A stretch of DNA of 64,000 bases from Macrocystis pyrifera (lineage: Eukaryota > Sar > Phaeophyceae > Laminariales > Laminariaceae), in the NCBI GenBank assembly GCA_031763025.1, contig JASSKH010000021.1, forward strand, positions 2,232,001 to 2,296,000, given 5' to 3'. Shown here piece by piece: positions 1 through 64,000 of this stretch. A model generated the notes under the pieces. That model made no database searches, was not told the origin of the DNA, and saw nothing but the letters and a program-made list of their open reading frames with translations. The position numbers and the translations under genes are program-made. Each line of letters starts with the position of its first letter. Position 1 is the stretch's first letter.

Positions 1-54
1 GTTTGTTCCCAATACGGGATTGCGGTCCTCACAACGGCAATGGGGCTAAGGTCG

Positions 55-207
55 AAGGCTATATTTTCGGAAGGCTGTCAACCAGACCTTTTCCGAAAAC
101 ACAATTTTCGGTTCTTGTTCGGGCTTGGCAACGAATAACCTTCCCATTCTGGATTAAGCGAGCGATGAAAAACGACTGCACACCCCCCGGCCATGCGAAC
201 TCAACAG
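55..207 (+). repeat. Dispersed repeat K
   Basis: TTCGGAAGGCTGTCAACCAGA and GAGCGATGAAAAACGACTGC, then CACCCC and CTCAACAG. The same order occurs at 18218-18365, 49380-49515 and inverted at 52970-53080. Often followed by element B or a C-run. Confidence 0.55.
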
Positions 208-308
208 CCTTAACTCTTTTAGTACCGCAGTCCCGTTTTGGGGACAAATCACTTGGAATTAGACTGGTTTGTCCCCAAATCGGGACTGCGGTACTAAAGG
301 GGTTAAGG
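208..308. mobile_element. Palindromic element B, best copy
   Basis: Arms of about 39 bases: TTTTAGTACCGCAGTCCCG at the left and CGGGACTGCGGTACTAAAGG at the right, centred on an ATCACTTGGAATTAGACTGG loop. Almost the whole element folds into a hairpin, as in fold-back MITEs. Confidence 0.8.
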
Positions 309-878
309 TAGTGTTCCAAGAATTGATGCTTGATTGGTCAAGTAGGGGTGTTCGATTCGGTTAGCGTTATTCTAGGGTATAAGGGGGTAGGGTCAGTGCT
401 CGGCTTAGGTTAGCCCGCTTTGTCTCATACGCAAGGCCCGTCAACCGTGGTGTCGACTACTGGCTATACTGCCTTCAAAGACGAGACGCACCCCCAAGGC
501 GCCGCGGAGGTGCTGGAGAACCGTTTTGGCCGTTTCGTGGAGGGCTGCACAAACTTTGGCCTTTGGGTCACCTTCGGTGAAATGGTCGAAAATATTCACT
601 TTGGTATTTTGTACGTTATCCTGACTCTGACCCCGACCGCCCCGGCCGACTGGGAAAACTCTGGGAAAATTCTCTGAAGACAATCTTGGGAAAGTTCTCG
701 GAATAAAGATCTATTGAGGAGATATTGTGAACTACCAGAAATCAATTATTTCCCGACAACACCACTGGCGTAGCGCCACTCCCCCAAGTAATTGGTCTCA
801 ATAAAGTTGGTGCTCGGGAGCGTGAGATGCACCACGCCCGTGCTGCCTATTACCGGAGTTGCTTGCTGGATGCATATA

Positions 879-1855
879 CAAGGCGCTTCGCTCCGCGGGC
901 GGCCTACGCCACCCGCTACGCTCGCTCAGGAAGGAAAACAACATCAAATTCTGCGAAGCGGACAGAGGTCCATGATTGAATATAGTTTTTTCGTGATTGA
1001 CTGTAGTTGCAAACTGGGGACTTGATAATGCCAACAGTTCCGCCGCCATGCTTCAGGAGAAAACGGCTCGGATGCCACATACACTTCGCGTCGCGGGCGG
1101 TTCCGCCCGCTACGCTCGATCACATGTCGTACGTACGTGCATACCCCAGGTAGGGTACTTGTTTTTCTTTTGATATGTTGTATGTACGAAAGAGAAAGCA
1201 CAGCAGCACGGCACGGCACAGCAGCACCGCAAAAACAATGAAAATGAAACCGAAAATTTCGGAAAGAAAAAAAAAAATCCTCGGCCGCTGTCATCTAACA
1301 ATTTTCTGCCTGATCGGAACACCTTGCACCGGTCAAAAAAGAAAAAAATCGAACAGCAGAGCTTCTCTCTCAGCCTCGTACGCCGCCCGCCTCTCTCGCG
1401 ACCACCTCGCCACCAATTCGGTCCGGGTAAAGCTTTACTCACTCTCTGCCACAGTGAGCCCCGTCGCCCGCCTCGCGTTAAGTCCGGTGCTCACCGTGGC
1501 CCTCAATCGCCAGCTCGACAATGTTGGTGCTCAGACTGCGTAACTCTCTCTGTGAACTTCAGCTTGGCCGCAAAAACAAGCACCGCTTGAATATTATCTT
1601 GTAAGATCGAACGATCCTTAAATACTCGTACGTACTCTATCCAAAATCACAAATGCAGGCCAGACAGAGCCCATTGATGCTTCCCTGGTGCCTCGAGGCA
1701 CACGCGACGCCTAGCCACGAAACCGGCGACCGCGCTCCTTCCAACCCCCCCCCCTACCCGCCAGCACCCGCTGACACCCGCGACGGCGTCGGGCTCGCCC
1801 GCGGTGCCGTGCTCCGAGTACACGCATGCACACGAAACGAAAGAAGAAAAAAGCA
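879..1855 (+). repeat. Family F repeat, copy 1 (diverged)
   Basis: From CAAGGCGCTTCGCTCCGCGG through GCGAAGCGGACAGAGGTCC and a GCGGGCGG hairpin, to the CACGAAACGAAAGAAGAAAA end, where GGGTC minisatellite begins. It is about 0.2 kb shorter than other copies. Confidence 0.75.
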
Positions 1856-1861
1856 GGGCTT

Positions 1862-2215
1862 TTCGCGGGTCATGACCCGACCCGCGGGTCGGGTCGCGGG
1901 TCGGGTCACGGGGTGTTCAAAATGTCACGGGTCGGATCGGGTCGGGTCAGGAAGTGGTCAAACTCTCACGGGTCGGGTCGGGTCGGGTCAAGAGGTTTTC
2001 AAATCTCACGGGTCGGGTTGGGTCGGGTCGGGTCAAGAGTTTTTCAAATCTCACGGGTCGGGTCGGGTCGGGCCAAGAGGTGGTGAAAAGTTCACGGGTC
2101 GGGTCAGGTCATGACCCGCGAGAAACGGGTCACTCGCGGGTCGGGCCAGCGTGACCCGCGAGTTCTTTTCTGCTGACCCGCGGGTCGGACCCGCGCATCC
2201 GGCCCGCGGACCCGA
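1862..2215 (+). repeat. GGGTCGGGTC minisatellite, block 1
   Basis: Units of about 38-42 bases made of 2-4 GGGTC pentamers plus a spacer (AAGAGGTTTTCAAATCTCAC). Mixed with the complement GACCCGCGGGTC, so some stretches fold back on themselves. Confidence 0.85.
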
Positions 2216-2414
2216 CACTCAAAGTACTTCCCGCTCTCTTACCCAAAGGCTTTTCTCGTACAAATACCCAATAATACTCCTTTGGCATCTTATTCAAACA
2301 TTAAAACACTGTCAAAATCCATAGACGCATGCCCGCATCCACTAATACCCACTACAGCCAGGCCACATATCGCTTGTGGGCACAAAATGAATATTAAATT
2401 GTTTTTGAAGTGTT

Positions 2415-2770
2415 GACCCACGGGCCGGATCCGCAGGTCGGACCTGCGGGTCAAGATAAATAGTCTCGCGGGCCAAGGTGACCCGACCCGCATGAAACCC
2501 GTGTCTCACGGGTCAATCCGAAGGTGGCGGGTCGGGTCGGGTCGGGTCAGGAGGTTTTGAATTTCGCAGGTCGGGTCGGGTCGGGTCAGGATATTTTCAA
2601 ATCTCACGGGTCGGGTCGGGTCGGGTCAACAACTTTATAAATCTCGCGGGTCGGGTCGGGTCGGGTCAAGAGGCTTTCAAAATTTCGCGGGTCGGGTCGG
2701 GTCAGCTGACCCGACCCGACCCGACCCGACCCGACCCGACCCGTGAGATTTGACCTGACCCGCGAAAAGC
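2415..2770 (+). repeat. GGGTCGGGTC minisatellite, block 2
   Basis: Five units with spacers such as AGGTTTTGAATTTCGCAGG, ending in a GGGTCGGGTCAGCTGACCCGAC palindrome-like switch to the complementary strand at about 2700-2740. Confidence 0.85.
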
Positions 2771-2849
2771 CCTGGAAAAAAGGGGAAAAAAAAACAGAAA
2801 GTGCAAAAGAATTTCAACGAGCCGGTGAAAAAAAGCGAAAGAGAGCCTG

Positions 2850-3030
2850 CCAAACCGCTGAAAAAAACGAAATCGGCCTTTTCTGTTTCCAAGATTTTTT
2901 CTTCTTTTTCCGAGTGAAAAAGTGTGGCACGATAAGTAAGCAAAGAAACCAAAGAACGCGAAGAAAGCAAAGATCGTAGAAGCGACAATAAATCGTGGTA
3001 GACTCGCTGAGCGCGAGGCAGGTGCTTCTA
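2850..3030 (+). repeat. Duplicated segment L, copy 1
   Basis: Matches 3565-3765: TTCTTCTTTTTCC, GGCACGATAAG, ACCAAAGAACGCGAAGAAAG, GTAGACTC. No gene. Confidence 0.65.
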
Positions 3031-3564
3031 ATTAAGTGATTAAAAAAAAGGGTAATCGTAAGTTATGTTTACTATGCACAAGGGCTCCGCTTCGCCGGCG
3101 ACGCTACGCTCGCCGAAGGAAGGATAGAATATGTGAAACGGATGGAGTTGGTACATGATTAGGCGCAACGCGGGACTTGACAACGCCAAGAGCTCCATGG
3201 TGCAGAGAGAAACCCACGTTTCATGCTTGATGGCGTTGAATGTATTATTTTTTTTATCATTAAGAACGGAAATCCAGGCAAACTACTCGTACTGTAGATT
3301 GTTGATGGCACCAAATTTATTACCAGTATCGGTTTTGGTCGCATTCCAAGAGGGGCGGAACCAAACCCCTTCCGCCCTCACGGACCATGAAAAAGAAACC
3401 GAAAGCCACACTGGTCGTAACTCTGATTGCTTTGACGGGGACGACCAGTATATCGAGTACATGCTACTGTCAATACTCGTTGCTCCGAGCTTTGGCGTGC
3501 TGTTTGCTGTGCGGGTTGCAAGCCATGCCAACTTCAACAAACGGGTGGGCCTGTCGAATCGCCG

Positions 3565-3765
3565 AAAGAAGAAAGAAAAAAAAAAAAAAAACGACTTTTT
3601 CTCTTTCCGAGAATTGTTTTTCTTCTTTTTCCCGAAAAAGAAAGTTAGGCACGATAAGATAAGCAAGCACGCAAAGAGACCAAAGAACGCGAAGAAAGAA
3701 AATACCGGAGAAGCGACGATTGTATGTCGTAGACTCTCTGAGAGCGAAGCAGGCCCTCCCTCGTA
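3565..3765 (+). repeat. Duplicated segment L, copy 2
   Basis: Second copy of the block at 2850. The 203-codon frame across it is a by-product of A-rich repeat. Confidence 0.65.
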
Positions 3766-3821
3766 GCAAAAGAAAGGTAAAGGCAAATGCAAGCAAGGAC
3801 GCATGCTACAGCAGAGGTGCA

Positions 3822-4060
3822 CCCATTAGTTTTCTGAGGCTCCTCACTTGACCTTAAGGAGCTCCACACCTCACCCGAAAACTGACTTCACCAAAAATCA
3901 GATTGCCTTTCGATGAATAACCTTGTGGCCCCCAAGTATACAAGAAAGTCATTTTTCGAAACAAGACCGGCATTCCGACGATTATGGGTTGAGGAGATTC
4001 GTCATTCAGAAAACGTTTTAGCGGAAATGTGCTACCTATATCGTAGAACGTGTTCAAGTC
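3822..4060 (+). repeat. Dispersed repeat H, copy 1
   Basis: Blocks TTTCTGAGGCTCCTCA, AAGGAGCTCCACACCTCACC, GGCATTCCGACGATTATGGG in the same order as 19885-20135 and 22718-22945. Confidence 0.6.
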
Positions 4061-4158
4061 TAAGTCTGTGTATGTATGTATATATGTATATGTGCAACGC
4101 CAAACAATAAGCACTGCTGTCTGTCATAGGCACTACCTTAATTCAAGAGGAATACGAC

Positions 4159-4272
4159 TATTACGGGGGACCATAGTCAACAGGACCTCCGGTACACACA
4201 GAAATCTATATGTTTACCTATTTTTACTACTGTAGCAGTCTTTGGTCCTATTTACTATGGCCCCCCGCAATA
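4159..4272 (-). mobile_element. MITE-like element A, copy 1
   Basis: Inverted termini TATTACGGGGGACCATAG and CTATGGCCCCCCGCAATA. Orientation is called minus when GGACCT precedes the AT-rich centre. The interior carries an extra ACTACTGTAGCAGT block absent from the other copies. Confidence 0.8.
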
Positions 4273-5465
4273 ATAGGAGGGAGAGAGAAGTGAAGGGCGA
4301 ACACAACAAACAGGGAGAGGGGAAAAAAAAAAATGAGAAAAAAAAATAAAAAGCATCCGAGGGGAGACGAAAAATAAATAAATAATTGCATCACGTCATC
4401 AAAAGACGAAAGCCGTCAGCGCCCTCAAAAGCCGAAGATGTCACCAAAGCGTGTACTGACAAACAATCGGCGAGGCATACCTTTGGATTGCAAGTGATAC
4501 GGGATGGTATGCCACAGCTCATCGGTGCCGTTCCCTTACGTACTGTCTCCTGCCGTGCGCCTTTCATCGCAACCAGTACATGCTTGTTTTTCTCCTGTCG
4601 AGACGCGCTTTTTTTTCACCCGCTTAAATGACCAGAGGCAACATTTCAGGAAAACGAGCTAAAGTGAGATCATCCTCATCGTCACCGCGAAGGCAGGCTG
4701 CTGCGTGTGGGTCCATCCGTCCGTGACGTACTTCGTTGCTGACAATTGTTCTTTTCGTTTCGTGCTTGTGGCGAGAGCCCGGAGTGAAGTTTCCCGACGA
4801 AATACAAGAAGAAGAAGAAGAAAAAAAATCAACACGTGTGATAAGAAACATCCCCCCCCCTCCCTCGTACGAATCTCCAGGCTGACTTTCCTCGGCAACG
4901 GGAAAGAGCGGTGCAAAAACACCTAGCGATGCGCCTGTGCGTTTATATCTATGGAAAGATCTCGGCGAAAGATAAATACCCAGAGCCACAATTTTGGTTG
5001 TGTGTGACCCCCCGCCAAAATTTCACTACGCGTCTACAGCAGTACGCGTCGTGTCTCAAGACTTTGGTAGGAGTAGTTGAGAATCTCAGGCTGAGACATA
5101 CGTTCAGTTTTTAAAGAAGTTGCGGCTAAGCCCTTGCGCTCAGCAAGGACGCCGCTCGAAATCCCCTAGAATTTTGTTTTCAAGAGCCTCTGCTCAACGT
5201 TGCCAATATCAATAGGCCGCCAGCCTTACGCCAAAACAGGAGATTCTCAACTGCTGTCGCGTTTCGTACAGTTTTGGAAAAAATACTCAAGCCATGGCAC
5301 TCACTGTTCGCCTTCCTTGAGGTCAGGCCTTGGGCAGGCGGGGCTTAGAGGTGCTACAGTACTCGTATGCTGTAAGAAACCACAATCGAGCGATAAAAGC
5401 CTGACAAGTTACATCAGGTGCACCTCTATCATACAGGCCCATACAGCGGCAAACCTCGAAACTTC

Positions 5466-5574
5466 TATTACGGGGGGCCATAGTAAATAGGACCAAATAT
5501 TGTTAGTAAAAACAGGCAAATATATAGGTTTTTATGTATACCATAGGTTCTATTAACTATGGACCCCCGTAATA
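5466..5574 (+). mobile_element. MITE-like element A, copy 2
   Basis: 109 bases with termini TATTACGGGGGGCC and GGACCCCCGTAATA, and the core GGACCAAATATTGTTAG. It lies 23 bases before a 105-base C-rich tract. Confidence 0.85.
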
Positions 5575-5596
5575 ATAAGTCGATCTCGCAAGTTCG

Positions 5597-5597
<1 letters not shown>

Positions 5598-5692
<95 letters not shown>

Positions 5693-5703
5693 CTCCCCCC
5701 CCC
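5598..5703. repeat. Poly-C tract, about 105 bases
   Basis: Ninety-four consecutive C interrupted only near its right end (CGCTCC). The longest homopolymer in the window. Starts after CAAGTTCGA. Confidence 0.9.
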
Positions 5704-6424
5704 GAGATACTGTTTTCTACGTTCGTTCTCACTTAGTAGTGCAAAAATTGACGCAGCCAATTAATAGCGCGTGTACGCAAATAATCTGACGCGAGTCGAC
5801 GAGGGAAAACAATGCCGAGCCTTCCTCTCGAGAAAAAAACGCCGGAGTGGTGGGGGAGAGGGGAGGAGTACCTGATATATGATCCCGGATCTGAGCTCCG
5901 AAAGGGAGGGAGTCCCAGGAGGCAGTGCCAACGTATTACCTGGCCCCCTCGGGAGGCTACACTTTGCGCAGGGGCCGCCAGGGGAAACAAAACGTGATAC
6001 ATACCCCAAAAATCGCTTGACAAAATGTGCGCTTCCGCAAGTAAAACCTTCTTTTGGGCACACAATACTTGCTGTGGGATAATTTCGCAGGATGCTGGAA
6101 GAGGGTGAAACGCCTGCCTGACCTCGAAACGGCATTGAAATATGCCTCAGTTTTTTTTTTCCTCTCCTTTTTTTCATCGCTTCGAGCGAAAAAAAGACAC
6201 CCATAAATAACATCATCGATTTTTTGTTTCCCCTGCAGAAGGTGCAAAACGTTGCGGCGCGCGAAACCTGCGGCAAATTGGGGTAGGAAGCCTAGCCGCA
6301 CATAGCCAGAGGCAAAAGGAACAAAAAAAGAAAACTTGGTGCCGCATTCAGGGGTTTCGGTTCAAACGACATGTGCCCGAAGGGATGTTTCCAAGGGTGC
6401 GTATAGTACCTGGTAGGCTTTATA

Positions 6425-6580
6425 CTCCGGGGGTACCCGGGTACCTACTCGATAGGGGTACCTAGGTGCCTACCTGTACGGGGGAGTACCCGGGTAGCTA
6501 CCCGATTATGGGGCTACCCGGGTACCTACCCGAGTTGGGGGTACCCGTGCACCTACCCGAGTATGACCTATGCAACCAGG
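6425..6580 (+). repeat. TACCCGGGTACC tandem repeat
   Basis: Five roughly 27-base units of GGGGGTACCCGGGTACCTAC type, each with a self-complementary GTACCCGGGTAC core. Further single copies occur at 6700-6730, 7080-7096 and 7320-7380. Confidence 0.8.
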
Positions 6581-6997
6581 TTGGATCAGGTTGGATACCC
6601 CGGTACCCTCAAAAGTATATTCGTATACCATTATAAACAGTGTTTCCCGCCACGATTACCAACGGTGCGTTATGCAGGGTGTATACGTATACTCTGCATG
6701 TACCCGGGTATCTACCCGGGTATGATCAACATTTTCGTTTTGTATCCTATTTATTCTCTTCGCCCTTGGTTTTCTCTCCCTTCTTCGACGCCTTAACTCA
6801 CATCTGGGGTCACACAGCAGTCTCTCCTCCCCCCTTCCCCCCTACGGCTTGTGCCTTGCTTTTTTTATGGGGACAACTTTCAGTCCTTTCTGCCCTCGTC
6901 GACCCCCGTCTAAGTGATTGCGCCCACCCACGCCACGAGTATGCGCTCTCAGCAGTCATTTTTATTTACTTTCGCAACTTTTAGTCATATTCTCACG

Positions 6998-7086
6998 ACG
7001 GTCGGATTCGAACCCAAGCATCAACCATAGTAGCATTAGCGGCTAATCACCAGAACACGGGGCCCACTGGCAGCCACGCTTGGTAC
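6998..7086 (-). other. tRNA-like segment
   Basis: The minus strand has GTGGCTGCCAGTGGG near its 5' side and GGGTTCGAATCCGACC at its 3' side, the spacing of a tRNA with a long variable arm. Stem pairing is imperfect, so I do not call a gene. Confidence 0.3.
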
Positions 7087-7109
7087 CCGGGTACCTTTGA
7101 GGATACTCG

Positions 7110-7310
7110 CATACCTGCACGATCACAAACAGTGTTTCCCGCCACGATTATCAACGGTGTGATGAGTAGGGTATATTGGTGCACCAGTCTCAACGGTAAT
7201 CCCCGCCGCGATTATCAACGGTGTGATGAGTAGGGTGCGTTCGTTTACCACTATCGACAGTGCTTTTCGTCACGACTATCAACGGTGTGTTAAAATACGG
7301 TGTGTTTATA
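7110..7310 (+). repeat. 70-base tandem repeat
   Basis: Three units containing CCCGCCACGATTATCAACGG then TGTGATGAGTAGGG. A related single unit sits at 6635-6690. Confidence 0.75.
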
Positions 7311-9239
7311 CTAGCAACCACCCGGGTATCTACCCGGGTATGACCAACATAGCCAGGCTTGGTACCCGGGTACCCCAGAGTATTTTTCCCAACTAAACAC
7401 ACCCTTACTTGCCGTATATCAAGGGTGTGCCTTGTAGCGCACCTGGTACCTACAGTAGTATATATACCGTATATCACACGGGTGATAACGTAACACCCCC
7501 CCATCGACGGACCTCCGTGCTGCTTTTCTCGCAAATAGGGAGAGTATATCATAGCACCGAGCGATTCATGCGTCCATAGAAAGGTCGGGACGAGATCTAT
7601 TTTTCCAAGGCCGCCATTTTCGTTGTGGATGTCCCCCTTAAGGCACGCATTGGAGACAACCGGCTCGAAAAATCGTCCCTGGGGGTAGGTTATCCTATCA
7701 CCCTGTGTGTTATCATATCACCCTGTGTGTTATCATATCTCATGACATCACCCGTGTGATGCGGTACACTGCTCGTCGTGCAGCATGCTTCTCGAAAAAG
7801 ACCTTGGCAAGCTACAGGAGCAGTGGCAGGGTGGTAGCATGGCGAGCGGCACCTCTTCGCCCTTGAGGTCCTTGGCCAATAGCAGTTGTCGAGGCTCGCG
7901 CGGGTCTATACCCTCCTAGAAATAGAAATTTCTCTCCTCACCGGCACCAAAATTTCTCAACGAAAAAACAAACAAAACGCCGGGAGTATTCGAAGAAGAA
8001 AAAACGACTCAGTCCCTTTTTTTTTAATTGCAGACAGGGGGGGGGGGGGGGGGGCGGGTATAGATCAAAACAAAAATATATATATATATATATATATATA
8101 TGAAAAAGCAAAAAACTGTTTTTCGTCCAGAATTTCCCCTCAGCTTTCTGGTTTGTGTTCTTGCTCTGGACGTTGGAAGCGGTTAAGGGTCGTTTTCTCG
8201 GCTTTTCGCGTACTCTCGACTAGACTCCCCCGTAACACCCTCAGAACTAACGCACACAAGTATACGTAGGCCCACCAAAAACATATATATTTTTTTTCAT
8301 CATCACTTTTACTTTCCAGCCCACTCGTAGGAGGTTTTACCCTCGACGATCTTCTGGACAAGCCGTGGTCACGGATGTCGTCCCTTCTCCCCCCCGGTAC
8401 GTGCCTTCAGTTTTTATCGCGCATAGGGTTCAACATTCCCACTACTCGTCGATTTTCATCGAATGTACAGCTAACTCACGCTCTCGCGCTTTCCGCTAAT
8501 CAATTTTATGCAAGAAAAAGTCCCTACGAGCATGCGCTCGGTGAGACTCGAACTCACGAAATTGATCTTGACAGTATATACATATATCGATAAGAACAAG
8601 AACATCAGACTCACTTTTTTGCAGGACACTAAGAAAATGAGACTGGTGTAAGAAACCGCACTCAGTGGCGAGAGCTACTCTAAACCAGCAGTACTCACAT
8701 TTCATCCGGTAGGATATTTCCGGGAAGTTTCCGGGAAAATTACAGTCACTCGTAGTGTGAGGGGGGAACTCGTGGTCAGTGGCGAGCGCTAACCCTAAAC
8801 TCTGCTGGCATGAAATAGGTAGGATCAGGGTTGTTCAAGGATGGTGCCTTTCTCGCACTATTGAATACCTGGAAGGCGTTTTTTGTTGGCGGCCCACACT
8901 GCTGTGCACACGACAGTACTTGGACTTAGTGCAAGATCGTACGTTACACGTGATAACTGTCTCAACAGAAGAAAAAACAGACAACGACGCAAAAATACCC
9001 GTAAGCGTAATTTTTTTCATGCTGCCCGACGTAATCCCGCTTGCACCCTCATCCCTCCCGGACCTGAGCATGGGAGAGAGATAGTAGGAGGGCTCGTGGG
9101 AGAGCGTGTCGACTAGGGCTCGACAGCAGGAGATGTGCTCACGACTGGTGCGTTAGTCGGAGGGCTCACGGGAGAACAAGTGGGAACCGGTTGAATCGGG
9201 GTGATAGGTCCTAGATACGACACCACCATGTACATCAAC

Positions 9240-9540
9240 TCGATTTGGGTTGGGTTGGGTTGGGTTTGCCTGGGCTGGGCGGGGTTGGATTGGGTCCGGT
9301 TGGGCTGGGTTGGGTGGGGTTGGGTCGGGTGGGGTCGGATCAGTTTGGGGTCGGGTTGGGGTGCCGTAGCACATGGGTGGGTGGTTGAGTGTTGGGTGGG
9401 TGTGTGAGTGGGTGTTGGGTGGGTGTATGAGTGGACGGGTCTGGTGGATGGGCGATTCGGTGTGTTTTGGGCCCACTAGAGACACGATAACCATCATGCC
9501 CAACGTTGGGGCTGGGTTAGGTTGGGTTGGGGTTGCGTCA
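9240..9540 (+). repeat. GGGTTGGGTT low-complexity tract
   Basis: Pentamer-like GGGTT/GGGTG units in a 300-base stretch. The long minus frame here (PTPPDPTPPNPAQP-type) is a by-product. Confidence 0.8.
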
Positions 9541-9874
9541 AGGAGCGGCAGCAAAGACGGGTGGATGGTTGTGGTTTTAGCACTGCGGAAGCAACGAATA
9601 ATTACTATCGTCCCGGTGGCCTTGTTTTTTTTTCCCCCTTCCACATTTTCCACATTTTCCGATGTCCGGTGTTCGACCAACGCCTTCGGGGCGTCAGAGG
9701 GGAAAAAAAAAAAAACGTCCAAAAACAAGTGACGACTGCAGCAACGGCCGCGGGAAGAAGCTCGAGCTACTGCTGTAGTGGGGCAGATGGCGCGTCCGAA
9801 CGGCACCACCCACCCACACGCAGCACGGCGGGACTTGAGCTGCTGAACACTCTTGCCACGACTATAAAATCGAT

Positions 9875-9983
9875 TATTACGGGGGTCCATAGTTAATAGG
9901 ACCTATGGTATAGATAAAAACCCATATATTTACCTATATTTACCAACAAAATTTGGTCCCGTTAACTATGGACCCCCGTAATA
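9875..9983 (-). mobile_element. MITE-like element A, copy 3
   Basis: 109 bases with perfect TATTACGGGGGTCCATAG ends. First of an inverted pair. Confidence 0.85.
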
Positions 9984-9993
9984 GTGCGACTAT

Positions 9994-10102
9994 TATTACG
10001 GGGGATCATAGTAAATAGGACCAAATAATGTTAGTAAAAATAGGAAAATATGTAGCTTTTTGTGTGTACCGTAGGTCCTATTTACTATGGACCCTTGTAA
10101 TA
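9994..10102 (+). mobile_element. MITE-like element A, copy 4
   Basis: 109 bases, opposite orientation to the copy 10 bases upstream. The right terminus is slightly eroded (CCCTTGTAATA). Confidence 0.85.
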
Positions 10103-11153
10103 ATAGTCGCGAGATAAGATGGTAATCGATTGTTTGGGCCGCTATACGCGGTTCATACTAATAGTGTGTACAGCAGTACGGTGCATCAAACAGTGTAATA
10201 AAATTATATAAAAAATACATCGAATGAGCATCTGCATACTGTGCCGGAAACATTTCACGTCTGTACATTATTAATAGTATTGCTTGCGTTTGGTGCAGCA
10301 TAAGCTTCAACTTTGATCACTCGTTATTTCCCGAAAGAAGAAAGCCACTGTTTCTTTGCTCGTAGAGAAATTGGGCGGAATCAAAACAAGCCGCCGTGGC
10401 GGTGAATTTGTGCCAGGTAGCGGTTACCAGTGCACGCGTTTAATGATACACCGCCGCCCGTTGTCTTCGGTTAGACATTGGACACCGCCACACATGCTTG
10501 GGGTATTTTTCTGAACCGCTATATGGTATGTAGTCAGCAGTACAGCAGCACTCGTGGCAACAACGGGGGAGCTGCTTGTGGAGCTCCTACTTGTAACCCA
10601 CATGCTGCAAACACAAATTCCTAACCCATCATAGCTGAAAGAGCCGAGATACAGGCCCTATCCGTAACCCAATATGCGCACCTAGTGCGAAGGCATGGTA
10701 TTGCGTAGGCTATTAATGCATTACGGTGTGTTATCTCTGTGTCGTAGTCTGTGACCACAGAGCTCGTATCTTTCTAGGGTGAAGAATCAGCACGGACACT
10801 GGGCTTGCTGGATGTCGACGAGTAGAAGAACGGCTTAATGTGAAGAACACACACACATACCACAGTACCTCTGCGCCAAACTCTATAGTCCTAGCCCTCA
10901 AATGTGTAGATAGCTGAGGGCATTATAGCTGCGGAGGTCACCACAGCGCAGACAGAAACATCAGCACAAATATGTATGACGCCCTGCGCAGCTGTCCGCG
11001 GATGTGGTTGGAGGTTTGGGTTAAGAGACAAGAATGCCTGAGCGTTCCTCGTGTCACTCCGCTGGTTTGAGCTCTTTCAGGTTTATGTATATGGGTTGCA
11101 AATTAGTATTTCCAACCTGCGAGTTGCAAAAAGGCGCTCTCCAACATTGAATC

Positions 11154-11262
11154 TATTACGGAGGTCCATAGTAAATAGGACCAAATATTGTTAGTAAAAA
11201 TAGGTAAATATACAGGTTTTTATGCATACTATAGGTCCTATTAACTATGGATCCCCGTAATA
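11154..11262 (+). mobile_element. MITE-like element A, copy 5
   Basis: 109 bases with ends TATTACGGAGGTCC and GGATCCCCGTAATA. It shows the uninterrupted interior ATATACAGG used as the reference for the insertion in the 16249 copy. Confidence 0.85.
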
Positions 11263-11289
11263 CTATCAATAGCATCCACGAGCGCCGAG

Positions 11290-11410
11290 ACACAACCGCG
11301 TAAGAAAGAAATCGAGGCTCGAGGTTTTAGCGACGCTAAGAAAATCGCACTAAGAAATCGCAAGAAAGAAATCGCGGCTCGAGTTTTCAGCGACGCTAAA
11401 GAAATTCGGA
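11290..11410 (+). repeat. 70-base tandem duplication
   Basis: Two units with AAGAAAGAAATCG(A/C)GGCTCGAG and AGCGACGCTAA. Confidence 0.7.
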
Positions 11411-12882
11411 CATAGAAATCGGTTCAGCGGCGATTGCTACGCTACTGCTTGTAACTCCTACTTCACACCAGGCACCTGGCATCACTCTGTCCCTAACATA
11501 AGGATGGTTTGTACACTAATTTTCAGACAAAAAATCCCATACATTTAGGTAAAGAGTGGTATATAATAAGCCAGTGTCGACGTTTGCATTACAAAAACGG
11601 TTTCGAGGTTGCTCAGCGTACGTTGTGGTCGCGTACATGCATACATATAATACATGATATTCGTAGCAAGAGACTTCAGGGTGGCTGTCTTTGTCGAGAG
11701 GGGTGCATTCCGCACCAATAAGTTCAGCATAACGACTCCCGCATGCCGGTAAATTCTTGTCCTGTACGTATACATGTATGGGCCCGGCTTGCTGAGTGCT
11801 CAATTCCGTGCCCCCATACCACCCATGTCGGATTTCGTACAGGCTACATACAGCAGTAGTACCGACCGTCTCACAAGAAACTGGGATAGTGGCCCACTGA
11901 GGCTGCTGTAGATTTCGTATTTTTGAGAAACGGTGTGCTCCCAAACAAAATTTAGCATATATAGCCGCTCCACGATGTATTATTTCTGCGGATTTCTAAG
12001 GCTCAGTTTCCTATGGGGCTCTTTCGTATGGTACGCAGCAGGGCTCCACATACGCCGCCGGCGCTACGCGCCAAAGGCGTGTCTGCCCCCCCGCTCTGAG
12101 CCCCCGGAGGGCCCCTGGAGGGCCCCCAGAGGGCGCTCCCCGCGCAGGGGCTGCCGTACGTAATTTTTTTCGATATGCCAGGTACCTGGTATACGTTAAT
12201 AAACGTCGGAAAAAATATCCCCCATAAGGTGTAATAAACGTATTTTGCCGGATGGTTTTAACCGTTCTAGAGAGCCAAAACGTATCTCACATATACGGGT
12301 ATGTGGGTGTTTACGTATTATTTCCAAGTTGTTTACTGCAGATAGTTGTACAGAACACAATAAATACCCCCCAGAAAAAAAGTTCGTCTGCGGCGCAAAA
12401 GGCTCCGCAACCACAACTGCTGTTTCACCCGCGGAGAAACGTACTGCCCAGTTCTGATTGCGTGCAGCGCGTTTTCTTGGTTCTGCGACCAATGGTGCGC
12501 TGGTGCAGCAGCGCGACACCTGAGAGAAGCCGTGGTATACAGCAGCAGCACACGAGACACGAATAAGACGCCAGATGAAAAAGTACGTCTTGTTTTTTTT
12601 GGCGGACGCTATATGCGTAAGAAATTCTCTGAGCAAAAAACTGTGCTCAGCGGCGAGAGCTACACTAAATCCAATACAACAGCCTATGTTTATGATGCTC
12701 AAGGTTGTTCAAGGGTGGTGTCAAAATCAGGGTTCAAGGCTCGCTCAGATTAGGCGCTGGTTACAGACGGGCGCATAGAGCAGTTGTACAGGCTCGCTCC
12801 ATGAAGAAAGCACTCCACAAGAAAGTCAGCCTGAAAAATTGAAACCGAAAAATAACAAAGAACTCTCTCTGCTTGACCCTTC

Positions 12883-12972
12883 TATATAGGACTTTACTCC
12901 CGTTTCGGGCACAAATCACTTGAAATTAGAGCCAGAGATTTGTTTCTGCACACCCCAGTCTTGAAAGGGATA
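12883..12972. mobile_element. Diverged palindromic element B
   Basis: GGACTTTACTCCCGTTTCGG, ATCACTTGAAATTAGA and CCCAGTCTTGAAAGGG keep the order of element B, but the arms no longer pair well. Confidence 0.45.
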
Positions 12973-13051
12973 GGCAGTGCCTAAGCTTCAAGAACGTTGA
13001 CCCCTTCCTTTGGCTGGCCTGGCTGGGCCCAAGGCACCATTCATTGTGCAC

Positions 13052-13160
13052 TATTACGGGGGACCATGGTAATTAGGACCAAATATTGTTAGCAAAAATA
13101 AGTAATTATATAGGTTTTTATGTATACCGTAGGTCCTATTTAATATGGTCCCCCGTAACA
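13052..13160 (+). mobile_element. MITE-like element A, copy 6
   Basis: Ends TATTACGGGGGACCATGG and GGTCCCCCGTAACA, with the typical GGACCAAATATTGTTAG core. Confidence 0.83.
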
Positions 13161-13529
13161 GTAATATTTATAGGGAACACGTTTTCTCGGGGACCACAAC
13201 AGAAAAGCGCAACATACCTGGTAAGAAACAGTGATTTCGCGCGCGTACAGCATAAGAAAGTCAGTCTGAGCCCGATTTCAGGTTTCTTGTGAGGGGGCCG
13301 GTACTGGGGTATTGCAATATCACGAGTTTACACTAGAGAAGGAGGATTCCCAGAGGTGTCCCAAGAGGCAGGCGCTGGCGAGGCCACAGCACGCCTGCAA
13401 TGGGCGGGCAGCAGCATGCCCCTGATCACTTGTCCTGCTGGTCCTGCCGGTCTCATGCGCAAAAAATGCCCTATAAGGTCGCAGACGTTTGTTTCGTCGC
13501 GGCTTTCGTGCTGTATACGTGTTCGAGAG

Positions 13530-13602
13530 GAAACTGCTGCTGCTGCCGCTGCTGCTGCTGCCGCTGCTGCTGCTGCTGCTGCTGCTGCTACTGCCGCTGC
13601 TG
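13530..13602. repeat. CTG/CAG trinucleotide repeat
   Basis: Mostly (CTG)n with CCG interruptions. The open frames across it code only poly-Ala, poly-Ser or poly-Cys and are not genes. Confidence 0.9.
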
Positions 13603-15361
13603 TGGCCATAACTTGACAGCATGCTGATGCAAAACACGTGCGAGTACCACTACCACTGATGTACAGACAGCAGTTACCAGGCATGCTCGTGCACACTCCG
13701 AGTACTGCCGTACGTACCTGCGAGCACCATCATCGAATAGGATATTTATTGCTTTCTCACGTTGTCTCGCAATACAATCAACGTTTGCATATCGTTTACA
13801 AGCGGTCCTCATGTTGCGGGACAGAGCGGTAAGAAATCAAGAGCACAGAGCAACACAAAAACGCCATCAGCGGTAATTTTCAGGCGAAATAAGAAATTCG
13901 GCATTTCTTACAAGTGTGGGACACACCTTCTTCTCCAAGCGAGAAACATTCAGCAGCAGTACTACCATCGCACGTACTGGTAGCCTGGGCAAGAATCCCC
14001 GCGAGCATATCGTATGAATGATTCTATAGGGTTCAGTATAGCGCTCGCTGCTGAACACGATTTTCTCAGCGCCCCCCCCCCCCCCCCAAATGAGCCTTAC
14101 GTTCTTAAAGGCGGGTTATTTTTATACTGCTTGAACACTGCCATAAACTATAAACTAGATCGTTGTACGTAGACTACGTGAGACGTGTACGGGCACGTAG
14201 TCTGCGATACTTTGTGGACATCAACGCTTGTGTTTCTCCTGGTCGCTGCGTGTACGAGTGCGTACGTATGTGTACCTTGAGGATTTTTATTGCACCTGGT
14301 GCTCGGTACACCCGTACTACACAACACATCCTCGACATGTCCACACACAGATAACCACAGGTCTACTCTTCGAAGCGGATAACATGATGAACTCAAGCAG
14401 TTCATACTCTACTGGTTGCCGAAGTGTTGTGCTCTTCACTTTTGTACTGGTACTCGGTACACAACAGACAGCAGTCTCCACCTGTGCGCGGCGGGGATGT
14501 TCTTCGATACGCGAACGACATGATGAACACTAACTAATGAACACAAGACTGAACACACGCAACCAGCGAAGACGCACCGCCTTGCCTCGTGTCACACCGC
14601 TCACATTCAGAGCGATTCCCATCCCCCCTCGCCCCGTTGGGGCTCTCCTCCCGCCGCTCGGCGTGGCCATCCTCTCTCCACCGTCGTCTCGATGTCCTCG
14701 CTCTCATATTCGCTGCACTACCAGCAATGCCCCCATGAGGCATCGTTTCCTGATCGGGATCAGTAGTAGCGGACGCAGCGCCGCCCAGAAAGCTCTCTCG
14801 TTCTCCCGCGGGCTCGCCAAGGCCGCCTGCCATCTCTCGGCCGTATTCCCCCTCGCACCACCGGTCGGCCGTGCGAGCGCGATTGCCTCCCTTATTCAGA
14901 TGTGCGTGCACGAAGTGTCAAGTCTGCTACCTCGTGGGAAGTAAGCAGCGGGAACACCCTATACCCTGCCTGCAGGCCCCTGCAAGCCTTTGCAAGCTTC
15001 CACAAAAATCGAAAATCAGAAACTGCAAGAACAACAACAATGGTCGCTGCAAGCACCAGTTAGATGCGGTGCGATGCCGACGCACGGAGACACTCAAAAA
15101 GCTGCGCCTCCTGCAAGAAATACAGAAGCTCTGGCCGGATCCTCAGCTTGATATGTGTACACCGCTCGCTGCCTTTCCCGCCTCTCAAGCGGCCCCGATG
15201 TGTCATGTACCAGCCGCACAACACTTTCGTCTACAGCATGTGTACGATAGAGAGGGAGGGTCGGGCTTGGGGGGGGTGCGAGCCGGCATGTGTCCCATGA
15301 AGTACCGCAACAGGTGAAATGTAAAAACCCCAAGTAGCGGAGACTCTCTCTATACTAATCT

Positions 15362-15784
15362 TCAGTGAAATTCACACCACACCATCTTTTTTATCCGAAA
15401 TTTGAACTTTTTTAGGAAATTTCGCGGAAACTTCATCGCGTTTCGAATATCATCATGAGTTATAAAATCATCAACGATCAACAAACAAAGTAAAAGGGAG
15501 TTCGGAGTTCGAGTATACCTCGCTGTGCGGAGAGAAACGATGTAATAATCAGGTATTTTTGATCCCGCCGGGATACTCCCTCCCTGCGATAGAATGTTGT
15601 CAAGTGCTGGGCGGTATTTCCAAGAAAAGGAAGACACTCGCAACTGCTGTGCTGAGGTGGTGGAGTAAAAAAGAGTCACGTTTCCTTCCGCCCGAATGTT
15701 ACCTCCGAAGTACCTGGTAGTTATAACGTATATCTTGTGTATCTCGAATTCATATACTTTCCCGCTGTGCTTGTGCATCACCAT
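15362..15784 (-). CDS. Uncharacterised 140-codon frame, doubtful
   Basis: Open frame from ATG at 15784 to the stop at 15362, with ordinary amino-acid composition (MVMHKHSGKVYEFEIHKIYV start, KKFKFRIKKMVWCEFH end). I recognise no family, motif or signal. A frame of this length is expected a few times by chance in 64 kb, and no splice or codon evidence supports it. Confidence 0.15.
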   Translation of the reverse strand: MVMHKHSGKVYEFEIHKIYVITTRYFGGNIRAEGNVTLFYSTTSAQQLRVSSFSWKYRPALDNILSQGGSIPAGSKIPDYYIVSLRTARYTRTPNSLLLCLLIVDDFITHDDIRNAMKFPRNFLKKFKFRIKKMVWCEFH

Positions 15785-16248
15785 TGCCTTACTTACAAGT
15801 TAATGCCGTGTGATCGCACAAAAGTACGAAGTGCAGCAAAAGTGCTACGAACTAACGCGCTGAAGCGCAGTCCACACGTGTGTATGTTAGGACGGCGGGC
15901 GGCCGTTGAGCTAAAACCTACTTTTTGTTGTGTTTCGACCAAATAAATCCTCGATCTCACAACGCTGTTTGTTGTTGTTGTTTCTTTAATGCTAATTTTA
16001 ATACGAGTAATAGATCATCACGGTTGGTTTAAGATCCTCCAGATAGATCTTGACAATTAAAACCTGCCGTTAAGATATTATTTATGTTGTACAAGATCAG
16101 GAAATAAATAATGAGCAGGTTTTACGTATTTCAAAATTTACAAAATCTGTGAGCCCGAATCTTTACGAGTAGGGGTGTTTTTTCAATAGATCATGCAGTG
16201 TTCGACTCACATCCGGCAAAGAAGCTGCATACAAGCAGTACAGCAGTA

Positions 16249-16363
16249 TATTGCGGGGGCCATAGTAAATAGGACCAAATATTGTTGGTAAAAAAAGTAA
16301 TATATACCTGGTACAGGTTTTTGTGTGTACCGTACGTCCTATTTACTATGGTCTCCCGTAATA
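16249..16363 (+). mobile_element. MITE-like element A, copy 7, with 7-base insertion
   Basis: Ends TATTGCGGGGGCC and GGTCTCCCGTAATA. At 16305-16313 the interior reads TACCTGGTA where other copies have only TA. The element is also immediately preceded by TACAGCAGTA. Confidence 0.83.
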
Positions 16364-18361
16364 ATAGTACGATATTAGTATTAATATTAATAGTAGATTT
16401 TGCAGATCATATACATACGTACATCTATCTCCATACCTGCCCTGAAAATTCTAGATCATGAAGTTGAGATCGATGATATGCCCGATGTATACTACTGCTG
16501 CATGTGTGTGTGTGTTATGGGAAACCGCACCAGGTCCTACTATACTCATACCTAGCTGTTCTTTGTGTGTGCACAAATAAATGTGGGTGGCATCGGCCGT
16601 ACGCCCGTGACCGCTGTGCTCATCGCTTCTTTGTTGGCGACGGTCTGCCGCAACTACGACGCAGTCATGCATCAGCAATAATATTTGGCCTAAAGTGATA
16701 GCAAAACGACGTTTTTTTTAGTTGTACCGGTCCGACTGCTTGCTGCTAATTCTGTTATTGTATGAGCGGGGGGCCCACCCTGCCGTGTGTTAATCTCGAG
16801 ACCTCTACATAATAGATCCTCTGGATATGTATTGATCCTCTAGATATGTATGCAGCTGGCCGGACGAGTTCCACTATTCCGCTGTCAATACACTCATGTA
16901 CGCGTTACGCCATTATAATACGTACAGCAGTAGCAAACAGTATGTGCGTCTCATCATCATGTGCTTCGTATGGATGTGGTTCAGCGGAAACCGCTCGCAT
17001 TTTACCACTCGCCTGACCCTAAGTATTAACTTGCAGTTTGTTCTGGTTATCACATTCAATAGGGGGATTGCTCAGTCAATTCTCGGTACTACTCGTATAT
17101 ATACTGCTTGATATACTCTCGCGACAGACACGAGTATGATAGATGGATCAATATGACGCGAGTCCACGAGGAGAGAAAGGAAGGGCTGATGAAGTATCTA
17201 GTCCTCGCGGTAAAAAGACAAGGCACCAACCGCATAGCGAGGAGGGGTTCGAAGAGCTTGCTATTGCTGTAATGTGTGACCCCAGATCTGAGTTGGGCTG
17301 TAGCAGGAGCTATAGGGAAAATATAGTGGCGAAGATCATGAACGAACGATAAATGGGATGAGAGAAAAGAAGGAAAAAGGCAAACTGTAAGCTGTGTGAT
17401 GACATCACAATCATAAATAAATATTAACCATGTTGGAGGAGCGCCTCAACCGACAATTCGTGTTGCGAGGAAACGCACTGTTTTTTCACGTTGTGACGCT
17501 TTGTTGCGTTAGTACGAGCCGTCCTCTTCGGTTCGAAGCACGAAGGAACACGCCTCTTTTAGTTCGAAAGCCCACCCAAATGTTTGATTACGAGATTTCG
17601 CGATGGCTATATGCGTCATATACCGTCTGGAGTGCGTAAACACAACTGGCTTGTTTTTCCCACGGATGCGTTTCATATGTGTCCGGGAGGTGCCACAACA
17701 AAGACAGTTCTTTTTATTTATCATCGCTCCTTCATGTTCTGATTCTTCGATATCCTGCCTTCATTTAACATATCCGGGTAGACATAGCGGGCGCTTTTCT
17801 CCCCCCCGCCCTCTCCCCGCTGCGGCCCGTGCCTTCATCTTTTTCGCGAGAATAATGCATAATGCAGCATTTTATTTCCTCGTCGACGCGCGTCGAAATT
17901 GTGCAAACCTACGCTACTGCAGTAGTATGCAGTTGGGTAGCAAAGTACAGAGTATGTATATAACTTATACCCTTGTTACATTTTCAGTATAATTACAACA
18001 CACCGCAGAGCTACAAAACGCTTAAGCCAGATACAAAAAAAAGAAGAACTCCGCAAATGACAGCTTCGTGCAACTACTGCAGCTGTATGTATGTTTATCT
18101 GCCGTTCGTTGCGCTAAAGATTGTCGAGTTCTCGCGCAGAAGAGGCGTGATTTTTTTTCAGCGCTCCTTTTTTCTCGACAACGGTAGCAAGGGTGCTAAA
18201 TTAAAGTAGAAAACATTACATTTCCGGAAGGCTCTGGACCGGATCTCTCCTAAAACTCCTTAGTGTCGTTCGATGTATATATATGTATGGCAACCGTCCC
18301 GTTCTGGAAAAAAAAATGAGCTCTGAAATAAAGATAACACCCCTGCTGTGCGAACTCAACG

Positions 18362-18463
18362 CTCTGAACCCTTCTAGGACTGTAGTCCCGTTTGGGAGAC
18401 AAACCACTCTAATCGTAATTGGTTTGTCGCAAAAACGAGACTGCGGTCCTAACATGGTTAAGG
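18362..18463. mobile_element. Palindromic element B copy
   Basis: The arms AGGACTGTAGTCCCGTTTG and CGAGACTGCGGTCCTAACA pair with a few mismatches. Confidence 0.7.
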
Positions 18464-19241
18464 CACCAGGCCCACTCAAAACTACCAGGTAGTTGGCATT
18501 GACAGTCAGCCATCTCACAGCCCTGCATTATTGACAGGCTGACTATAGGGCTGTTTCGCCAAGGGAGAAAAAGTCGTACCACGGCATTAATAAGCTCCTT
18601 CCCAAGGTTTAAAACGGAAAGCACATCTACCAGGAGAAAATGCGACTTATCACGCGGTGGTATTTATAAGCTCCTTCCCAAGGTTAAAATGAAAAGCAAA
18701 CCAGCACTTATGGCGGTGGGATTTCGGGAAGAAAAACTCGAAAAGCGATGCTTTGTTTCGTTCTGGCATTTCTAGTTTATTTTAGCACACTTCTCCCTGT
18801 GTCTGATGGGTCTCGCAAATGGTTGGTGGAGTGTCGGGCAATATGTTGTTTGTATACCGTGGGCTGACAGCTTGTATTATTTCGTTCCCGCATAGCTCCG
18901 ACGATAGCCTTCCATTCTCTGGACCGACTACGACCAAGCAAAATATTTTGAGGTCTTTACAGGCCCACGCCTCAACGAAGGAAAAGTACACACCATGTAG
19001 GGTTCACACATTTTTGTTTCAAGAGCCATATGACGACGTGTACCACGAGTGTCAAAAACCAAAACCACGATGAAATAACAGGTATCCCAAACCACAAAAA
19101 ACCAAAGCGTGAAACGATGTTGCCTACCACCGAAAACTACGAAAACTACTACTGTAGAGGCACCTCCCTGTCCTCCTCGCCCGACCCCCTCCATCCCCAA
19201 GGGCCAAGCCCTCCTCCCCAAACTCTTCCGAAGAAGCATCG

Positions 19242-19760
19242 AACGACAGCCCGCCGTTCAGATGAATGGCTGGTTGTAACTGCCGCGCGGGTATTTCAAC
19301 GCGCAGAAGGATGGACGGTATTGCGGCCAGATACTGCTATATCGGTCGTGTCGAGAGAAGAGTTCCCGCCGTCTCACTCTCTCTCTGTGGATCTGCTCGA
19401 TACACCCCCTATCCCCAAACACTGGTTCTCCCACCCTTGACCTTGCCCCCTTCAAACGCAAGGGCTAAGTCCCCCCCCCCCCCCAACACTTTCAAAGAAG
19501 CGTCGAACTACAACCTGCTGTCTATATAAAATCGCTGGTATCGAACTGCTGCGCGAATGCTTCAACGCACAGAAGACTGCGCGGTATTGCTGCTTGATGC
19601 TGCTATCGGTCGTGTCGAGGGAACAATTCTCACCGTCTCACTTTCTATGTGACTCTACCCTATACACCCCGTCGCGCCGCACATTACTGCTCCCACCCCT
19701 GACCTTGTCGCCTCCAACCGCAAGGGCCAAGCCGCCCCCCCCTCCCCAGACACATGCCTA
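19242..19760 (+). repeat. 250-base tandem duplication
   Basis: Two units sharing CAACGC(G/A)CAGAAG, ATCGGTCGTGTCGAG, CCGTCTCACT and GCAAGGGC(T/C)AAG before a C-run. Confidence 0.7.
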
Positions 19761-19884
19761 CCTATCCATGGTATGTACTAAACTATTACCCGCAGAGACA
19801 ACAATAGCAGGAAGTAAGACTTCAGGAGCAAGCACAGGCATTGAAGCAGAAAGGAAGTAGGCACAGACGCGCGTCCTACGGTGG

Positions 19885-20135
19885 TGGGGTTAGCGCCTGC
19901 ATTTTCTGAGAATTTTCTGAGGCTCATCCTCATTTGAGGAGCTCTATACTTCACCCAAAAACTGGCATTTAGAAAAATTGAAGTTCAATCCGATCATCCG
20001 ATGAACAGTCCAAACGCCCACAATAAGCCGGTATATCACGCAAAAGTACTGCTGTCAAACACAAATGGTATTCCGACGATATTGGGTTAGGGAGCCCGAT
20101 CAATCGAAAATATTTTTAGCCCTATCATAGCACGC
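19885..20135 (+). repeat. Dispersed repeat H, copy 2
   Basis: Shares GAGGAGCTCTATACTTCACC and GGTATTCCGACGATATTGGG with copy 1. Confidence 0.6.
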
Positions 20136-20917
20136 CTCCATCACACAGCAGTTACGCTTCGTGCATAGGTTTAGGTCAAAACTCCTCTATGTTTTGGCTT
20201 CCCTTGATTCTCTTTTTGTTTTTTCGGGGAATATGTTACGAGTGATCAACGTTGAAGCCATTGTAGTCCAATATTCTGCTATTGGCCAATATATTTCCCT
20301 TTCTGTTTTGGTTTCCCTCCGTTTTTCTTCTTTTTTCGGAGGATATTTATTTGTGATGATCAATGTTTAGCTGCTGCACCTTGTCAGATGGCAAACACAA
20401 CGGGTTTTGTTTTTTCCATCCCACGTGTTATCTTCGCCCTTATTTCTCTCTCCCTCTCAGTCGTGTAACCCAGGCCCGGGGTCACAAAGCAGGCCCTTCT
20501 CCCTCCTCCTCACTGCCTTTCAAGGTTGCATTCTTATCGCAAGAAGACTTGGGCCCTTTCTTCCCTCGTCGACTCTAGTCGAATCGCGTCTACCCACGCT
20601 ACTAGGCGCTCTCAGCAGTTGATTCCGCATTAAAATAGTACGAGGGAACCTACAGTTCTAGCAACGAGTCACGGGGGCGAAAACAAAAAAAATAACTAGT
20701 GTGAGCGTTGTGAGACTACTGTATCGTGCAGGGCCATGTTCGGCAAAAAGCATCTTCTTGGAACTCCCTGTTAGAATCGAGCAGCGGTAACCCTTCGGGT
20801 GCCTCAAAATCAAGACCATGCTTGTGAGGGGTGTTCCGTCTGTACTTTTTCTTTCGATACGGAGTATAAGCAAACGAAAGGTGACACAAATATCGTCAGG
20901 GTGGGAGTACACTAGGG

Positions 20918-20951
<34 letters not shown>

Positions 20952-20972
20952 GTACGGGGCTAGGGAGGCGTA

Positions 20973-21009
<37 letters not shown>
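20918..21009. repeat. Paired poly-G tracts
   Basis: Two G-runs of about 33 and 36 bases separated by AGTACGGGGCTAGGGAGGCG. G-rich sequence continues through 21200 into a SINE-like tail. Confidence 0.9.
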
Positions 21010-21010
<1 letters not shown>

Positions 21011-21180
21011 AGAGGGAAGAGCCGGGGAGGGGGGGGGAGCTAGGCGAGGCGGGGGCAGAGGAGTGAAGGAAGAGAAGGAGGAGGAGTGGGGGGGGGTTTC
21101 GACTGTTTTTCATTATTAGGAGCACACCGTGGAGAGGTAGGGTAGGGGGGGAGTTGGGGAGATGGGAGGGAAGAGGCGGG

Positions 21181-21712
21181 GAGGGCGCGGGGGGGGGGGG
21201 GGAAGGGGGTACTCGATAGAAGAGATGTGCTCGATCTTATGCATGGCCGTAATCGTATGGCCATAGACCCTCGCATCCTTACAGTGTTGGGTTTTCACTG
21301 GCCAGGCCGATATTGCTGGCACCACGCGCGAAGCATCGTGAGGTGTCCGGCGAGTCGCATGAAGGGTGAGCTGCATCCTGCTAAGAACCGCTTGTGACGC
21401 GGACTTGCATATGGATGACAGCTTCAATGAGTTAATTTAATTTCCGGTGTAGCCACTTCCAGAGACAGCAATGAGGAGTACCATGTAACCGCCTCTCGGG
21501 TTCTTCACCATAAACACTACGTGATACGATCATTCCCACTTGTGCGGAGTAAAGGTTCTTCACTTCGCACAAATGATGAAACTTGACCACTAGCTGTGAC
21601 CGGCCGCCAAAAAAAAAAAAAAAATCGGTACCCTGGTTGTCTAGCGCAAGTAGTGAGCGGCATGTTTTACAGTGTCGTTGCCAACCAACGCCAATCCAAC
21701 GTATACACAATA
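21181..21712 (-). mobile_element. SINE-like element E, near full length
   Basis: Same order as the 38258-38800 copy, including a 16-base A-run (plus strand) at 21608 and the tail GGGGGTACTCGAT preceded by a G-run. On the plus strand the G-rich tail is at the left. Confidence 0.7.
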
Positions 21713-21718
21713 TAGGGC

Positions 21719-22010
21719 GGGGGGGGGAACGGGGGGGGGGGGGGAGGTGGCAGATGAGAGAAAGAGGGGAAGAAGGGGAGGGGGTAGCCATATCATGCAT
21801 GGCCGTAGTCGTATGACCATAAACCCTCGCATCTCTACAATGCCGGGACCGAGCACGTCGGGTTTTCACCGACCAGGCAGACACTGCTTGCACCAAGCGC
21901 GAAGCGCCGTCAGGTGTTCCACAAGTCGCATGAAGGGCGAGCTCCATCTACTAAAACCGCCCTTGAGGCGGGCTTCTTGTTTATCGACGACAGCGTGCAA
22001 TGGAAAGTTC
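21719..22010 (-). mobile_element. SINE-like element E, truncated
   Basis: The plus strand begins with G-runs (21719-21790), then CATGCATGGCCGTAGTCGTA and the conserved body to about 21995. The head is missing. Confidence 0.65.
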
Positions 22011-22717
22011 TCAACATGACATGAGCGGCGGGAGACGGAGATCCACCTTCCCGTTCTGGACCATCGCGCCCGTTTGCGACCTCAACGATACTTGCGGTAT
22101 TTCGTTTGCTTTGCGACAACACTGATGGTGAAATACAGTAACCAATGACTCGAGAGTTAATGTGAAATGTTTTTTTCCAAGTTTTTGGGGGACGATGTGC
22201 AGCGTGTATCAATCGCAAAAAACGACGAATAAACAGAAAAGAACGACCACTGCATACGGTAGCGAGCAGAGCACAATACACCCGAAACCGAATAGGAGCA
22301 ACAAACATCTCGTGAATAACAAATAACACGCCTCGGCCTTTCATCCGCGGAACAGTGACTGAACTCCCTCCCCGCTAAACATCTTTTTAATGTCTTCGGG
22401 CAGTTCCTTCCAATGCCATTTGGGCGTTCTTTCAGTTTTTCACTGCCCGGCAACACGCCAACTTCTCGCACTAGCGGAGAGTTGACAGTAATGGCAACGG
22501 CGTGTTCGTAATTGCAGCATCATACCGGACGTACTCTCATCATCCTCGCCAAGACGACAAACTCGATCCTCGGTGAAAAGCAACAGAGCTGCGGCACCAA
22601 AGCATCGAGCCGGCGTCTGCCAGGCACCGAAGGTCTAAACCTCCATGACAGTTCCTTGACACACACAAAGCGCGTAGTGGTGTCTACAGAGGCCTCCCGC
22701 GACGCATGCCGTAACAG

Positions 22718-22945
22718 AGGTGCACCATATTTTTTCCTGGACCCCTCCCCTCCCCTTTGACCGTAAGGAGCTCTACGCTATCAGTAAGTCACCCCGCAAC
22801 TGACTCGAATCGAAGCAAAATCGCAAGGCCTAGATACACAAAAAACGTAATTTTGCTATTGAATAATGACCTCCCGACGACTTTCGGGGTCAAGGAACCT
22901 CGTCATCCGGAAAAAAAAAGTGGTATCCCTGTCGTGCCACGCGTC
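22718..22945 (+). repeat. Dispersed repeat H, copy 3
   Basis: Shares CAGAGGTGCACC, TAAGGAGCTCTACGC and CCGACGACTTTCGGGG with the other copies, more diverged. Confidence 0.5.
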
Positions 22946-24022
22946 CCGCCCGCCCCTAAAACCGTTGGGACTGTGCACTCTCGCCGTGGTTGCAAAACAT
23001 TCGGAATTTGATTCAGATTCAGATTTCTGTACAGCGCACTCCAAAACAAAAAGGTTGAGAAATTCGGCCGTAAGAGATTGAGGGCTCGTTTTTTTCTCAG
23101 AATTGTACAAGAACTTGGTCGCCGCGCGATACTGCGTACAGCGAGTACAAGTACTGAATAGCGAGTAGTCACCCCTGCCGACGGGCAGCGATGCCGTTGG
23201 TGACATGCCATGGACCGCGTTTGGTGTGAGGTGTCATGTGCGCTCTCCCTCATGGTTCGGCAAAGCGAACAAGCTCGACGTGGAAAAACTTACTCCAAGG
23301 AATTATTAAAGACGGACACTGCATCTAAAGATCAGCTCCGACAAACCGCCCGAAGACTCGGGAGTAAGCATGTATAACGCCCCCGTACGACTTAGCGGCT
23401 TGGGCCGTGCATTATGACCCAGCAAGGCAACGAAGTAGTTGCGTATAATGCTGTGTGAGCACGGACACTTGTGTCAGTGTGAGGGAGTTGAGAGATACCG
23501 TACGACGAATACTCCGTGCATCTTGGGCACGTTTCTGCTCGACGTTTCACGCTTTCTAGCTACTACACGTGGAGTAGGACACGTCCAACAAACGTCGTTC
23601 CTCTCCAAAAAAAAAAAAACGCAGCGTAGCAAAGAGCACGCACCTATCAATATCATTCGGGTGGCGACTTTCAGCACGTTTATGCCGTAAAAAACGTACG
23701 GCAGCGCGGGAGAACTTCGGATATAAGGTACCAGGATATATATAGGATACATATATATATATATATGCGGAGTATATACATATACCCCCAGTGTATATTT
23801 GATCCTGCTGAACTGAAGTGTAGTTGATCACAATAATTGCAAAACATCAACCAGTCTAGAGTTTCGTTTCAAGCAGTTTGCCCCAAAGAAGTTTGTTCTT
23901 CCGGGCGCAGGTCTAAAGAGGCTACCAAGTCAAGTACTACAACCCAGGACCAAATAATAAACGGCCCTGGTTGAAATATCGGTAACACTTGCCATCTGCC
24001 AGGGCGCCAGGTATTCCCTACT

Positions 24023-24116
24023 CTTAACTTTTAGGACCGCAGTTTTGTTCTGGGGACGAGCCAGTCAAATATCAAGTAATTTGTCCCCAAAACGGTACTG
24101 CAATCCAAAAAGGGTT
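24023..24116. mobile_element. Palindromic element B copy
   Basis: The arms TTTTAGGACCGCAGTTTTG and AACGGTACTGCAATCCAAAA, centred on CAAATATCAAG. Confidence 0.7.
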
Positions 24117-24224
24117 CATAACAACTGGCGGCGTTTTGCACACGGGCAAACGGCAGAAAAAAAAAAACTCCCAGTCAGCTGATCGGCGCGCATCGGTCGT
24201 GAGCATTTCGCACGCGCGACAGAT

Positions 24225-24440
24225 CATGATCTATCTATCTATCTATCTATCTACAGTAGATGATCTAGTTCCTCACCGTTGTGAGAGGTTGAGCAGGATC
24301 TGCACAGTTAGTACTGATGCATCCTACAGGAAGACTCCGACCCGGCGACATGAGCTAGATCATACCTGGTGCAGATCAGGGATCTCTCTGCCCTGAAATA
24401 TCTAGATCATGAAGTGAGGAGGATCGATGGTCTGTCCGAG
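24225..24440 (+). repeat. Dispersed repeat I, copy 1
   Basis: ATCATGATCTATCTATCTAT start, CGTTGTGAGAGGTTGAGCAG, CCGGCGACATGAGCTAGATC, and CCCTGAAATATCTAGATCAT end. Confidence 0.65.
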
Positions 24441-24486
24441 GTGTGGATTATTTGTCAAGGATATTGGAAGAAATACGAGTTGAGGT

Positions 24487-24718
24487 TAACCCTTTTAGGA
24501 CTACTGCAGTATTACGGCGGAACATATAGTAAATAGGACCAAATATTGTTAGTAAAAATAGGGTAATATATAGTTTTTTGTGCGTACCGTAGGTCCCCTA
24601 TTTACTATGGTCCCCCGTAATAGTCCCTTTTTGGGGGCAAATCACCGAAATTCATACTGGTACTATGCTTTCCCCAAGACGGGACTGTTGTACTACAGTA
24701 GTGAGAGGGTCAAGCAAA
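24487..24718. mobile_element. Palindromic element B interrupted by element A
   Basis: The left arm ends at 24509 and the right part resumes at 24623. The right arm also contains TACAGTA where the consensus has TA. Confidence 0.75.
24510..24622 (+). mobile_element. MITE-like element A, copy 8, nested in palindrome B
   Basis: Ends TATTACGGCGGAAC and GGTCCCCCGTAATA. The flanks AACCCTTTTAGGACT and GTCCCTTTTTGGGG are the two halves of palindromic element B, so insertion order is B first, then A. Confidence 0.83.
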
Positions 24719-25732
24719 GGAAGCACGTACAGAAGAAGAAAGAGTCGGACCTGTTGCATGGGTTTCTTTTTGGTTTTGGCTGTTCTCTTGTTTCTCTTTT
24801 GTCGGGGGACGTTTATTTTTAATAGTGATCAACATCGAAGCTCATATTGTCGAATGGCAAACGCAATAATAAGAACATCAAGACTTCCGTGTAAAAATGA
24901 CCGGCGTGTGATATTACAACTGGAACTCGGTGTAAATCGTTGATACGGGGTGAGGAACCTGATGATGCCGCCACTCCCTCTTCTGCCTTATTGTGTCGTG
25001 GTGTCAGGTGCTCTTTAATAATGAATAAAAACCTGGGCCAGTTTGAGCTACGCGCTGACCGAGTAGCCGACAGAGGGTTTGTTCTCAGGTTGGTGACTGA
25101 GCAACTCAGTGGTTTGTCCTTTGTGACTGAACATCAGATGGCTCTGCCCACGAATACGCGCGACACATTGCAGTATCGTGTTATTTGCAGGCATTGTCGG
25201 CGATCATCTCCAGGGAATAAGGCTTATAATACACCACCGTCCATGTATTATTGTATGTGTGTACAAGGCGCTTCGCCCCGCAGGTGGCCTACGCCGCCCG
25301 CTACGCTCGCTCAGGAAGGAAACATCAAATTATGCGAAGCGGACAGAGGTCCATGATTGCATATTGTTTTTTTTATGGCCCCTGTAGTTAGCTGCAAACT
25401 GGCGACTTGATAATAATGCCAAGAGTCCCGCCGCCATGCTTCAGGAGAAAACAGCTCGGACGCCACATATGCTTCGCGTCGCGGGCGGTTTTCCGCTACT
25501 CTCGCTCACACGTCGTACATACGTACATACCCCAGGTAGGGTACTTATTTTCTTCTTTCGATGTGCTCTGTGTCTGTGTACTCGTCGTATGTACGAAAGA
25601 TAAAGCACAGAACGGCACAGCAACACAGCAAAAGCAATGAAAATGAAACCGAAAAATTCTAAAATAAATAAAATCCCCGTCCCCTTTCGTGTAATAATTT
25701 ACTACCTGAGTGGAACACCTTACACCAGTTGA

Positions 25733-26323
25733 AGAGAAATGTAGACTAAAATGTTACCACGTAACAAACGCTACATGAATTTAAGGCTTATGAACTCGAT
25801 TTCCACCACATTAAGACTAAAAATGTTACGCATCTACCTGAGTGGAACACCTTACACCAGTTGAAGAGAAATGTAGACTAACATGTTACCACGTAACAAA
25901 CGCTACATGAATTTAAGGCTTACAAACTCGATTTCCACCACATTCCCCCTCACTAAACCTGACTTATCTCTCCTTGCGAGTAAGTCAGGAACCCCGATGA
26001 GACTCTGAGTATCCAAGTTTTACCTCCGACTTTTCGGTACCGGACTCAGTATGCAATGATCGCATTGCTCTCATCGTTCCTTCCTAGGTGTTTTCTAAGT
26101 GAGTGAGTTTTACAGGTTCTTGAACATGAGATATTATTCCCCCCTTTTTTTTTTTTTCTTTTTTTTTTTTTTCGGGGGATGAAGGCGAGAATCGAACCAC
26201 GGACCTCGCTCTTCATAATCTCACGTCCTGCCGACGACGCCATTGTCGGAAATGTAGACTAAAAATGTTACGTAACAAACGCTACATGAATTTAAGGCTT
26301 CTAAACTCGATTTCCACCACACA
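25733..26323. mobile_element. Composite insertion in family F copy 2
   Basis: Three copies of a roughly 80-base block (GAAATGTAGACTAAAA..ACGCTACATGAATTTAAGG) at 25738, 25866 and 26250 enclose a 300-base segment with homopolymers and a tRNA-like stretch. The host sequence CTGAGTGGAACACCTTACAC is repeated on both sides of the first block, so the insertion was followed by local duplication. Confidence 0.6.
26174..26246 (-). other. tRNA-like segment (A- and B-box-like)
   Basis: The minus strand reads TGGCGTCGTCGGCAGGACG (A-box-like), an interior GAGATTATGAAGAGC, and GGTTCGATTCTCGCC (B-box-like). The T-arm does not pair well and no clear anticodon stem exists. A tRNA pseudogene or SINE head is more likely than a functional tRNA. 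Confidence 0.3.
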
Positions 26324-27030
26324 GTCAAAAAAAAGAAAAAAATGAAAAAAAGAAAAAATCTTACAGCAGAGCTTCTCTCTCAGCCTCGTACGCCGTCCGC
26401 CCCTCTCGCGACCATCTCGCCACCGATTCAGTCCGGGTAAAGCTTCCCCCCCCTCTCTTCCACAGTGAGCCCCGTCGCCCGCCTCGCGTGAAGCCCGGTG
26501 CTCACCGTGGACCTCGACGCAAGCTCGACAATGTTGGTGCTCATTCGGTGTACCTCCCTCTTGTGACTCTCAGCCCGGTCGCAAAAATAAGCACCGCTTG
26601 AATATTATCTGACAATCCCGAACGACCCTTAAATACTCGTACGTACTCTATCAAACATCACAAATGGAGGCCAGACAGAGCCTATTGATGCGTCCCTCGT
26701 GTCTCGAGGCACACGCGACGCCTAGGCACGAAAGCGGCGACCGCGCTCCTTGCAACTCCCCCTCTACTCGCCAGCATCCGCTGACACCCGCGACGGTGCC
26801 GGGTTCGCCCGCGCGACCGTGCTCGGAGTACACGCACGCACACGAAACGAAAGAAGAAAAAAAGGAAAGAAGGACTGAAAGTACGACGAGAAATAAATGG
26901 AGAAAACAAAGACTCGCTGGAACGGTCCGGCAAGTAATAAACGGAGGCGATTTCCAAGTGGGAGCTCTGAGAGGCCAGGGATGTACCAACCGAGCACGCT
27001 CAGAGATTGAGATCTAAGTATGTAGTTCTA

Positions 27031-28203
27031 CAAGGCGCTTCGCCCCGCAGGTGGCCTACGCCGCCCGCTACGCTCGCTCTCAGGAAGGAAACATCAAATT
27101 ATGCGAAGCGGACAGAGGTCCATGATTGCATATTGTTTTTTTTATAGCCCCTGTAGTTAGCTGCAAACTGGCGACTTGATATAATGCCAAGAGTCCCGCC
27201 GCCATGCTTCAGGAGAAAACAGCTCGGACGCCACATATGCTTCGCGTCGCGGGTGGTTTTCCGCTACGCTCGCTCACACGTCGTACAAACGTATACACAC
27301 CCCAGGTAGGGTACTTATTTTCTTCTTTCGATATGCTCTTGTGTCTGTGTACTCGTCGTATGTACGAAAGATAAAGCACAGAACGGCACAGCAACACAGC
27401 AAAAACAATGAAAATGAAACCGAAAATTTCTAAAAAATAAAAAAAATCCCCGTCCCCTTTCGTGTACGTAATAATTTACTACTTGGAACACCATACACCA
27501 GTCAAAAAAAAGAAAAAAATGAAAAAAAATGAAAAATCTTACAGCAGAGCTCTCTCAGCCTCGTACGCCGCCCGCCCCTCCCGCGACCATCTCGCCTCCG
27601 ATTCAGTCCGGGAAAAGCTTCCCTCCCTCTCTTCCACAGTGAGCCCCGTCGCCCGCCTCGCGTGAAGCCCGGTGCTCACCGTGGACCTCGACACAAGCTC
27701 GACAATGTTGGTGCTCATTCGGTGTACCTCCCTCTTGTGACTCTCAGCCCGGTCGCAAAAATAAGCACCGCTTGAATATTATCTTACAATCCCGAACGAC
27801 CCTCAAATACGCGTACGTACTCTATCCAAAATCACAAATGGAGGCCAGACAGAACCTATTGATGCATCCCTCGTGTCTCGAGGCACACGCGACGCCTAGG
27901 CACGAAAGCGGCGACCGCGCTCCTTGCAACTCCCCCTCTACTCGCCAGCATCCGCTGACACCCGCGACGGTGCCGGGTTCGCCCGCGCAACCGTGCTCGG
28001 AGTACACGCACGCACACGAAACGAAAGAAGAAAAAAGGAAAGAAGGACTGAAAGTACGACGAGAAATAAATGGAGAAAACAAAGACTCGCTGGAACGGTC
28101 CGGCAAGTAATGAACGGAGGCGATTCCCAAGTGGGAGCTCTGAGAGGCCAGGGATGTACCAACCGAGTACGCTCAGAGGTTGAGATATCTATAAGTAGTT
28201 CTA
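27031..28203 (+). repeat. Family F repeat, copy 3
   Basis: 1.17 kb, nearly identical to copy 2 without the insertion, ending AAGTAGTTCTA. Contains hairpins made of GCGGGCGG/CCGCCCGC-type arms near CGCTTCGC motifs. Confidence 0.8.
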
Positions 28204-28544
28204 TGTTCGACGTCAGGAAAATTCCCGAAAAAAAAATATAAAAAAAAAACGCCGCGAGAACGGTGATAGAAACGGCACCGATCCACGGATTGTGGCCAGG
28301 GTTTTCTATGCCTCCGTCCTAGCAACGTGCCACGCCTTGCGCGGGTTGGTGGTCACCCCGTAAACGAGTCAGAGGGGGAGTCGCAGCGAATGAGAGCACG
28401 CTATACAAATTTAAGTTCAGGCGTATATGCCATGCGCGAGCACGGACAAGGAGGGCAAAACACGTTCGTGGTGTACGTGCTGTAGTTTAATGGCGGGATG
28501 CTAATCCACGCACGTGCAGTGTTGCATGCCCTGTAGCAGGTATA

Positions 28545-29135
28545 TACCTCTGGTATGATGGTAATGGTAATTATCATCCTGAACGTCCTGAGCGGCGGTG
28601 GGTATTTCTGCGTCGTGTTTCGCAAGGACTGTTCGCAGCTACGAATACGTTGGATAGCAAGGGAGCAGGACGAAACGACCGTAGGTTACGAAAAAAAAAG
28701 TCGATACATCGTGCGGGGGCGCGGATGGGTGCGTGGTGGGTGCGTCGGTTTCCTGTTTCTTTTCGCAATGGTGTATACATATCTAATACATGGTACCCTT
28801 GTATATATCAAACAAACGTCGCGCGAGCATCAAACGAACGGCGCACAACATCTATATCTACCGGAACCTGTCTGTTGTCTCCGGCGGACACACCTCCCTT
28901 GCTCTTGTCCTGCTACAGTAGTAGATGGTATCCTGAGCAGTGGGAATGTTCTATTTCGTGCCTCGCAAGGAGGAATGTTCGCAGCCACGAGCACTTCGGA
29001 TAGACAGCACACACGCGAGAAACGAAGACAGGTTACGAAAGAAAAAGTCGAAACGTGCGTCCAAATGTCCAAACGTCGTGGAGGAGGGGTGTGTGGCGGG
29101 TGTGGCGGTTTCGTTTTTTCTTTTTGAAAAGAACA
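28545..29135 (+). repeat. Tandem duplication upstream of exon 1
   Basis: Two diverged copies (28545-28790 and 28925-29135) share a block order: a GATGGTA segment, CGCAAGGA, GTTCGCAGC, GGTTACGAAA before AAAAGTCGA, and a GGGTG-rich end. They lie 0.25-0.8 kb upstream of the ATG at 29372, so they probably include the promoter or 5' UTR. No core promoter element is recognisable. Confidence 0.6.
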
Positions 29136-29371
29136 AACGCCTCACGAAAACATGTTGTGGAAACCCCAAAAACCCCAGGAGGCTCCTCTGATGTGTCTCT
29201 CTCTTGTGTAAAATCCACCAGAGACGGCGGCTGCAGGCTTTGCTCTGCACCCTTGCTCTACCCCGCTTGCAACTCGAATCACACCAAGCCTCTTGGCCCG
29301 ACTACGAAACGGCTGCTGCAGTCTTCGCTCGGGAAGGAAAGGTGGTGTAGCGAGCGCCCCCAAGCTTCGAC

Positions 29372-29509
29372 ATGACAGCGAAGAACAAGGGGACGAAATG
29401 GGCCACCCTAGAGCTGGTCGAGGATCCTCCCACGCCCGAAGCGGTGTCCCAGCCAATCACAGGCCCCATCAGCGAGAAGGTTCCGAGGACTATTACGCTC
29501 CATGGGAAC
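29372..29509 (+). CDS. Exon 1: N-terminus and first strand of FHA domain
   Basis: 46 codons from the ATG to a GTGAGT donor. The start is chosen because this is the first ATG in frame after an in-frame TAG at 29348. The protein begins MTAKNKGTKWATLELVED, and the exon ends with TITLHGN. This is the hydrophobic first beta-strand that normally precedes the Gly-Arg motif of FHA domains. The exon ends in phase 0 and joins directly to exon 2 to give LHGN-STYVGR, the expected FHA spacing. This makes the pairing across a 10-kb intron convincing. The upstream flank holds a tandem duplication but no obvious TATA box. Confidence 0.78.
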
Positions 29510-32500
29510 GTGAGTGCCCCCGTCGTGCTTGTTATTTAGCAGTGTTTAGTGCAGGGTGGGGGGTGGTCCTTTTTGGTGGTTTTGTTTCCACCTGCGAATT
29601 TGCGCTTTTTCACATCATGTCAATCCCCAGCAGCAACTCTACAGCAGCAGTACTCGTAGTAGATCTCGAATTTGATTTTGAATATGATGGGAGTGTGTGT
29701 GCTTCAAACATCTGCATAACCAACACTAGCATAATATCAATAGTAGCAGTATAAGGTCGTACAAAGTGGTAAGCAAGGCACAACTGCAGCCAACGCCCCG
29801 TCTCCTACGGGCAACATCGGGTGGCAGCTTGATTGACGACGATGATAGCTGCATGTGAATTCGTAGCGGCACGGTGCCGCGGAATGCGGCTTGGGTGCAG
29901 CGCGTATTTAATACAATTGCGACCCCAACCCTTTGCACTTGCACCCTGCCGGCCTGCCGGTTGCGTCGTGGAGAACACAAACCCACCGATGATGGTGGCC
30001 CTTATTAATAGAGCAAGCGCGTGCGTGAGACTCGAGGGACCTAATGATTTGTACGTAGAAGGAACCAGGGAGAACTCGGGGCGGGTTGCTATTATTTGAA
30101 TGACAGCCAGTCCCCGCCCTACGTATCGTGCATATATATATATATATACCCACAGGCTGCGCGTATCATACACATGGCGGCTGTTTGTTGTCCACACTCT
30201 GGACAATGGACACAACAGCAGTAGTCTATTGCTTCGACAATAGACGAGGGGGGGGATCTATCAATGTATATTATCTGCGACAATATATTGTGGAAGGTAT
30301 CTATCGATAGATATTTGTCGGCGACAATAGACTGGTGATATTGTCCATCGATAGACATTGTCCAACACAATAGATGGTGAACGTCGTCCATCGATGGCCA
30401 TTGTAGGCCACAGCAGTAGAATGTGCGAGATGTCGATCGATGGCCGTTGCCGGCCACGATAGATTGTGCGAGATGTCTATCGATAGCCATTGGTGACCAC
30501 AATAGGTTATGCGAGAGGTCTATCGATGGCCATTGCGGGCCACAATAGATTGCGCGGGAGGTCTATTCGACGGCCATTGCCGGCCACAATAGATTGTGCG
30601 ATATGTCTATCGATGGGCATTGCCGGCCACCATAGATTGTACGTACGAGATGTCTATCGATGGCCATTGCCGGCCATAATAGATTGTACAAGCTATTTAT
30701 CCATCGATAACCATCTCGAGGATATTTAGCACTCATCCCACGATATACGAGGCATGTCATGTTCTGTATGTATGTGGCAATGTAAACCGACGCCATCATG
30801 TTGTAGAGACCATACGCTCTCACACTCATTTGAAGAAGACCTTATATATAGATGTCGCTATTAGAGTGTTTGCGAAAGAACCGATTATGGTTGGGTCGAG
30901 AACCACAGGCTATTCACCAAACCAAAACAGAATCGGGTTTGAAAGTGATTGCGAGAATCCAAAGCGATCATTTCGGTTTTGAACTGGAAATAATATTCTA
31001 GGAAAATGGAATACAGCAACAAATGACAAATAACGAAATAAAAGTACGAAAAATGGAACACCAACGGCTTCGTGCGAGATGCTGCTCGCTGCTGCTGCTG
31101 CTGCTGCTGCATGGCTCGCTGCGTGTGTGTGTGCTCTGTGCTCTATGGCAGCCATGCGAAGAGTGCCAATCGATGCGACCGAAGCCCGTTGTGCAGTGCG
31201 TGCGTAGGCGTGCTGTGTGTGGGTGTGCGTGTGGTGCGGTAACACGCGCCAGAGCCCTGAGTACCGCTACTGTGTTGCCGCATCAAGAACAAGCAGCACA
31301 GCAGAGCAACAACTTCCGAAGCAGTCCACAGCGCACAGGGCGCCGTCAACGATGTTGACGCTGCATCCTGACAGCCCTCCGCCGCATATGGCCGCATGAC
31401 TTTGCCGGTCTTCGCGACGGCCTCGCGTTGATACGGCCTCGCCAAATGGGCCGTGCGCTCGGTTAGATAGCTTGGTGGTGTGAGTATCATGCCTCCCTCC
31501 TCGTGCTGGGCTACGCTGTGCGTATGAGCACGTGACGTAGATGATTATGATTTCTTGCCAAATACGATGTTTCATTCGCCCGGGGCATGTCCGGGTTGTT
31601 CTGGCCAATGAAGCTATGATCATAGTCGAAACCCAAGAAGCCAAACCCAACCCGAAAATTTTATGAAGATATGGCCCATATGAGCCGATTTTGGGTCCTT
31701 ATTTTGGGAAGTTGATTATTTTTTGGGATAGGGAGAATAGAAATACGCCAAACCCAATTATAATCCGAACTTCGCAAACACCATATTATTAGAAACTCGC
31801 GCACCAAGATATTGGTAACTGTCAACTGTCATCAACTTGTGTGCGCTGGTACTTTCGGAAATTGACTCGATTTAATACCCTTACTTTGTCCTACAGTCTA
31901 TCACCTCCACTTTGAATATAACGTGGATCATTAAACTCAAACCACCTTACCCTGAGAATTCTTATGTTCCCGTTTCTCATCTCGAGTTTGTTTGTGCTAT
32001 ACTGAAACCAAGTAAGAATTATTTTTTCGGATGCTGGTCATCTTTATTTTAGATTGTTTTTTGTTCGGAAATAAATTCGATTTATTACCCTTATATTGTC
32101 GTATATCAACTGCACTTTCAAAAATAATCTGGATACTAAAAATACAACACCTTGACAAGAAAATTATCAGCTTTCCGTTTCTTAACTCGATGTTTTTGTC
32201 TGGTGCTGAAATGAAGTAAGTCAAGTTCATATTTTTCGGAGCCCGGCCAACAATCTAGTGTGGGTGGCGATGGCTATTGTTGGACACAATCGCGTGCCTA
32301 TTATTGGCGGCAATAGAAGCTTCGGCGGTGGTCAAGAATGGCCATCGACATGCATCATTCCACGGTATACAACAGGTTAAGGTAATAGTCTATTACGAAA
32401 ACACGCCCGACAGTCTATTGTGGGTGACGATAGCTATTGATGGATACAATTGCATGTGTAGTGTTGGCGGCAATAGCCATCGATAGGCGAACGTTTTGGT

Positions 32501-35500
32501 CTATTGTTCGAACATAATCTATCACGGTTGCTTCCCCAACATCTATTGTTCAGGACAATGACCATCTATGGACAACCTTGTGACTCCATTGTTAGGGCAA
32601 AGGCATATTGTCTCCATTGTCGAAAATGTATTGTTCCCTGACAATATCTATCGATAGACAGCGTTGCCAGTCTATTGTCGTTATCAACAGTTATTGATAG
32701 ACAGCGCTGCCAGTCCATTGTGGTTAACAGTGTCTATCGATAGAAAGTGTTGCGAGTCTATCGTGGTTCAAAATGTCTATCTTTAGCCAGCGTTGCCAGT
32801 CTCTAGTCGTTAACAATATCCAATGACATACGCTTTTTCGAGGCTGCTGTAGCGGCAATGTTATATTTCCTTTCTATTGTCCAGGGTATAAGCACATCTT
32901 ACCTCACCTATCTTATCCGTACAGAGTGTAACCGAATAGGAAATCACTATTAATAGCACAGAGCACCAACCACAACAACACAGCCGACGATGCAACACAC
33001 TTCACCCCCGTGATGCCCACTGCCTTGTTGAGACACACAACGCTGCAGCCCTCCTTCACGCTATGCATGCACCGACATTGCTGCTCATCACGATACACCA
33101 TGCACTCATTCCATACTGGTGGTGATCACGAGATTGATACATGAAATTGCTGCGGCACAAAATTGCTTGGTAAATCAGAGTGCATTGTAGGTGTGGAAAT
33201 GAGCTGGTGATGGTGTCCATCGATAGACCTTGTCCACCACAATCGATCCTCAACGGTGTCCATCGATAGCAATTGCCGGCCACACTAGATTAGAAATGTA
33301 TCTATCGATAGCCATTGTTGGTCACAATAGATTCAGAAACATATCTATCGATAGCCATTACCGGTCACAATAGATCAAGAAATGCATCTATCGATAGCCA
33401 TTGCCGGCCACAATAGATCAAGAAATAAATGTGTTCATCGATAGCCACTGTGGACCGACCGCAGTAGATCCTGTAAGCTATCCGTCGATAGCCATTGTCG
33501 GTGACAATAGCTTCCAACCCAGGTACTTCAGCACACTCCTGCCTGAACAATATGTTGGGGACGTAACCTATCGATAGACATTGCCGACGACAATGGATCA
33601 AGGAACGCGCTAATCGATATCGTTTGCCGACGACAATAGACCCGTCCATTGCACCAAATTACATTACTATTGCAGGGGCCATTGTCTATTGCCCAGGGTG
33701 TGGTTTTGTTCTCACAAAAATCATTTGAGTTTGAAAACAATTGTTCGTAGGTACTGCTTGCTTCTCTTATGGACGCCTTTGTTGTTTACTTAATTTGTCC
33801 CCCCCAAATCCCCGAACCTCTCTCCTATTCTCTGAATGCCTCCTACAGTAGTATTACTTGCGGATTGCGCCGAAGCAATACCCGACAAGATCGGTCTTTT
33901 TGGTCTCAATATTTTTTCTCCGCGTCACTCACGGCGACACTGATGTATTTGGCTTGACTTGTCTACAACCTACCTGGCATCTTCTAGCCCGCTTGTCGAC
34001 AACTCTAAAACTCACCAGGTATATATTAACCCACATACACACCCCGCATTTATATGTTTATCCTACTGTAATCGAATTGTATATAGAACTACTTACTTAG
34101 ATCTCGATCTCTGAGCGTGCTCGGTTGGTACATCCCTGGCCTCTCAGAGCTCCCACTTGGAAATCGCCTCCTTTTATTTCTTGCCGGACCCTTCCAGCGG
34201 GTCTTTGTTTTCTCCAATTCTCGTCGTACTTTCAGTCCTTCTTTCTTTTTTTCTTCTTTCGTTTGGTGTGCGTGCGTGTACTCTGAGCACGGTTGCGCGG
34301 GCGAACCCGGCACCGTCGCGGGTGTCAACGGATGCTGGCGGATTGAGGGGGAGTTGCAAGGAGCGCGGTCGCCGCTTTCGTGCCTAGGCGTCGCGTGTGC
34401 CTCGATACACGAGGGATGCATCAATAGGCTCTGTCTGGCCTCCATTTGTGATGTTTGATAGAGTACGTACGAGTATTTAAGGGTCGTTCGGGATTGTCAG
34501 ATAATATTCAAGCGGTGCTTATTTTTGCGACCGGGCTGAAAGTCACAAGAGGGAGGTATCCCGAATGAGCACCAACATTGTCGAGCTTGCGTCGAGGTTC
34601 ACGGTGAGCACCGGGCTTCACGCGAGGCGGTCGACGGGGCTCACTGTGGAAGAGAGGGAGGAAAGCTTTGCCCGGACTGAATCGGAGGCGAGATGGTCGC
34701 GAAAGGGGCGGGCGGCGTACGAGGCTGAGAGAGAAGCTCTGCTGTTTGATTTTCTTTTTTTCGTTTCTTCTTTTTTGACTGGTGTATGGTGTTCCAATCA
34801 GGTAGTAAATTATTATACGAAAGGGGACGGGATTTTTTTTTCTTTCAGGAATTCTCGGTTTCATTTTCATTGTTTTTGCTGTGTTGCTGTGCTGTGCTGT
34901 GCTTTATCTTTCGTACATACGAGTACAGGCACAGATCATATTAAAAGAAGAAAATAAGTACCCTGCCTGGGGATATGTATGTACGTATGTACGACGTGTG
35001 AGCGAGCGTAGCGGAAAACCGCCCGCGACGCGAAGCACATGTGGCGTCCGAGCTGTTTTCCCCTGAAGCATTGCGGCGGGACTCTTGGCATTATCAAGTC
35101 GCCAGTTTGCAACAGATACTACAGCAGGGGTAATGAAAAAAGCAATATTCAATTATGGACCTCTGTCCGCTTCGCATAATTTGATGTACTTTTCCTTCCT
35201 GGGCGAGCGTAGCGGGCGGCGTAGGCCGCCCGCGGAACGAAGCGCCTTGAAACTACTTACATAGATCTCGATCTCTGAGCGTGCTCGGTTGGTACATCCC
35301 TGGCGTCTCAGAGCTCACACTTGGAAATCGCCTCTTTTCTTACTTGTCGGACCTTTCCAACGGTTCTTTGTTTTATCCATTTCTCTTCGCACTTTCAGTC
35401 CTTTTCCTTTTTTGTTCTTTCGTTTCGTGTGCGTGCGTGTACTCCGAGCATGGCACCGCGGGCGAGCGCGGCACCGTCGCGGGTGTCAGCGGGTGCTGGC

Positions 35501-38500
35501 GGGTAGAAGGGGGGTTGCAAGGAGCGCGGTCGCGGTTTTCGTGGCTAGGCGTCGCGTGTGCCTCGAGACACGAGGGAAGCATGAATGGGCTTTGTCTGGC
35601 CTCCTGGTGTGGTTCCGGTTATACTATGTACGAGCATATGAGGGTCGTTTTGATAAGCAAAATAAAATTCAAGCGATGCTTATGTATTCACACCAAACCT
35701 GCAGATACCTGGTCACGACTATTGAGGAAATGTGTGGTTTCTCAGGTTATCATTCCTGTTACCACTAGAGATGAGCACCGGAGAGTATTTTCGAAAAACC
35801 GAAAACCGGATAGGAGTCATGATTCTCGAAAACGAAAAAGCGGTTTAATGTTCAAACGGTTTGCGTTTGGCAGGTATATTAAAGATTAAATCCTCCTAAA
35901 CATTGGAAAAACCGCGAGTGTTTTTTCGACTTTCCATAATATACAAAAATGAAATAGACAATACGCCGTTTTTTATTTTGAGAAAGGATTACTGTTGTTG
36001 TGCAATCCCTTTGTTCCCTTTTTGGACTGCAGGCGACAAACTGCTTGGAAATTGAGTGGTTTGTGCCCCAAACGGGCCTCCAGTCCTAAAAGCTGGGGAC
36101 AAACTGCTTATAAGTTGAGTAGTTTGTGCTCAAAACGGGACTGCAGTCCTACAGCAGTAGAAGGAATATGCAAACGCCAGCCAGGTTTTCGAAAACCGCC
36201 GTGGACCGTTTTTTTTTTTCATTTTTTTTTTCCCGGTGCCCATCTCTATTTACCCTTCTGGCTGGGAACACAAACCTACAAATCCCCGTTTGATACTCAC
36301 ATTAGAGGCCAAACTGTCCTTACTACAGCGTAGAGTCGGCAGGATTTCACGACTGATAACTAATCGGCAGGTGCCGATAGCCAACTACCTTATTTCTCGT
36401 GGGCAAGTCAGCTGGCGAAGCCAGCTGGTGGCCAGCCGACATGCCGACTTGAGTCAAGCGAGCCAAGTCAGCCCTCTTCCCGGCCGAGGGGGCCCCGTCC
36501 TCAAAACGAGTAAATGCAACCCGCATTCAAGTATTCTTCCTATCAATAAACGTACAATATGTGCATGGAAACTCAATAAACCGACTGGTCGGCACCTCTG
36601 GTGCACGACCAACTATGTAGTTTGCGCGGCCGAAAAGCGCAGACAGATCTTGGTCCCCACACGTACGACAACGAAGGACTTGCGTCGTTCGTCTTTCATG
36701 CGTGCGTTCATGGTTGTCTCTCGATCCCCGTTCGACTATTAATACGTATATGCTACCTGTACCTATACCCATACGAATGCGGGTTATCATAGCGGGGGTA
36801 TACAGACGGCAAAACATCAACACGCCTACTATGAACGTTGAACCGGGCAATTTCTCGACGGGTCAGCCTGCGGGCGGATATAACCCTCCCTGGATGTTGA
36901 AATCAAGTATTTTCATCTTGTGCGGCAGTAGAACGCCTCGCCCTACTCGAGGAGCTTTGGTCCACAGACGACTAGTGGTCCGACTGCTGCGGGTAGTAAC
37001 TACCCGTGCAGCAGTGGTTGGTGACTTCGGTCGTGCGCGGCTGTGTACCGAAGGAGGATTATTATCTCCCGGCGAGGATGACACCGCTCTGTCCCCAGAT
37101 GCGAGGACGGTTTCTATGTTAGCATTTAGTTCCAACTATTCTTACGTTTGGCGTCGAGAGTGATTTACGGCTGAAGGTGTACGGTACGGCAGACGTGCTC
37201 CCGTTTGATCATGTTTAGAAGTTGCATTCACGCGAAGGGCCGCGAGCGAGTAGCGCCAGGCCGGACAACAAAATCGCCCACGGTGCAGGGCTACTACCGT
37301 ATACCTCGTACATGCCAGTGGTGCCGGTATGACCTCCCGCAATTGCACTCACTGATATTAACAAAAGTACGCGACCGCCAAAATTCGAGGGCTGTTCTCG
37401 GGTCGGGTGAAATCTCTTGGTGTAAGTCGGGTCGGGTCGGGTCGGGTCGGGTCGGGTCGGGCCAGGTCGGGTAAGGGTGTCCCGACGCTCCCGTGAGGGT
37501 TTGAAAACGAGTATTTTTGTTTTTTGCACGCGTTCAGTTCGCATTCTCGTGCTGCTGTATAATACCACCATACGGAATCGTGGTGCCTGCCGTGGTATGA
37601 CGTAGCACGTCGTCATGGCACACGCGATCGACGCGCAGCAGAATCACACGCGGCTTGCAAGTAGGAGCAACTTTCGAGGATTTTTTGTCGGGTATTGATA
37701 GCTGAGGTGCGTGTTTGTGTGTGCGTGTGTGTTTTCCCTCTTTGTTAACTCCCCTGTTTGTCAGAACATGCGCAGGCAGAGACTGTTGCCAAGTATAAAT
37801 CTCAACCTGCCGTAAACGACATACTCGAGGGCAGGAAAGGGCCTCCAAGTATGTGCCGGGGGTGGGGGGGGAGGGCACGTGGATTGATCTCGAGCTGCTG
37901 GTCTCTCGCTTGTGCCAGATGCCGCGTTCACCCAGTGTGTGTGTGTTTTCGGAAATTTTGAAAGATGCCTCAGCTGTGCGATCGTTTTGTTTCCCCTCGA
38001 AACTGCCCCCCCCCCCCAAGCTTGGTGTAGTACTTTTACTTCGATTGGTACTCGTCGTGCTGCGGGGTGGGTAGGTTTAATCAAAGTTGTTTAGGTATTT
38101 TGTACGCGACGAGCTCGCTACCTAAGCATGTCGCGCTACGTAAGCAGTGTGCGTTTGTGTGTGTTCTTCCCTTCAACGCTGTTGGGACTTGAGGGTGGAA
38201 GCTCGACGATAAAATGGTGACGAGTACAAGCAACGATCACTACCGCTGTTGTGTGATTGGGGGGTGGGTGTACTCGATAAGAGAGATGTACTCGATCTCA
38301 TGCATGGCCGTAGTCGTATGACCATAGACCCTCGCATCCCTACAATGCCGGGACGGAGCATGTCGGGTTTTCACCGACCAGGCAGACATTGCTTGCACCA
38401 AGCGCGAAGCGCCGTGAGGTGTCCGGCGAGTCGCATGAAGGGTGAGCTGCATCCTACTAAGAACCGCTTGTGAGGCGGACTTTCTTGCATATGGATTACA

Positions 38501-41500
38501 GCTTCAATGATTTAGTTTAATTTCCGGTGTGGCCACTTCCAGAGACAGCAATGGGAGTACTATGTAACTGCCTCTTGGGTGCGTTACCTTGAACTCTACG
38601 TGATACGATCAATTCCCTTGTGCAGAGTAAAGATTATTTACTTCGCACAAATGATCTAACTAGACGACCAGCTGTGGGCGACCGCCAAAAAAAAAAAAAA
38701 AAAAAAAAAAACGGCACCCTGGATGTCTAGCTCACGTAGTGAGCGGCATGTTTTACAGTGTCGTTGCCAAACGACGCCAACCCAACCCATATAGAATTAC
38801 AATGGTTGGATGTCAAGGAGCTGTACGACACGGGCGCATGCATGCTTTCCTGCTCGTCCTGCCAGCGGATGCAAGGAGCTGTACGAGTACGACATGGGTG
38901 CTTGCATGATTTCCTGCTAGTACTGCTAGGCGCTGACCCTGCTTGTAAAATACCGGGTACATGGACAGACGGTTGCTGCCACCAGCGTTTACCATTTTGC
39001 TTTGGTCGATATATCGGGGCCCCAAATGGACCAAGGGGCTAACAGGTGTCCCGCACTGCAACTGTTGTAGAACCCTTTGTTGTCCGATGGAGGCCGCGGT
39101 CGCGCTCATGTGTGCGGTCTGTGTGACCCCTACGAATGTTTTTTTACGATTTTTGGACAGAGCACCTCGGTAGAGCTCGCCACGTTTTCGATAGTTGGTC
39201 TGATTGGCTTACGGTCGGGGTTAGGGTTGCTCTGATTGGCTTAGGTTCGGGGCTAGGGTTGCTCTGATTGGCTCAGGGTCAGGGTTAGGGTTGCTCTGAT
39301 TGGCTCAGGGTCAGGGTTAGAGTTGCTCTGATTGGCTTAGGGTTAATGTTAGTTATAATTTGTCTCGTACACAGTGTGTGTGTCAACCATTTTCTCGAAG
39401 ACGCAAGCCTCGAGCGCCTACCAACATCGCTAGATGTATGTAGATACCAGCAAAAGAGTATGCGTTTCTTTTTTTTTTCGCTCTACTGCTGTTGTACCCA
39501 GCGGCATTTTTGTACTGCTTGCTGTGTGTTGCCGTCGCCGCCTTGCGATTTTGACAGAGCACCTACGTGGGGCGCACGAGGACGGCCCCCGGCGGGCAGG
39601 CGCAGACGATGATCGACCTTGGCTATATCAGCAGCGGCCACTGTCGCCTGTTCCTCCGGAGGCGGGACGACGGCGTTATAGAGGCCGCGGTAGAAGACAC
39701 CTCCAGGTACAATAGTGGTCCCTCCATACAGTGCTGGTAGAGTAAGTGCCGCTTGCCTGCCAGAACACATTGCTAATATATTCTAGCAGCCAGAACACAT
39801 TGGAATTGTAGGCTATGCTTCGGACTGTTATGTATCCCTGGTAGCTGGTATAGATATTGGTACATACAGTATCAATAGTGTACCTATAGACTAATCTCAA
39901 CCTGGGTATACTCGGAAATAACATCAAGAGCTCGTATGTATTACATAATTCATACCTACAGCAGTGTTATTTGTCAAGAGCTATTTGTTGTACCTGGTAC
40001 TTGAGTAACAGATGAAGAGCTATTCATGCCCATACTTGACCATACCAAGTATATATCAATATCAAGAGCTACAAGTCTGGACTACCGCTCTACATGGGCG
40101 GCGGGAGTGTAAATATGTGTTTGATGCTCATGTTAGTCCCAACGGGTATGGCCTTACGGCGCCGAGAGGTACACGCGAGTATGGTAACTGGCATACATCA
40201 AGGACTACCTGTGGCTTGTGGTATAATGCTCCTGGTAGACGTCAGATAGTATAAACTGTGTGGGGGTATAGCTATGGAGCTATTTGTGTACAATTATGTC
40301 CGGAAATGTAAGGAGGCGGTAGGGGATTTCTCGAGCCTAGAAGGCGATATGCCTATCTGATGCATCAAGAGCTAGACTTGGAAGTACCAGGTATGCGTAA
40401 GTGTCAAGAGCTACCAGGTATGCATTGGTACGCTTTGAAGTGGATGTCAAGAGCTAGCTGTAAAACATATATTGGGGGTACCTATCCAGAGTTCACTAGT
40501 ACTGACTATGATATGCAACCCAGCAGAGGGACGGCGGCGTCTTCAAAGCCGCGGCAGAGGACAGACACCTCCAGCTGCACTAAACTTGAAAATAAATTCC
40601 GACACACCACTAATTAATACCAGGTACCTATTTTCGAGACTCAGGCATGGGGGGGGGGGGGGGGGGGGGGGGGGTTACTCATTATCATTCATGGCCGTGG
40701 TCGCATGACCATAGACCCTCGCATCCTTACAATGCCACGACGGAGCGCGTCGGGTTTTTATCGACCAGGCAGACATTGCTTGCACCAAGCGCGAATCCCC
40801 GTGAGGTGTTGGGCGAGTCGCATGAAGGGTGAGCTTCATCCTACCAAGAACCGCTTTAGAGGCGGATTTTCTTGCGTTTGGATGACAGCATCAATGACTT
40901 GATTTAAATTCTGGTGTGGCCATTTCCAGAGACAGAGATTCAGACAGGGGAGTTTACTGAACCCAAGTAAACGAAAATAGCGTTTTTCGTATATTCCGCC
41001 GGAAATCTCATGCCACTGGTTTGTTTCTTTAGTTTGGTATGTTCACATTGGAGTGTGGTAGTGTTTTGATCTTTGGTGTATACCCCCGACTATTCCGGTA
41101 CGCTATAGTTTTTTTTAAATCTATGTCAGGAGCTATTGCTGGCTATACTGGTACTTGGAAGTATCCCTCAAGAGTTTTTTACTACATAAGTAAGACTATA
41201 CCTGGGACGTAGGGGCATATGTCAAGAAGTAGGTCTGCTTCGACTTAAACACGTGTTCGCGATGATGAATTGTACTGGTGGTTTTCAGTCGACGGCACCT
41301 CTGTTGATATACCGCCACCGCCCCCTCGACAAGCTCTTCTTAGTAGGATGCAGTTCACCCTCATGCGACCATGCGACTCGCCGAACACCTCACGGCGCTT
41401 CGCGCTTGGTACAAGCAATGTCTGCCTGGTCGGTGAAAACTCGACGTGCTCCGTCCCGGCATTGTAGGGATGCGAGGGTCTGTGGCCATACGACTACGGC

Positions 41501-44500
41501 CATGCAAGAGATCGAGTACATCTCCCCCCCCCCCCTTATGTATTACCACTCCGACCCAAAATATAAGTGCCGTTTAGACTAAATAATTGTATGTTAAAGG
41601 TCCCTATATTTCGGGTCAGAGTGGTATATGGAAACAATGTAATGAGCGCCCAATTGTTGGAGGTGTCTCTATTAGGAGTACGAACGGTGCTCCGTATCGA
41701 AAGAGATGCGTGGTCAATGGTCAAATGACTAAGGCAAGCAACAAATGAGTACCCCCCCCCCCCCCACACACCCACCGCCTCCTTACTCCGTCGCTTTTTT
41801 TTCGCTCGACCCAATATTTCTTACGATGCTGTAAATATGCACATTTTTGTCTAGCAACGGCACCAGCGTGAACGGCGTGAAGCTCGGCAAGCGCAAGACC
41901 TCCGCTATACAGAGCGGAGACCGAGTGGCGCTCTACCTGCCCCAGGGTGCTACCCCCCTCGGGAGGCCCCTCCTCTACGTCCTCTCAGAGCTCTGCGAAG
42001 ACAAGTTTGAGCAGGTGCGAGGGCGGTTGTGGTACAGGGCAGGGACGGGGCGTACGTATGTTGGTTGCTTGGCCTTAGTCGTTTAACCTTTGATCACGCA
42101 TCACCCTTTTGAGACGGAGGACGGTTCGTACTCCTAACAGAGACACCTACAACGGTGGGGCGCTCGTTACGTTGTTTCCGGATATTTCGTAGAAACGTTA
42201 TGCTAATATTGTCCCGTTCCTGTTTCGTCACCTGTTGCCACCAACTATTTCGTGGAATAGCGATCGTTTTCTCGGTGCTTTCTGGTACACCAAACTCCTC
42301 CACGTCACACTCCTATATTTCTCTCATCGCACCTTCTAACACATCCCGTTCCTCGTTGTACATTTCACATTCTCCTATTATCAGAGTTGTACTCTCTATT
42401 GCTTTGCCGCACATCTGTGCATCCACTTCCTTCTTCTCCCGGCTACTGGTATTACTGTTTCTTCTTTCTAGCAGGTCCAGGTACCCGGTACGCAATCGCA
42501 GTTTCAGCGTTTTCGCGAAGTCCATTGGGCTGTGCAAATACGGTTTGATTCGTATGTTGTTGTTGTTTTCTTCACATTAAACCGTTCTTTCTACCCGTCG
42601 ACATCCAGCACAACCAGTGTCCGTGCCGATTCTTCAATCCTAGAGAGATACAAGTTCTGTGGACACAAAGCTACGCCACAGAAATACTACGTTGCCACGT
42701 ATGCAATGCAATGCCATGTCATCATACTGCGTACGACAGGCACGACATACACATTCCATGACCTAGAGAAACGAAACGAAACGAAACAAAGAGACAAAAA
42801 AAAACAAAAAGCAAAGAAGACAATTCGAAAGAGAAAAAGAAATCAAGAAATCCCTTCGTTTGGCCCGTATATTTTGAAGTGCGTCTCCGACTTCACCTCC
42901 TCATTTCTTGGCGCTATTATTAGTCTATCCCTTCTTTTTATGCTTTCTTTTAATTCCGTCTTGTACCTCCCAAACTCATCTACGGACATCATCTGTTCTT
43001 GGTTTCTTCCTATACCCTTCCATAGTTTCTCGACTACGCCATCCCACCTCATTCCAGCTCGCCCTTTTGTTGCCTTTTCCCTTACAGCTCGATCGACTAT
43101 GCTTGGCAACCTCTTCTTAGGCATTTTCCTTATCTTTAGTTGCCATTTCAACTTTCTCACGTCTCTATCTGTCTTGAGTGGGCACATTCCCAGTTCTGCT
43201 CTTAATACTGTATTGCTCGTCGTACTCGAGCATCTTAATTTTTTTCTAGCTACCTGTCATCTGTACTGTTTCCAGCTGTTTTGTCAAACTTTGCGTTCCC
43301 TTCCCATACTTTACTCGTCGTACTTGAGCTTCCTAGTTTTTTTTTTTTTTTTTGCTGCTGTCGTCTATGCTGTTTTCAGCTGTTTCACAAACTTCGCGTT
43401 CCCTTCCCATACTTCTCCTGCAGACTTATCATACTTTTCCTGCATATTCTAGCTTTCTTAGTGTCACTTTTATCAGGATACATATATTGATCCTACTACG
43501 GGGGTCCATAGTTAATAGGACCTATGTTGTACATAAAAACCTATATATTTACCTATTTTTACGAACAAAATTTGGTCCCATTAACTATGGACCCCCCCAT
43601 AATAGTGTCGAGGTGCGAGTCTGTTAGGATTGCATCCATCTTGCCTACGTGTGTTTTACCCTGTCCTATTTGTTTTGCAATGCGTGTATCCCAACAGCAG
43701 CCTTTTGATATCTCTACGCCAAGGTACGTATACTGGTCTGCGATCGGTAGTTCATCTTCTCCCCACTTGCAACTGAAATTTACCGGGTTCACCTCGTCTT
43801 CGTTGTTTACACCTGCGCACATCTTGACGTTTGCTGTCACCCTCCGTTTCGTAGTCTATTCTATTAATAGGGCGTTCTTTATTTGTTACTGCAATCTTCT
43901 GGTGTCCCCACGGAGTCATCCGCAAGCATCAATGCCGACGCTGCTGTATCTTCCGCCCCACCGTGACTCCCTGCTTTGCTGCTTCGACTGCTACCATCAG
44001 ATCGGTAATATATATATATATACCTTGAATATATTACGTGATGACGTACATCCCTGTGCAACTCCTTGTGATATATCAACGTGGAGAATGATGAAGTGGT
44101 GTGATGCTGGATGGGGAATTTTGGTGCTGGATGGGGAATTTTGATATTTCCCCATCCAGCATCACACCACTTCATCATTGCTCCACATCTTTCCTCGGAT
44201 TCCTATTTCCCACGACTTTTTCCTCAATCCGTACGAGTATCTCCACGCTTTGTCTTGGACTTTCTGTACACTAGAAACAAACAATACGTTGTTCGCCCCG
44301 CGTCTTTTCCTACCTTGGATTATCTTACCTAATGTGTACACATGGTTTGCTCAGCTACGTTCTGACCTAGCCCCTGCTTGCCCTTCGCTTACTTGGTCTT
44401 CCTTCTCCATCACTGCTCTCATTCTATCGATCGAAATCTTACAAAACGTTTTGCCTACTGTGCTTAGCAGTGTTAGCTCTCTACGGTTCCCCTGTTCAGC

Positions 44501-47500
44501 CTTTGTCTCCTTTCTTAGACTAGTTTACTATTACGGGGGACCATAGTAAATAGGACCAAATATTGTCAGGAAAAATAGGGAAATATTTAGGTTTTCGTGT
44601 GTACCGTAGGTCCTGTATGCTGTGGTCTCACGTAACACTACCCCCTTCTCTCCACCTCGTGGGTGCGTACTCGTATTTCCGTATCCAGTTGTACAGCATG
44701 ACTTATCATGGTGAGGATTCGTTCTGCCCCGTACTTCATAAATTCATGGACTATTTGGTCTGCCCTTGCCGCCTTTCTATTCTTCAGATTAGTATTACGG
44801 GGGGGGACCATAGTTAATAGGACCTACGGTACTCACAAACACCCATATATTTCCATATTTAGACTAACAATATTTGTTCCTATTTACTTTGGCCCCCCGT
44901 AATAGACACTTCTTTGCTTCTTCCCTTGTGAATCCTCTTTGTAATTTTTCTGAAGCACTGCTGTCTTCCCTTTCTGGTGCATACACTTTCGCCTCGGCCC
45001 ACGTCTTGATTTCCTTCTCGAATTCTGCGTCGAACGTTTCTGTTAATGGCGTACGGTAATCCGTAGTACTCCCCTTTCCCCCTTCGAACCACCAACCATT
45101 TTACCGTTTTGTGCTCTTAAGGTATTACAATGGCTATTTCCGTGTCTGCCACTCCTGCTTGTTTGCCTGGTACCCCTTTTATCCCTACCCACATCTGCTT
45201 CATCCCGCCCTCAAAGTCTTCATTCGTTTCATTTGCTGTTAAATACGTATTTACATATTTCCATATCGTTTTCTTCTTCTGTGCCGTCTCGTTCATTTTA
45301 TTTCTAGCTGCAGCTTATTCCTCCCATTCTGCCATAATTTTATTCCGTCCGTGTCTTGCGTTCGCCTCTGTCCTTACTCTTGTAGCCACCTTTACTTGCT
45401 CATCCCACCATTTTTTAATACTCCGTGGCATGCTGTCAACTTCTTCCCTGTTGCTTTTGCTTTCTGTGCTCTTGACCGATTGCTCCCACCCTTATAGTAT
45501 CTTTCAGTAGCTCCTGCATTTTCCCTCTCCATGTTTGGTACGGGGAAGGGGGTGGGGGGGGTGTACTCATTATCATGCATGGCCGTGGTCGTATGACCAT
45601 AGACCCTCGCATCCCTACAATGCTGGGACGGAGCGCGTCGGTTTTCACCGACCAGGCAGACATTGCTTGCACCAAGCGCGAGGCGACTCGCCCTGCCAGG
45701 GGGCGGGGTAGTCTTCCACTTGTTCGAGAAAATGGGGCTGGTTTATCACTTATTGCCCACTTTTTATGACGAACTAAACGTAGTCTAACTCTTTTCGAAT
45801 TGCACTGTTAGCAAACACGTATCTACTGTAGATCTAACTTGAAGTAACGTGCCCTCAACGGAAGTCCGGTTCCGAATGTGTTATATCCGCCAACGAACTC
45901 GAGACTTTTCGGTCGATCGCTCGCAACATCCCCCACATGCATATGAGAACGTTATGTTCGTGAATTTTTCGCACTTTTTCGAACAAATCGCGTCGTAAGG
46001 GCACTTTCTGGCGCGAGGCTATGTGTAGTCGACACGGGAAAGCCTGGCCGGCCGTATAGGTCAAGGTCCACGCGCGATCCGTGCAGTGTGGAGCGCGTGG
46101 CAATATTAATATATATATATATATATATATATGGATATCACCCCGGGGTGGTAATTTTCTGCCAGGTAAACCCGCGGTATTATCACCGGGGTGTGTTAGG
46201 TACTTGCTGTTGTTGATGGAATGACCCTGACTTTCATGTGCATGAACAACCAACCCTACTTTGTAGCGAGTGGCCGATGTATGTACCGAGGACTTTGTGT
46301 GGACCATCAGCCAGTTTGTCGAAGCAGAACCGTAGTTAGCAGGACCCATCATGAGTTACAGAAAAACTTGTATGTTCGTATGTTTTAACTATATGGTTGG
46401 TTCTGATTACTTTTTCCCTCCGTAATACCTTCGTAAACAACCCTAAGAAAGTCGCGCCTGTTGCAAGCAATGCCCGCCTGGCCGGTCAAAACCCGACGTA
46501 GGTGATCCGTCCCAGCGCTGTAGGGATGCGAGGGTCTATGGTCGTACGACTACGGCCATGCAGGGCATGGGTACACCCCCCCCTCCCTCTACTGTATATA
46601 CACATCCAACTACAGCAGTAGCCGTCTGCTGGTGCAAACATCCAACCCTCTGTATAAACCCCTCGAAAACCGCCTGCTGTCGCGCCTGCCAACCCCTTTC
46701 CCCTTTTTCATGTTTCCGTTCCCTGTTTACTAAATAACCCCCCCCCCCCCCCCCTTTCCTCTACCAACTCCTTTTCTCCCGTATTTTTCTTGCAGGCAAT
46801 CCTCGAGATTCCCCCGATCGTAGCCGGTTCCGGGAGGCAGAAAAAAGCGAAAGCTGCCGCCGCCGCCGCCGCCGCCGCCGCCGCAGCAGCAGCAGCAGCA
46901 CGAAAAGCATCATCATCGCCCGTAACATCCTCCGCCACGACTTCCATCTCCGCATCCAAATCGACCTCTGCCCACGGAATTCAAGGGGGCCGGGGGGGGG
47001 GCAAGGGGTGCAAGTCGTGGGAGTGGCTGGAGCGGTAGCGGGGGTGGGGGCGGGAAATGGGGAGGTGGCGGTGGAGGGAGGAGCGGGGGCAGGGGCTGGG
47101 GCGGTGACGGCGAAGGGGGGGGGGTGTGGGTGCCAAGGGAGGGGTGGGGGTGGGGGTGGGGGTTGGAGCGGCAGGGGCCAGGAGGGGGGGTTCGAGGGCG
47201 CCGGAGTCGTTGGTGCCGCCGCTTTCTCCGGTGGGGAGTCAAAGAAACGCCCTCGCGGTTTTGGATGATCAGGTACCATATTTTCGTGTACGGGGTTGGG
47301 GGAGTTTGGTTTGTGTTCGGTTCATGTCAGTGGCGCCTGTTTTTCGTTTTGTTTTTTCCTTTTTTACATTCTACGTTCAACGCACGTTTTTGTTGCTTGT
47401 GAGCAGGTCATCAGCAGGTTAGGACGGTGTATTGTATGCTGTGGCTACCCTACAGTGCGAGCCCCCTCCCCCTTCTTTTAATGCGTTCGAAGATACGGAA

Positions 47501-47821
47501 CGAGGTCACAGTGAACCCCTCCCCCCCCCCCCCCCCCCCCCCCCCTCCCGATGAAAGTACATATCACCCTTGAAATATATTTTGCAGCACAATAATGTGA
47601 CGAGACACTCACCGCCCTTGAACGCCCCTCGTATGGTTATATTACTGCGGCCACTCATGATATCGAGCACACCCTCTCTTCCCCCCGCCGCCTGCTCTCC
47701 CCAATTCATCCCTCACCTGTATCCTGGTATCAATTTTCTCTGACCCATTTTGTCTATTTTTTTTTTTTACGAAGATGGTGGTGAGAAAAGCGGGCACGGC
47801 GGAGGCGTGTAGCCCTGAGAG

Positions 47822-47859
<38 letters not shown>

Positions 47860-50800
47860 CCCCCGCGCTTGGTGCGAGAAATGTCTTCCTGTTCGGTGAA
47901 AATCCGACGTGCTCCGTCTCGGCATTGTAGGGTTGCGAGGGTGTATGGTCAGACGACTACGGCCATGCATGATAATGAGTACCCCCGCCCCCTGCCTGGT
48001 CGGTGAAAACCCGACGCGCTCCGTCCCGGCATTGTAGGGATGCGAGGGTCTATGGTCATACGACTACGGCCATGCATGATAATGAATACCCCCCGCCCCC
48101 CTGCGCACGCACGCGTCCGGCATCCGCCCCCAAAGCTATTGCCTTTGAATTGTCGTTGCAGTACAGGCACGAATTGTTGGTTCACTGCAAACCCTCCATT
48201 AACGTGGATCAGATACATAAGTCTACAGATATATCATCTACAGGTCAGATAGATCATCTACGGATCTTGCCGTTCTTGAGGTGTCGTGCAGGATCTGCAC
48301 AGTACAGATCCCGAATCAGAGAACATGTCCTATTGTAGATCGTGCAGGTTATTCGGCTCCCACCCGGCAACATGACCTATTCATAGATCATACACATCAT
48401 ACAGTCTAGGTCACGAAGTAGGAATGATCTGTACATGATCTGTACATGATCTGTACATGATCTGTACATGCCGTGGAACCCTCCCGATAGTGGCGACGGA
48501 CGGCGAAACAGAGAAGGGGATAAGATAAGCAGAACGTTTCTGTGTATCACATCAAGGGTACAACGAAAAAAAGATAACCTTGGCGCGCCACTTTTTTGTT
48601 TTCAAATCCCACATAGGTGTATGTGATTTCTGACAAAAATGGTTTGTTTTGATTTCTGACAAAAATCTCAACCCGATGTTAATAGGTGGTTTTCAATACC
48701 AACATGGTTGCAATTGTGGCACCGTTGTTCTCTTTTTTTTTTTTTTTCTTGTATCCCTGATCACGCAGAAGAAAAACGTAACGAACGCCAAAATGTTGGA
48801 GGACGCCAAAATGTTGGAGGCGTTTCTATTATAGGGGTAGGAGCGGTGCTTCGTACTGAAAGGGACAGCGTGGTCAATGATCTTTTACCAAAGTAAGTAC
48901 GCCTCCCTCCCTCCCTCCCGCCCTCACTTCCCCAACCTCCGATCCCCACCCCCGATTCATTGTTGTCATATTACGTTTTGGTATATTTTTTTCAAATTTT
49001 TCACATTTTTCACATTTTTTTTTCCCCCCGGTAAGGTGGCCATGAGAAAGGCGGGCGCGGCGGAAGCGTGCAAGTCCTGGGAGTCGGAGAGGGAGCAGCA
49101 GCTCGTGAGAGAGGCTCGAGCTTTGCGGTCGAAGCTTGAGGTGGCGGGAGAGGGCAACCAGCGACTCTTGTCGGAGAAGAACGCGCTGCAGGTGATTCGA
49201 GTAGGCGTGTCGAGGGAGGGGAATGCCGCAAAATGAGAGTTGGGTGCGCACAGGGGGTCGCACAACGCGGGGGTGCGGTCGTTTTCCAGCGCTGTTTTTT
49301 TTGTTTTTGTTTTTGTTTTGTTCTTGCCCAGAACGGGAATGTTGTCAGTACCGAACAAAGTAGGTGTGTGTTAGGGAAAAATTCTGGTCGAGAGAGGCTG
49401 AACGTTCCGGAAATAGAACGTACCTGGTACGACTCTAGCAGCCTTACCATCTAGAAAACGAGGGAGAGCGCTGAAAAACGATTGTGCACCCCTTCTGCGT
49501 GGACTCAACGCTATGTACGGTACTGATACTGGTATGTCATACACCTACTACACCAGTGGGCGGGACCCCCCCCCCCCCCCTCCGCACCTGCATATTGTGC
49601 GCTTAAAAAAATTATTGTGGAGACATAGAACAATGTGGCGCGCACGCCGTTGTAGACGTACCATACGGAATTCAGAGGTTATCGACACGTTGTGGGGTTT
49701 TGCTATTATATAATCTTTCTTCAATGTCTCCCCCCGATTTATATTTCTTTTGCCCACATTGTGCAAGCGGGGAGGCGGCGGGGGGGGGGGGCGGGGGGGG
49801 GAAGGGGAGTGTCCCTGCCGCCTGTGTGTACTGTATCCTAATACCGCTATGGACGGAATTGTAGAGTGCGTTAAAACATGAGTGTGGATATCAAACGTTG
49901 CTTACATTACCGTCCAGGGTGTTGTTTGGCTTTTGCGGGTTCCTTCGGAGAGGTGTACTTAGTATGAGTACTATTATAGGCGAGTAAAAATACGCAAAAA
50001 ACAAAAGTCGTCGCGCCGCTTTTTTGTGTCTTCGGGACCCGGGCCGGACGGGGGGCGGGGGGCGGGAGGCGTGGGACACTCATGTCATGTATGGCCGTTG
50101 TCGTATGGCCGTAGCCCCTCGTACCCCGCAATATCGGGAAGTAGCACGCCGGGTTTTCACCGACCAGGCAAGACGCACCAAGCGCTACACGCCATGAGGT
50201 GTTGGGCCAGTCGCACGAAGGGCGGGCTGCACCCTGCTAAGAGCCGCTCGGGAGGCGAACTTTCTTTGGTTGAATGACAACACCCGATGATTTTATATGT
50301 CTTCTGGTGTGTCCACTTCCAGAGAAGGCACTATTGGGTATACTATGTAACTGTGCCTCGTGGGTGCCTCACCGTATACACACTGTGTGATACGATCATT
50401 CCCCTTGTGCGGAGTTAAGGATGCCCACCCCGCACAAACTATCTAAGTCGACCGCCAGCCATCGCTACCGCCAACAATAAAATAACATGAAATAGATATA
50501 ACTAGCAGAGGTGGGGGTTTTAATAGTTGAAGGGCAGGCCTGCAGGGGAGTTGCAGAGGAGGAAGGCGGGGGAGTGCAGGAGGTGTAGACCTAGCGCCCA
50601 ACTTCTGCCGCCCCGGGTAAAGCCGTTGGCCCCATGAAACCCAAACCCAAACGAAGATTGATTCGTACATACGTAAAAGAAATCCGCAGGCAGCTATTAC
50701 AGGGGTCCATAGTTAATAGGACCTATGGCATACATTAAAAATTATATATTTGCACCTTTTTACTAACAAAATTTGGTCCCATTAACTATTGACCCCCGTA

Positions 50801-53800
50801 ATAGCGACCCGCTCACCCGACCACCCGACCCACCCAGTCTCGCCCCCATTGTTGTTGGTGGTCTCGTTCCACCTAATCTCGTTCCATCTAATCTCGTCTC
50901 ATCTCTTGTACCAGGTATATCGTATGATCGTATGATGTTGTGTACCAGGTACCTGGTATATGATACCTGGTACCGTGTAATATCAACGATTTGATGTGAT
51001 ATGGAATGATATGTTATGATGTGATATCGTATCGTACAATATATATAGCACGTCGTAATTTATCGTTTCGGATCATGTACTACTGTATATCACATCGTAT
51101 CATACTATCTCATGTAGTATGATATCGTGTCACATAATACCATAACTCGCCTCAGCTCGTATGGTATCATATACCTGGTATGATGTGACAGGGTATGGCT
51201 TGACGGGATATTATGTGATATGATATGATATGATATATGATATGATATGATGTGATATAAGGTATGATATGATATGATGTGATATAAGGTATGATATGAT
51301 ATGATGTGATATAAGGTATGGTATGATATGATGTGATATAAGGTACGATACGATATGATATGATATACACGATATGATACAATATGATATATCATACGGT
51401 GTAATATCTCACCTCCTCGAACCTTGTATCGTATCGTATCAAGCAGGACCAACTGGCCGACGCGGACTCCGCCAGGCGTTTAGAGGAGCAGCGGATGGCA
51501 CAGCAGCGAGAGGAGTTAGCGAAGACGCAGGTGGGAAGGCAGACGGGGGGGGCGGTCGAAGGAGAGGGCATTCGCAGAAACTCGATTCAGGCGTTGGTAT
51601 AATGGTGGAGGCAGTTTACGAAAGCTGATTGGAACCCCGGTTGGAATCTCAAATCAGGGCATGCTTGGAAACTCGATTAAGGCGTTTTTGGTATGTACTC
51701 GTGTTCTTCGAAAACCCGTTGAAAACCCGGTTGCAATCCCGATTTGGGGCATTTTTTTAAACCCGATGAAGGTGTTCGTGGTATGCTGATGGATGCGTTC
51801 TTCGAACACCGATTGGAAGTCAGAAACGAGAGTTAAGCGCAAAAGATAGGGAGAGAGAAAAAGAGAGAGGCACGCCGATGGGAGGGAAAGGGAGGACCTG
51901 GGTTGTGGGTTTGAGAGAGTTAAATAGAGGGAGAGATGGGCAGGCAATATTCTAGTTGGGAAGAGAGAAGCAAAGAGAGAAGCACAGGTGAGCATAGGAG
52001 AAAGAAGGACTACAGTGAGGCAAGGAGAGACAGAAAAAGAAAGAGAGAGCGATAGAGGGACAGGGAGAGAAACAGACAGACAGAGGAAGAGAGAGAGGTC
52101 AGTTTAAATTACATTTATCTCCCGTATCCCTATGCCCCCCCCCCCCCCCCCCCCCTCTCCCGGGCCTTTCCACGACTTAACAGGAGGCCTTGACGGAAGC
52201 GGAGGCCGACAAAGAAGAAGCGGCGAGGGAGGCGGCAAGCTGCGAAGCTCGGGCGGAGAAGGCGGATAGAGGCCAGGCGGAAGCGCGAAAGGAGCTCGAG
52301 AGGTTAGATGTAACAGACGCCGTTTCTAGTCGTGCCCCACCTCGGGCAGATGACGTAGATCGTTTCTTTCTGGATCATATAGACATTTCAGGGCAGATTG
52401 ATGTGTATGATCGGTGTGACCTACATTAGTAGCTCATGTTGCCGGGTTGCAAGCGTATTGTCTGCGTGCCAGAGAACAAGCTTCCTGCGTTGCATCCGTA
52501 CTGTACGCTTCCTGGGCGGCATCTCAAAACAGCTTAGGATGTAGATGATCTGTATGATCTATCTGTAGATGACATATCTGACACCTGGTATGTCTTTAGA
52601 TAGTGAACTATCTGATCTATCTGTAGTTATTGAACTATCTGACCCATCTGGAGATGATCTATCTGATTTATTTGTAGATAGTGAACTGTTTGATCTGTCT
52701 GTAGATGAACTATCTGATCTATTAGTAGATGATGTGTTTGATATATCTGAACATAATATCTATCTGATCTATCTGTAGATGATCTATCTGATATGCCTGC
52801 AGATAATCTGTATAATCTATATGTACATCATCTATATGATCTTTCCGAAGATGATCTATCTGTAGATGATCTACGAGTATCTGTAGATGATATATCTGTA
52901 GATGACATATCTGGCCGACGTGTGCACGTGTTATACGGTGTCCTCCCCTTCAAGCATGGTTCCGCGTACCCACAAAGAGCACTGAGTGCGCACCGGGGTG
53001 CAAACGTTTTTTTCAGCGCTCCATTTGAAACAAGGCGTTTTCGGAAAAATCTGGTGGAGAGCCTTCCGAATACCTGATATATATACAATACAAGGTTCCC
53101 CTCCCCGGGGGTGTCGTATGAATAGGGGAGTGGCGCAAGAGCGAAAAAATATTCGTATGCAACCCTGCACACTTGTGTAGAAGTAGTACCTGCATCCACC
53201 CATCATTTTAACGTGAAGAACACACACTACATATTTTTGAGGACAGACTATTATACTGTTCGCGGAATTAGTGTGGGATCAATAATTACTACAATAATAA
53301 TATATATTAGGGTAGCGATAAGTGGATATATTGATCCAGCCGACTCGCGGCGATTAAGTTAATTCGTACAAAAAAGTTGCGCGAGGTCGAGGTCGCGCAG
53401 TAATACTTTTGAGACCGGCTGAGTAAGGTACATCACATACATACTGGTACAATGTATATATATGTTCCCCCAAAATAAATGTTTCTTGGTGCTCAGGTAA
53501 CATCAAGGTTTTTCACAGATAAATGCTCGGCGAGAACAAATCGTAGTCCGAGCACTAATAATATTGGAGTACTGGCGGCAAACATACTGCCAGCACCGAG
53601 AAGGCCCAAATACTGAGAGTAATGAGAGTGTGAGCAGTACCGAACCCCGAGAATACAGGTTGCTTAAAGTATGTACCCGCAGTAGTATCGAAACACGAAA
53701 TACTTGGAGTAAAGGCAATATGCGCAGTACAGAACCTCGAGATACTGAGAGTATTCGCAGTACATGCATATATATTCCTCGCACATGCGCATCTTGAAAT

Positions 53801-56800
53801 ACTGCCAGACTGCTTCAATTACTCAAGTTGTCTCCAGCGAAAGTGGTTTGCTCCAACTCCCACTCGTGTGGGAATATCTATTAATAGGTGTGTTTGGTGC
53901 CGAACGCTGGGCCTGAGAATTGTCGACGCGGTGCACAGACGGTTGAAGTATACATCTTACTCACTCGAAGTATACTGGGCATATTGAGGGTATTTCATTA
54001 CTGCGTATACTGAGTCTCGCAGAAGTGTAGCAGTACGAACACTACGAACGGACGAAATACTGCCACTACTGTGTAGACTAGAATACTTGTAGTACCCGCG
54101 GTACGGAACCCCGAGACACTTGAAGCACAACAGGGGGTATCCACGCCAGCAGCAGTAGCGAACCCCGCATTAGTGCGAGCCCGAAAGGTCGTATACGAAG
54201 TAGTATCGACAGAACCTCAAAATACTGCGAGTACTCGCAGTATCTCGAGCGCAAAACCCCCGAAATACTGCGAGTGTACGAAGTACCCACGATAATAAGA
54301 GCAGTATTTTCTCGAACATACTTTGCTTTACTCCCAACTATTGGGAGTAGCTGTGAAAAATGTTGAGGTGTGAACGCACGCCACACGTAAGCGCGCCCAA
54401 ACTCTTTTACCTTAATTGGGTAAAACACACACAAGTAACTTCGTACAACATCATGTATCATATTATACGTTCAGAAAAGCAAGGTGGATGAATGTACTGG
54501 TCGGTACGCAAGAAACCAGAAGTGGAAAATAAACACACACAACTTATTATATTACAATATAATACGAGTATCATACTTCGTACTACCTATACGCTCAGAA
54601 AAGCAAGGTGCGGACGAATGTATCATTATTAATAGTACTACGAGTGTAGTCTTGGTGCAAAAAAAGTAAAAAAAAAAAGGAAGTGAATTTGAAAAAAAAA
54701 AGTGTGGATGGTGCGAGTCGAACCTCGGAAACGAAAATTTTAGGGCGGGCAGTATAGGCTTTCGCTACGCTAGAACAGTGTTCGAACAACTTGCACGTCG
54801 GATTTTTTACGCAATCTAAACTTTGCACGATCTCCTACAGCAGTAGAGTAGCTTGTACAGGTACGACTGCATGTACAGCAGTACTGCTGGAGAATGCCGC
54901 GCGAGGAACGTACGTGTACTGACCCCCTTTCAGCTGGCTCTAGGGTCTATCGGTCAGCAATGTAGGACACACAGCAATGAGAACTACTGCTGTATTACAG
55001 TTAAGTATGTTTTGTACGAACCCTGCTGTACGAATAATTTGTTGTACAGCACATGCGATTTGTTGTTGTTGTACTCGAGACGACAAATATATCGATCCGG
55101 GGATAATGGGTCACACACTGCGGAAGGTACGTGCATCGGCCAATGCCGATGACAACAACAACGAACTACAGTAGTAGTACTGAGCTTACAGCGCGGATCT
55201 TCCATATGCGCATAGTACCCTGCCCGCTGCTGCTGTTGGCGCACTGTGCTGAGCACAGCTGGAGCAGTGGCAATATTGGATCACACACAGCAAAATAAGC
55301 AGAAGAGGATTCTGAAGTAGGTAGGGAGGTGTGTGATGCTGGTTGGTGTGTTCGTGGCGTGGTCAAGTGATCGATCGAATAAACCAACTGCTGTGATAGC
55401 CGCAGTACGATCATCCATACGCGCAAGGTGTGCCCACTGCTGCTGCTGCTGTGGGCAGCAGGGTCGTGGTCCTGTAGGAAGCTGGAGGTAAGCACGCTCT
55501 GTGCACTGCTGCTGTGGCTATTGTTGTCTAGGCGGTGGTCCGTGCTTCGTGCAACACAAAAAATATGTACAGGGATATATACGTCATCTTGGGTATATAC
55601 GGATCAAAAATGCGGACTGCAGGCTCCGACAAACGCAACTAACCACAGCAACACTGCGCATAAGGGTGTGTCGCGCACGCACGGCGGGTGGGCGGCAGCG
55701 TTGGAACGTTGGGATCTGTGCATGTTGTCTGTTGTGTACCTGGCACATGTCTGAGCTGTGTGCTCATAGCTCGTGAGAGCCTGGGGGAGAAAACAGACAG
55801 CATGATGACATGACATGTCGTGAATGTATGTACGGATACGTACGTACAAAGTAAGGCCTCTTACTGAAACCAGGGAAATCGTCTTATCCACTCCCGCCGG
55901 AAAAAACTTTGAGCGCCCGCCACGCGCTTCAGAGTGCACGGATCGCGCCGAGACCTAGACCAATGTGTCCGGCAGGGGATCACGTGTCCGTGTACTTAGT
56001 GTTTTGCCTAAAAGTGCTCGTGCGAAGAGAAAAGTTGGCAAAAGTACGAAAATTTGACAAATATACGTATACCTATATATGTTGAACTTTGTTAGCTACC
56101 CTTATTGCTGTTGTCGAGAATAACGAGCTCTGAACAACCATCGCACCCCTGTACGAGCTCAACGCTATTTATGGGATTCCCCCCCCCCCCCCCCCCAACA
56201 TGCATCACCATCTTATACCATCCATCTTACATTCCTTCATCTACGCCGAAAGTTTCGCTCCGGCCAAAGTGGAATACCTTATCACCCCACACCGTGTGCA
56301 GAACACGTGTGATAGGATAACGCACAACTGTAACAGTTATCACACGTGTGATAGGACAACACATAACACACCGTATAAAAATACCACCCTGTGTGATGAG
56401 ATAACACACCCCCGATGACGAATTTCCGAGGTGGTTTTCTCGACAACGGAAAGAGTGCAAGATCGCCGAGTGACGCGGCTATGCGCCTATTATTGAAAAG
56501 ATCCCGACGCGGTAAATATGTTTGTTTTTTTTGTACGCCCGCCTTGGCCCGTTTAGTACCGCACTGTGCAGAAACAATTATAGTACTATAATTCCAAGTC
56601 TTTTTTTTTCCCCGAGAACTGGATTGCGGTTCCAAAAGGGTCAAGGCGTGGTTTTGGAGAAAATCGGTTCTGAACTTCGTCCCTGGGGGTGTGTTATTTT
56701 ATCACCCGGATGATGCGGTAAATATGTTTTTTTTTTTGTACGCCCACCTTATAGCCCTTTTAGTACCGCACTGTGCAGAAACATATATTCGACTATAATT

Positions 56801-59800
56801 TCCAAGTATTTTCCCCCCCAAAACGCGATTACGATTCTAAAAGGGTTATAATACATGGTTTTGGAGGAAATCGATTCTGAGCTTCATCCCTAGGGGTGTG
56901 ATATGTTATCACCCGGGTGATACGGTAATGCCCCTATATGCTAACGCAGGATTGTTTTTTTTTATCGGGGGGAGGGGGGGGGCGTCACCTTTAGTTTCTA
57001 CGTGGGGAGCAGGGGAGACGACAACTGTGGCGACGACTTTTTTAGTCCAGAATGGCGCTGGGGTTATATTGCTTTAAAACCTCTCACGAGATGACCCGGA
57101 AGATTAAACGGATGTCCTCGAAATAAACAAACACGCACGGTTGGTACGGTACGATATGCGGTAGCTCTGCGTTTGAAGTGTTTAGCTGTTGTTGCAATTT
57201 TTTGCTTCTTCTCTTGTGATACTACCGTGTGTTTTTGTGTTTTATTTCGGGGGTCCATAGTAAATAGGACCAAATATTGTCAGTAAAAATAGGTAAATGT
57301 ATATATTTTTTGTGTGCACAAGAGGTCCTACTTACTATGGTCCCCCGTAATACTATTAATAGTAGTGTTTTTTTCACTCTTTCTGACTGTTTTGTTGTCG
57401 TGTTTTTTTCTTTGCCTTTTTTTTTTTTTTCGCTGCTGTAATTTTTTGTGCCACTGCGTATTGCTCCGAAGTTGCTGTACTGTTTTGTGCTACTGTATAT
57501 ACTGCTTTCATCCGTAGTGGTGGTTTTGCTGTTTCTGTTTCACCGTTTTACTGATTCGCTGTTTGTACGGTTGCGCTGCTGTGTACTACGTATTGTCTTT
57601 TCTGTGTGTTTTCTGCTTTGCTACGAACGGTGTCTCGATTTGAATGACGCAGGAGAGAGACGGAGCTACGGGGCCAGATCGACGGTCTCATCGCAGACAA
57701 GCACCAGATGCAGCAGAAGCTCGCGGAAGTGGCGGCGGAGTCCGAGTCGCGGTTTGCCGGACTGCAGGAGAGCAGGGTAGAGGTGGCGGAAGCCTTGGCC
57801 AAACTGTCGAGCCGGGACACGCAACTGAAGGATGTGCGTGTACCTGTTTTTGGTTTTGTTTTAATCTTGGCTTTGTTCACCTAGTGGTGGTGGTGGCGGT
57901 GGTGAAGGTGGTGGTGATGGTGTGCTCATGTCATGCGCGGTGGCCCTGGTCGAGGGCGGTGTTGGTGGTGGTGGGCGCGGTGTTCATTTTGGTGGTGGGA
58001 GGGGTGTACACTAGACCGTTCTAAATCGTCCCAATTCCCAGATCTATCCGGTGCCCTACTGTAAACCTGTCCAATGCCCCAAACCTATGCAGCATCCTAC
58101 CGCATGGGCGCATGGCACACTCCGTGCCAACCTCCATCACCACACCACTACCACCACCAGCACCGACTACACCTGGCCAGCATTACCACCACCCGCGCGT
58201 TCTGACGCAGCTCACACGTGCACACCCTGAACAGATCATGATCTATCTATCTACTGGCCTAGATCCTAGCTTGCCGTTGTGAGATGTTGTGCAGCATCAT
58301 CCATTGTTGTACTGCTGCAACCATGGAACGACGCCCTTTTATTGTCTTGTTTTGTGTTCGATTGTTTTTTTTCTGTAAAACGATTAATTTTTCTGGGAGT
58401 GTGTGCAGTTTTTTTTTTTCCGCTGCCCCCTCCCCCCATTATTTACTTTTCTGAGAACATGCAGGTTCCCCCCCCCCCCCCCCCCCCCCGCCCATTATTT
58501 ACTGAGAGCATATGCAGGTCCCCCCCCCCCCCCCCCTCCCCTACCGGTAACGTGAGCTATGCATCGATCATACTTTTCAGGAAGGTATCAGCCCTGAAAC
58601 CACCAAGTAGATCGTTCGAATGGGATACCGATTACTTTTCCGATGTGCGCACCTTCAGGCGCGCGATTCGGAGCAGTCCGTTCGGGACAGACTGACGGAG
58701 GAGGAGAGAGCCTCGGCCGCGGCAAGGCAGGAGAGAGCCGACGTGCAGGGTCAGCTGTCCCGCCGAGAACGAGAGGTGGGAAACTTGAGTAGACAACAGT
58801 CGGGTAGACTTGGAGTTCACAATACGGGTACGGGGCACGTTTTGACCGAATATTTCTATCTCACAGCCGACGTTTTTTTTTTTCTTTTTTTTCTTCGTAT
58901 GTGTGTAATGTGTACGTACCAGCGCACATTTTTTTTACGATAGTTACGATTTGTCCACCTTTTTGCATGCGTCGTCCTCTGCTCTGCTCTGCTCTGCTGT
59001 CGTGCCGCGGTGGCGCGGCCCTTGCAGCTGGAAGCCTCCGAAGAGGCTTTGAAGAGTCTCCAAGGATGCGAGGACGAAGCCAAGCGCTTGTCGGCCGAAC
59101 TGCTGGAGAGCGAGGTATTTTTTTTTTTCCGGCGGGGTTGTTCATGGGTCAGGTCCCTCGCGGGTCGTTCGGGTCTGTTCGGGTCAGGGTGACCCGACCC
59201 GACCCGACCTGACGTGACCGAACCCGTGAGATTTAGAACAGATAAATTGCGCAGCTTGCGAAGTGGGGTATCAACTATTATATTAGCCGAACGCACAACT
59301 GGCGTATTCGTAATTATTTTATATACCCTCCTGACCCGAACCGACCCGACCCGTTATACTTCGACAACCTCCTGACCGGTCAAGAGCCCTGGTGATACCC
59401 CCTTTTGAATTGGACACACTTTTTTGGGACAGCTAACTTGGAATTAGTGTGGGATATTTTTCTAACGTGATAATCTGTACCTCCCCGAGCGGAAATGGTC
59501 TTCATAGGTTGGTGGCTTTGAACCCTAACCCTGACGCTCTGCCAAAAAAAACACGTATCCCCATTTTGCCCCCCCCCCAGGAAGGGGATAAGATTAGCCA
59601 AAAGTTTCTACGTGATATATGAAAACAGCGTAATGAGCGCCAAAATGTTGGAGGTGTCTCTATCAGGAGTAAGAATGGTGCTCCGTCTCGAAAGGGATGC
59701 GTGGTCAATGGTCAAATGACTAAGGCAGGCAACAGATGAGTACCCCCCCGCTCCCCGAGTACGCCCACACCCCCCCCCCCTCCCTCCCCACTGGGAAAAA

Positions 59801-62078
59801 AAATCAACTTATTCTACGGTGTCATCCGTATGCAAGAAAGCCCGCCGCACCATCGGTTCTTAGTAGGATGCAGCTCACCCTTCATGCGACTCGCCGAACG
59901 CCTCACGGTGCTTTCGCGCTTGGTGCAAGCAATCTTTGCCTGGTCGGTGAAAACCCGACGTGCCTCGTCCAGGCATTGCAGGGAGGGGAGGGTATTTGAT
60001 AAAAATACTATGGCCATGCATGATAATGAGTCCCCCCCCCCCCCCCCCTCCCTCCCCCTTCCCCGGTGATATATGGTTGTTAATAATGGTGGAAAATTGC
60101 ACGCAACGCCTACCCAGGCGGCATTTACTCGCGAGGCGAAGGGTCTGGAGCAGGTTAAGGCCGAGCTTGAGAGGGAGAGGGGGACCCGGCAAACGGAGGG
60201 CGAGGCTATGGCCGCTCTGGAGAAGGAAGCCGCCGCGTTAAGGCTGGAAGAGAAGCGGCTTAAGGTGCGCGGGGATACGTACATGTGTTTGGGGATATAC
60301 AGTAGTAGTCCCGCTATATAGTGCCTGTATGTATGCGCCAGCCAACAATATACCGGCACTATTGCGGCAACCAACCGGCACTAATTTCTCCGCACAGTGC
60401 CACATTAGTTAATACTCCCATTTGTGTCTGCCAAGCGATTTGGCAGGCACTGCTATAGCGGGCAGGCGGCACTATCCACACACAACCGGCACTATAGAAG
60501 GACCACTGCTGTACTACACCCCTGTTTCCGAGGAGACGTAGACGGGGGGGGGCATACTAGAACCAGCTCAAAAACACGTATTGCTTCGGTTCGTACGGAA
60601 ATATTGCTTTGCTTCGTGCGTACTTCGTGCGTAAATCCTACCCCAGCGCTGAGGCGGGGTTGGGGATGTGGATAGGGGTGAGAGTTGATGGGGAGTTTGG
60701 GTGGGTTAGAGACTGGGGGGGATGGAGGCAGCGGGTGGAGTGGCAGGGGGAGGGGCAGGTTCCCCGGGGGGGGGGGGGGGGGGGGGTCGAGGATGGTTAG
60801 GGGTGGATGGTTGAGGTTGGATGTAAGCGGGGAAGTATTGGATCCTTGTCCGCATTCCCACCGCTAGTATATGGGGTTAACTATGGAATTCGAGTTGATG
60901 GGAACCGGCCAGGTATGGTTCCAGAAGGGTACGAGAAGGGGCTGTTTCGATAACATGAAGGCACACTACCCAAAAGCTAACCCCACCCCACACCCGTGCA
61001 CTTAGCCCTTTCGTTTTCTGCACAAGTTTGCCTGGATGAATTCGGGCTGAAAAATTCACTACTATGGGCGGAAATATAAAGACCATTAATACATTTAACA
61101 TGAATACCAAGCGGTCCTTGTATTGACAGACACCGAGAGTGGTATTATGCTACGAGTATAGTGTGAACCATATGTACAGTAGTTCCTTTCTGGATGGAGA
61201 TGTGGGGACCGCTTTTTTTAGTATTCTATATTTGTTATTAAACGTTTCTTATACTGCCGTCCAGGGGGGTACGCCACACCACTTTAGTTATCTCTTGTTT
61301 TGGCCCAACCAATTTCCGTTTTGGTGTTGTTATCTCTGGTGCAAATGCCGACGAGCTGAAACTGCTCAACTTTCAGGTTCTTGAGTGCTCCCTCGTACTG
61401 GTGTACTGGTACATTCTTTTCCACTCTTAGCCCTTTTAGTGCCGCAGTCCTTTTTTGGGGACAAACCACTTGGAATTAGACTGGTTTGTCCCCAAATCGG
61501 GACTGCGGTACTAAAGGGGTTTCAACCCTACGTCCTACTTACGTATCAGGTACCTGGTACCAGACCAGATAGATTTTGTGTAATCGTGAGCGACTGGCAA
61601 AGGCTGTTTTTGTTTTTGTTTTGGCCTGTATCCACTTCATTCATTTTTCCTGCGTTCGTTTTGTGTCTCTCTGCTTCATGTTTGCATTTCGCCCAACCGA
61701 GCAGAAACTTGTGGAACAGGCGAAAGAGGCGGCCGGCAGAATAAATATTGCCAGTATGAGAAAGGGCCAAGCTTCGTGTACGTGTTCAATTGTTCGTCTA
61801 CTCTGAACCCCATAGGTTTATCATGAAACGCCGAAGGGTAAATTCGCGTACCAGGTACACTGTTTTTTTTTGTGACCTATTTCCAGTTCGTTCAAGTTTC
61901 TAGCGTTTGGTGGTTGCGTGCCGGCGATCCCTCTATTTCTCGTCGTGTTTTTGACCGAACCGAACAGAAACTGGTGGAAGAGGCGGCGGTTTTTACCGAG
62001 GCATCGAAGGCGGATGCGAAACGGGCCGCAATAGAGCTGGAGGCCACCCGCAAGACCCATCGCGCAACGGTTGCACAG
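29372..62078 (+). CDS. FHA domain / coiled-coil protein gene, 12 exons, 3' end open
   Basis: This is a composite gene model. Coding exons are 29372-29509, 39558-39706, 41855-42014, 46796-46921, 49036-49191, 51447-51530, 52184-52302, 57653-57833, 58659-58775, 59028-59114, 60118-60264 and 61968-62078. Together they give 525 codons without a stop. All introns are GT-AG and all phases agree, including two split codons (AG|C at exons 2/3 and AG|G at exons 7/8). Residues about 41-145 form an FHA domain, which binds phosphothreonine peptides. Residues 150-191 are a linker with poly-Ala. Residues 192-525 are Glu/Arg/Ala/Gln-rich heptad-like coiled coil. FHA plus coiled coil is seen in RNF8 (which then has a RING) and in SLMAP, so a signalling scaffold or E3 ligase is plausible but unproven. 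No RING or membrane anchor was found before the window ends. Introns reach 10 kb and are packed with mobile elements. Confidence 0.8.
30225..30725 (+). repeat. CTATCGATAG satellite array 1
   Basis: About eleven 40-60-base units of type TCTATCGATGGCCATTGCCG then GCCACAATAGATTGTGCGAG. Each unit carries the palindrome CTATCGATAG (often one base off) and an ATTG...CAAT hairpin. In intron 1. Confidence 0.85.
31082..31112. repeat. Short CTG repeat
   Basis: About eight CTG units with one CTCG interruption, in intron 1. Confidence 0.8.
31650..32265. other. No gene; part of intron 1
   Basis: AT-rich sequence with two related stretches (31855-31990 and 32020-32215) sharing AATTCGATTTA(A/T)TACCCTTA and GTTTCTTAACTCGATGTTTTTG-like ends, so probably a diverged local duplication. 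Confidence 0.5.
32265..32830 (+). repeat. CTATCGATAG satellite array 2
   Basis: More diverged units with ATCTATCGATAGACAGCG and GCCAGTCTATTGTCG. Confidence 0.8.
33195..33695 (+). repeat. CTATCGATAG satellite array 3
   Basis: About ten units, the best preserved being CATCTATCGATAGCCATTGC then CGGCCACAATAGATCAAGAA. Confidence 0.85.
34084..35249 (-). repeat. Family F repeat, copy 4, inverted
   Basis: 1.17 kb in the opposite orientation to copies 2-3, lying in intron 1. It ends at a GCGGGCGGC-GTAG-GCCGCCCGC hairpin followed by GGAACGAAGCGCCTTG, then the next unit starts. Confidence 0.8.
35250..35690 (-). repeat. Family F repeat, copy 5, truncated
   Basis: Head-to-tail with copy 4. It follows ACTACTTACATAGATCTCG to about 35690, with an internal deletion relative to copy 4. 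Confidence 0.75.
36003..36162. mobile_element. Two fused palindromic element B copies
   Basis: Two CTTGGAAATTGAG / CTTATAAGTTGAG centres with three arm segments (GGACTGCAGGC, GGGCCTCCAGTCCTAAAAG, GGGACTGCAGTCCTA). The right end carries TACAGCAGTA. Confidence 0.6.
37415..37480 (+). repeat. GGGTC pentamer tract in intron 1
   Basis: About eight GGGTC pentamers between AAATCTCTTGGTGTAA and CCAGGTCGGGTAAGG. Confidence 0.8.
38258..38800 (-). mobile_element. SINE-like element E, near full length
   Basis: Read on the minus strand: a head around 38800 (GTCGTTTGGCAACGACAC), a 27-base T-run at 38700, a conserved body with GAAAACCCGACATGCTCCG and CTACGGCCATGCATGA, and a 3' end of GAGTAC repeats followed by CCCACCCCCC. 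No protein is credible. Several copies keep the same short ORF (HGRSRMTIDPRIPTM), which more likely reflects DNA similarity. A non-autonomous element moved by the LINE is inferred from the shared tail. Confidence 0.7.
39190..39355 (+). repeat. 32-base tandem repeat with GGGTTAGGG
   Basis: Five units of TTGCTCTGATTGGCTCAGGG plus TCAGGGTTAGGG. The flank GTCTCGTACACAG..GTGTCAACCATTTT is shared with 62390-62510 and more weakly with 63415-63480. Confidence 0.85.
39558..39706 (+). CDS. Exon 2: core of FHA domain
   Basis: Starts after a TTTTGACAG acceptor and ends at an AG|GTAC donor, in phase 0 and out phase 2. Residues 47-95 contain the FHA signature: STYVGR with Gly51-Arg52, then ISSGHCRL with Ser71 and His74, then EDTS. 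The usual basic residue between Ser and His (SRRH in many family members) is replaced by Ser-Gly, which could alter peptide preference. Codon use is GC3-rich like the other exons and unlike the flanking repeats. Confidence 0.85.
40647..40935 (-). mobile_element. SINE-like element E with 27-base poly-G tail
   Basis: The uninterrupted G-run 40648-40674 is followed by TTACTCATTATC and CATGGCCGTGG, then the conserved body ending at CCATTTCCAGAGACAG. Minus-strand element, truncated at its 5' end. Confidence 0.7.
41333..41535 (+). mobile_element. SINE-like element E, truncated
   Basis: Plus-strand copy starting CTTCTTAGTAGGATGCAG and ending GATCGAGTACATCT plus 11 C. It lies directly before a palindromic element and a LINE tail in intron 2. 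Confidence 0.7.
41544..41626. mobile_element. Short palindromic element C
   Basis: Inverted arms TACCACTCCGACCCAAAATA and TATTTCGGGTCAGAGTGGTA around an AT-rich loop. Lies between a SINE-like tail and a LINE tail. Confidence 0.65.
41632..41765 (+). mobile_element. Truncated LINE 3' end with poly-C tail, copy 1
   Basis: It shares with the LINE C-terminus the block coding NERPxVxGVSIRS, then GCGTGGTCAATGGTCAAATG, and ends ATGAGTAC followed by 14 C. The reading frame stops at a codon overlapping the tail. Lies in intron 2, 90 bases before exon 3. Confidence 0.8.
41855..42014 (+). CDS. Exon 3: C-terminal half of FHA domain
   Basis: The acceptor is TTTTTGTCTAG and the donor is GAGCAG|GTGCGA. The first base completes the Ser codon split with exon 2 (AG|C), giving DTSSNGTSVNG. 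Asn97 and Asn102-Gly103 are the canonical FHA phosphopeptide and loop residues. IQSGDRVALYLP and a closing strand LLYVLSEL follow, matching the last beta-strands of FHA folds. The exon leaves in phase 0 with DKFEQ. A truncated LINE tail with its C-run lies just upstream in intron 2, and an antisense LINE relic begins about 30 bases downstream. Confidence 0.87.
42047..42537 (-). pseudogene. LINE ORF C-terminus: zinc knuckle and terminal tail
   Basis: 42537-42313 (minus) codes RTGYLDLLERRN and a Cys-x2-Cys-x12-Cys-like motif (CGKAIES..IIGECEMY). 42303-42094 codes the terminal segment NISITFLRNIRKQRNERP..VGVSVRS. This terminal segment is the part that recurs as 5'-truncated copies at 41632, 48505 and 59579. 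The sequence ends in ACGTACGCCCC, matching the GAGTAC plus C-run of the other copies. Confidence 0.75.
42843..43490 (-). pseudogene. LINE RT C-terminal region with internal duplication
   Basis: The minus frame 43187-42843 is open for 114 codons (MPKKRLPSIVDRAVRE, AGMRWDGVVEKLWKG), the region between the RT thumb and the zinc knuckle. Upstream, a segment coding VWEGNAKF..KQL occurs twice (about 43375-43440 and 43255-43330), separated by a 17-base T-run. It is an internal tandem duplication not expected in an active element. Confidence 0.75.
43494..43604 (-). mobile_element. MITE-like element A, copy 9, in LINE
   Basis: It interrupts the LINE RT frame at the codons for Asp-Thr-Arg. Removing the element with one TA restores GACACTAGGATCAAT (DTRIN) on the minus strand. 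This shows a TA target duplication. Confidence 0.85.
43605..44528 (-). pseudogene. Reverse transcriptase domain fragments
   Basis: The minus-strand frames carry the RT core: TLLSTVGKTFCKI (fingers), then a region interrupted by a fold-back at 44087-44179, then DISQGVAQGCTSS, LADDSVG with the catalytic Asp pair, and DQYTYLGVEISKG. Several stops and shifts show the copy is dead. The right end is cut by MITE copy 44529-44637 and the left by 43494-43604. Confidence 0.85.
44087..44179. repeat. Fold-back inverted duplication in LINE RT
   Basis: Perfect 32-base arms (44087-44118 and 44148-44179, starting AATGATGAAGTGGTGTGATG) with an inner direct repeat GGTGCTGGATGGGGAATTTT. One arm is RT coding sequence, so the other is an inverted duplicate created in place. 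Confidence 0.85.
44529..44637 (+). mobile_element. MITE-like element A, copy 10, in LINE
   Basis: Ends TATTACGGGGGACC and GGTCTCACGTAACA, inserted between LINE segments coding the RT palm and KETKAEQ. Confidence 0.83.
44793..44904 (-). mobile_element. MITE-like element A, copy 11, in LINE
   Basis: Ends TATTACGGGGGGGGACC and GGCCCCCCGTAATA. It separates GFTREEAKK-type and LKNRKAAR-type LINE segments. Confidence 0.83.
45540..45695 (-). mobile_element. SINE-like element E, short copy abutting LINE relic
   Basis: G-rich tail, then GTACTCATTATCATGCATGG and the body to the GCACCAAGCGCGAGGCG block. It marks the 5' truncation point of the antisense LINE. Confidence 0.65.
46105..46132. repeat. AT dinucleotide repeat
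   Basis: About thirteen AT units, followed by ATCACCCCGGGGTGGT, a member of the ATCACCCGGGTGAT palindrome group also seen at 7470, 7690-7765, 56310-56410 and 56905. Confidence 0.85.
46330..46428 (-). mobile_element. Decayed MITE-like element A
   Basis: Only the right end CTCCGTAATA and scattered internal blocks (TTAGCAGGACC, TTGTATGTTCG) resemble the family. Confidence 0.4.
46458..46587 (+). mobile_element. SINE-like element E, short copy
   Basis: Starts GTTGCAAGCAATGCCCGCC and ends CATGGGTACACCCCCCC. An 8-base variation lies in the middle (GACGTAGGTGATCC). In intron 3, 200 bases before exon 4. Confidence 0.6.
46796..46921 (+). CDS. Exon 4: linker with poly-alanine run
   Basis: A strong acceptor (polypyrimidine tract then TTGCAG) opens a phase-0 frame AILEIPPIVAGSGRQKK, followed by about 17 alanines from a GCC run changing to a GCA run. 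I place the donor at CCC|GTAACA because it keeps phase 0 for exon 5. The frame stays open to a TAG at 47036, so the 3' boundary is the least certain of the model. A Gly-rich, GC-rich stretch ending in the basic string SKKRPRGFG (about 47040-47268) is in another frame and may be a frame-shifted coding extension. Confidence 0.55.
47522..47695 (+). repeat. Poly-C run and decayed element E-like tail
   Basis: A long C-run (47521-47545) is followed by non-coding sequence whose end, CGGCCACTCATGATATCGAG then CACACC and C-rich sequence, resembles the tail of element E. Identity is low, so assignment is tentative. Confidence 0.35.
47775..47821 (+). pseudogene. Ghost copy of exon 5 (5' 47 bases)
   Basis: After a T-run and the acceptor-like ACGAAG, the sequence reads MVVRKAGTAEAC against VAMRKAGAAEAC in exon 5. 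About four fifths of the bases are identical. One base is missing after the Cys codon, so the frame breaks, and the copy stops at a 36-base C-run followed by a SINE-like element. It keeps its own acceptor but has no donor. It is best read as an exon duplication disrupted by repeat insertion. Confidence 0.7.
47822..47993 (+). mobile_element. SINE-like element E behind a 36-base poly-C run
   Basis: C-run 47822-47858, then CGCGCTTGGTGCGAG and the conserved body ending ATGATAATGAGTACCCCCGC. It replaces the rest of the ghost exon at 47775. Confidence 0.65.
47993..48098 (+). mobile_element. SINE-like element E, tandem short copy
   Basis: Begins GCCTGGTCGGTGAAAACCC directly after the tail of the previous copy and ends ATGATAATGAATACCCCCC. 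The two copies share orientation and junction, as in serial tail insertion. Confidence 0.65.
48190..48480 (+). repeat. Dispersed repeat I, copy 2
   Basis: GTGCAGGATCTGCACAGTAC and CCCGGCAACATGACC as in copy 1, with four tandem GATCTGTACAT at the end. Intron 4. Confidence 0.65.
48505..48905 (+). mobile_element. LINE 3' end, copy 3, split by an insertion
   Basis: 48505-48552 matches the GGGGATAAGAT..AGC part of copy 2. Similarity resumes at about 48775 with AACGAACGCCAAAATGTTGG and ends AAGTAAGTACGCCTCCC. The intervening roughly 210 bases begin with an A-run and end with a T-run plus imperfect inverted ends (CTTGGCGCGCCAC against GTGGCACCGTTG), so a small DNA element probably landed here. The NxVGG block is also duplicated once. 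Confidence 0.65.
49036..49191 (+). CDS. Exon 5: first coiled-coil exon
   Basis: 52 codons, phase 0 to 0, between GGTAAG|GTGGCC and CTGCAG|GTGATT. The translation runs VAMRKAGAAEACKSWESE and then alternates Arg/Glu/Gln with Leu at heptad-like spacing, ending RLLSEKNALQ. A decayed copy of its first 47 bases lies 1.26 kb upstream at 47775. Confidence 0.8.
50040..50480 (-). mobile_element. SINE-like element E, diverged copy
   Basis: G-rich tail at the left (50048-50070), then GACACTCATGTCATG and the body. The CCACTTCCAGAGA block and GTGATACGATCATTCCC segment follow to about 50480. Lies in intron 5. Confidence 0.65.
50695..50803 (-). mobile_element. MITE-like element A, copy 12
   Basis: Ends TATTACAGGGGTCC and GACCCCCGTAATA, intact spacing. 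Intron 5. Confidence 0.83.
51000..51410 (+). repeat. ATGATATGATGTGATATAAG minisatellite
   Basis: Tandem 27-base units (GGTATGATATGATATGATGT plus GATATAA), at least five between 51240 and 51345, in a wider TATGA-rich tract. Codes ISYH-type repeats only. In intron 5. Confidence 0.85.
51447..51530 (+). CDS. Exon 6: short coiled-coil exon
   Basis: 28 codons, phase 0 to 0, from AAGCAG|GACCAA to ACGCAG|GTGGGA. It reads DQLADADSARRLEEQ and continues with a Gln/Glu-rich helix ending ELAKTQ. It follows directly after the TATGA minisatellite at 51000-51420 in the preceding intron. The acceptor may alternatively be 3 bases upstream, adding one Gln. Confidence 0.75.
52184..52302 (+). CDS. Exon 7: Ala/Glu-rich coiled-coil exon
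   Basis: The acceptor CTTAACAG follows a 20-base C-run. The frame reads EALTEAEADKEEAAREAAS, then CEARAEKADRGQAEARKELE. It ends with a split codon AG before GTTAGATG (phase 2), which is completed by the G of exon 8 5.35 kb away. The downstream intron begins in a SINE-like and DDLS minisatellite region. Confidence 0.78.
52550..52910 (+). repeat. GATGATCTATCTGTA minisatellite
   Basis: 15-18-base units that read DDLSVDDLSD-like in one frame. The frame has no support as a gene and lies in intron 7. Confidence 0.8.
54700..54775 (-). other. tRNA-like segment
   Basis: The minus strand carries TCTAGCGTAGCGAAAGCC and GAGGTTCGACTCGCACC at B-box spacing, without a convincing cloverleaf. Confidence 0.25.
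56508..56940 (+). repeat. Tandem duplication carrying element B
   Basis: Two units of about 210-220 bases, both with GCGGTAAATATGTTT, TACCGCACTGTGCAGAAACA, a decayed element B and TCATCCCTAGGGGTGTG-type ends followed by ATCACCCGGGTGAT. Confidence 0.75.
57243..57352 (+). mobile_element. MITE-like element A, copy 13
   Basis: Ends TATTTCGGGGGTCC and GGTCCCCCGTAATA. Intron 7, 300 bases before exon 8. Confidence 0.83.
57653..57833 (+). CDS. Exon 8: longest coiled-coil exon
   Basis: After TGACGCAG the G completes the Arg codon of exon 7. Sixty codons follow: RETELRGQIDGLIADKHQMQ and then a helical stretch ending LSSRDTQLKD at GAT|GTGCGT. Leucines recur at a/d-like positions. The matching phase 2/1 junction with exon 7 is independent support for the model. 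Confidence 0.82.
58229..58616 (+). repeat. Dispersed repeat I, copy 3, split by an insertion
   Basis: The left part (58229-58300) and right part (58545-58616, GAGCTATGCATCGATCATAC, CCCTGAAACCACCAAGTAGA) match copy 1. About 240 bases with two C-run units lie between them. Confidence 0.65.
58430..58540 (+). repeat. Duplicated CCCATTATTTACT unit with C-runs
   Basis: Two units CCCATTATTTACT..GAGAACATGCAGGTT and CCCATTATTTACTGAGAGCA each followed by 15-20 C. Confidence 0.75.
58659..58775 (+). CDS. Exon 9: coiled-coil exon
   Basis: 39 codons, phase 0 to 0, from ACCTTCAG|GCG to CGAGAG|GTGGGA. It reads ARDSEQSVRDRLTEEERASA and ends in Arg/Glu-rich heptads (QLSRRERE). The preceding intron holds a dispersed repeat split by a C-run-bearing insertion. 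Confidence 0.8.
59028..59114 (+). CDS. Exon 10: coiled-coil exon
   Basis: 29 codons, phase 0 to 0, from CTTGCAG|CTGGAA to AGCGAG|GTATTT. The translation is LEASEEALKSLQGCEDEAK then RLSAELLESE, a clear amphipathic helix. Confidence 0.8.
59138..59395 (-). repeat. GACCC pentamer minisatellite, diverged
   Basis: GACCCGACCCGACCTGACG and later GAACCGACCCGACCCG with GAGATTTAGAAC-like spacers, the complement of the blocks at 1862 and 2415. In intron 10. Confidence 0.7.
59579..59748 (+). mobile_element. Truncated LINE 3' end with poly-C tail, copy 2
   Basis: The coding remnant reads GDKISQKFLRDI, a stop, then KQRNERQNVGGVSIRS and MTKAGNR, then TGA. The TGA is immediately followed by GTAC and 7 C. 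This copy shows best that almost no 3' UTR separates the ORF stop from the C tail. Confidence 0.8.
59815..60060 (+). mobile_element. SINE-like element E with poly-C tail
   Basis: Starts CATCCGTATGCAAGAAAGCC and ends GATAATGAGT followed by 17 C and further C-rich sequence. Exon 11 starts 58 bases later. Confidence 0.7.
60118..60264 (+). CDS. Exon 11: coiled-coil exon
   Basis: 49 codons, phase 0 to 0, from TACCCAG|GCGGCA to CTTAAG|GTGCGC. The sequence is AAFTREAKGLEQVKAELERE followed by a basic/acidic helix ending LRLEEKRLK. It begins about 60 bases after the C-run tail of a SINE-like copy (59815-60060). Confidence 0.8.
61426..61522. mobile_element. Palindromic element B copy
   Basis: The arms CCCTTTTAGTGCCGCAGTCC and GGGACTGCGGTACTAAAGGG and the same TTGGAATTAGACTGG centre. 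Located in intron 11, just before the ghost of exon 12. Confidence 0.8.
61600..61753 (+). pseudogene. Ghost copy of exon 12 with upstream intron
   Basis: 61705-61753 reads KLVEQAKEAAGRIN after CCGAGCAG, against KLVEEAAV after CCGAACAG in exon 12. About 90 bases of upstream intron also align without gaps to 61870-61967. A GTATGAG donor-like site follows at 61754 but would leave phase 1, incompatible with the next exon. Splicing it in would shift the frame, so it is probably dead or mutually exclusive. Confidence 0.6.
61968..62078 (+). CDS. Exon 12: last recognised coiled-coil exon
   Basis: 37 codons, phase 0 to 0, from ACCGAACAG|AAACTG to GCACAG|GTTGGT. It reads KLVEEAAVFTEASKADAKRA and ends RKTHRATVAQ. 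A tandem, partly decayed copy of its 5' end and upstream intron lies at about 61600-61753. No later exon could be recognised in the remaining 1.9 kb, so the gene probably continues past the window. Confidence 0.75.
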
Positions 62079-62099
62079 GTTGGTTGTCGTGGGGGTGGG

Positions 62100-62640
62100 C
62101 GGGAGGGGGAGGGGAGCTGTTGCTGTTGTTGTTGTTGGTGGGTGGTGGTCGTGTGGGTGGTGTTGGTGTTGGTGTTGGTGGTGGTGGTGGTGGTAGGGGT
62201 GTTGGTGTGGGGTGTTATTGGTGATGTTGGTGTTGGTGGTGTTGGTGTTTTTTTGTTGGTGTTGGTGTTGTTGGTGTTGGTGCTGATGTTTGGGTTGTTG
62301 GTGTCGATATCGGTGTTGGTGACTTGGGTGTTGGTGTTGGTGTTGGTGTTGGTGGTTGTTGTCGGTAGAGCTCGCCGCTTATGCGAGATTGTGGTCAGAT
62401 TGGCTTTGGGTCAGGGTTAGGGCTGGTCTGATTGCCTTAGGGCTAGGGTTAGCGTATGTTCTATTCGTCTCGTACACAGCAGTGTGTCAACCATTTTATC
62501 GAATCAGTGTTGAGGAACCCTCGTTGGTGTTGGTGTTGGTGTTGGTGCTGGGGATGGGGGTGTTGGCGTTCGTGTTGTTGTCGACAGTTGTTGTGGTAGT
62601 TTTTTGTGGTTGTGGTTGTTGGTGTGGGTGTTGTTGATGG
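62100..62640 (+). repeat. GGTGTT microsatellite region
   Basis: Dense GGTGTT/GGTGGT hexamers on both sides of the dispersed GGGTTAGGG copy. Confidence 0.85.
62390..62512 (+). repeat. Dispersed copy of the GGGTTAGGG repeat flank
   Basis: Contains GGGTCAGGGTTAGGGCTGG, CTCGTACACAGCAGTGTGTC and AACCATTTTATCGAAT, matching 39300-39405. Confidence 0.75.
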
Positions 62641-63658
62641 GTCTGTTTTGTTGCTGTTCCGGCACGACGGCACAGTCGTGATTGGCTGCCTTTTTGCTCG
62701 GCCTTAGACCTTTTGTCGCCCAAATCCGAACCTTACCCCCTTCATCTATTCCCCGACCTTTCTCAGACCCAGCTACACGTACGATTTGCTATCCCAAAAA
62801 TGCGAAATTTCGGTTTTATCAAACTGTCTACTAACGTACCAGGTATAGTATACCACTCTGAGCGGAAATTTACATGTGATCGTTGGGGCCTACATATGGT
62901 AGATAAGAGGGTTGTGACATCGAAAACGCCGGCATGGGGCTGGGTCGGTTGTCGTACGCGTTGTCTTTCACGTTCAATCGCCCTTGCCCCAGCGGGTTAG
63001 CAAAGTAAAAGGCGTGGGGAGAGTAAGAGCAGTACGAAGAGGTCTGACCACATAGTGGATAAAATAGTTGAGGTACTCTGTGTACGATACAAAGGGAGCA
63101 ACTCTAACCAATGGTGTGGTTGGGTCTGATTACGGTGTTTTCGATAATCCAATCAGGTTGCGTGATACAAATATTTGATACCGACAAGCATGAGGAGCTG
63201 ATTGGTTAAACATGTCAATCAGTAGTTGCTCCATTTGCTAGCCAACCCACAGCCGTACCCAACCCAAGGGAACGTGGGATAAACACGTCATTTTTGACCA
63301 CTTTTTCCCACAGCACTAATTTTTTTCGTGGGTTGGGATTGCCATCATTTGTGAGTAGAAAAGACTACGAGAAACCTAACCCAACCAAAATCTTCGCTAA
63401 CACCCTATTCGCTAAGGATTTGGGTTAGTTCTAGTCGTCTTGTACAGAGTGATCCTCAACCAGTTTCTCGAATGTGTTATGGAAGGGACCCTCAGTGCCT
63501 CAGTGAGAGACCACTCCTACAATCCTTACCGGTCGGCGGAGGTTGTATTTTTTTGTTTGGGGCGGTCTGGGGACACGACTATAAATTCTCAAAAAAAGCT
63601 ACAGCAGTGGTGAAAAAGCTACGGGTTCCGACACCCGTTGGGTAGTCGAAGAACACAC

Positions 63659-63862
63659 CAATCGGGCCGGTGCGGAAGAACATCCAGTTGGACCCGACGA
63701 CGCGAGATCGTTTGCGACCCGAGATCTCGACGGGCAGGATGCTCAAGTTCTTGTTTCATCCGTGCATGCGTGTTGAGAGGTCTTCGACACGCACGTACGA
63801 CTCCCTCTGCTCCACGCAGACGGTCGTTACATTTGCGCCCAGAGCGGTCTGTTTGCACATGT
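63659..63862 (+). CDS. Possible exon of unknown gene
   Basis: One plus frame (after an upstream TAG at 63642) reads NTPIGPVRKNIQLDPTTRDR and on to VVTFAPRAVCLHM, then TAA. About four fifths of its codons end in G or C, like the exons of the FHA gene. GTCGAAG before 63659 could be an acceptor. The opposite strand is also open for 115 codons, so strand is uncertain. I recognise no family. It is not a coiled coil and need not belong to the FHA gene. Confidence 0.25.
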
Positions 63863-64000
63863 AAGAAGTAGTGTGAGGGCACTACATCAGTACGGGCAGG
63901 ATGGTATGATGCTGCACACGGGCGGACAGACGACGATCTACAAGTAGAGGAGCTACGGTAGGTCATGTTCTGAAGTTGTAAAATTAAAGACAGAGGCTGT

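Follow-up and report, generated by a model that had tools for sequence, protein, structure and literature searches.

A LINE and a SINE-like element with related tails ending in C-runs, and C-runs as their insertion target, in the genome of Macrocystis pyrifera

Human L1 and Alu carry a poly-A tail and are primed from a T-rich primer, and several non-LTR elements, including Waldo, Mino, Kibi, and Koshi, target microsatellites. Closer to the case described here are the stringent-type pairs, such as UnaL2 and its SINE in eel, TS/RTE in tobacco, and SINEX-3/L1-1_CR in Chlamydomonas (PMC3747384). The 3' repeats named for plants and green algae in the available portion of that survey are (A)n, (T)n, (CA)n, (TTG)n, (ATT)n, and others, and (C)n does not appear there (PMC3747384). 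Furthermore, according to an excerpt on sequence-specific elements, Togen is specific to (TG)n and stands among relatives of NeSL with a restriction-like endonuclease (PMC4640811). The excerpt of a brown-algal genome paper gives the shares of Jockey, Tx1, L1, and SINE and describes no tails (PMC6418280). Among the titles and abstracts listed by literature searches, with most subscription journals, Repbase, and preprints outside their scope, there was no poly-C-tailed LINE or SINE.

Here, we analysed a window of 64 kb (the whole stretch of DNA under study) and scanned the genome, which comprises 537,376,219 bases in 223 contigs. The original prediction was that three truncated LINE ends and one antisense LINE finish in (G)AGTAC or a close variant followed by C. 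GAGTAC plus C's is present exactly at 41632-41765 and 59579-59748, and the remaining two ends are degenerate, reading AAGTACGCCTCCC in the 48505-48905 copy and ACGTACGCCCCGTCCC in the antisense copy, where GTAC ends at 42052 and C4 at 42047 (Table 1). At least eight copies of a SINE-like element, E, had been expected to finish in the same way; the window contains 11 copies or fragments, most of them GAGTAC-like at the end and with C's 0 to about 25 nt on. With at most one mismatch allowed, the window contains 15 occurrences of GAGTACCCCC, against an average of 4.05 and at most 10 in 100 shuffles. The exact form of this motif occurs four times, two of them in LINE copies, and the literal ATGAGTACCCCC is rare within the window. 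Genome-wide, ATGAGTACCCCC was counted 2,891 + 2,960 = 5,851 times, against 58 + 58 = 116 for the reversed control.

Table 1. Copies of the LINE and of E, with adjoining C-rich stretches, in the 64-kb window.
Feature	Coordinates	Strand	Remarks
E, nearly full-length, diverged	21239..21705	-	
5'-truncated E, degraded end	21790..22002	-	
Near full-length E, about 505 nt	38288..38792	-	tail subfamily with GAGTAC duplicated
5'-truncated E	40676..40935	-	end TAATGAGTAA, then long C-run
5'-truncated E	41321..41519	+	end GATCGAGTAC ATCT C-run
5'-truncated LINE copy, last 126 nt	41627..41752	+	end AAATGAGTAC; 95% to reference copy
C13 tail of LINE copy 41627..41752	41753..41765	+	
Longest window LINE copy, RT to C-terminus	42052..45532	-	matches from 42061; reference nt 2826-5475
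C-rich stretch from E tail to LINE 5' end (reads as G on plus)	45533..45562	-	
5'-truncated E	45563..45685	-	end GAGTAC-A-C-run
5'-truncated E, degraded end	46452..46562	+	GGGTACACCCCCCCC
E immediately 3' of long C-run (from about 47822)	47864..47982	+	end GAGTACCCCC
E inside C tail of E 47864..47982	47992..48089	+	end GAATACCCCC
Degenerate LINE 3' end	48486..48900	+	degraded end AAGTACGCCTCCC; matches 48486-48546, 48804-48882
E, old copy (77%)	50078..50487	-	
C10 run immediately 5' of LINE copy 59578..59743	59569-59578	+	
5'-truncated LINE copy	59578..59743	+	end AGATGAGTAC, C-rich tail after
E 3' of C tail of LINE 59578-59743	59794..60031	+	end TAATGAGTCC, then C-run

The antisense LINE is broken up by other repeats. 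Three of these interruptions belong to an element of about 100 nt with many copies and inverted-repeat-like ends such as ATTACGGGGGACCATAG, which in the window lies at 5466-5578, 9875-10102, 11154-11262, 43493-43590, 44524-44614, 44793-44904, 50693-50803, and other places. Its G/C ends contribute short C/G runs independent of the LINE/SINE pair.

With the LINE 3' end as query (123 nt, from the window copy 41627..41752), 965 candidate places were found genome-wide, and every one of the 40 that were scored is at least 95% identical. Thirty copies (L009-L038) were picked via this end and fetched. In 28 of them AATGAGT(AC or variant), in some cases with a single G or A after it, leads directly into at least three C's, and the remaining two read GCCGCCCC and GTACCCC. 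Because these 30 had been picked by their 3' end, we picked a second sample by a reverse-transcriptase (RT) fragment. Here GAGTAC or a similar motif, mostly followed by G and then by C's, was present in 6/6 and 11/12 copies (17/18 together), and one of the twelve pieces in the second set (L141) had no LINE-end match. The 18 RT-picked LINEs and the genome-wide SINE starts described below are our only tail-blind samples. Copies running past the C-run would have spoken against the original prediction, and the RT-picked copies do not run past it. Among the 43 mapped LINE insertions, 5' truncation is variable (starts from reference nt 2918 to 5422), the 3' end is constant, and the base after GAGTAC is G in 27. 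The same prediction would have suffered had C-runs occurred equally often beside unrelated sequence. A search with RVT_1 had first raised a different LINE, part of which (the L056 group) became a control; all eight copies with a sequence reaching the 3' end finish in (CA)n, and a C-run of at least 5 follows within the next 40 nt in 0/8 of this unrelated family. The eight are 96.6-99.4% alike in pairwise matches. A related group (L039, about 82%) is RTE-like by eye, with copies mostly 98-99.5% alike and frames of >1,000 aa, and fragments of the L056 group lie in the window at 10677-10864 and 42552-42686.

By its predicted domains, the LINE is an APE-type non-LTR retrotransposon. A 708-aa frame of copy L132 contains a reverse transcriptase domain (PF00078, E 6.9e-28), and its matches in the PDB include LINE-1 ORF2p (E 2.6e-20), although the scores for L1 and R2 (2.6e-20 and 1.1e-19) are too close to place it in the L1 clade. 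Upstream of the RT, an APE endonuclease was predicted in the close relative P0048 (PF03372, E 7.4e-13), which is 84% identical to the LINE over 24% of the query. In the LINE copy at hand (L137+L132) the frame is broken and APE-like motifs are readable by eye; no Pfam family scored in a 216-aa piece of this copy, and a search of the PDB for the endonuclease found none. The relatives P0002 and P0019 have a C-terminal CxCx8Hx4C knuckle. The best homologues from a named source are unnamed Ectocarpus proteins (P0001, 58% identity over 95%), which places the host in or near the brown algae, and no relatives were confirmed in IMG/VR and GTDB contigs.

The sequence first described as E is the 3' portion of a longer element, about 500 nt in length. 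Upstream matches halt at a shared start in roughly a dozen loci, and a short E of about 120 nt was rejected on this ground. E has a TATA-rich leader and internal T-runs, and its copies are mostly 5'-truncated at varied points, like LINE-made copies. Exact genomic copies of a 22-mer from the 3' end of E number 2,712 (controls, 0), and CCC follows GAGTAC immediately in 764 of them. Sixty SINE copies (L069-L128), picked by an exact 22-mer ending in GAGTAC, were fetched whatever follows; 30 have one A and then at least three C's, 14 pass directly into C's, and 16 are other, with a C-run of at least 5 within 25 nt after GAGTAC in 53/60. The base after GAGTAC is A in 42 of 64 SINE insertions. Consensus patterns for the A and B boxes of Pol III, which in this simple form can miss diverged boxes, were absent from two near full-length copies with T-runs inside, and in copy L013 neither a tRNA (ARAGORN) nor an Rfam family above the cut-off was found. 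The element is called SINE-like for this reason.

E had been regarded as unrelated to the LINE, and this view had to be given up. The last 74 nt of E are homologous to the final 66 of the LINE. Their alignment scores 60 against a shuffle maximum of 37 (2,000 shuffles), and 49 against 33 when the last 9 nt are removed; an unrelated SINE was rejected through this homology beyond the GAGTAC motif. The idea of a partner SINE that borrows the tail of its LINE, with C's in place of A's, fared better, given homology well past GAGTAC and an end at C's in 17 of the 18 RT-picked LINEs. These comparisons support the LINE and E as a tail-sharing LINE/SINE pair, in which the LINE would mobilise the SINE in trans. 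Folded each alone, the two tails were predicted to share one plan, in which GUGCUC pairs with the terminal GAGUAC and two hairpin arms are enclosed. In both elements GAGUAC is the 3' arm of the predicted closing stem and adjoins the C-run. As evidence, the energies of these folds carry little weight, with z values of -2.07 (LINE end), -0.53, and -0.05 (two SINE ends). More telling for a shared structure is the pattern of the 12 mismatches between the LINE and SINE tails, only two of which fall within the 42 paired of 66 columns (P = 0.0004). These two make up one compensating pair, and the intermediate U-G at this pair was found in 19/31 LINE copies. A second E subfamily has a longer end with GAGTAC twice; its predicted fold has an extra hairpin round the first GAGTAC, and the last one, beside the C-run, forms the closing stem. 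From this fold, the element seems to require GAGTAC directly before the C's.

In the LINE, the shared tail is coding. Its last 66 nt are the final codons (...GCVVNGQMTKASNK), followed by the stop TGA, GTAC, G, and the C-run. The stop codon near the C tail had been remarked on in copy 59579, where it is indeed found, but it is not confined to that copy, as TGA lies inside the motif (AAA-TGA-GTAC) throughout the family. P0002 and P0019, which come from other sources and are 89% identical over the covered part, have the C-terminus MTKASNK, as in the LINE. Furthermore, G(C/R)VVNG or a close form stands 4 to 8 residues from the C-terminus in 16/101 homologues, distant ones included, some of the 16 being near relatives of one another, and it is absent from the other 70,162 residues of the homologues. 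The remaining 85/101 homologues do not show it, and some of these may be C-terminally incomplete. In the 50 residues preceding the motif, pairwise identity per column is 3-16%, the last few apart. The motif was picked by eye, which makes columns 0 to 5 partly circular, but not columns -5, -4, 8, and 10. We treat the conserved motif as a lead, which would fit a constraint at the RNA level.

We then considered the 5' side of the insertions. From 159 element ends, 108 rows were left after we required flanks of 40 nt (5') and 80 nt (3'), an element of 30 nt or more, and distinct 3' flanks, with L001, L003, L006, L007, L008 (both orientations), and L009 excluded as duplicates, cut copies, or the window's own copy. 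Removal of the duplicate L028 gave 107 insertions (43 LINE, 64 SINE); L028 is still included in the counts of 38/55 and 17/82, in the chain counts, and in the common-prefix test below. A C-run of at least 5 was found within 25 nt 5' of the insertion in 32/43 LINE and 45/64 SINE cases (77/107, the other 30/107 having none), and a G-run in 0/43 and 0/64, where the window background is 3.7% for C-runs and 3.0% for G-runs. Among the 5'-truncated SINEs alone, the C-run was present in 38/55, so it is not part of the element's own start. The genome-wide SINE starts agree with this pattern. A 22-mer near the start has 1,962 + 2,017 copies. When C6 was counted upstream of it, overlapping matches swelled the forward-strand figure (12,429), and we therefore used the reverse strand, on which every copy is listed once. 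CCCCCC lies 12-42 nt upstream of 1,621/2,017 reverse-strand starts and GGGGGG upstream of 6/2,017 (window background over a 36-nt span, 2.6% C6 and 1.8% G6), these starts being copies and not independent insertions, as look-alike flanks on different small contigs and evenly spaced copies on C125 indicate. On that contig (G000:C125:1504381-1622764), SINE starts lie about 11 kb apart, as if a larger unit that includes the SINE were repeated in tandem. The C-run thus also serves as the insertion target, a point absent from the original prediction, with a strict strand bias, and the target of the LINE is non-random and strand-specific.

A poly(C) tail added to the RNA after transcription, combined with insertion at unrelated sites, would explain a C-run at nearly all 3' ends, but it predicts neither 5' C-runs at 77/107 insertions without G-runs nor C6 at 1,621/2,017 SINE starts. 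Contradicted by the 5' junctions, this candidate was rejected, and we consider it very improbable. Even less credence is due to an assembly artefact or to coincidence in a genome rich in C: C/G homopolymers are frequent, with 45 runs of at least 8 in 64 kb, but the strict strand bias, the (CA)n control, and the background of 2-4% all contradict it. The elements had also been proposed as the source of many long C/G homopolymers, which is correct for a part of them. Twelve of the 45 runs of at least 8 adjoin a copy on the right strand (wrong strand, 0/45), while 33/45 do not; these runs without a detectable copy may derive from old copies, other elements, or slippage.

A C-run of at least 5 occupies the preceding 40 nt in 82/108 rows, and in 41 of these 82 the end of another copy or a GAGTAC-like motif lies at most 90 nt before (the motif alone occurs in 17% of random 90-nt windows). 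Nested chains are also seen within the window. The antisense LINE (45532-42052) stands with its 5' end against the C tail of E 45563-45685, the C-rich stretch 45533..45562 between them being an in-window case of insertion into a C tail; the tail of E 47864 contains E 47992, and E 59794 comes after the tail of LINE 59578. At L034, a LINE end is joined via GCCC to the 3' part of E. No clean empty site was found, the 56 candidate rows resembling, for the most part, chains of related elements and not alleles. In many listed cases a full-length SINE is separated from the C-run by 0-1 nt, and truncated copies often leave a few bases between. At L003 and L007, an E-like fragment of about 12 nt (ATCATGAGTAC) stands between two C-runs and is followed by another truncated E, as would result from extreme 5' truncation or a template jump.

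Target-site duplications were sought by masking the C-runs and comparing words common to the 5' junction and the 3' flank with permuted pairs. In the 107 insertions, duplicated words of at least 7 nt were seen 10 times (expected 1.89), of at least 8 nt 6 times (0.67), and of at least 9 nt 5 times (0.35). This word test replaced one on the longest common prefix after the C-runs, whose excess was weak (at least 5 nt: 8 vs 2.46). In seven of the ten words of at least 7 nt (L014, L020, L029, L034 LINE, L036, L037, and L096), C's precede the word by at most 3 nt on each side; L083 conforms once an overlapping word is used, and L018 and the L034 SINE row do not. Duplicated words outside the C-run are confined to roughly one insertion in ten, so that few insertions demonstrate a staggered cut. 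When both cuts fall within the C-run, the duplication is invisible, and the same applies to full-length SINEs abutting the run. The scarcity of duplications beyond the run (10/107 at 7 nt or more) and the direct abutment of 17 of the 82 junctions with a 5' C-run would be natural if insertion were endonuclease-independent. According to this explanation, G-runs break or stall (G-quadruplexes), their G-rich 3' ends prime on any C-bearing RNA, and the LINE endonuclease does not choose the site. However, the six duplications of at least 8 nt, where 0.67 would be expected, suggest that cuts were staggered, an APE domain is present in P0048 (PF03372), and the (CA)n LINE of the same genome has a 3' C-run in 0/8 copies. 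We therefore rate an endonuclease-independent origin as improbable.

The lengths of the C-runs bear on how many C's the RNA supplies, although assemblies do not render the length of homopolymers reliably. When the longest C-runs in equal 40-nt windows were compared, the 3' run exceeded the 5' run in 29/43 LINE insertions (median 15 vs 8), and only modestly so for the SINE (38/64, median 9.5 vs 8). Based on this comparison, the RNA probably adds C's in the LINE, and in the SINE the argument is weak. Eight copies have a duplication beside C's; in L014, L029, L037, and L096 the 3' run is the longer one, in L020 the runs are equal, and in L034, L036, and L083 the 3' run is shorter, which means that the RNA need not bring many C's. 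Insertion could thus be target-primed at C-runs with a run that is almost wholly the target's, the RNA ending in GUAC(G/A) and no more than two or three C's. L034 (C6 5', C3 3'), L083 (C23, C4), L036 (C15, C14), L020 (C9, C9), and L096 (C3, C4) would each require only a small number of C's from the RNA, and the SINE medians point the same way. On the other hand, the LINE medians, the increase from C8 to C17 in L029 and from C9 to C16 in L037, and the family-specific G or A before the run, which must derive from the RNA and places priming downstream of that base, are at odds with it, and we regard such a target-only run as unlikely, though a serious candidate. In L088, L027, and the window at 59738-59766, GTAC or GAGTAC is repeated within the tails (GAGTACGTACCCC, GAGTACAGTACACCC, and GAGTACCCCCCCGCTCCCCGAGTACGCCC), which suggests that the template end was re-engaged while priming.

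The explanation that we favour, and think likely, is target-primed reverse transcription at C-runs by a LINE and SINE-like pair sharing a tail, with a G-run priming on the C's of the RNA. The LINE protein would probably recognise an RNA fold, about 70 nt long, with GUGCUC/GAGUAC as its closing stem; in the LINE this fold would consist of the last 20 or so codons plus GUAC. Next in the RNA would come one base that differs between the families, G for the LINE and A for the SINE, followed by a number of C's. Within a C/G homopolymer of the genome, the G strand would be opened by the endonuclease or at a pre-existing break, and the 3'-OH of the G-run would pair with the C's of the RNA and prime reverse transcription. 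A second cut would fall within or just 3' of the C-run, yielding the product C(n)Y - element - GUAC(G/A)C(m) - Y. With such a layout, each insertion would leave a C-run able to receive the next copy. A wider reading, on which we are nearly evenly divided and lean slightly against, is that the LINE is specific to homopolymer C and carries its RNA signal inside its own last codons, that a SINE-like parasite copied the signal, that the two elements renew the poly-C tracts they insert into, and that target, tail, and template maintain one another genome-wide. Part of this reading is that the C-terminal motif is kept after a near-random stretch, as if the RNA and not the protein were conserved.

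If insertions create sites for more insertions, a part of the C-runs in this genome would be footprints of retrotransposition. Such runs are hard to assemble and prone to instability, and annotation that expects poly-A or AT-rich tails could overlook families of this kind. Among known systems, the stringent pairs resemble this one in that 80-100 nt or so of the SINE 3' end derive from the LINE, a terminal repeat is common to both partners, and stringent types have an RNA stem-loop, as described in the portion of the survey at hand (PMC3747384). Set against the pairs in that portion, the terminal run here is C, and the common tail is the end of the LINE coding sequence and not a 3' UTR. The (CA)n LINE of the same genome, RTE-like by eye only, is likewise a LINE with a simple-repeat tail, but its tail is without a C-run. 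Microsatellite-targeting elements share the use of a simple repeat as target and differ in that here the target is a mononucleotide C-run, used by an abundant SINE-like partner too. As far as the excerpt on Togen goes, its kin have a restriction-like endonuclease, whereas the relatives of this LINE have an APE. Human L1 and Alu are alike in that a homopolymer tail pairs with a homopolymer primer at the target and the endonuclease is of the APE type, in the terms of the same portion of the survey (PMC3747384). They differ in using A/T where C/G is used here, and in that a specific 3' sequence is common to the partners here. Homopolymer pairing and a stringent 3' structure would thereby be combined in one system, which makes the reading of the RNA end by the LINE protein testable, and the pair would offer a C/G counterpart to the A/T logic of L1 and Alu.
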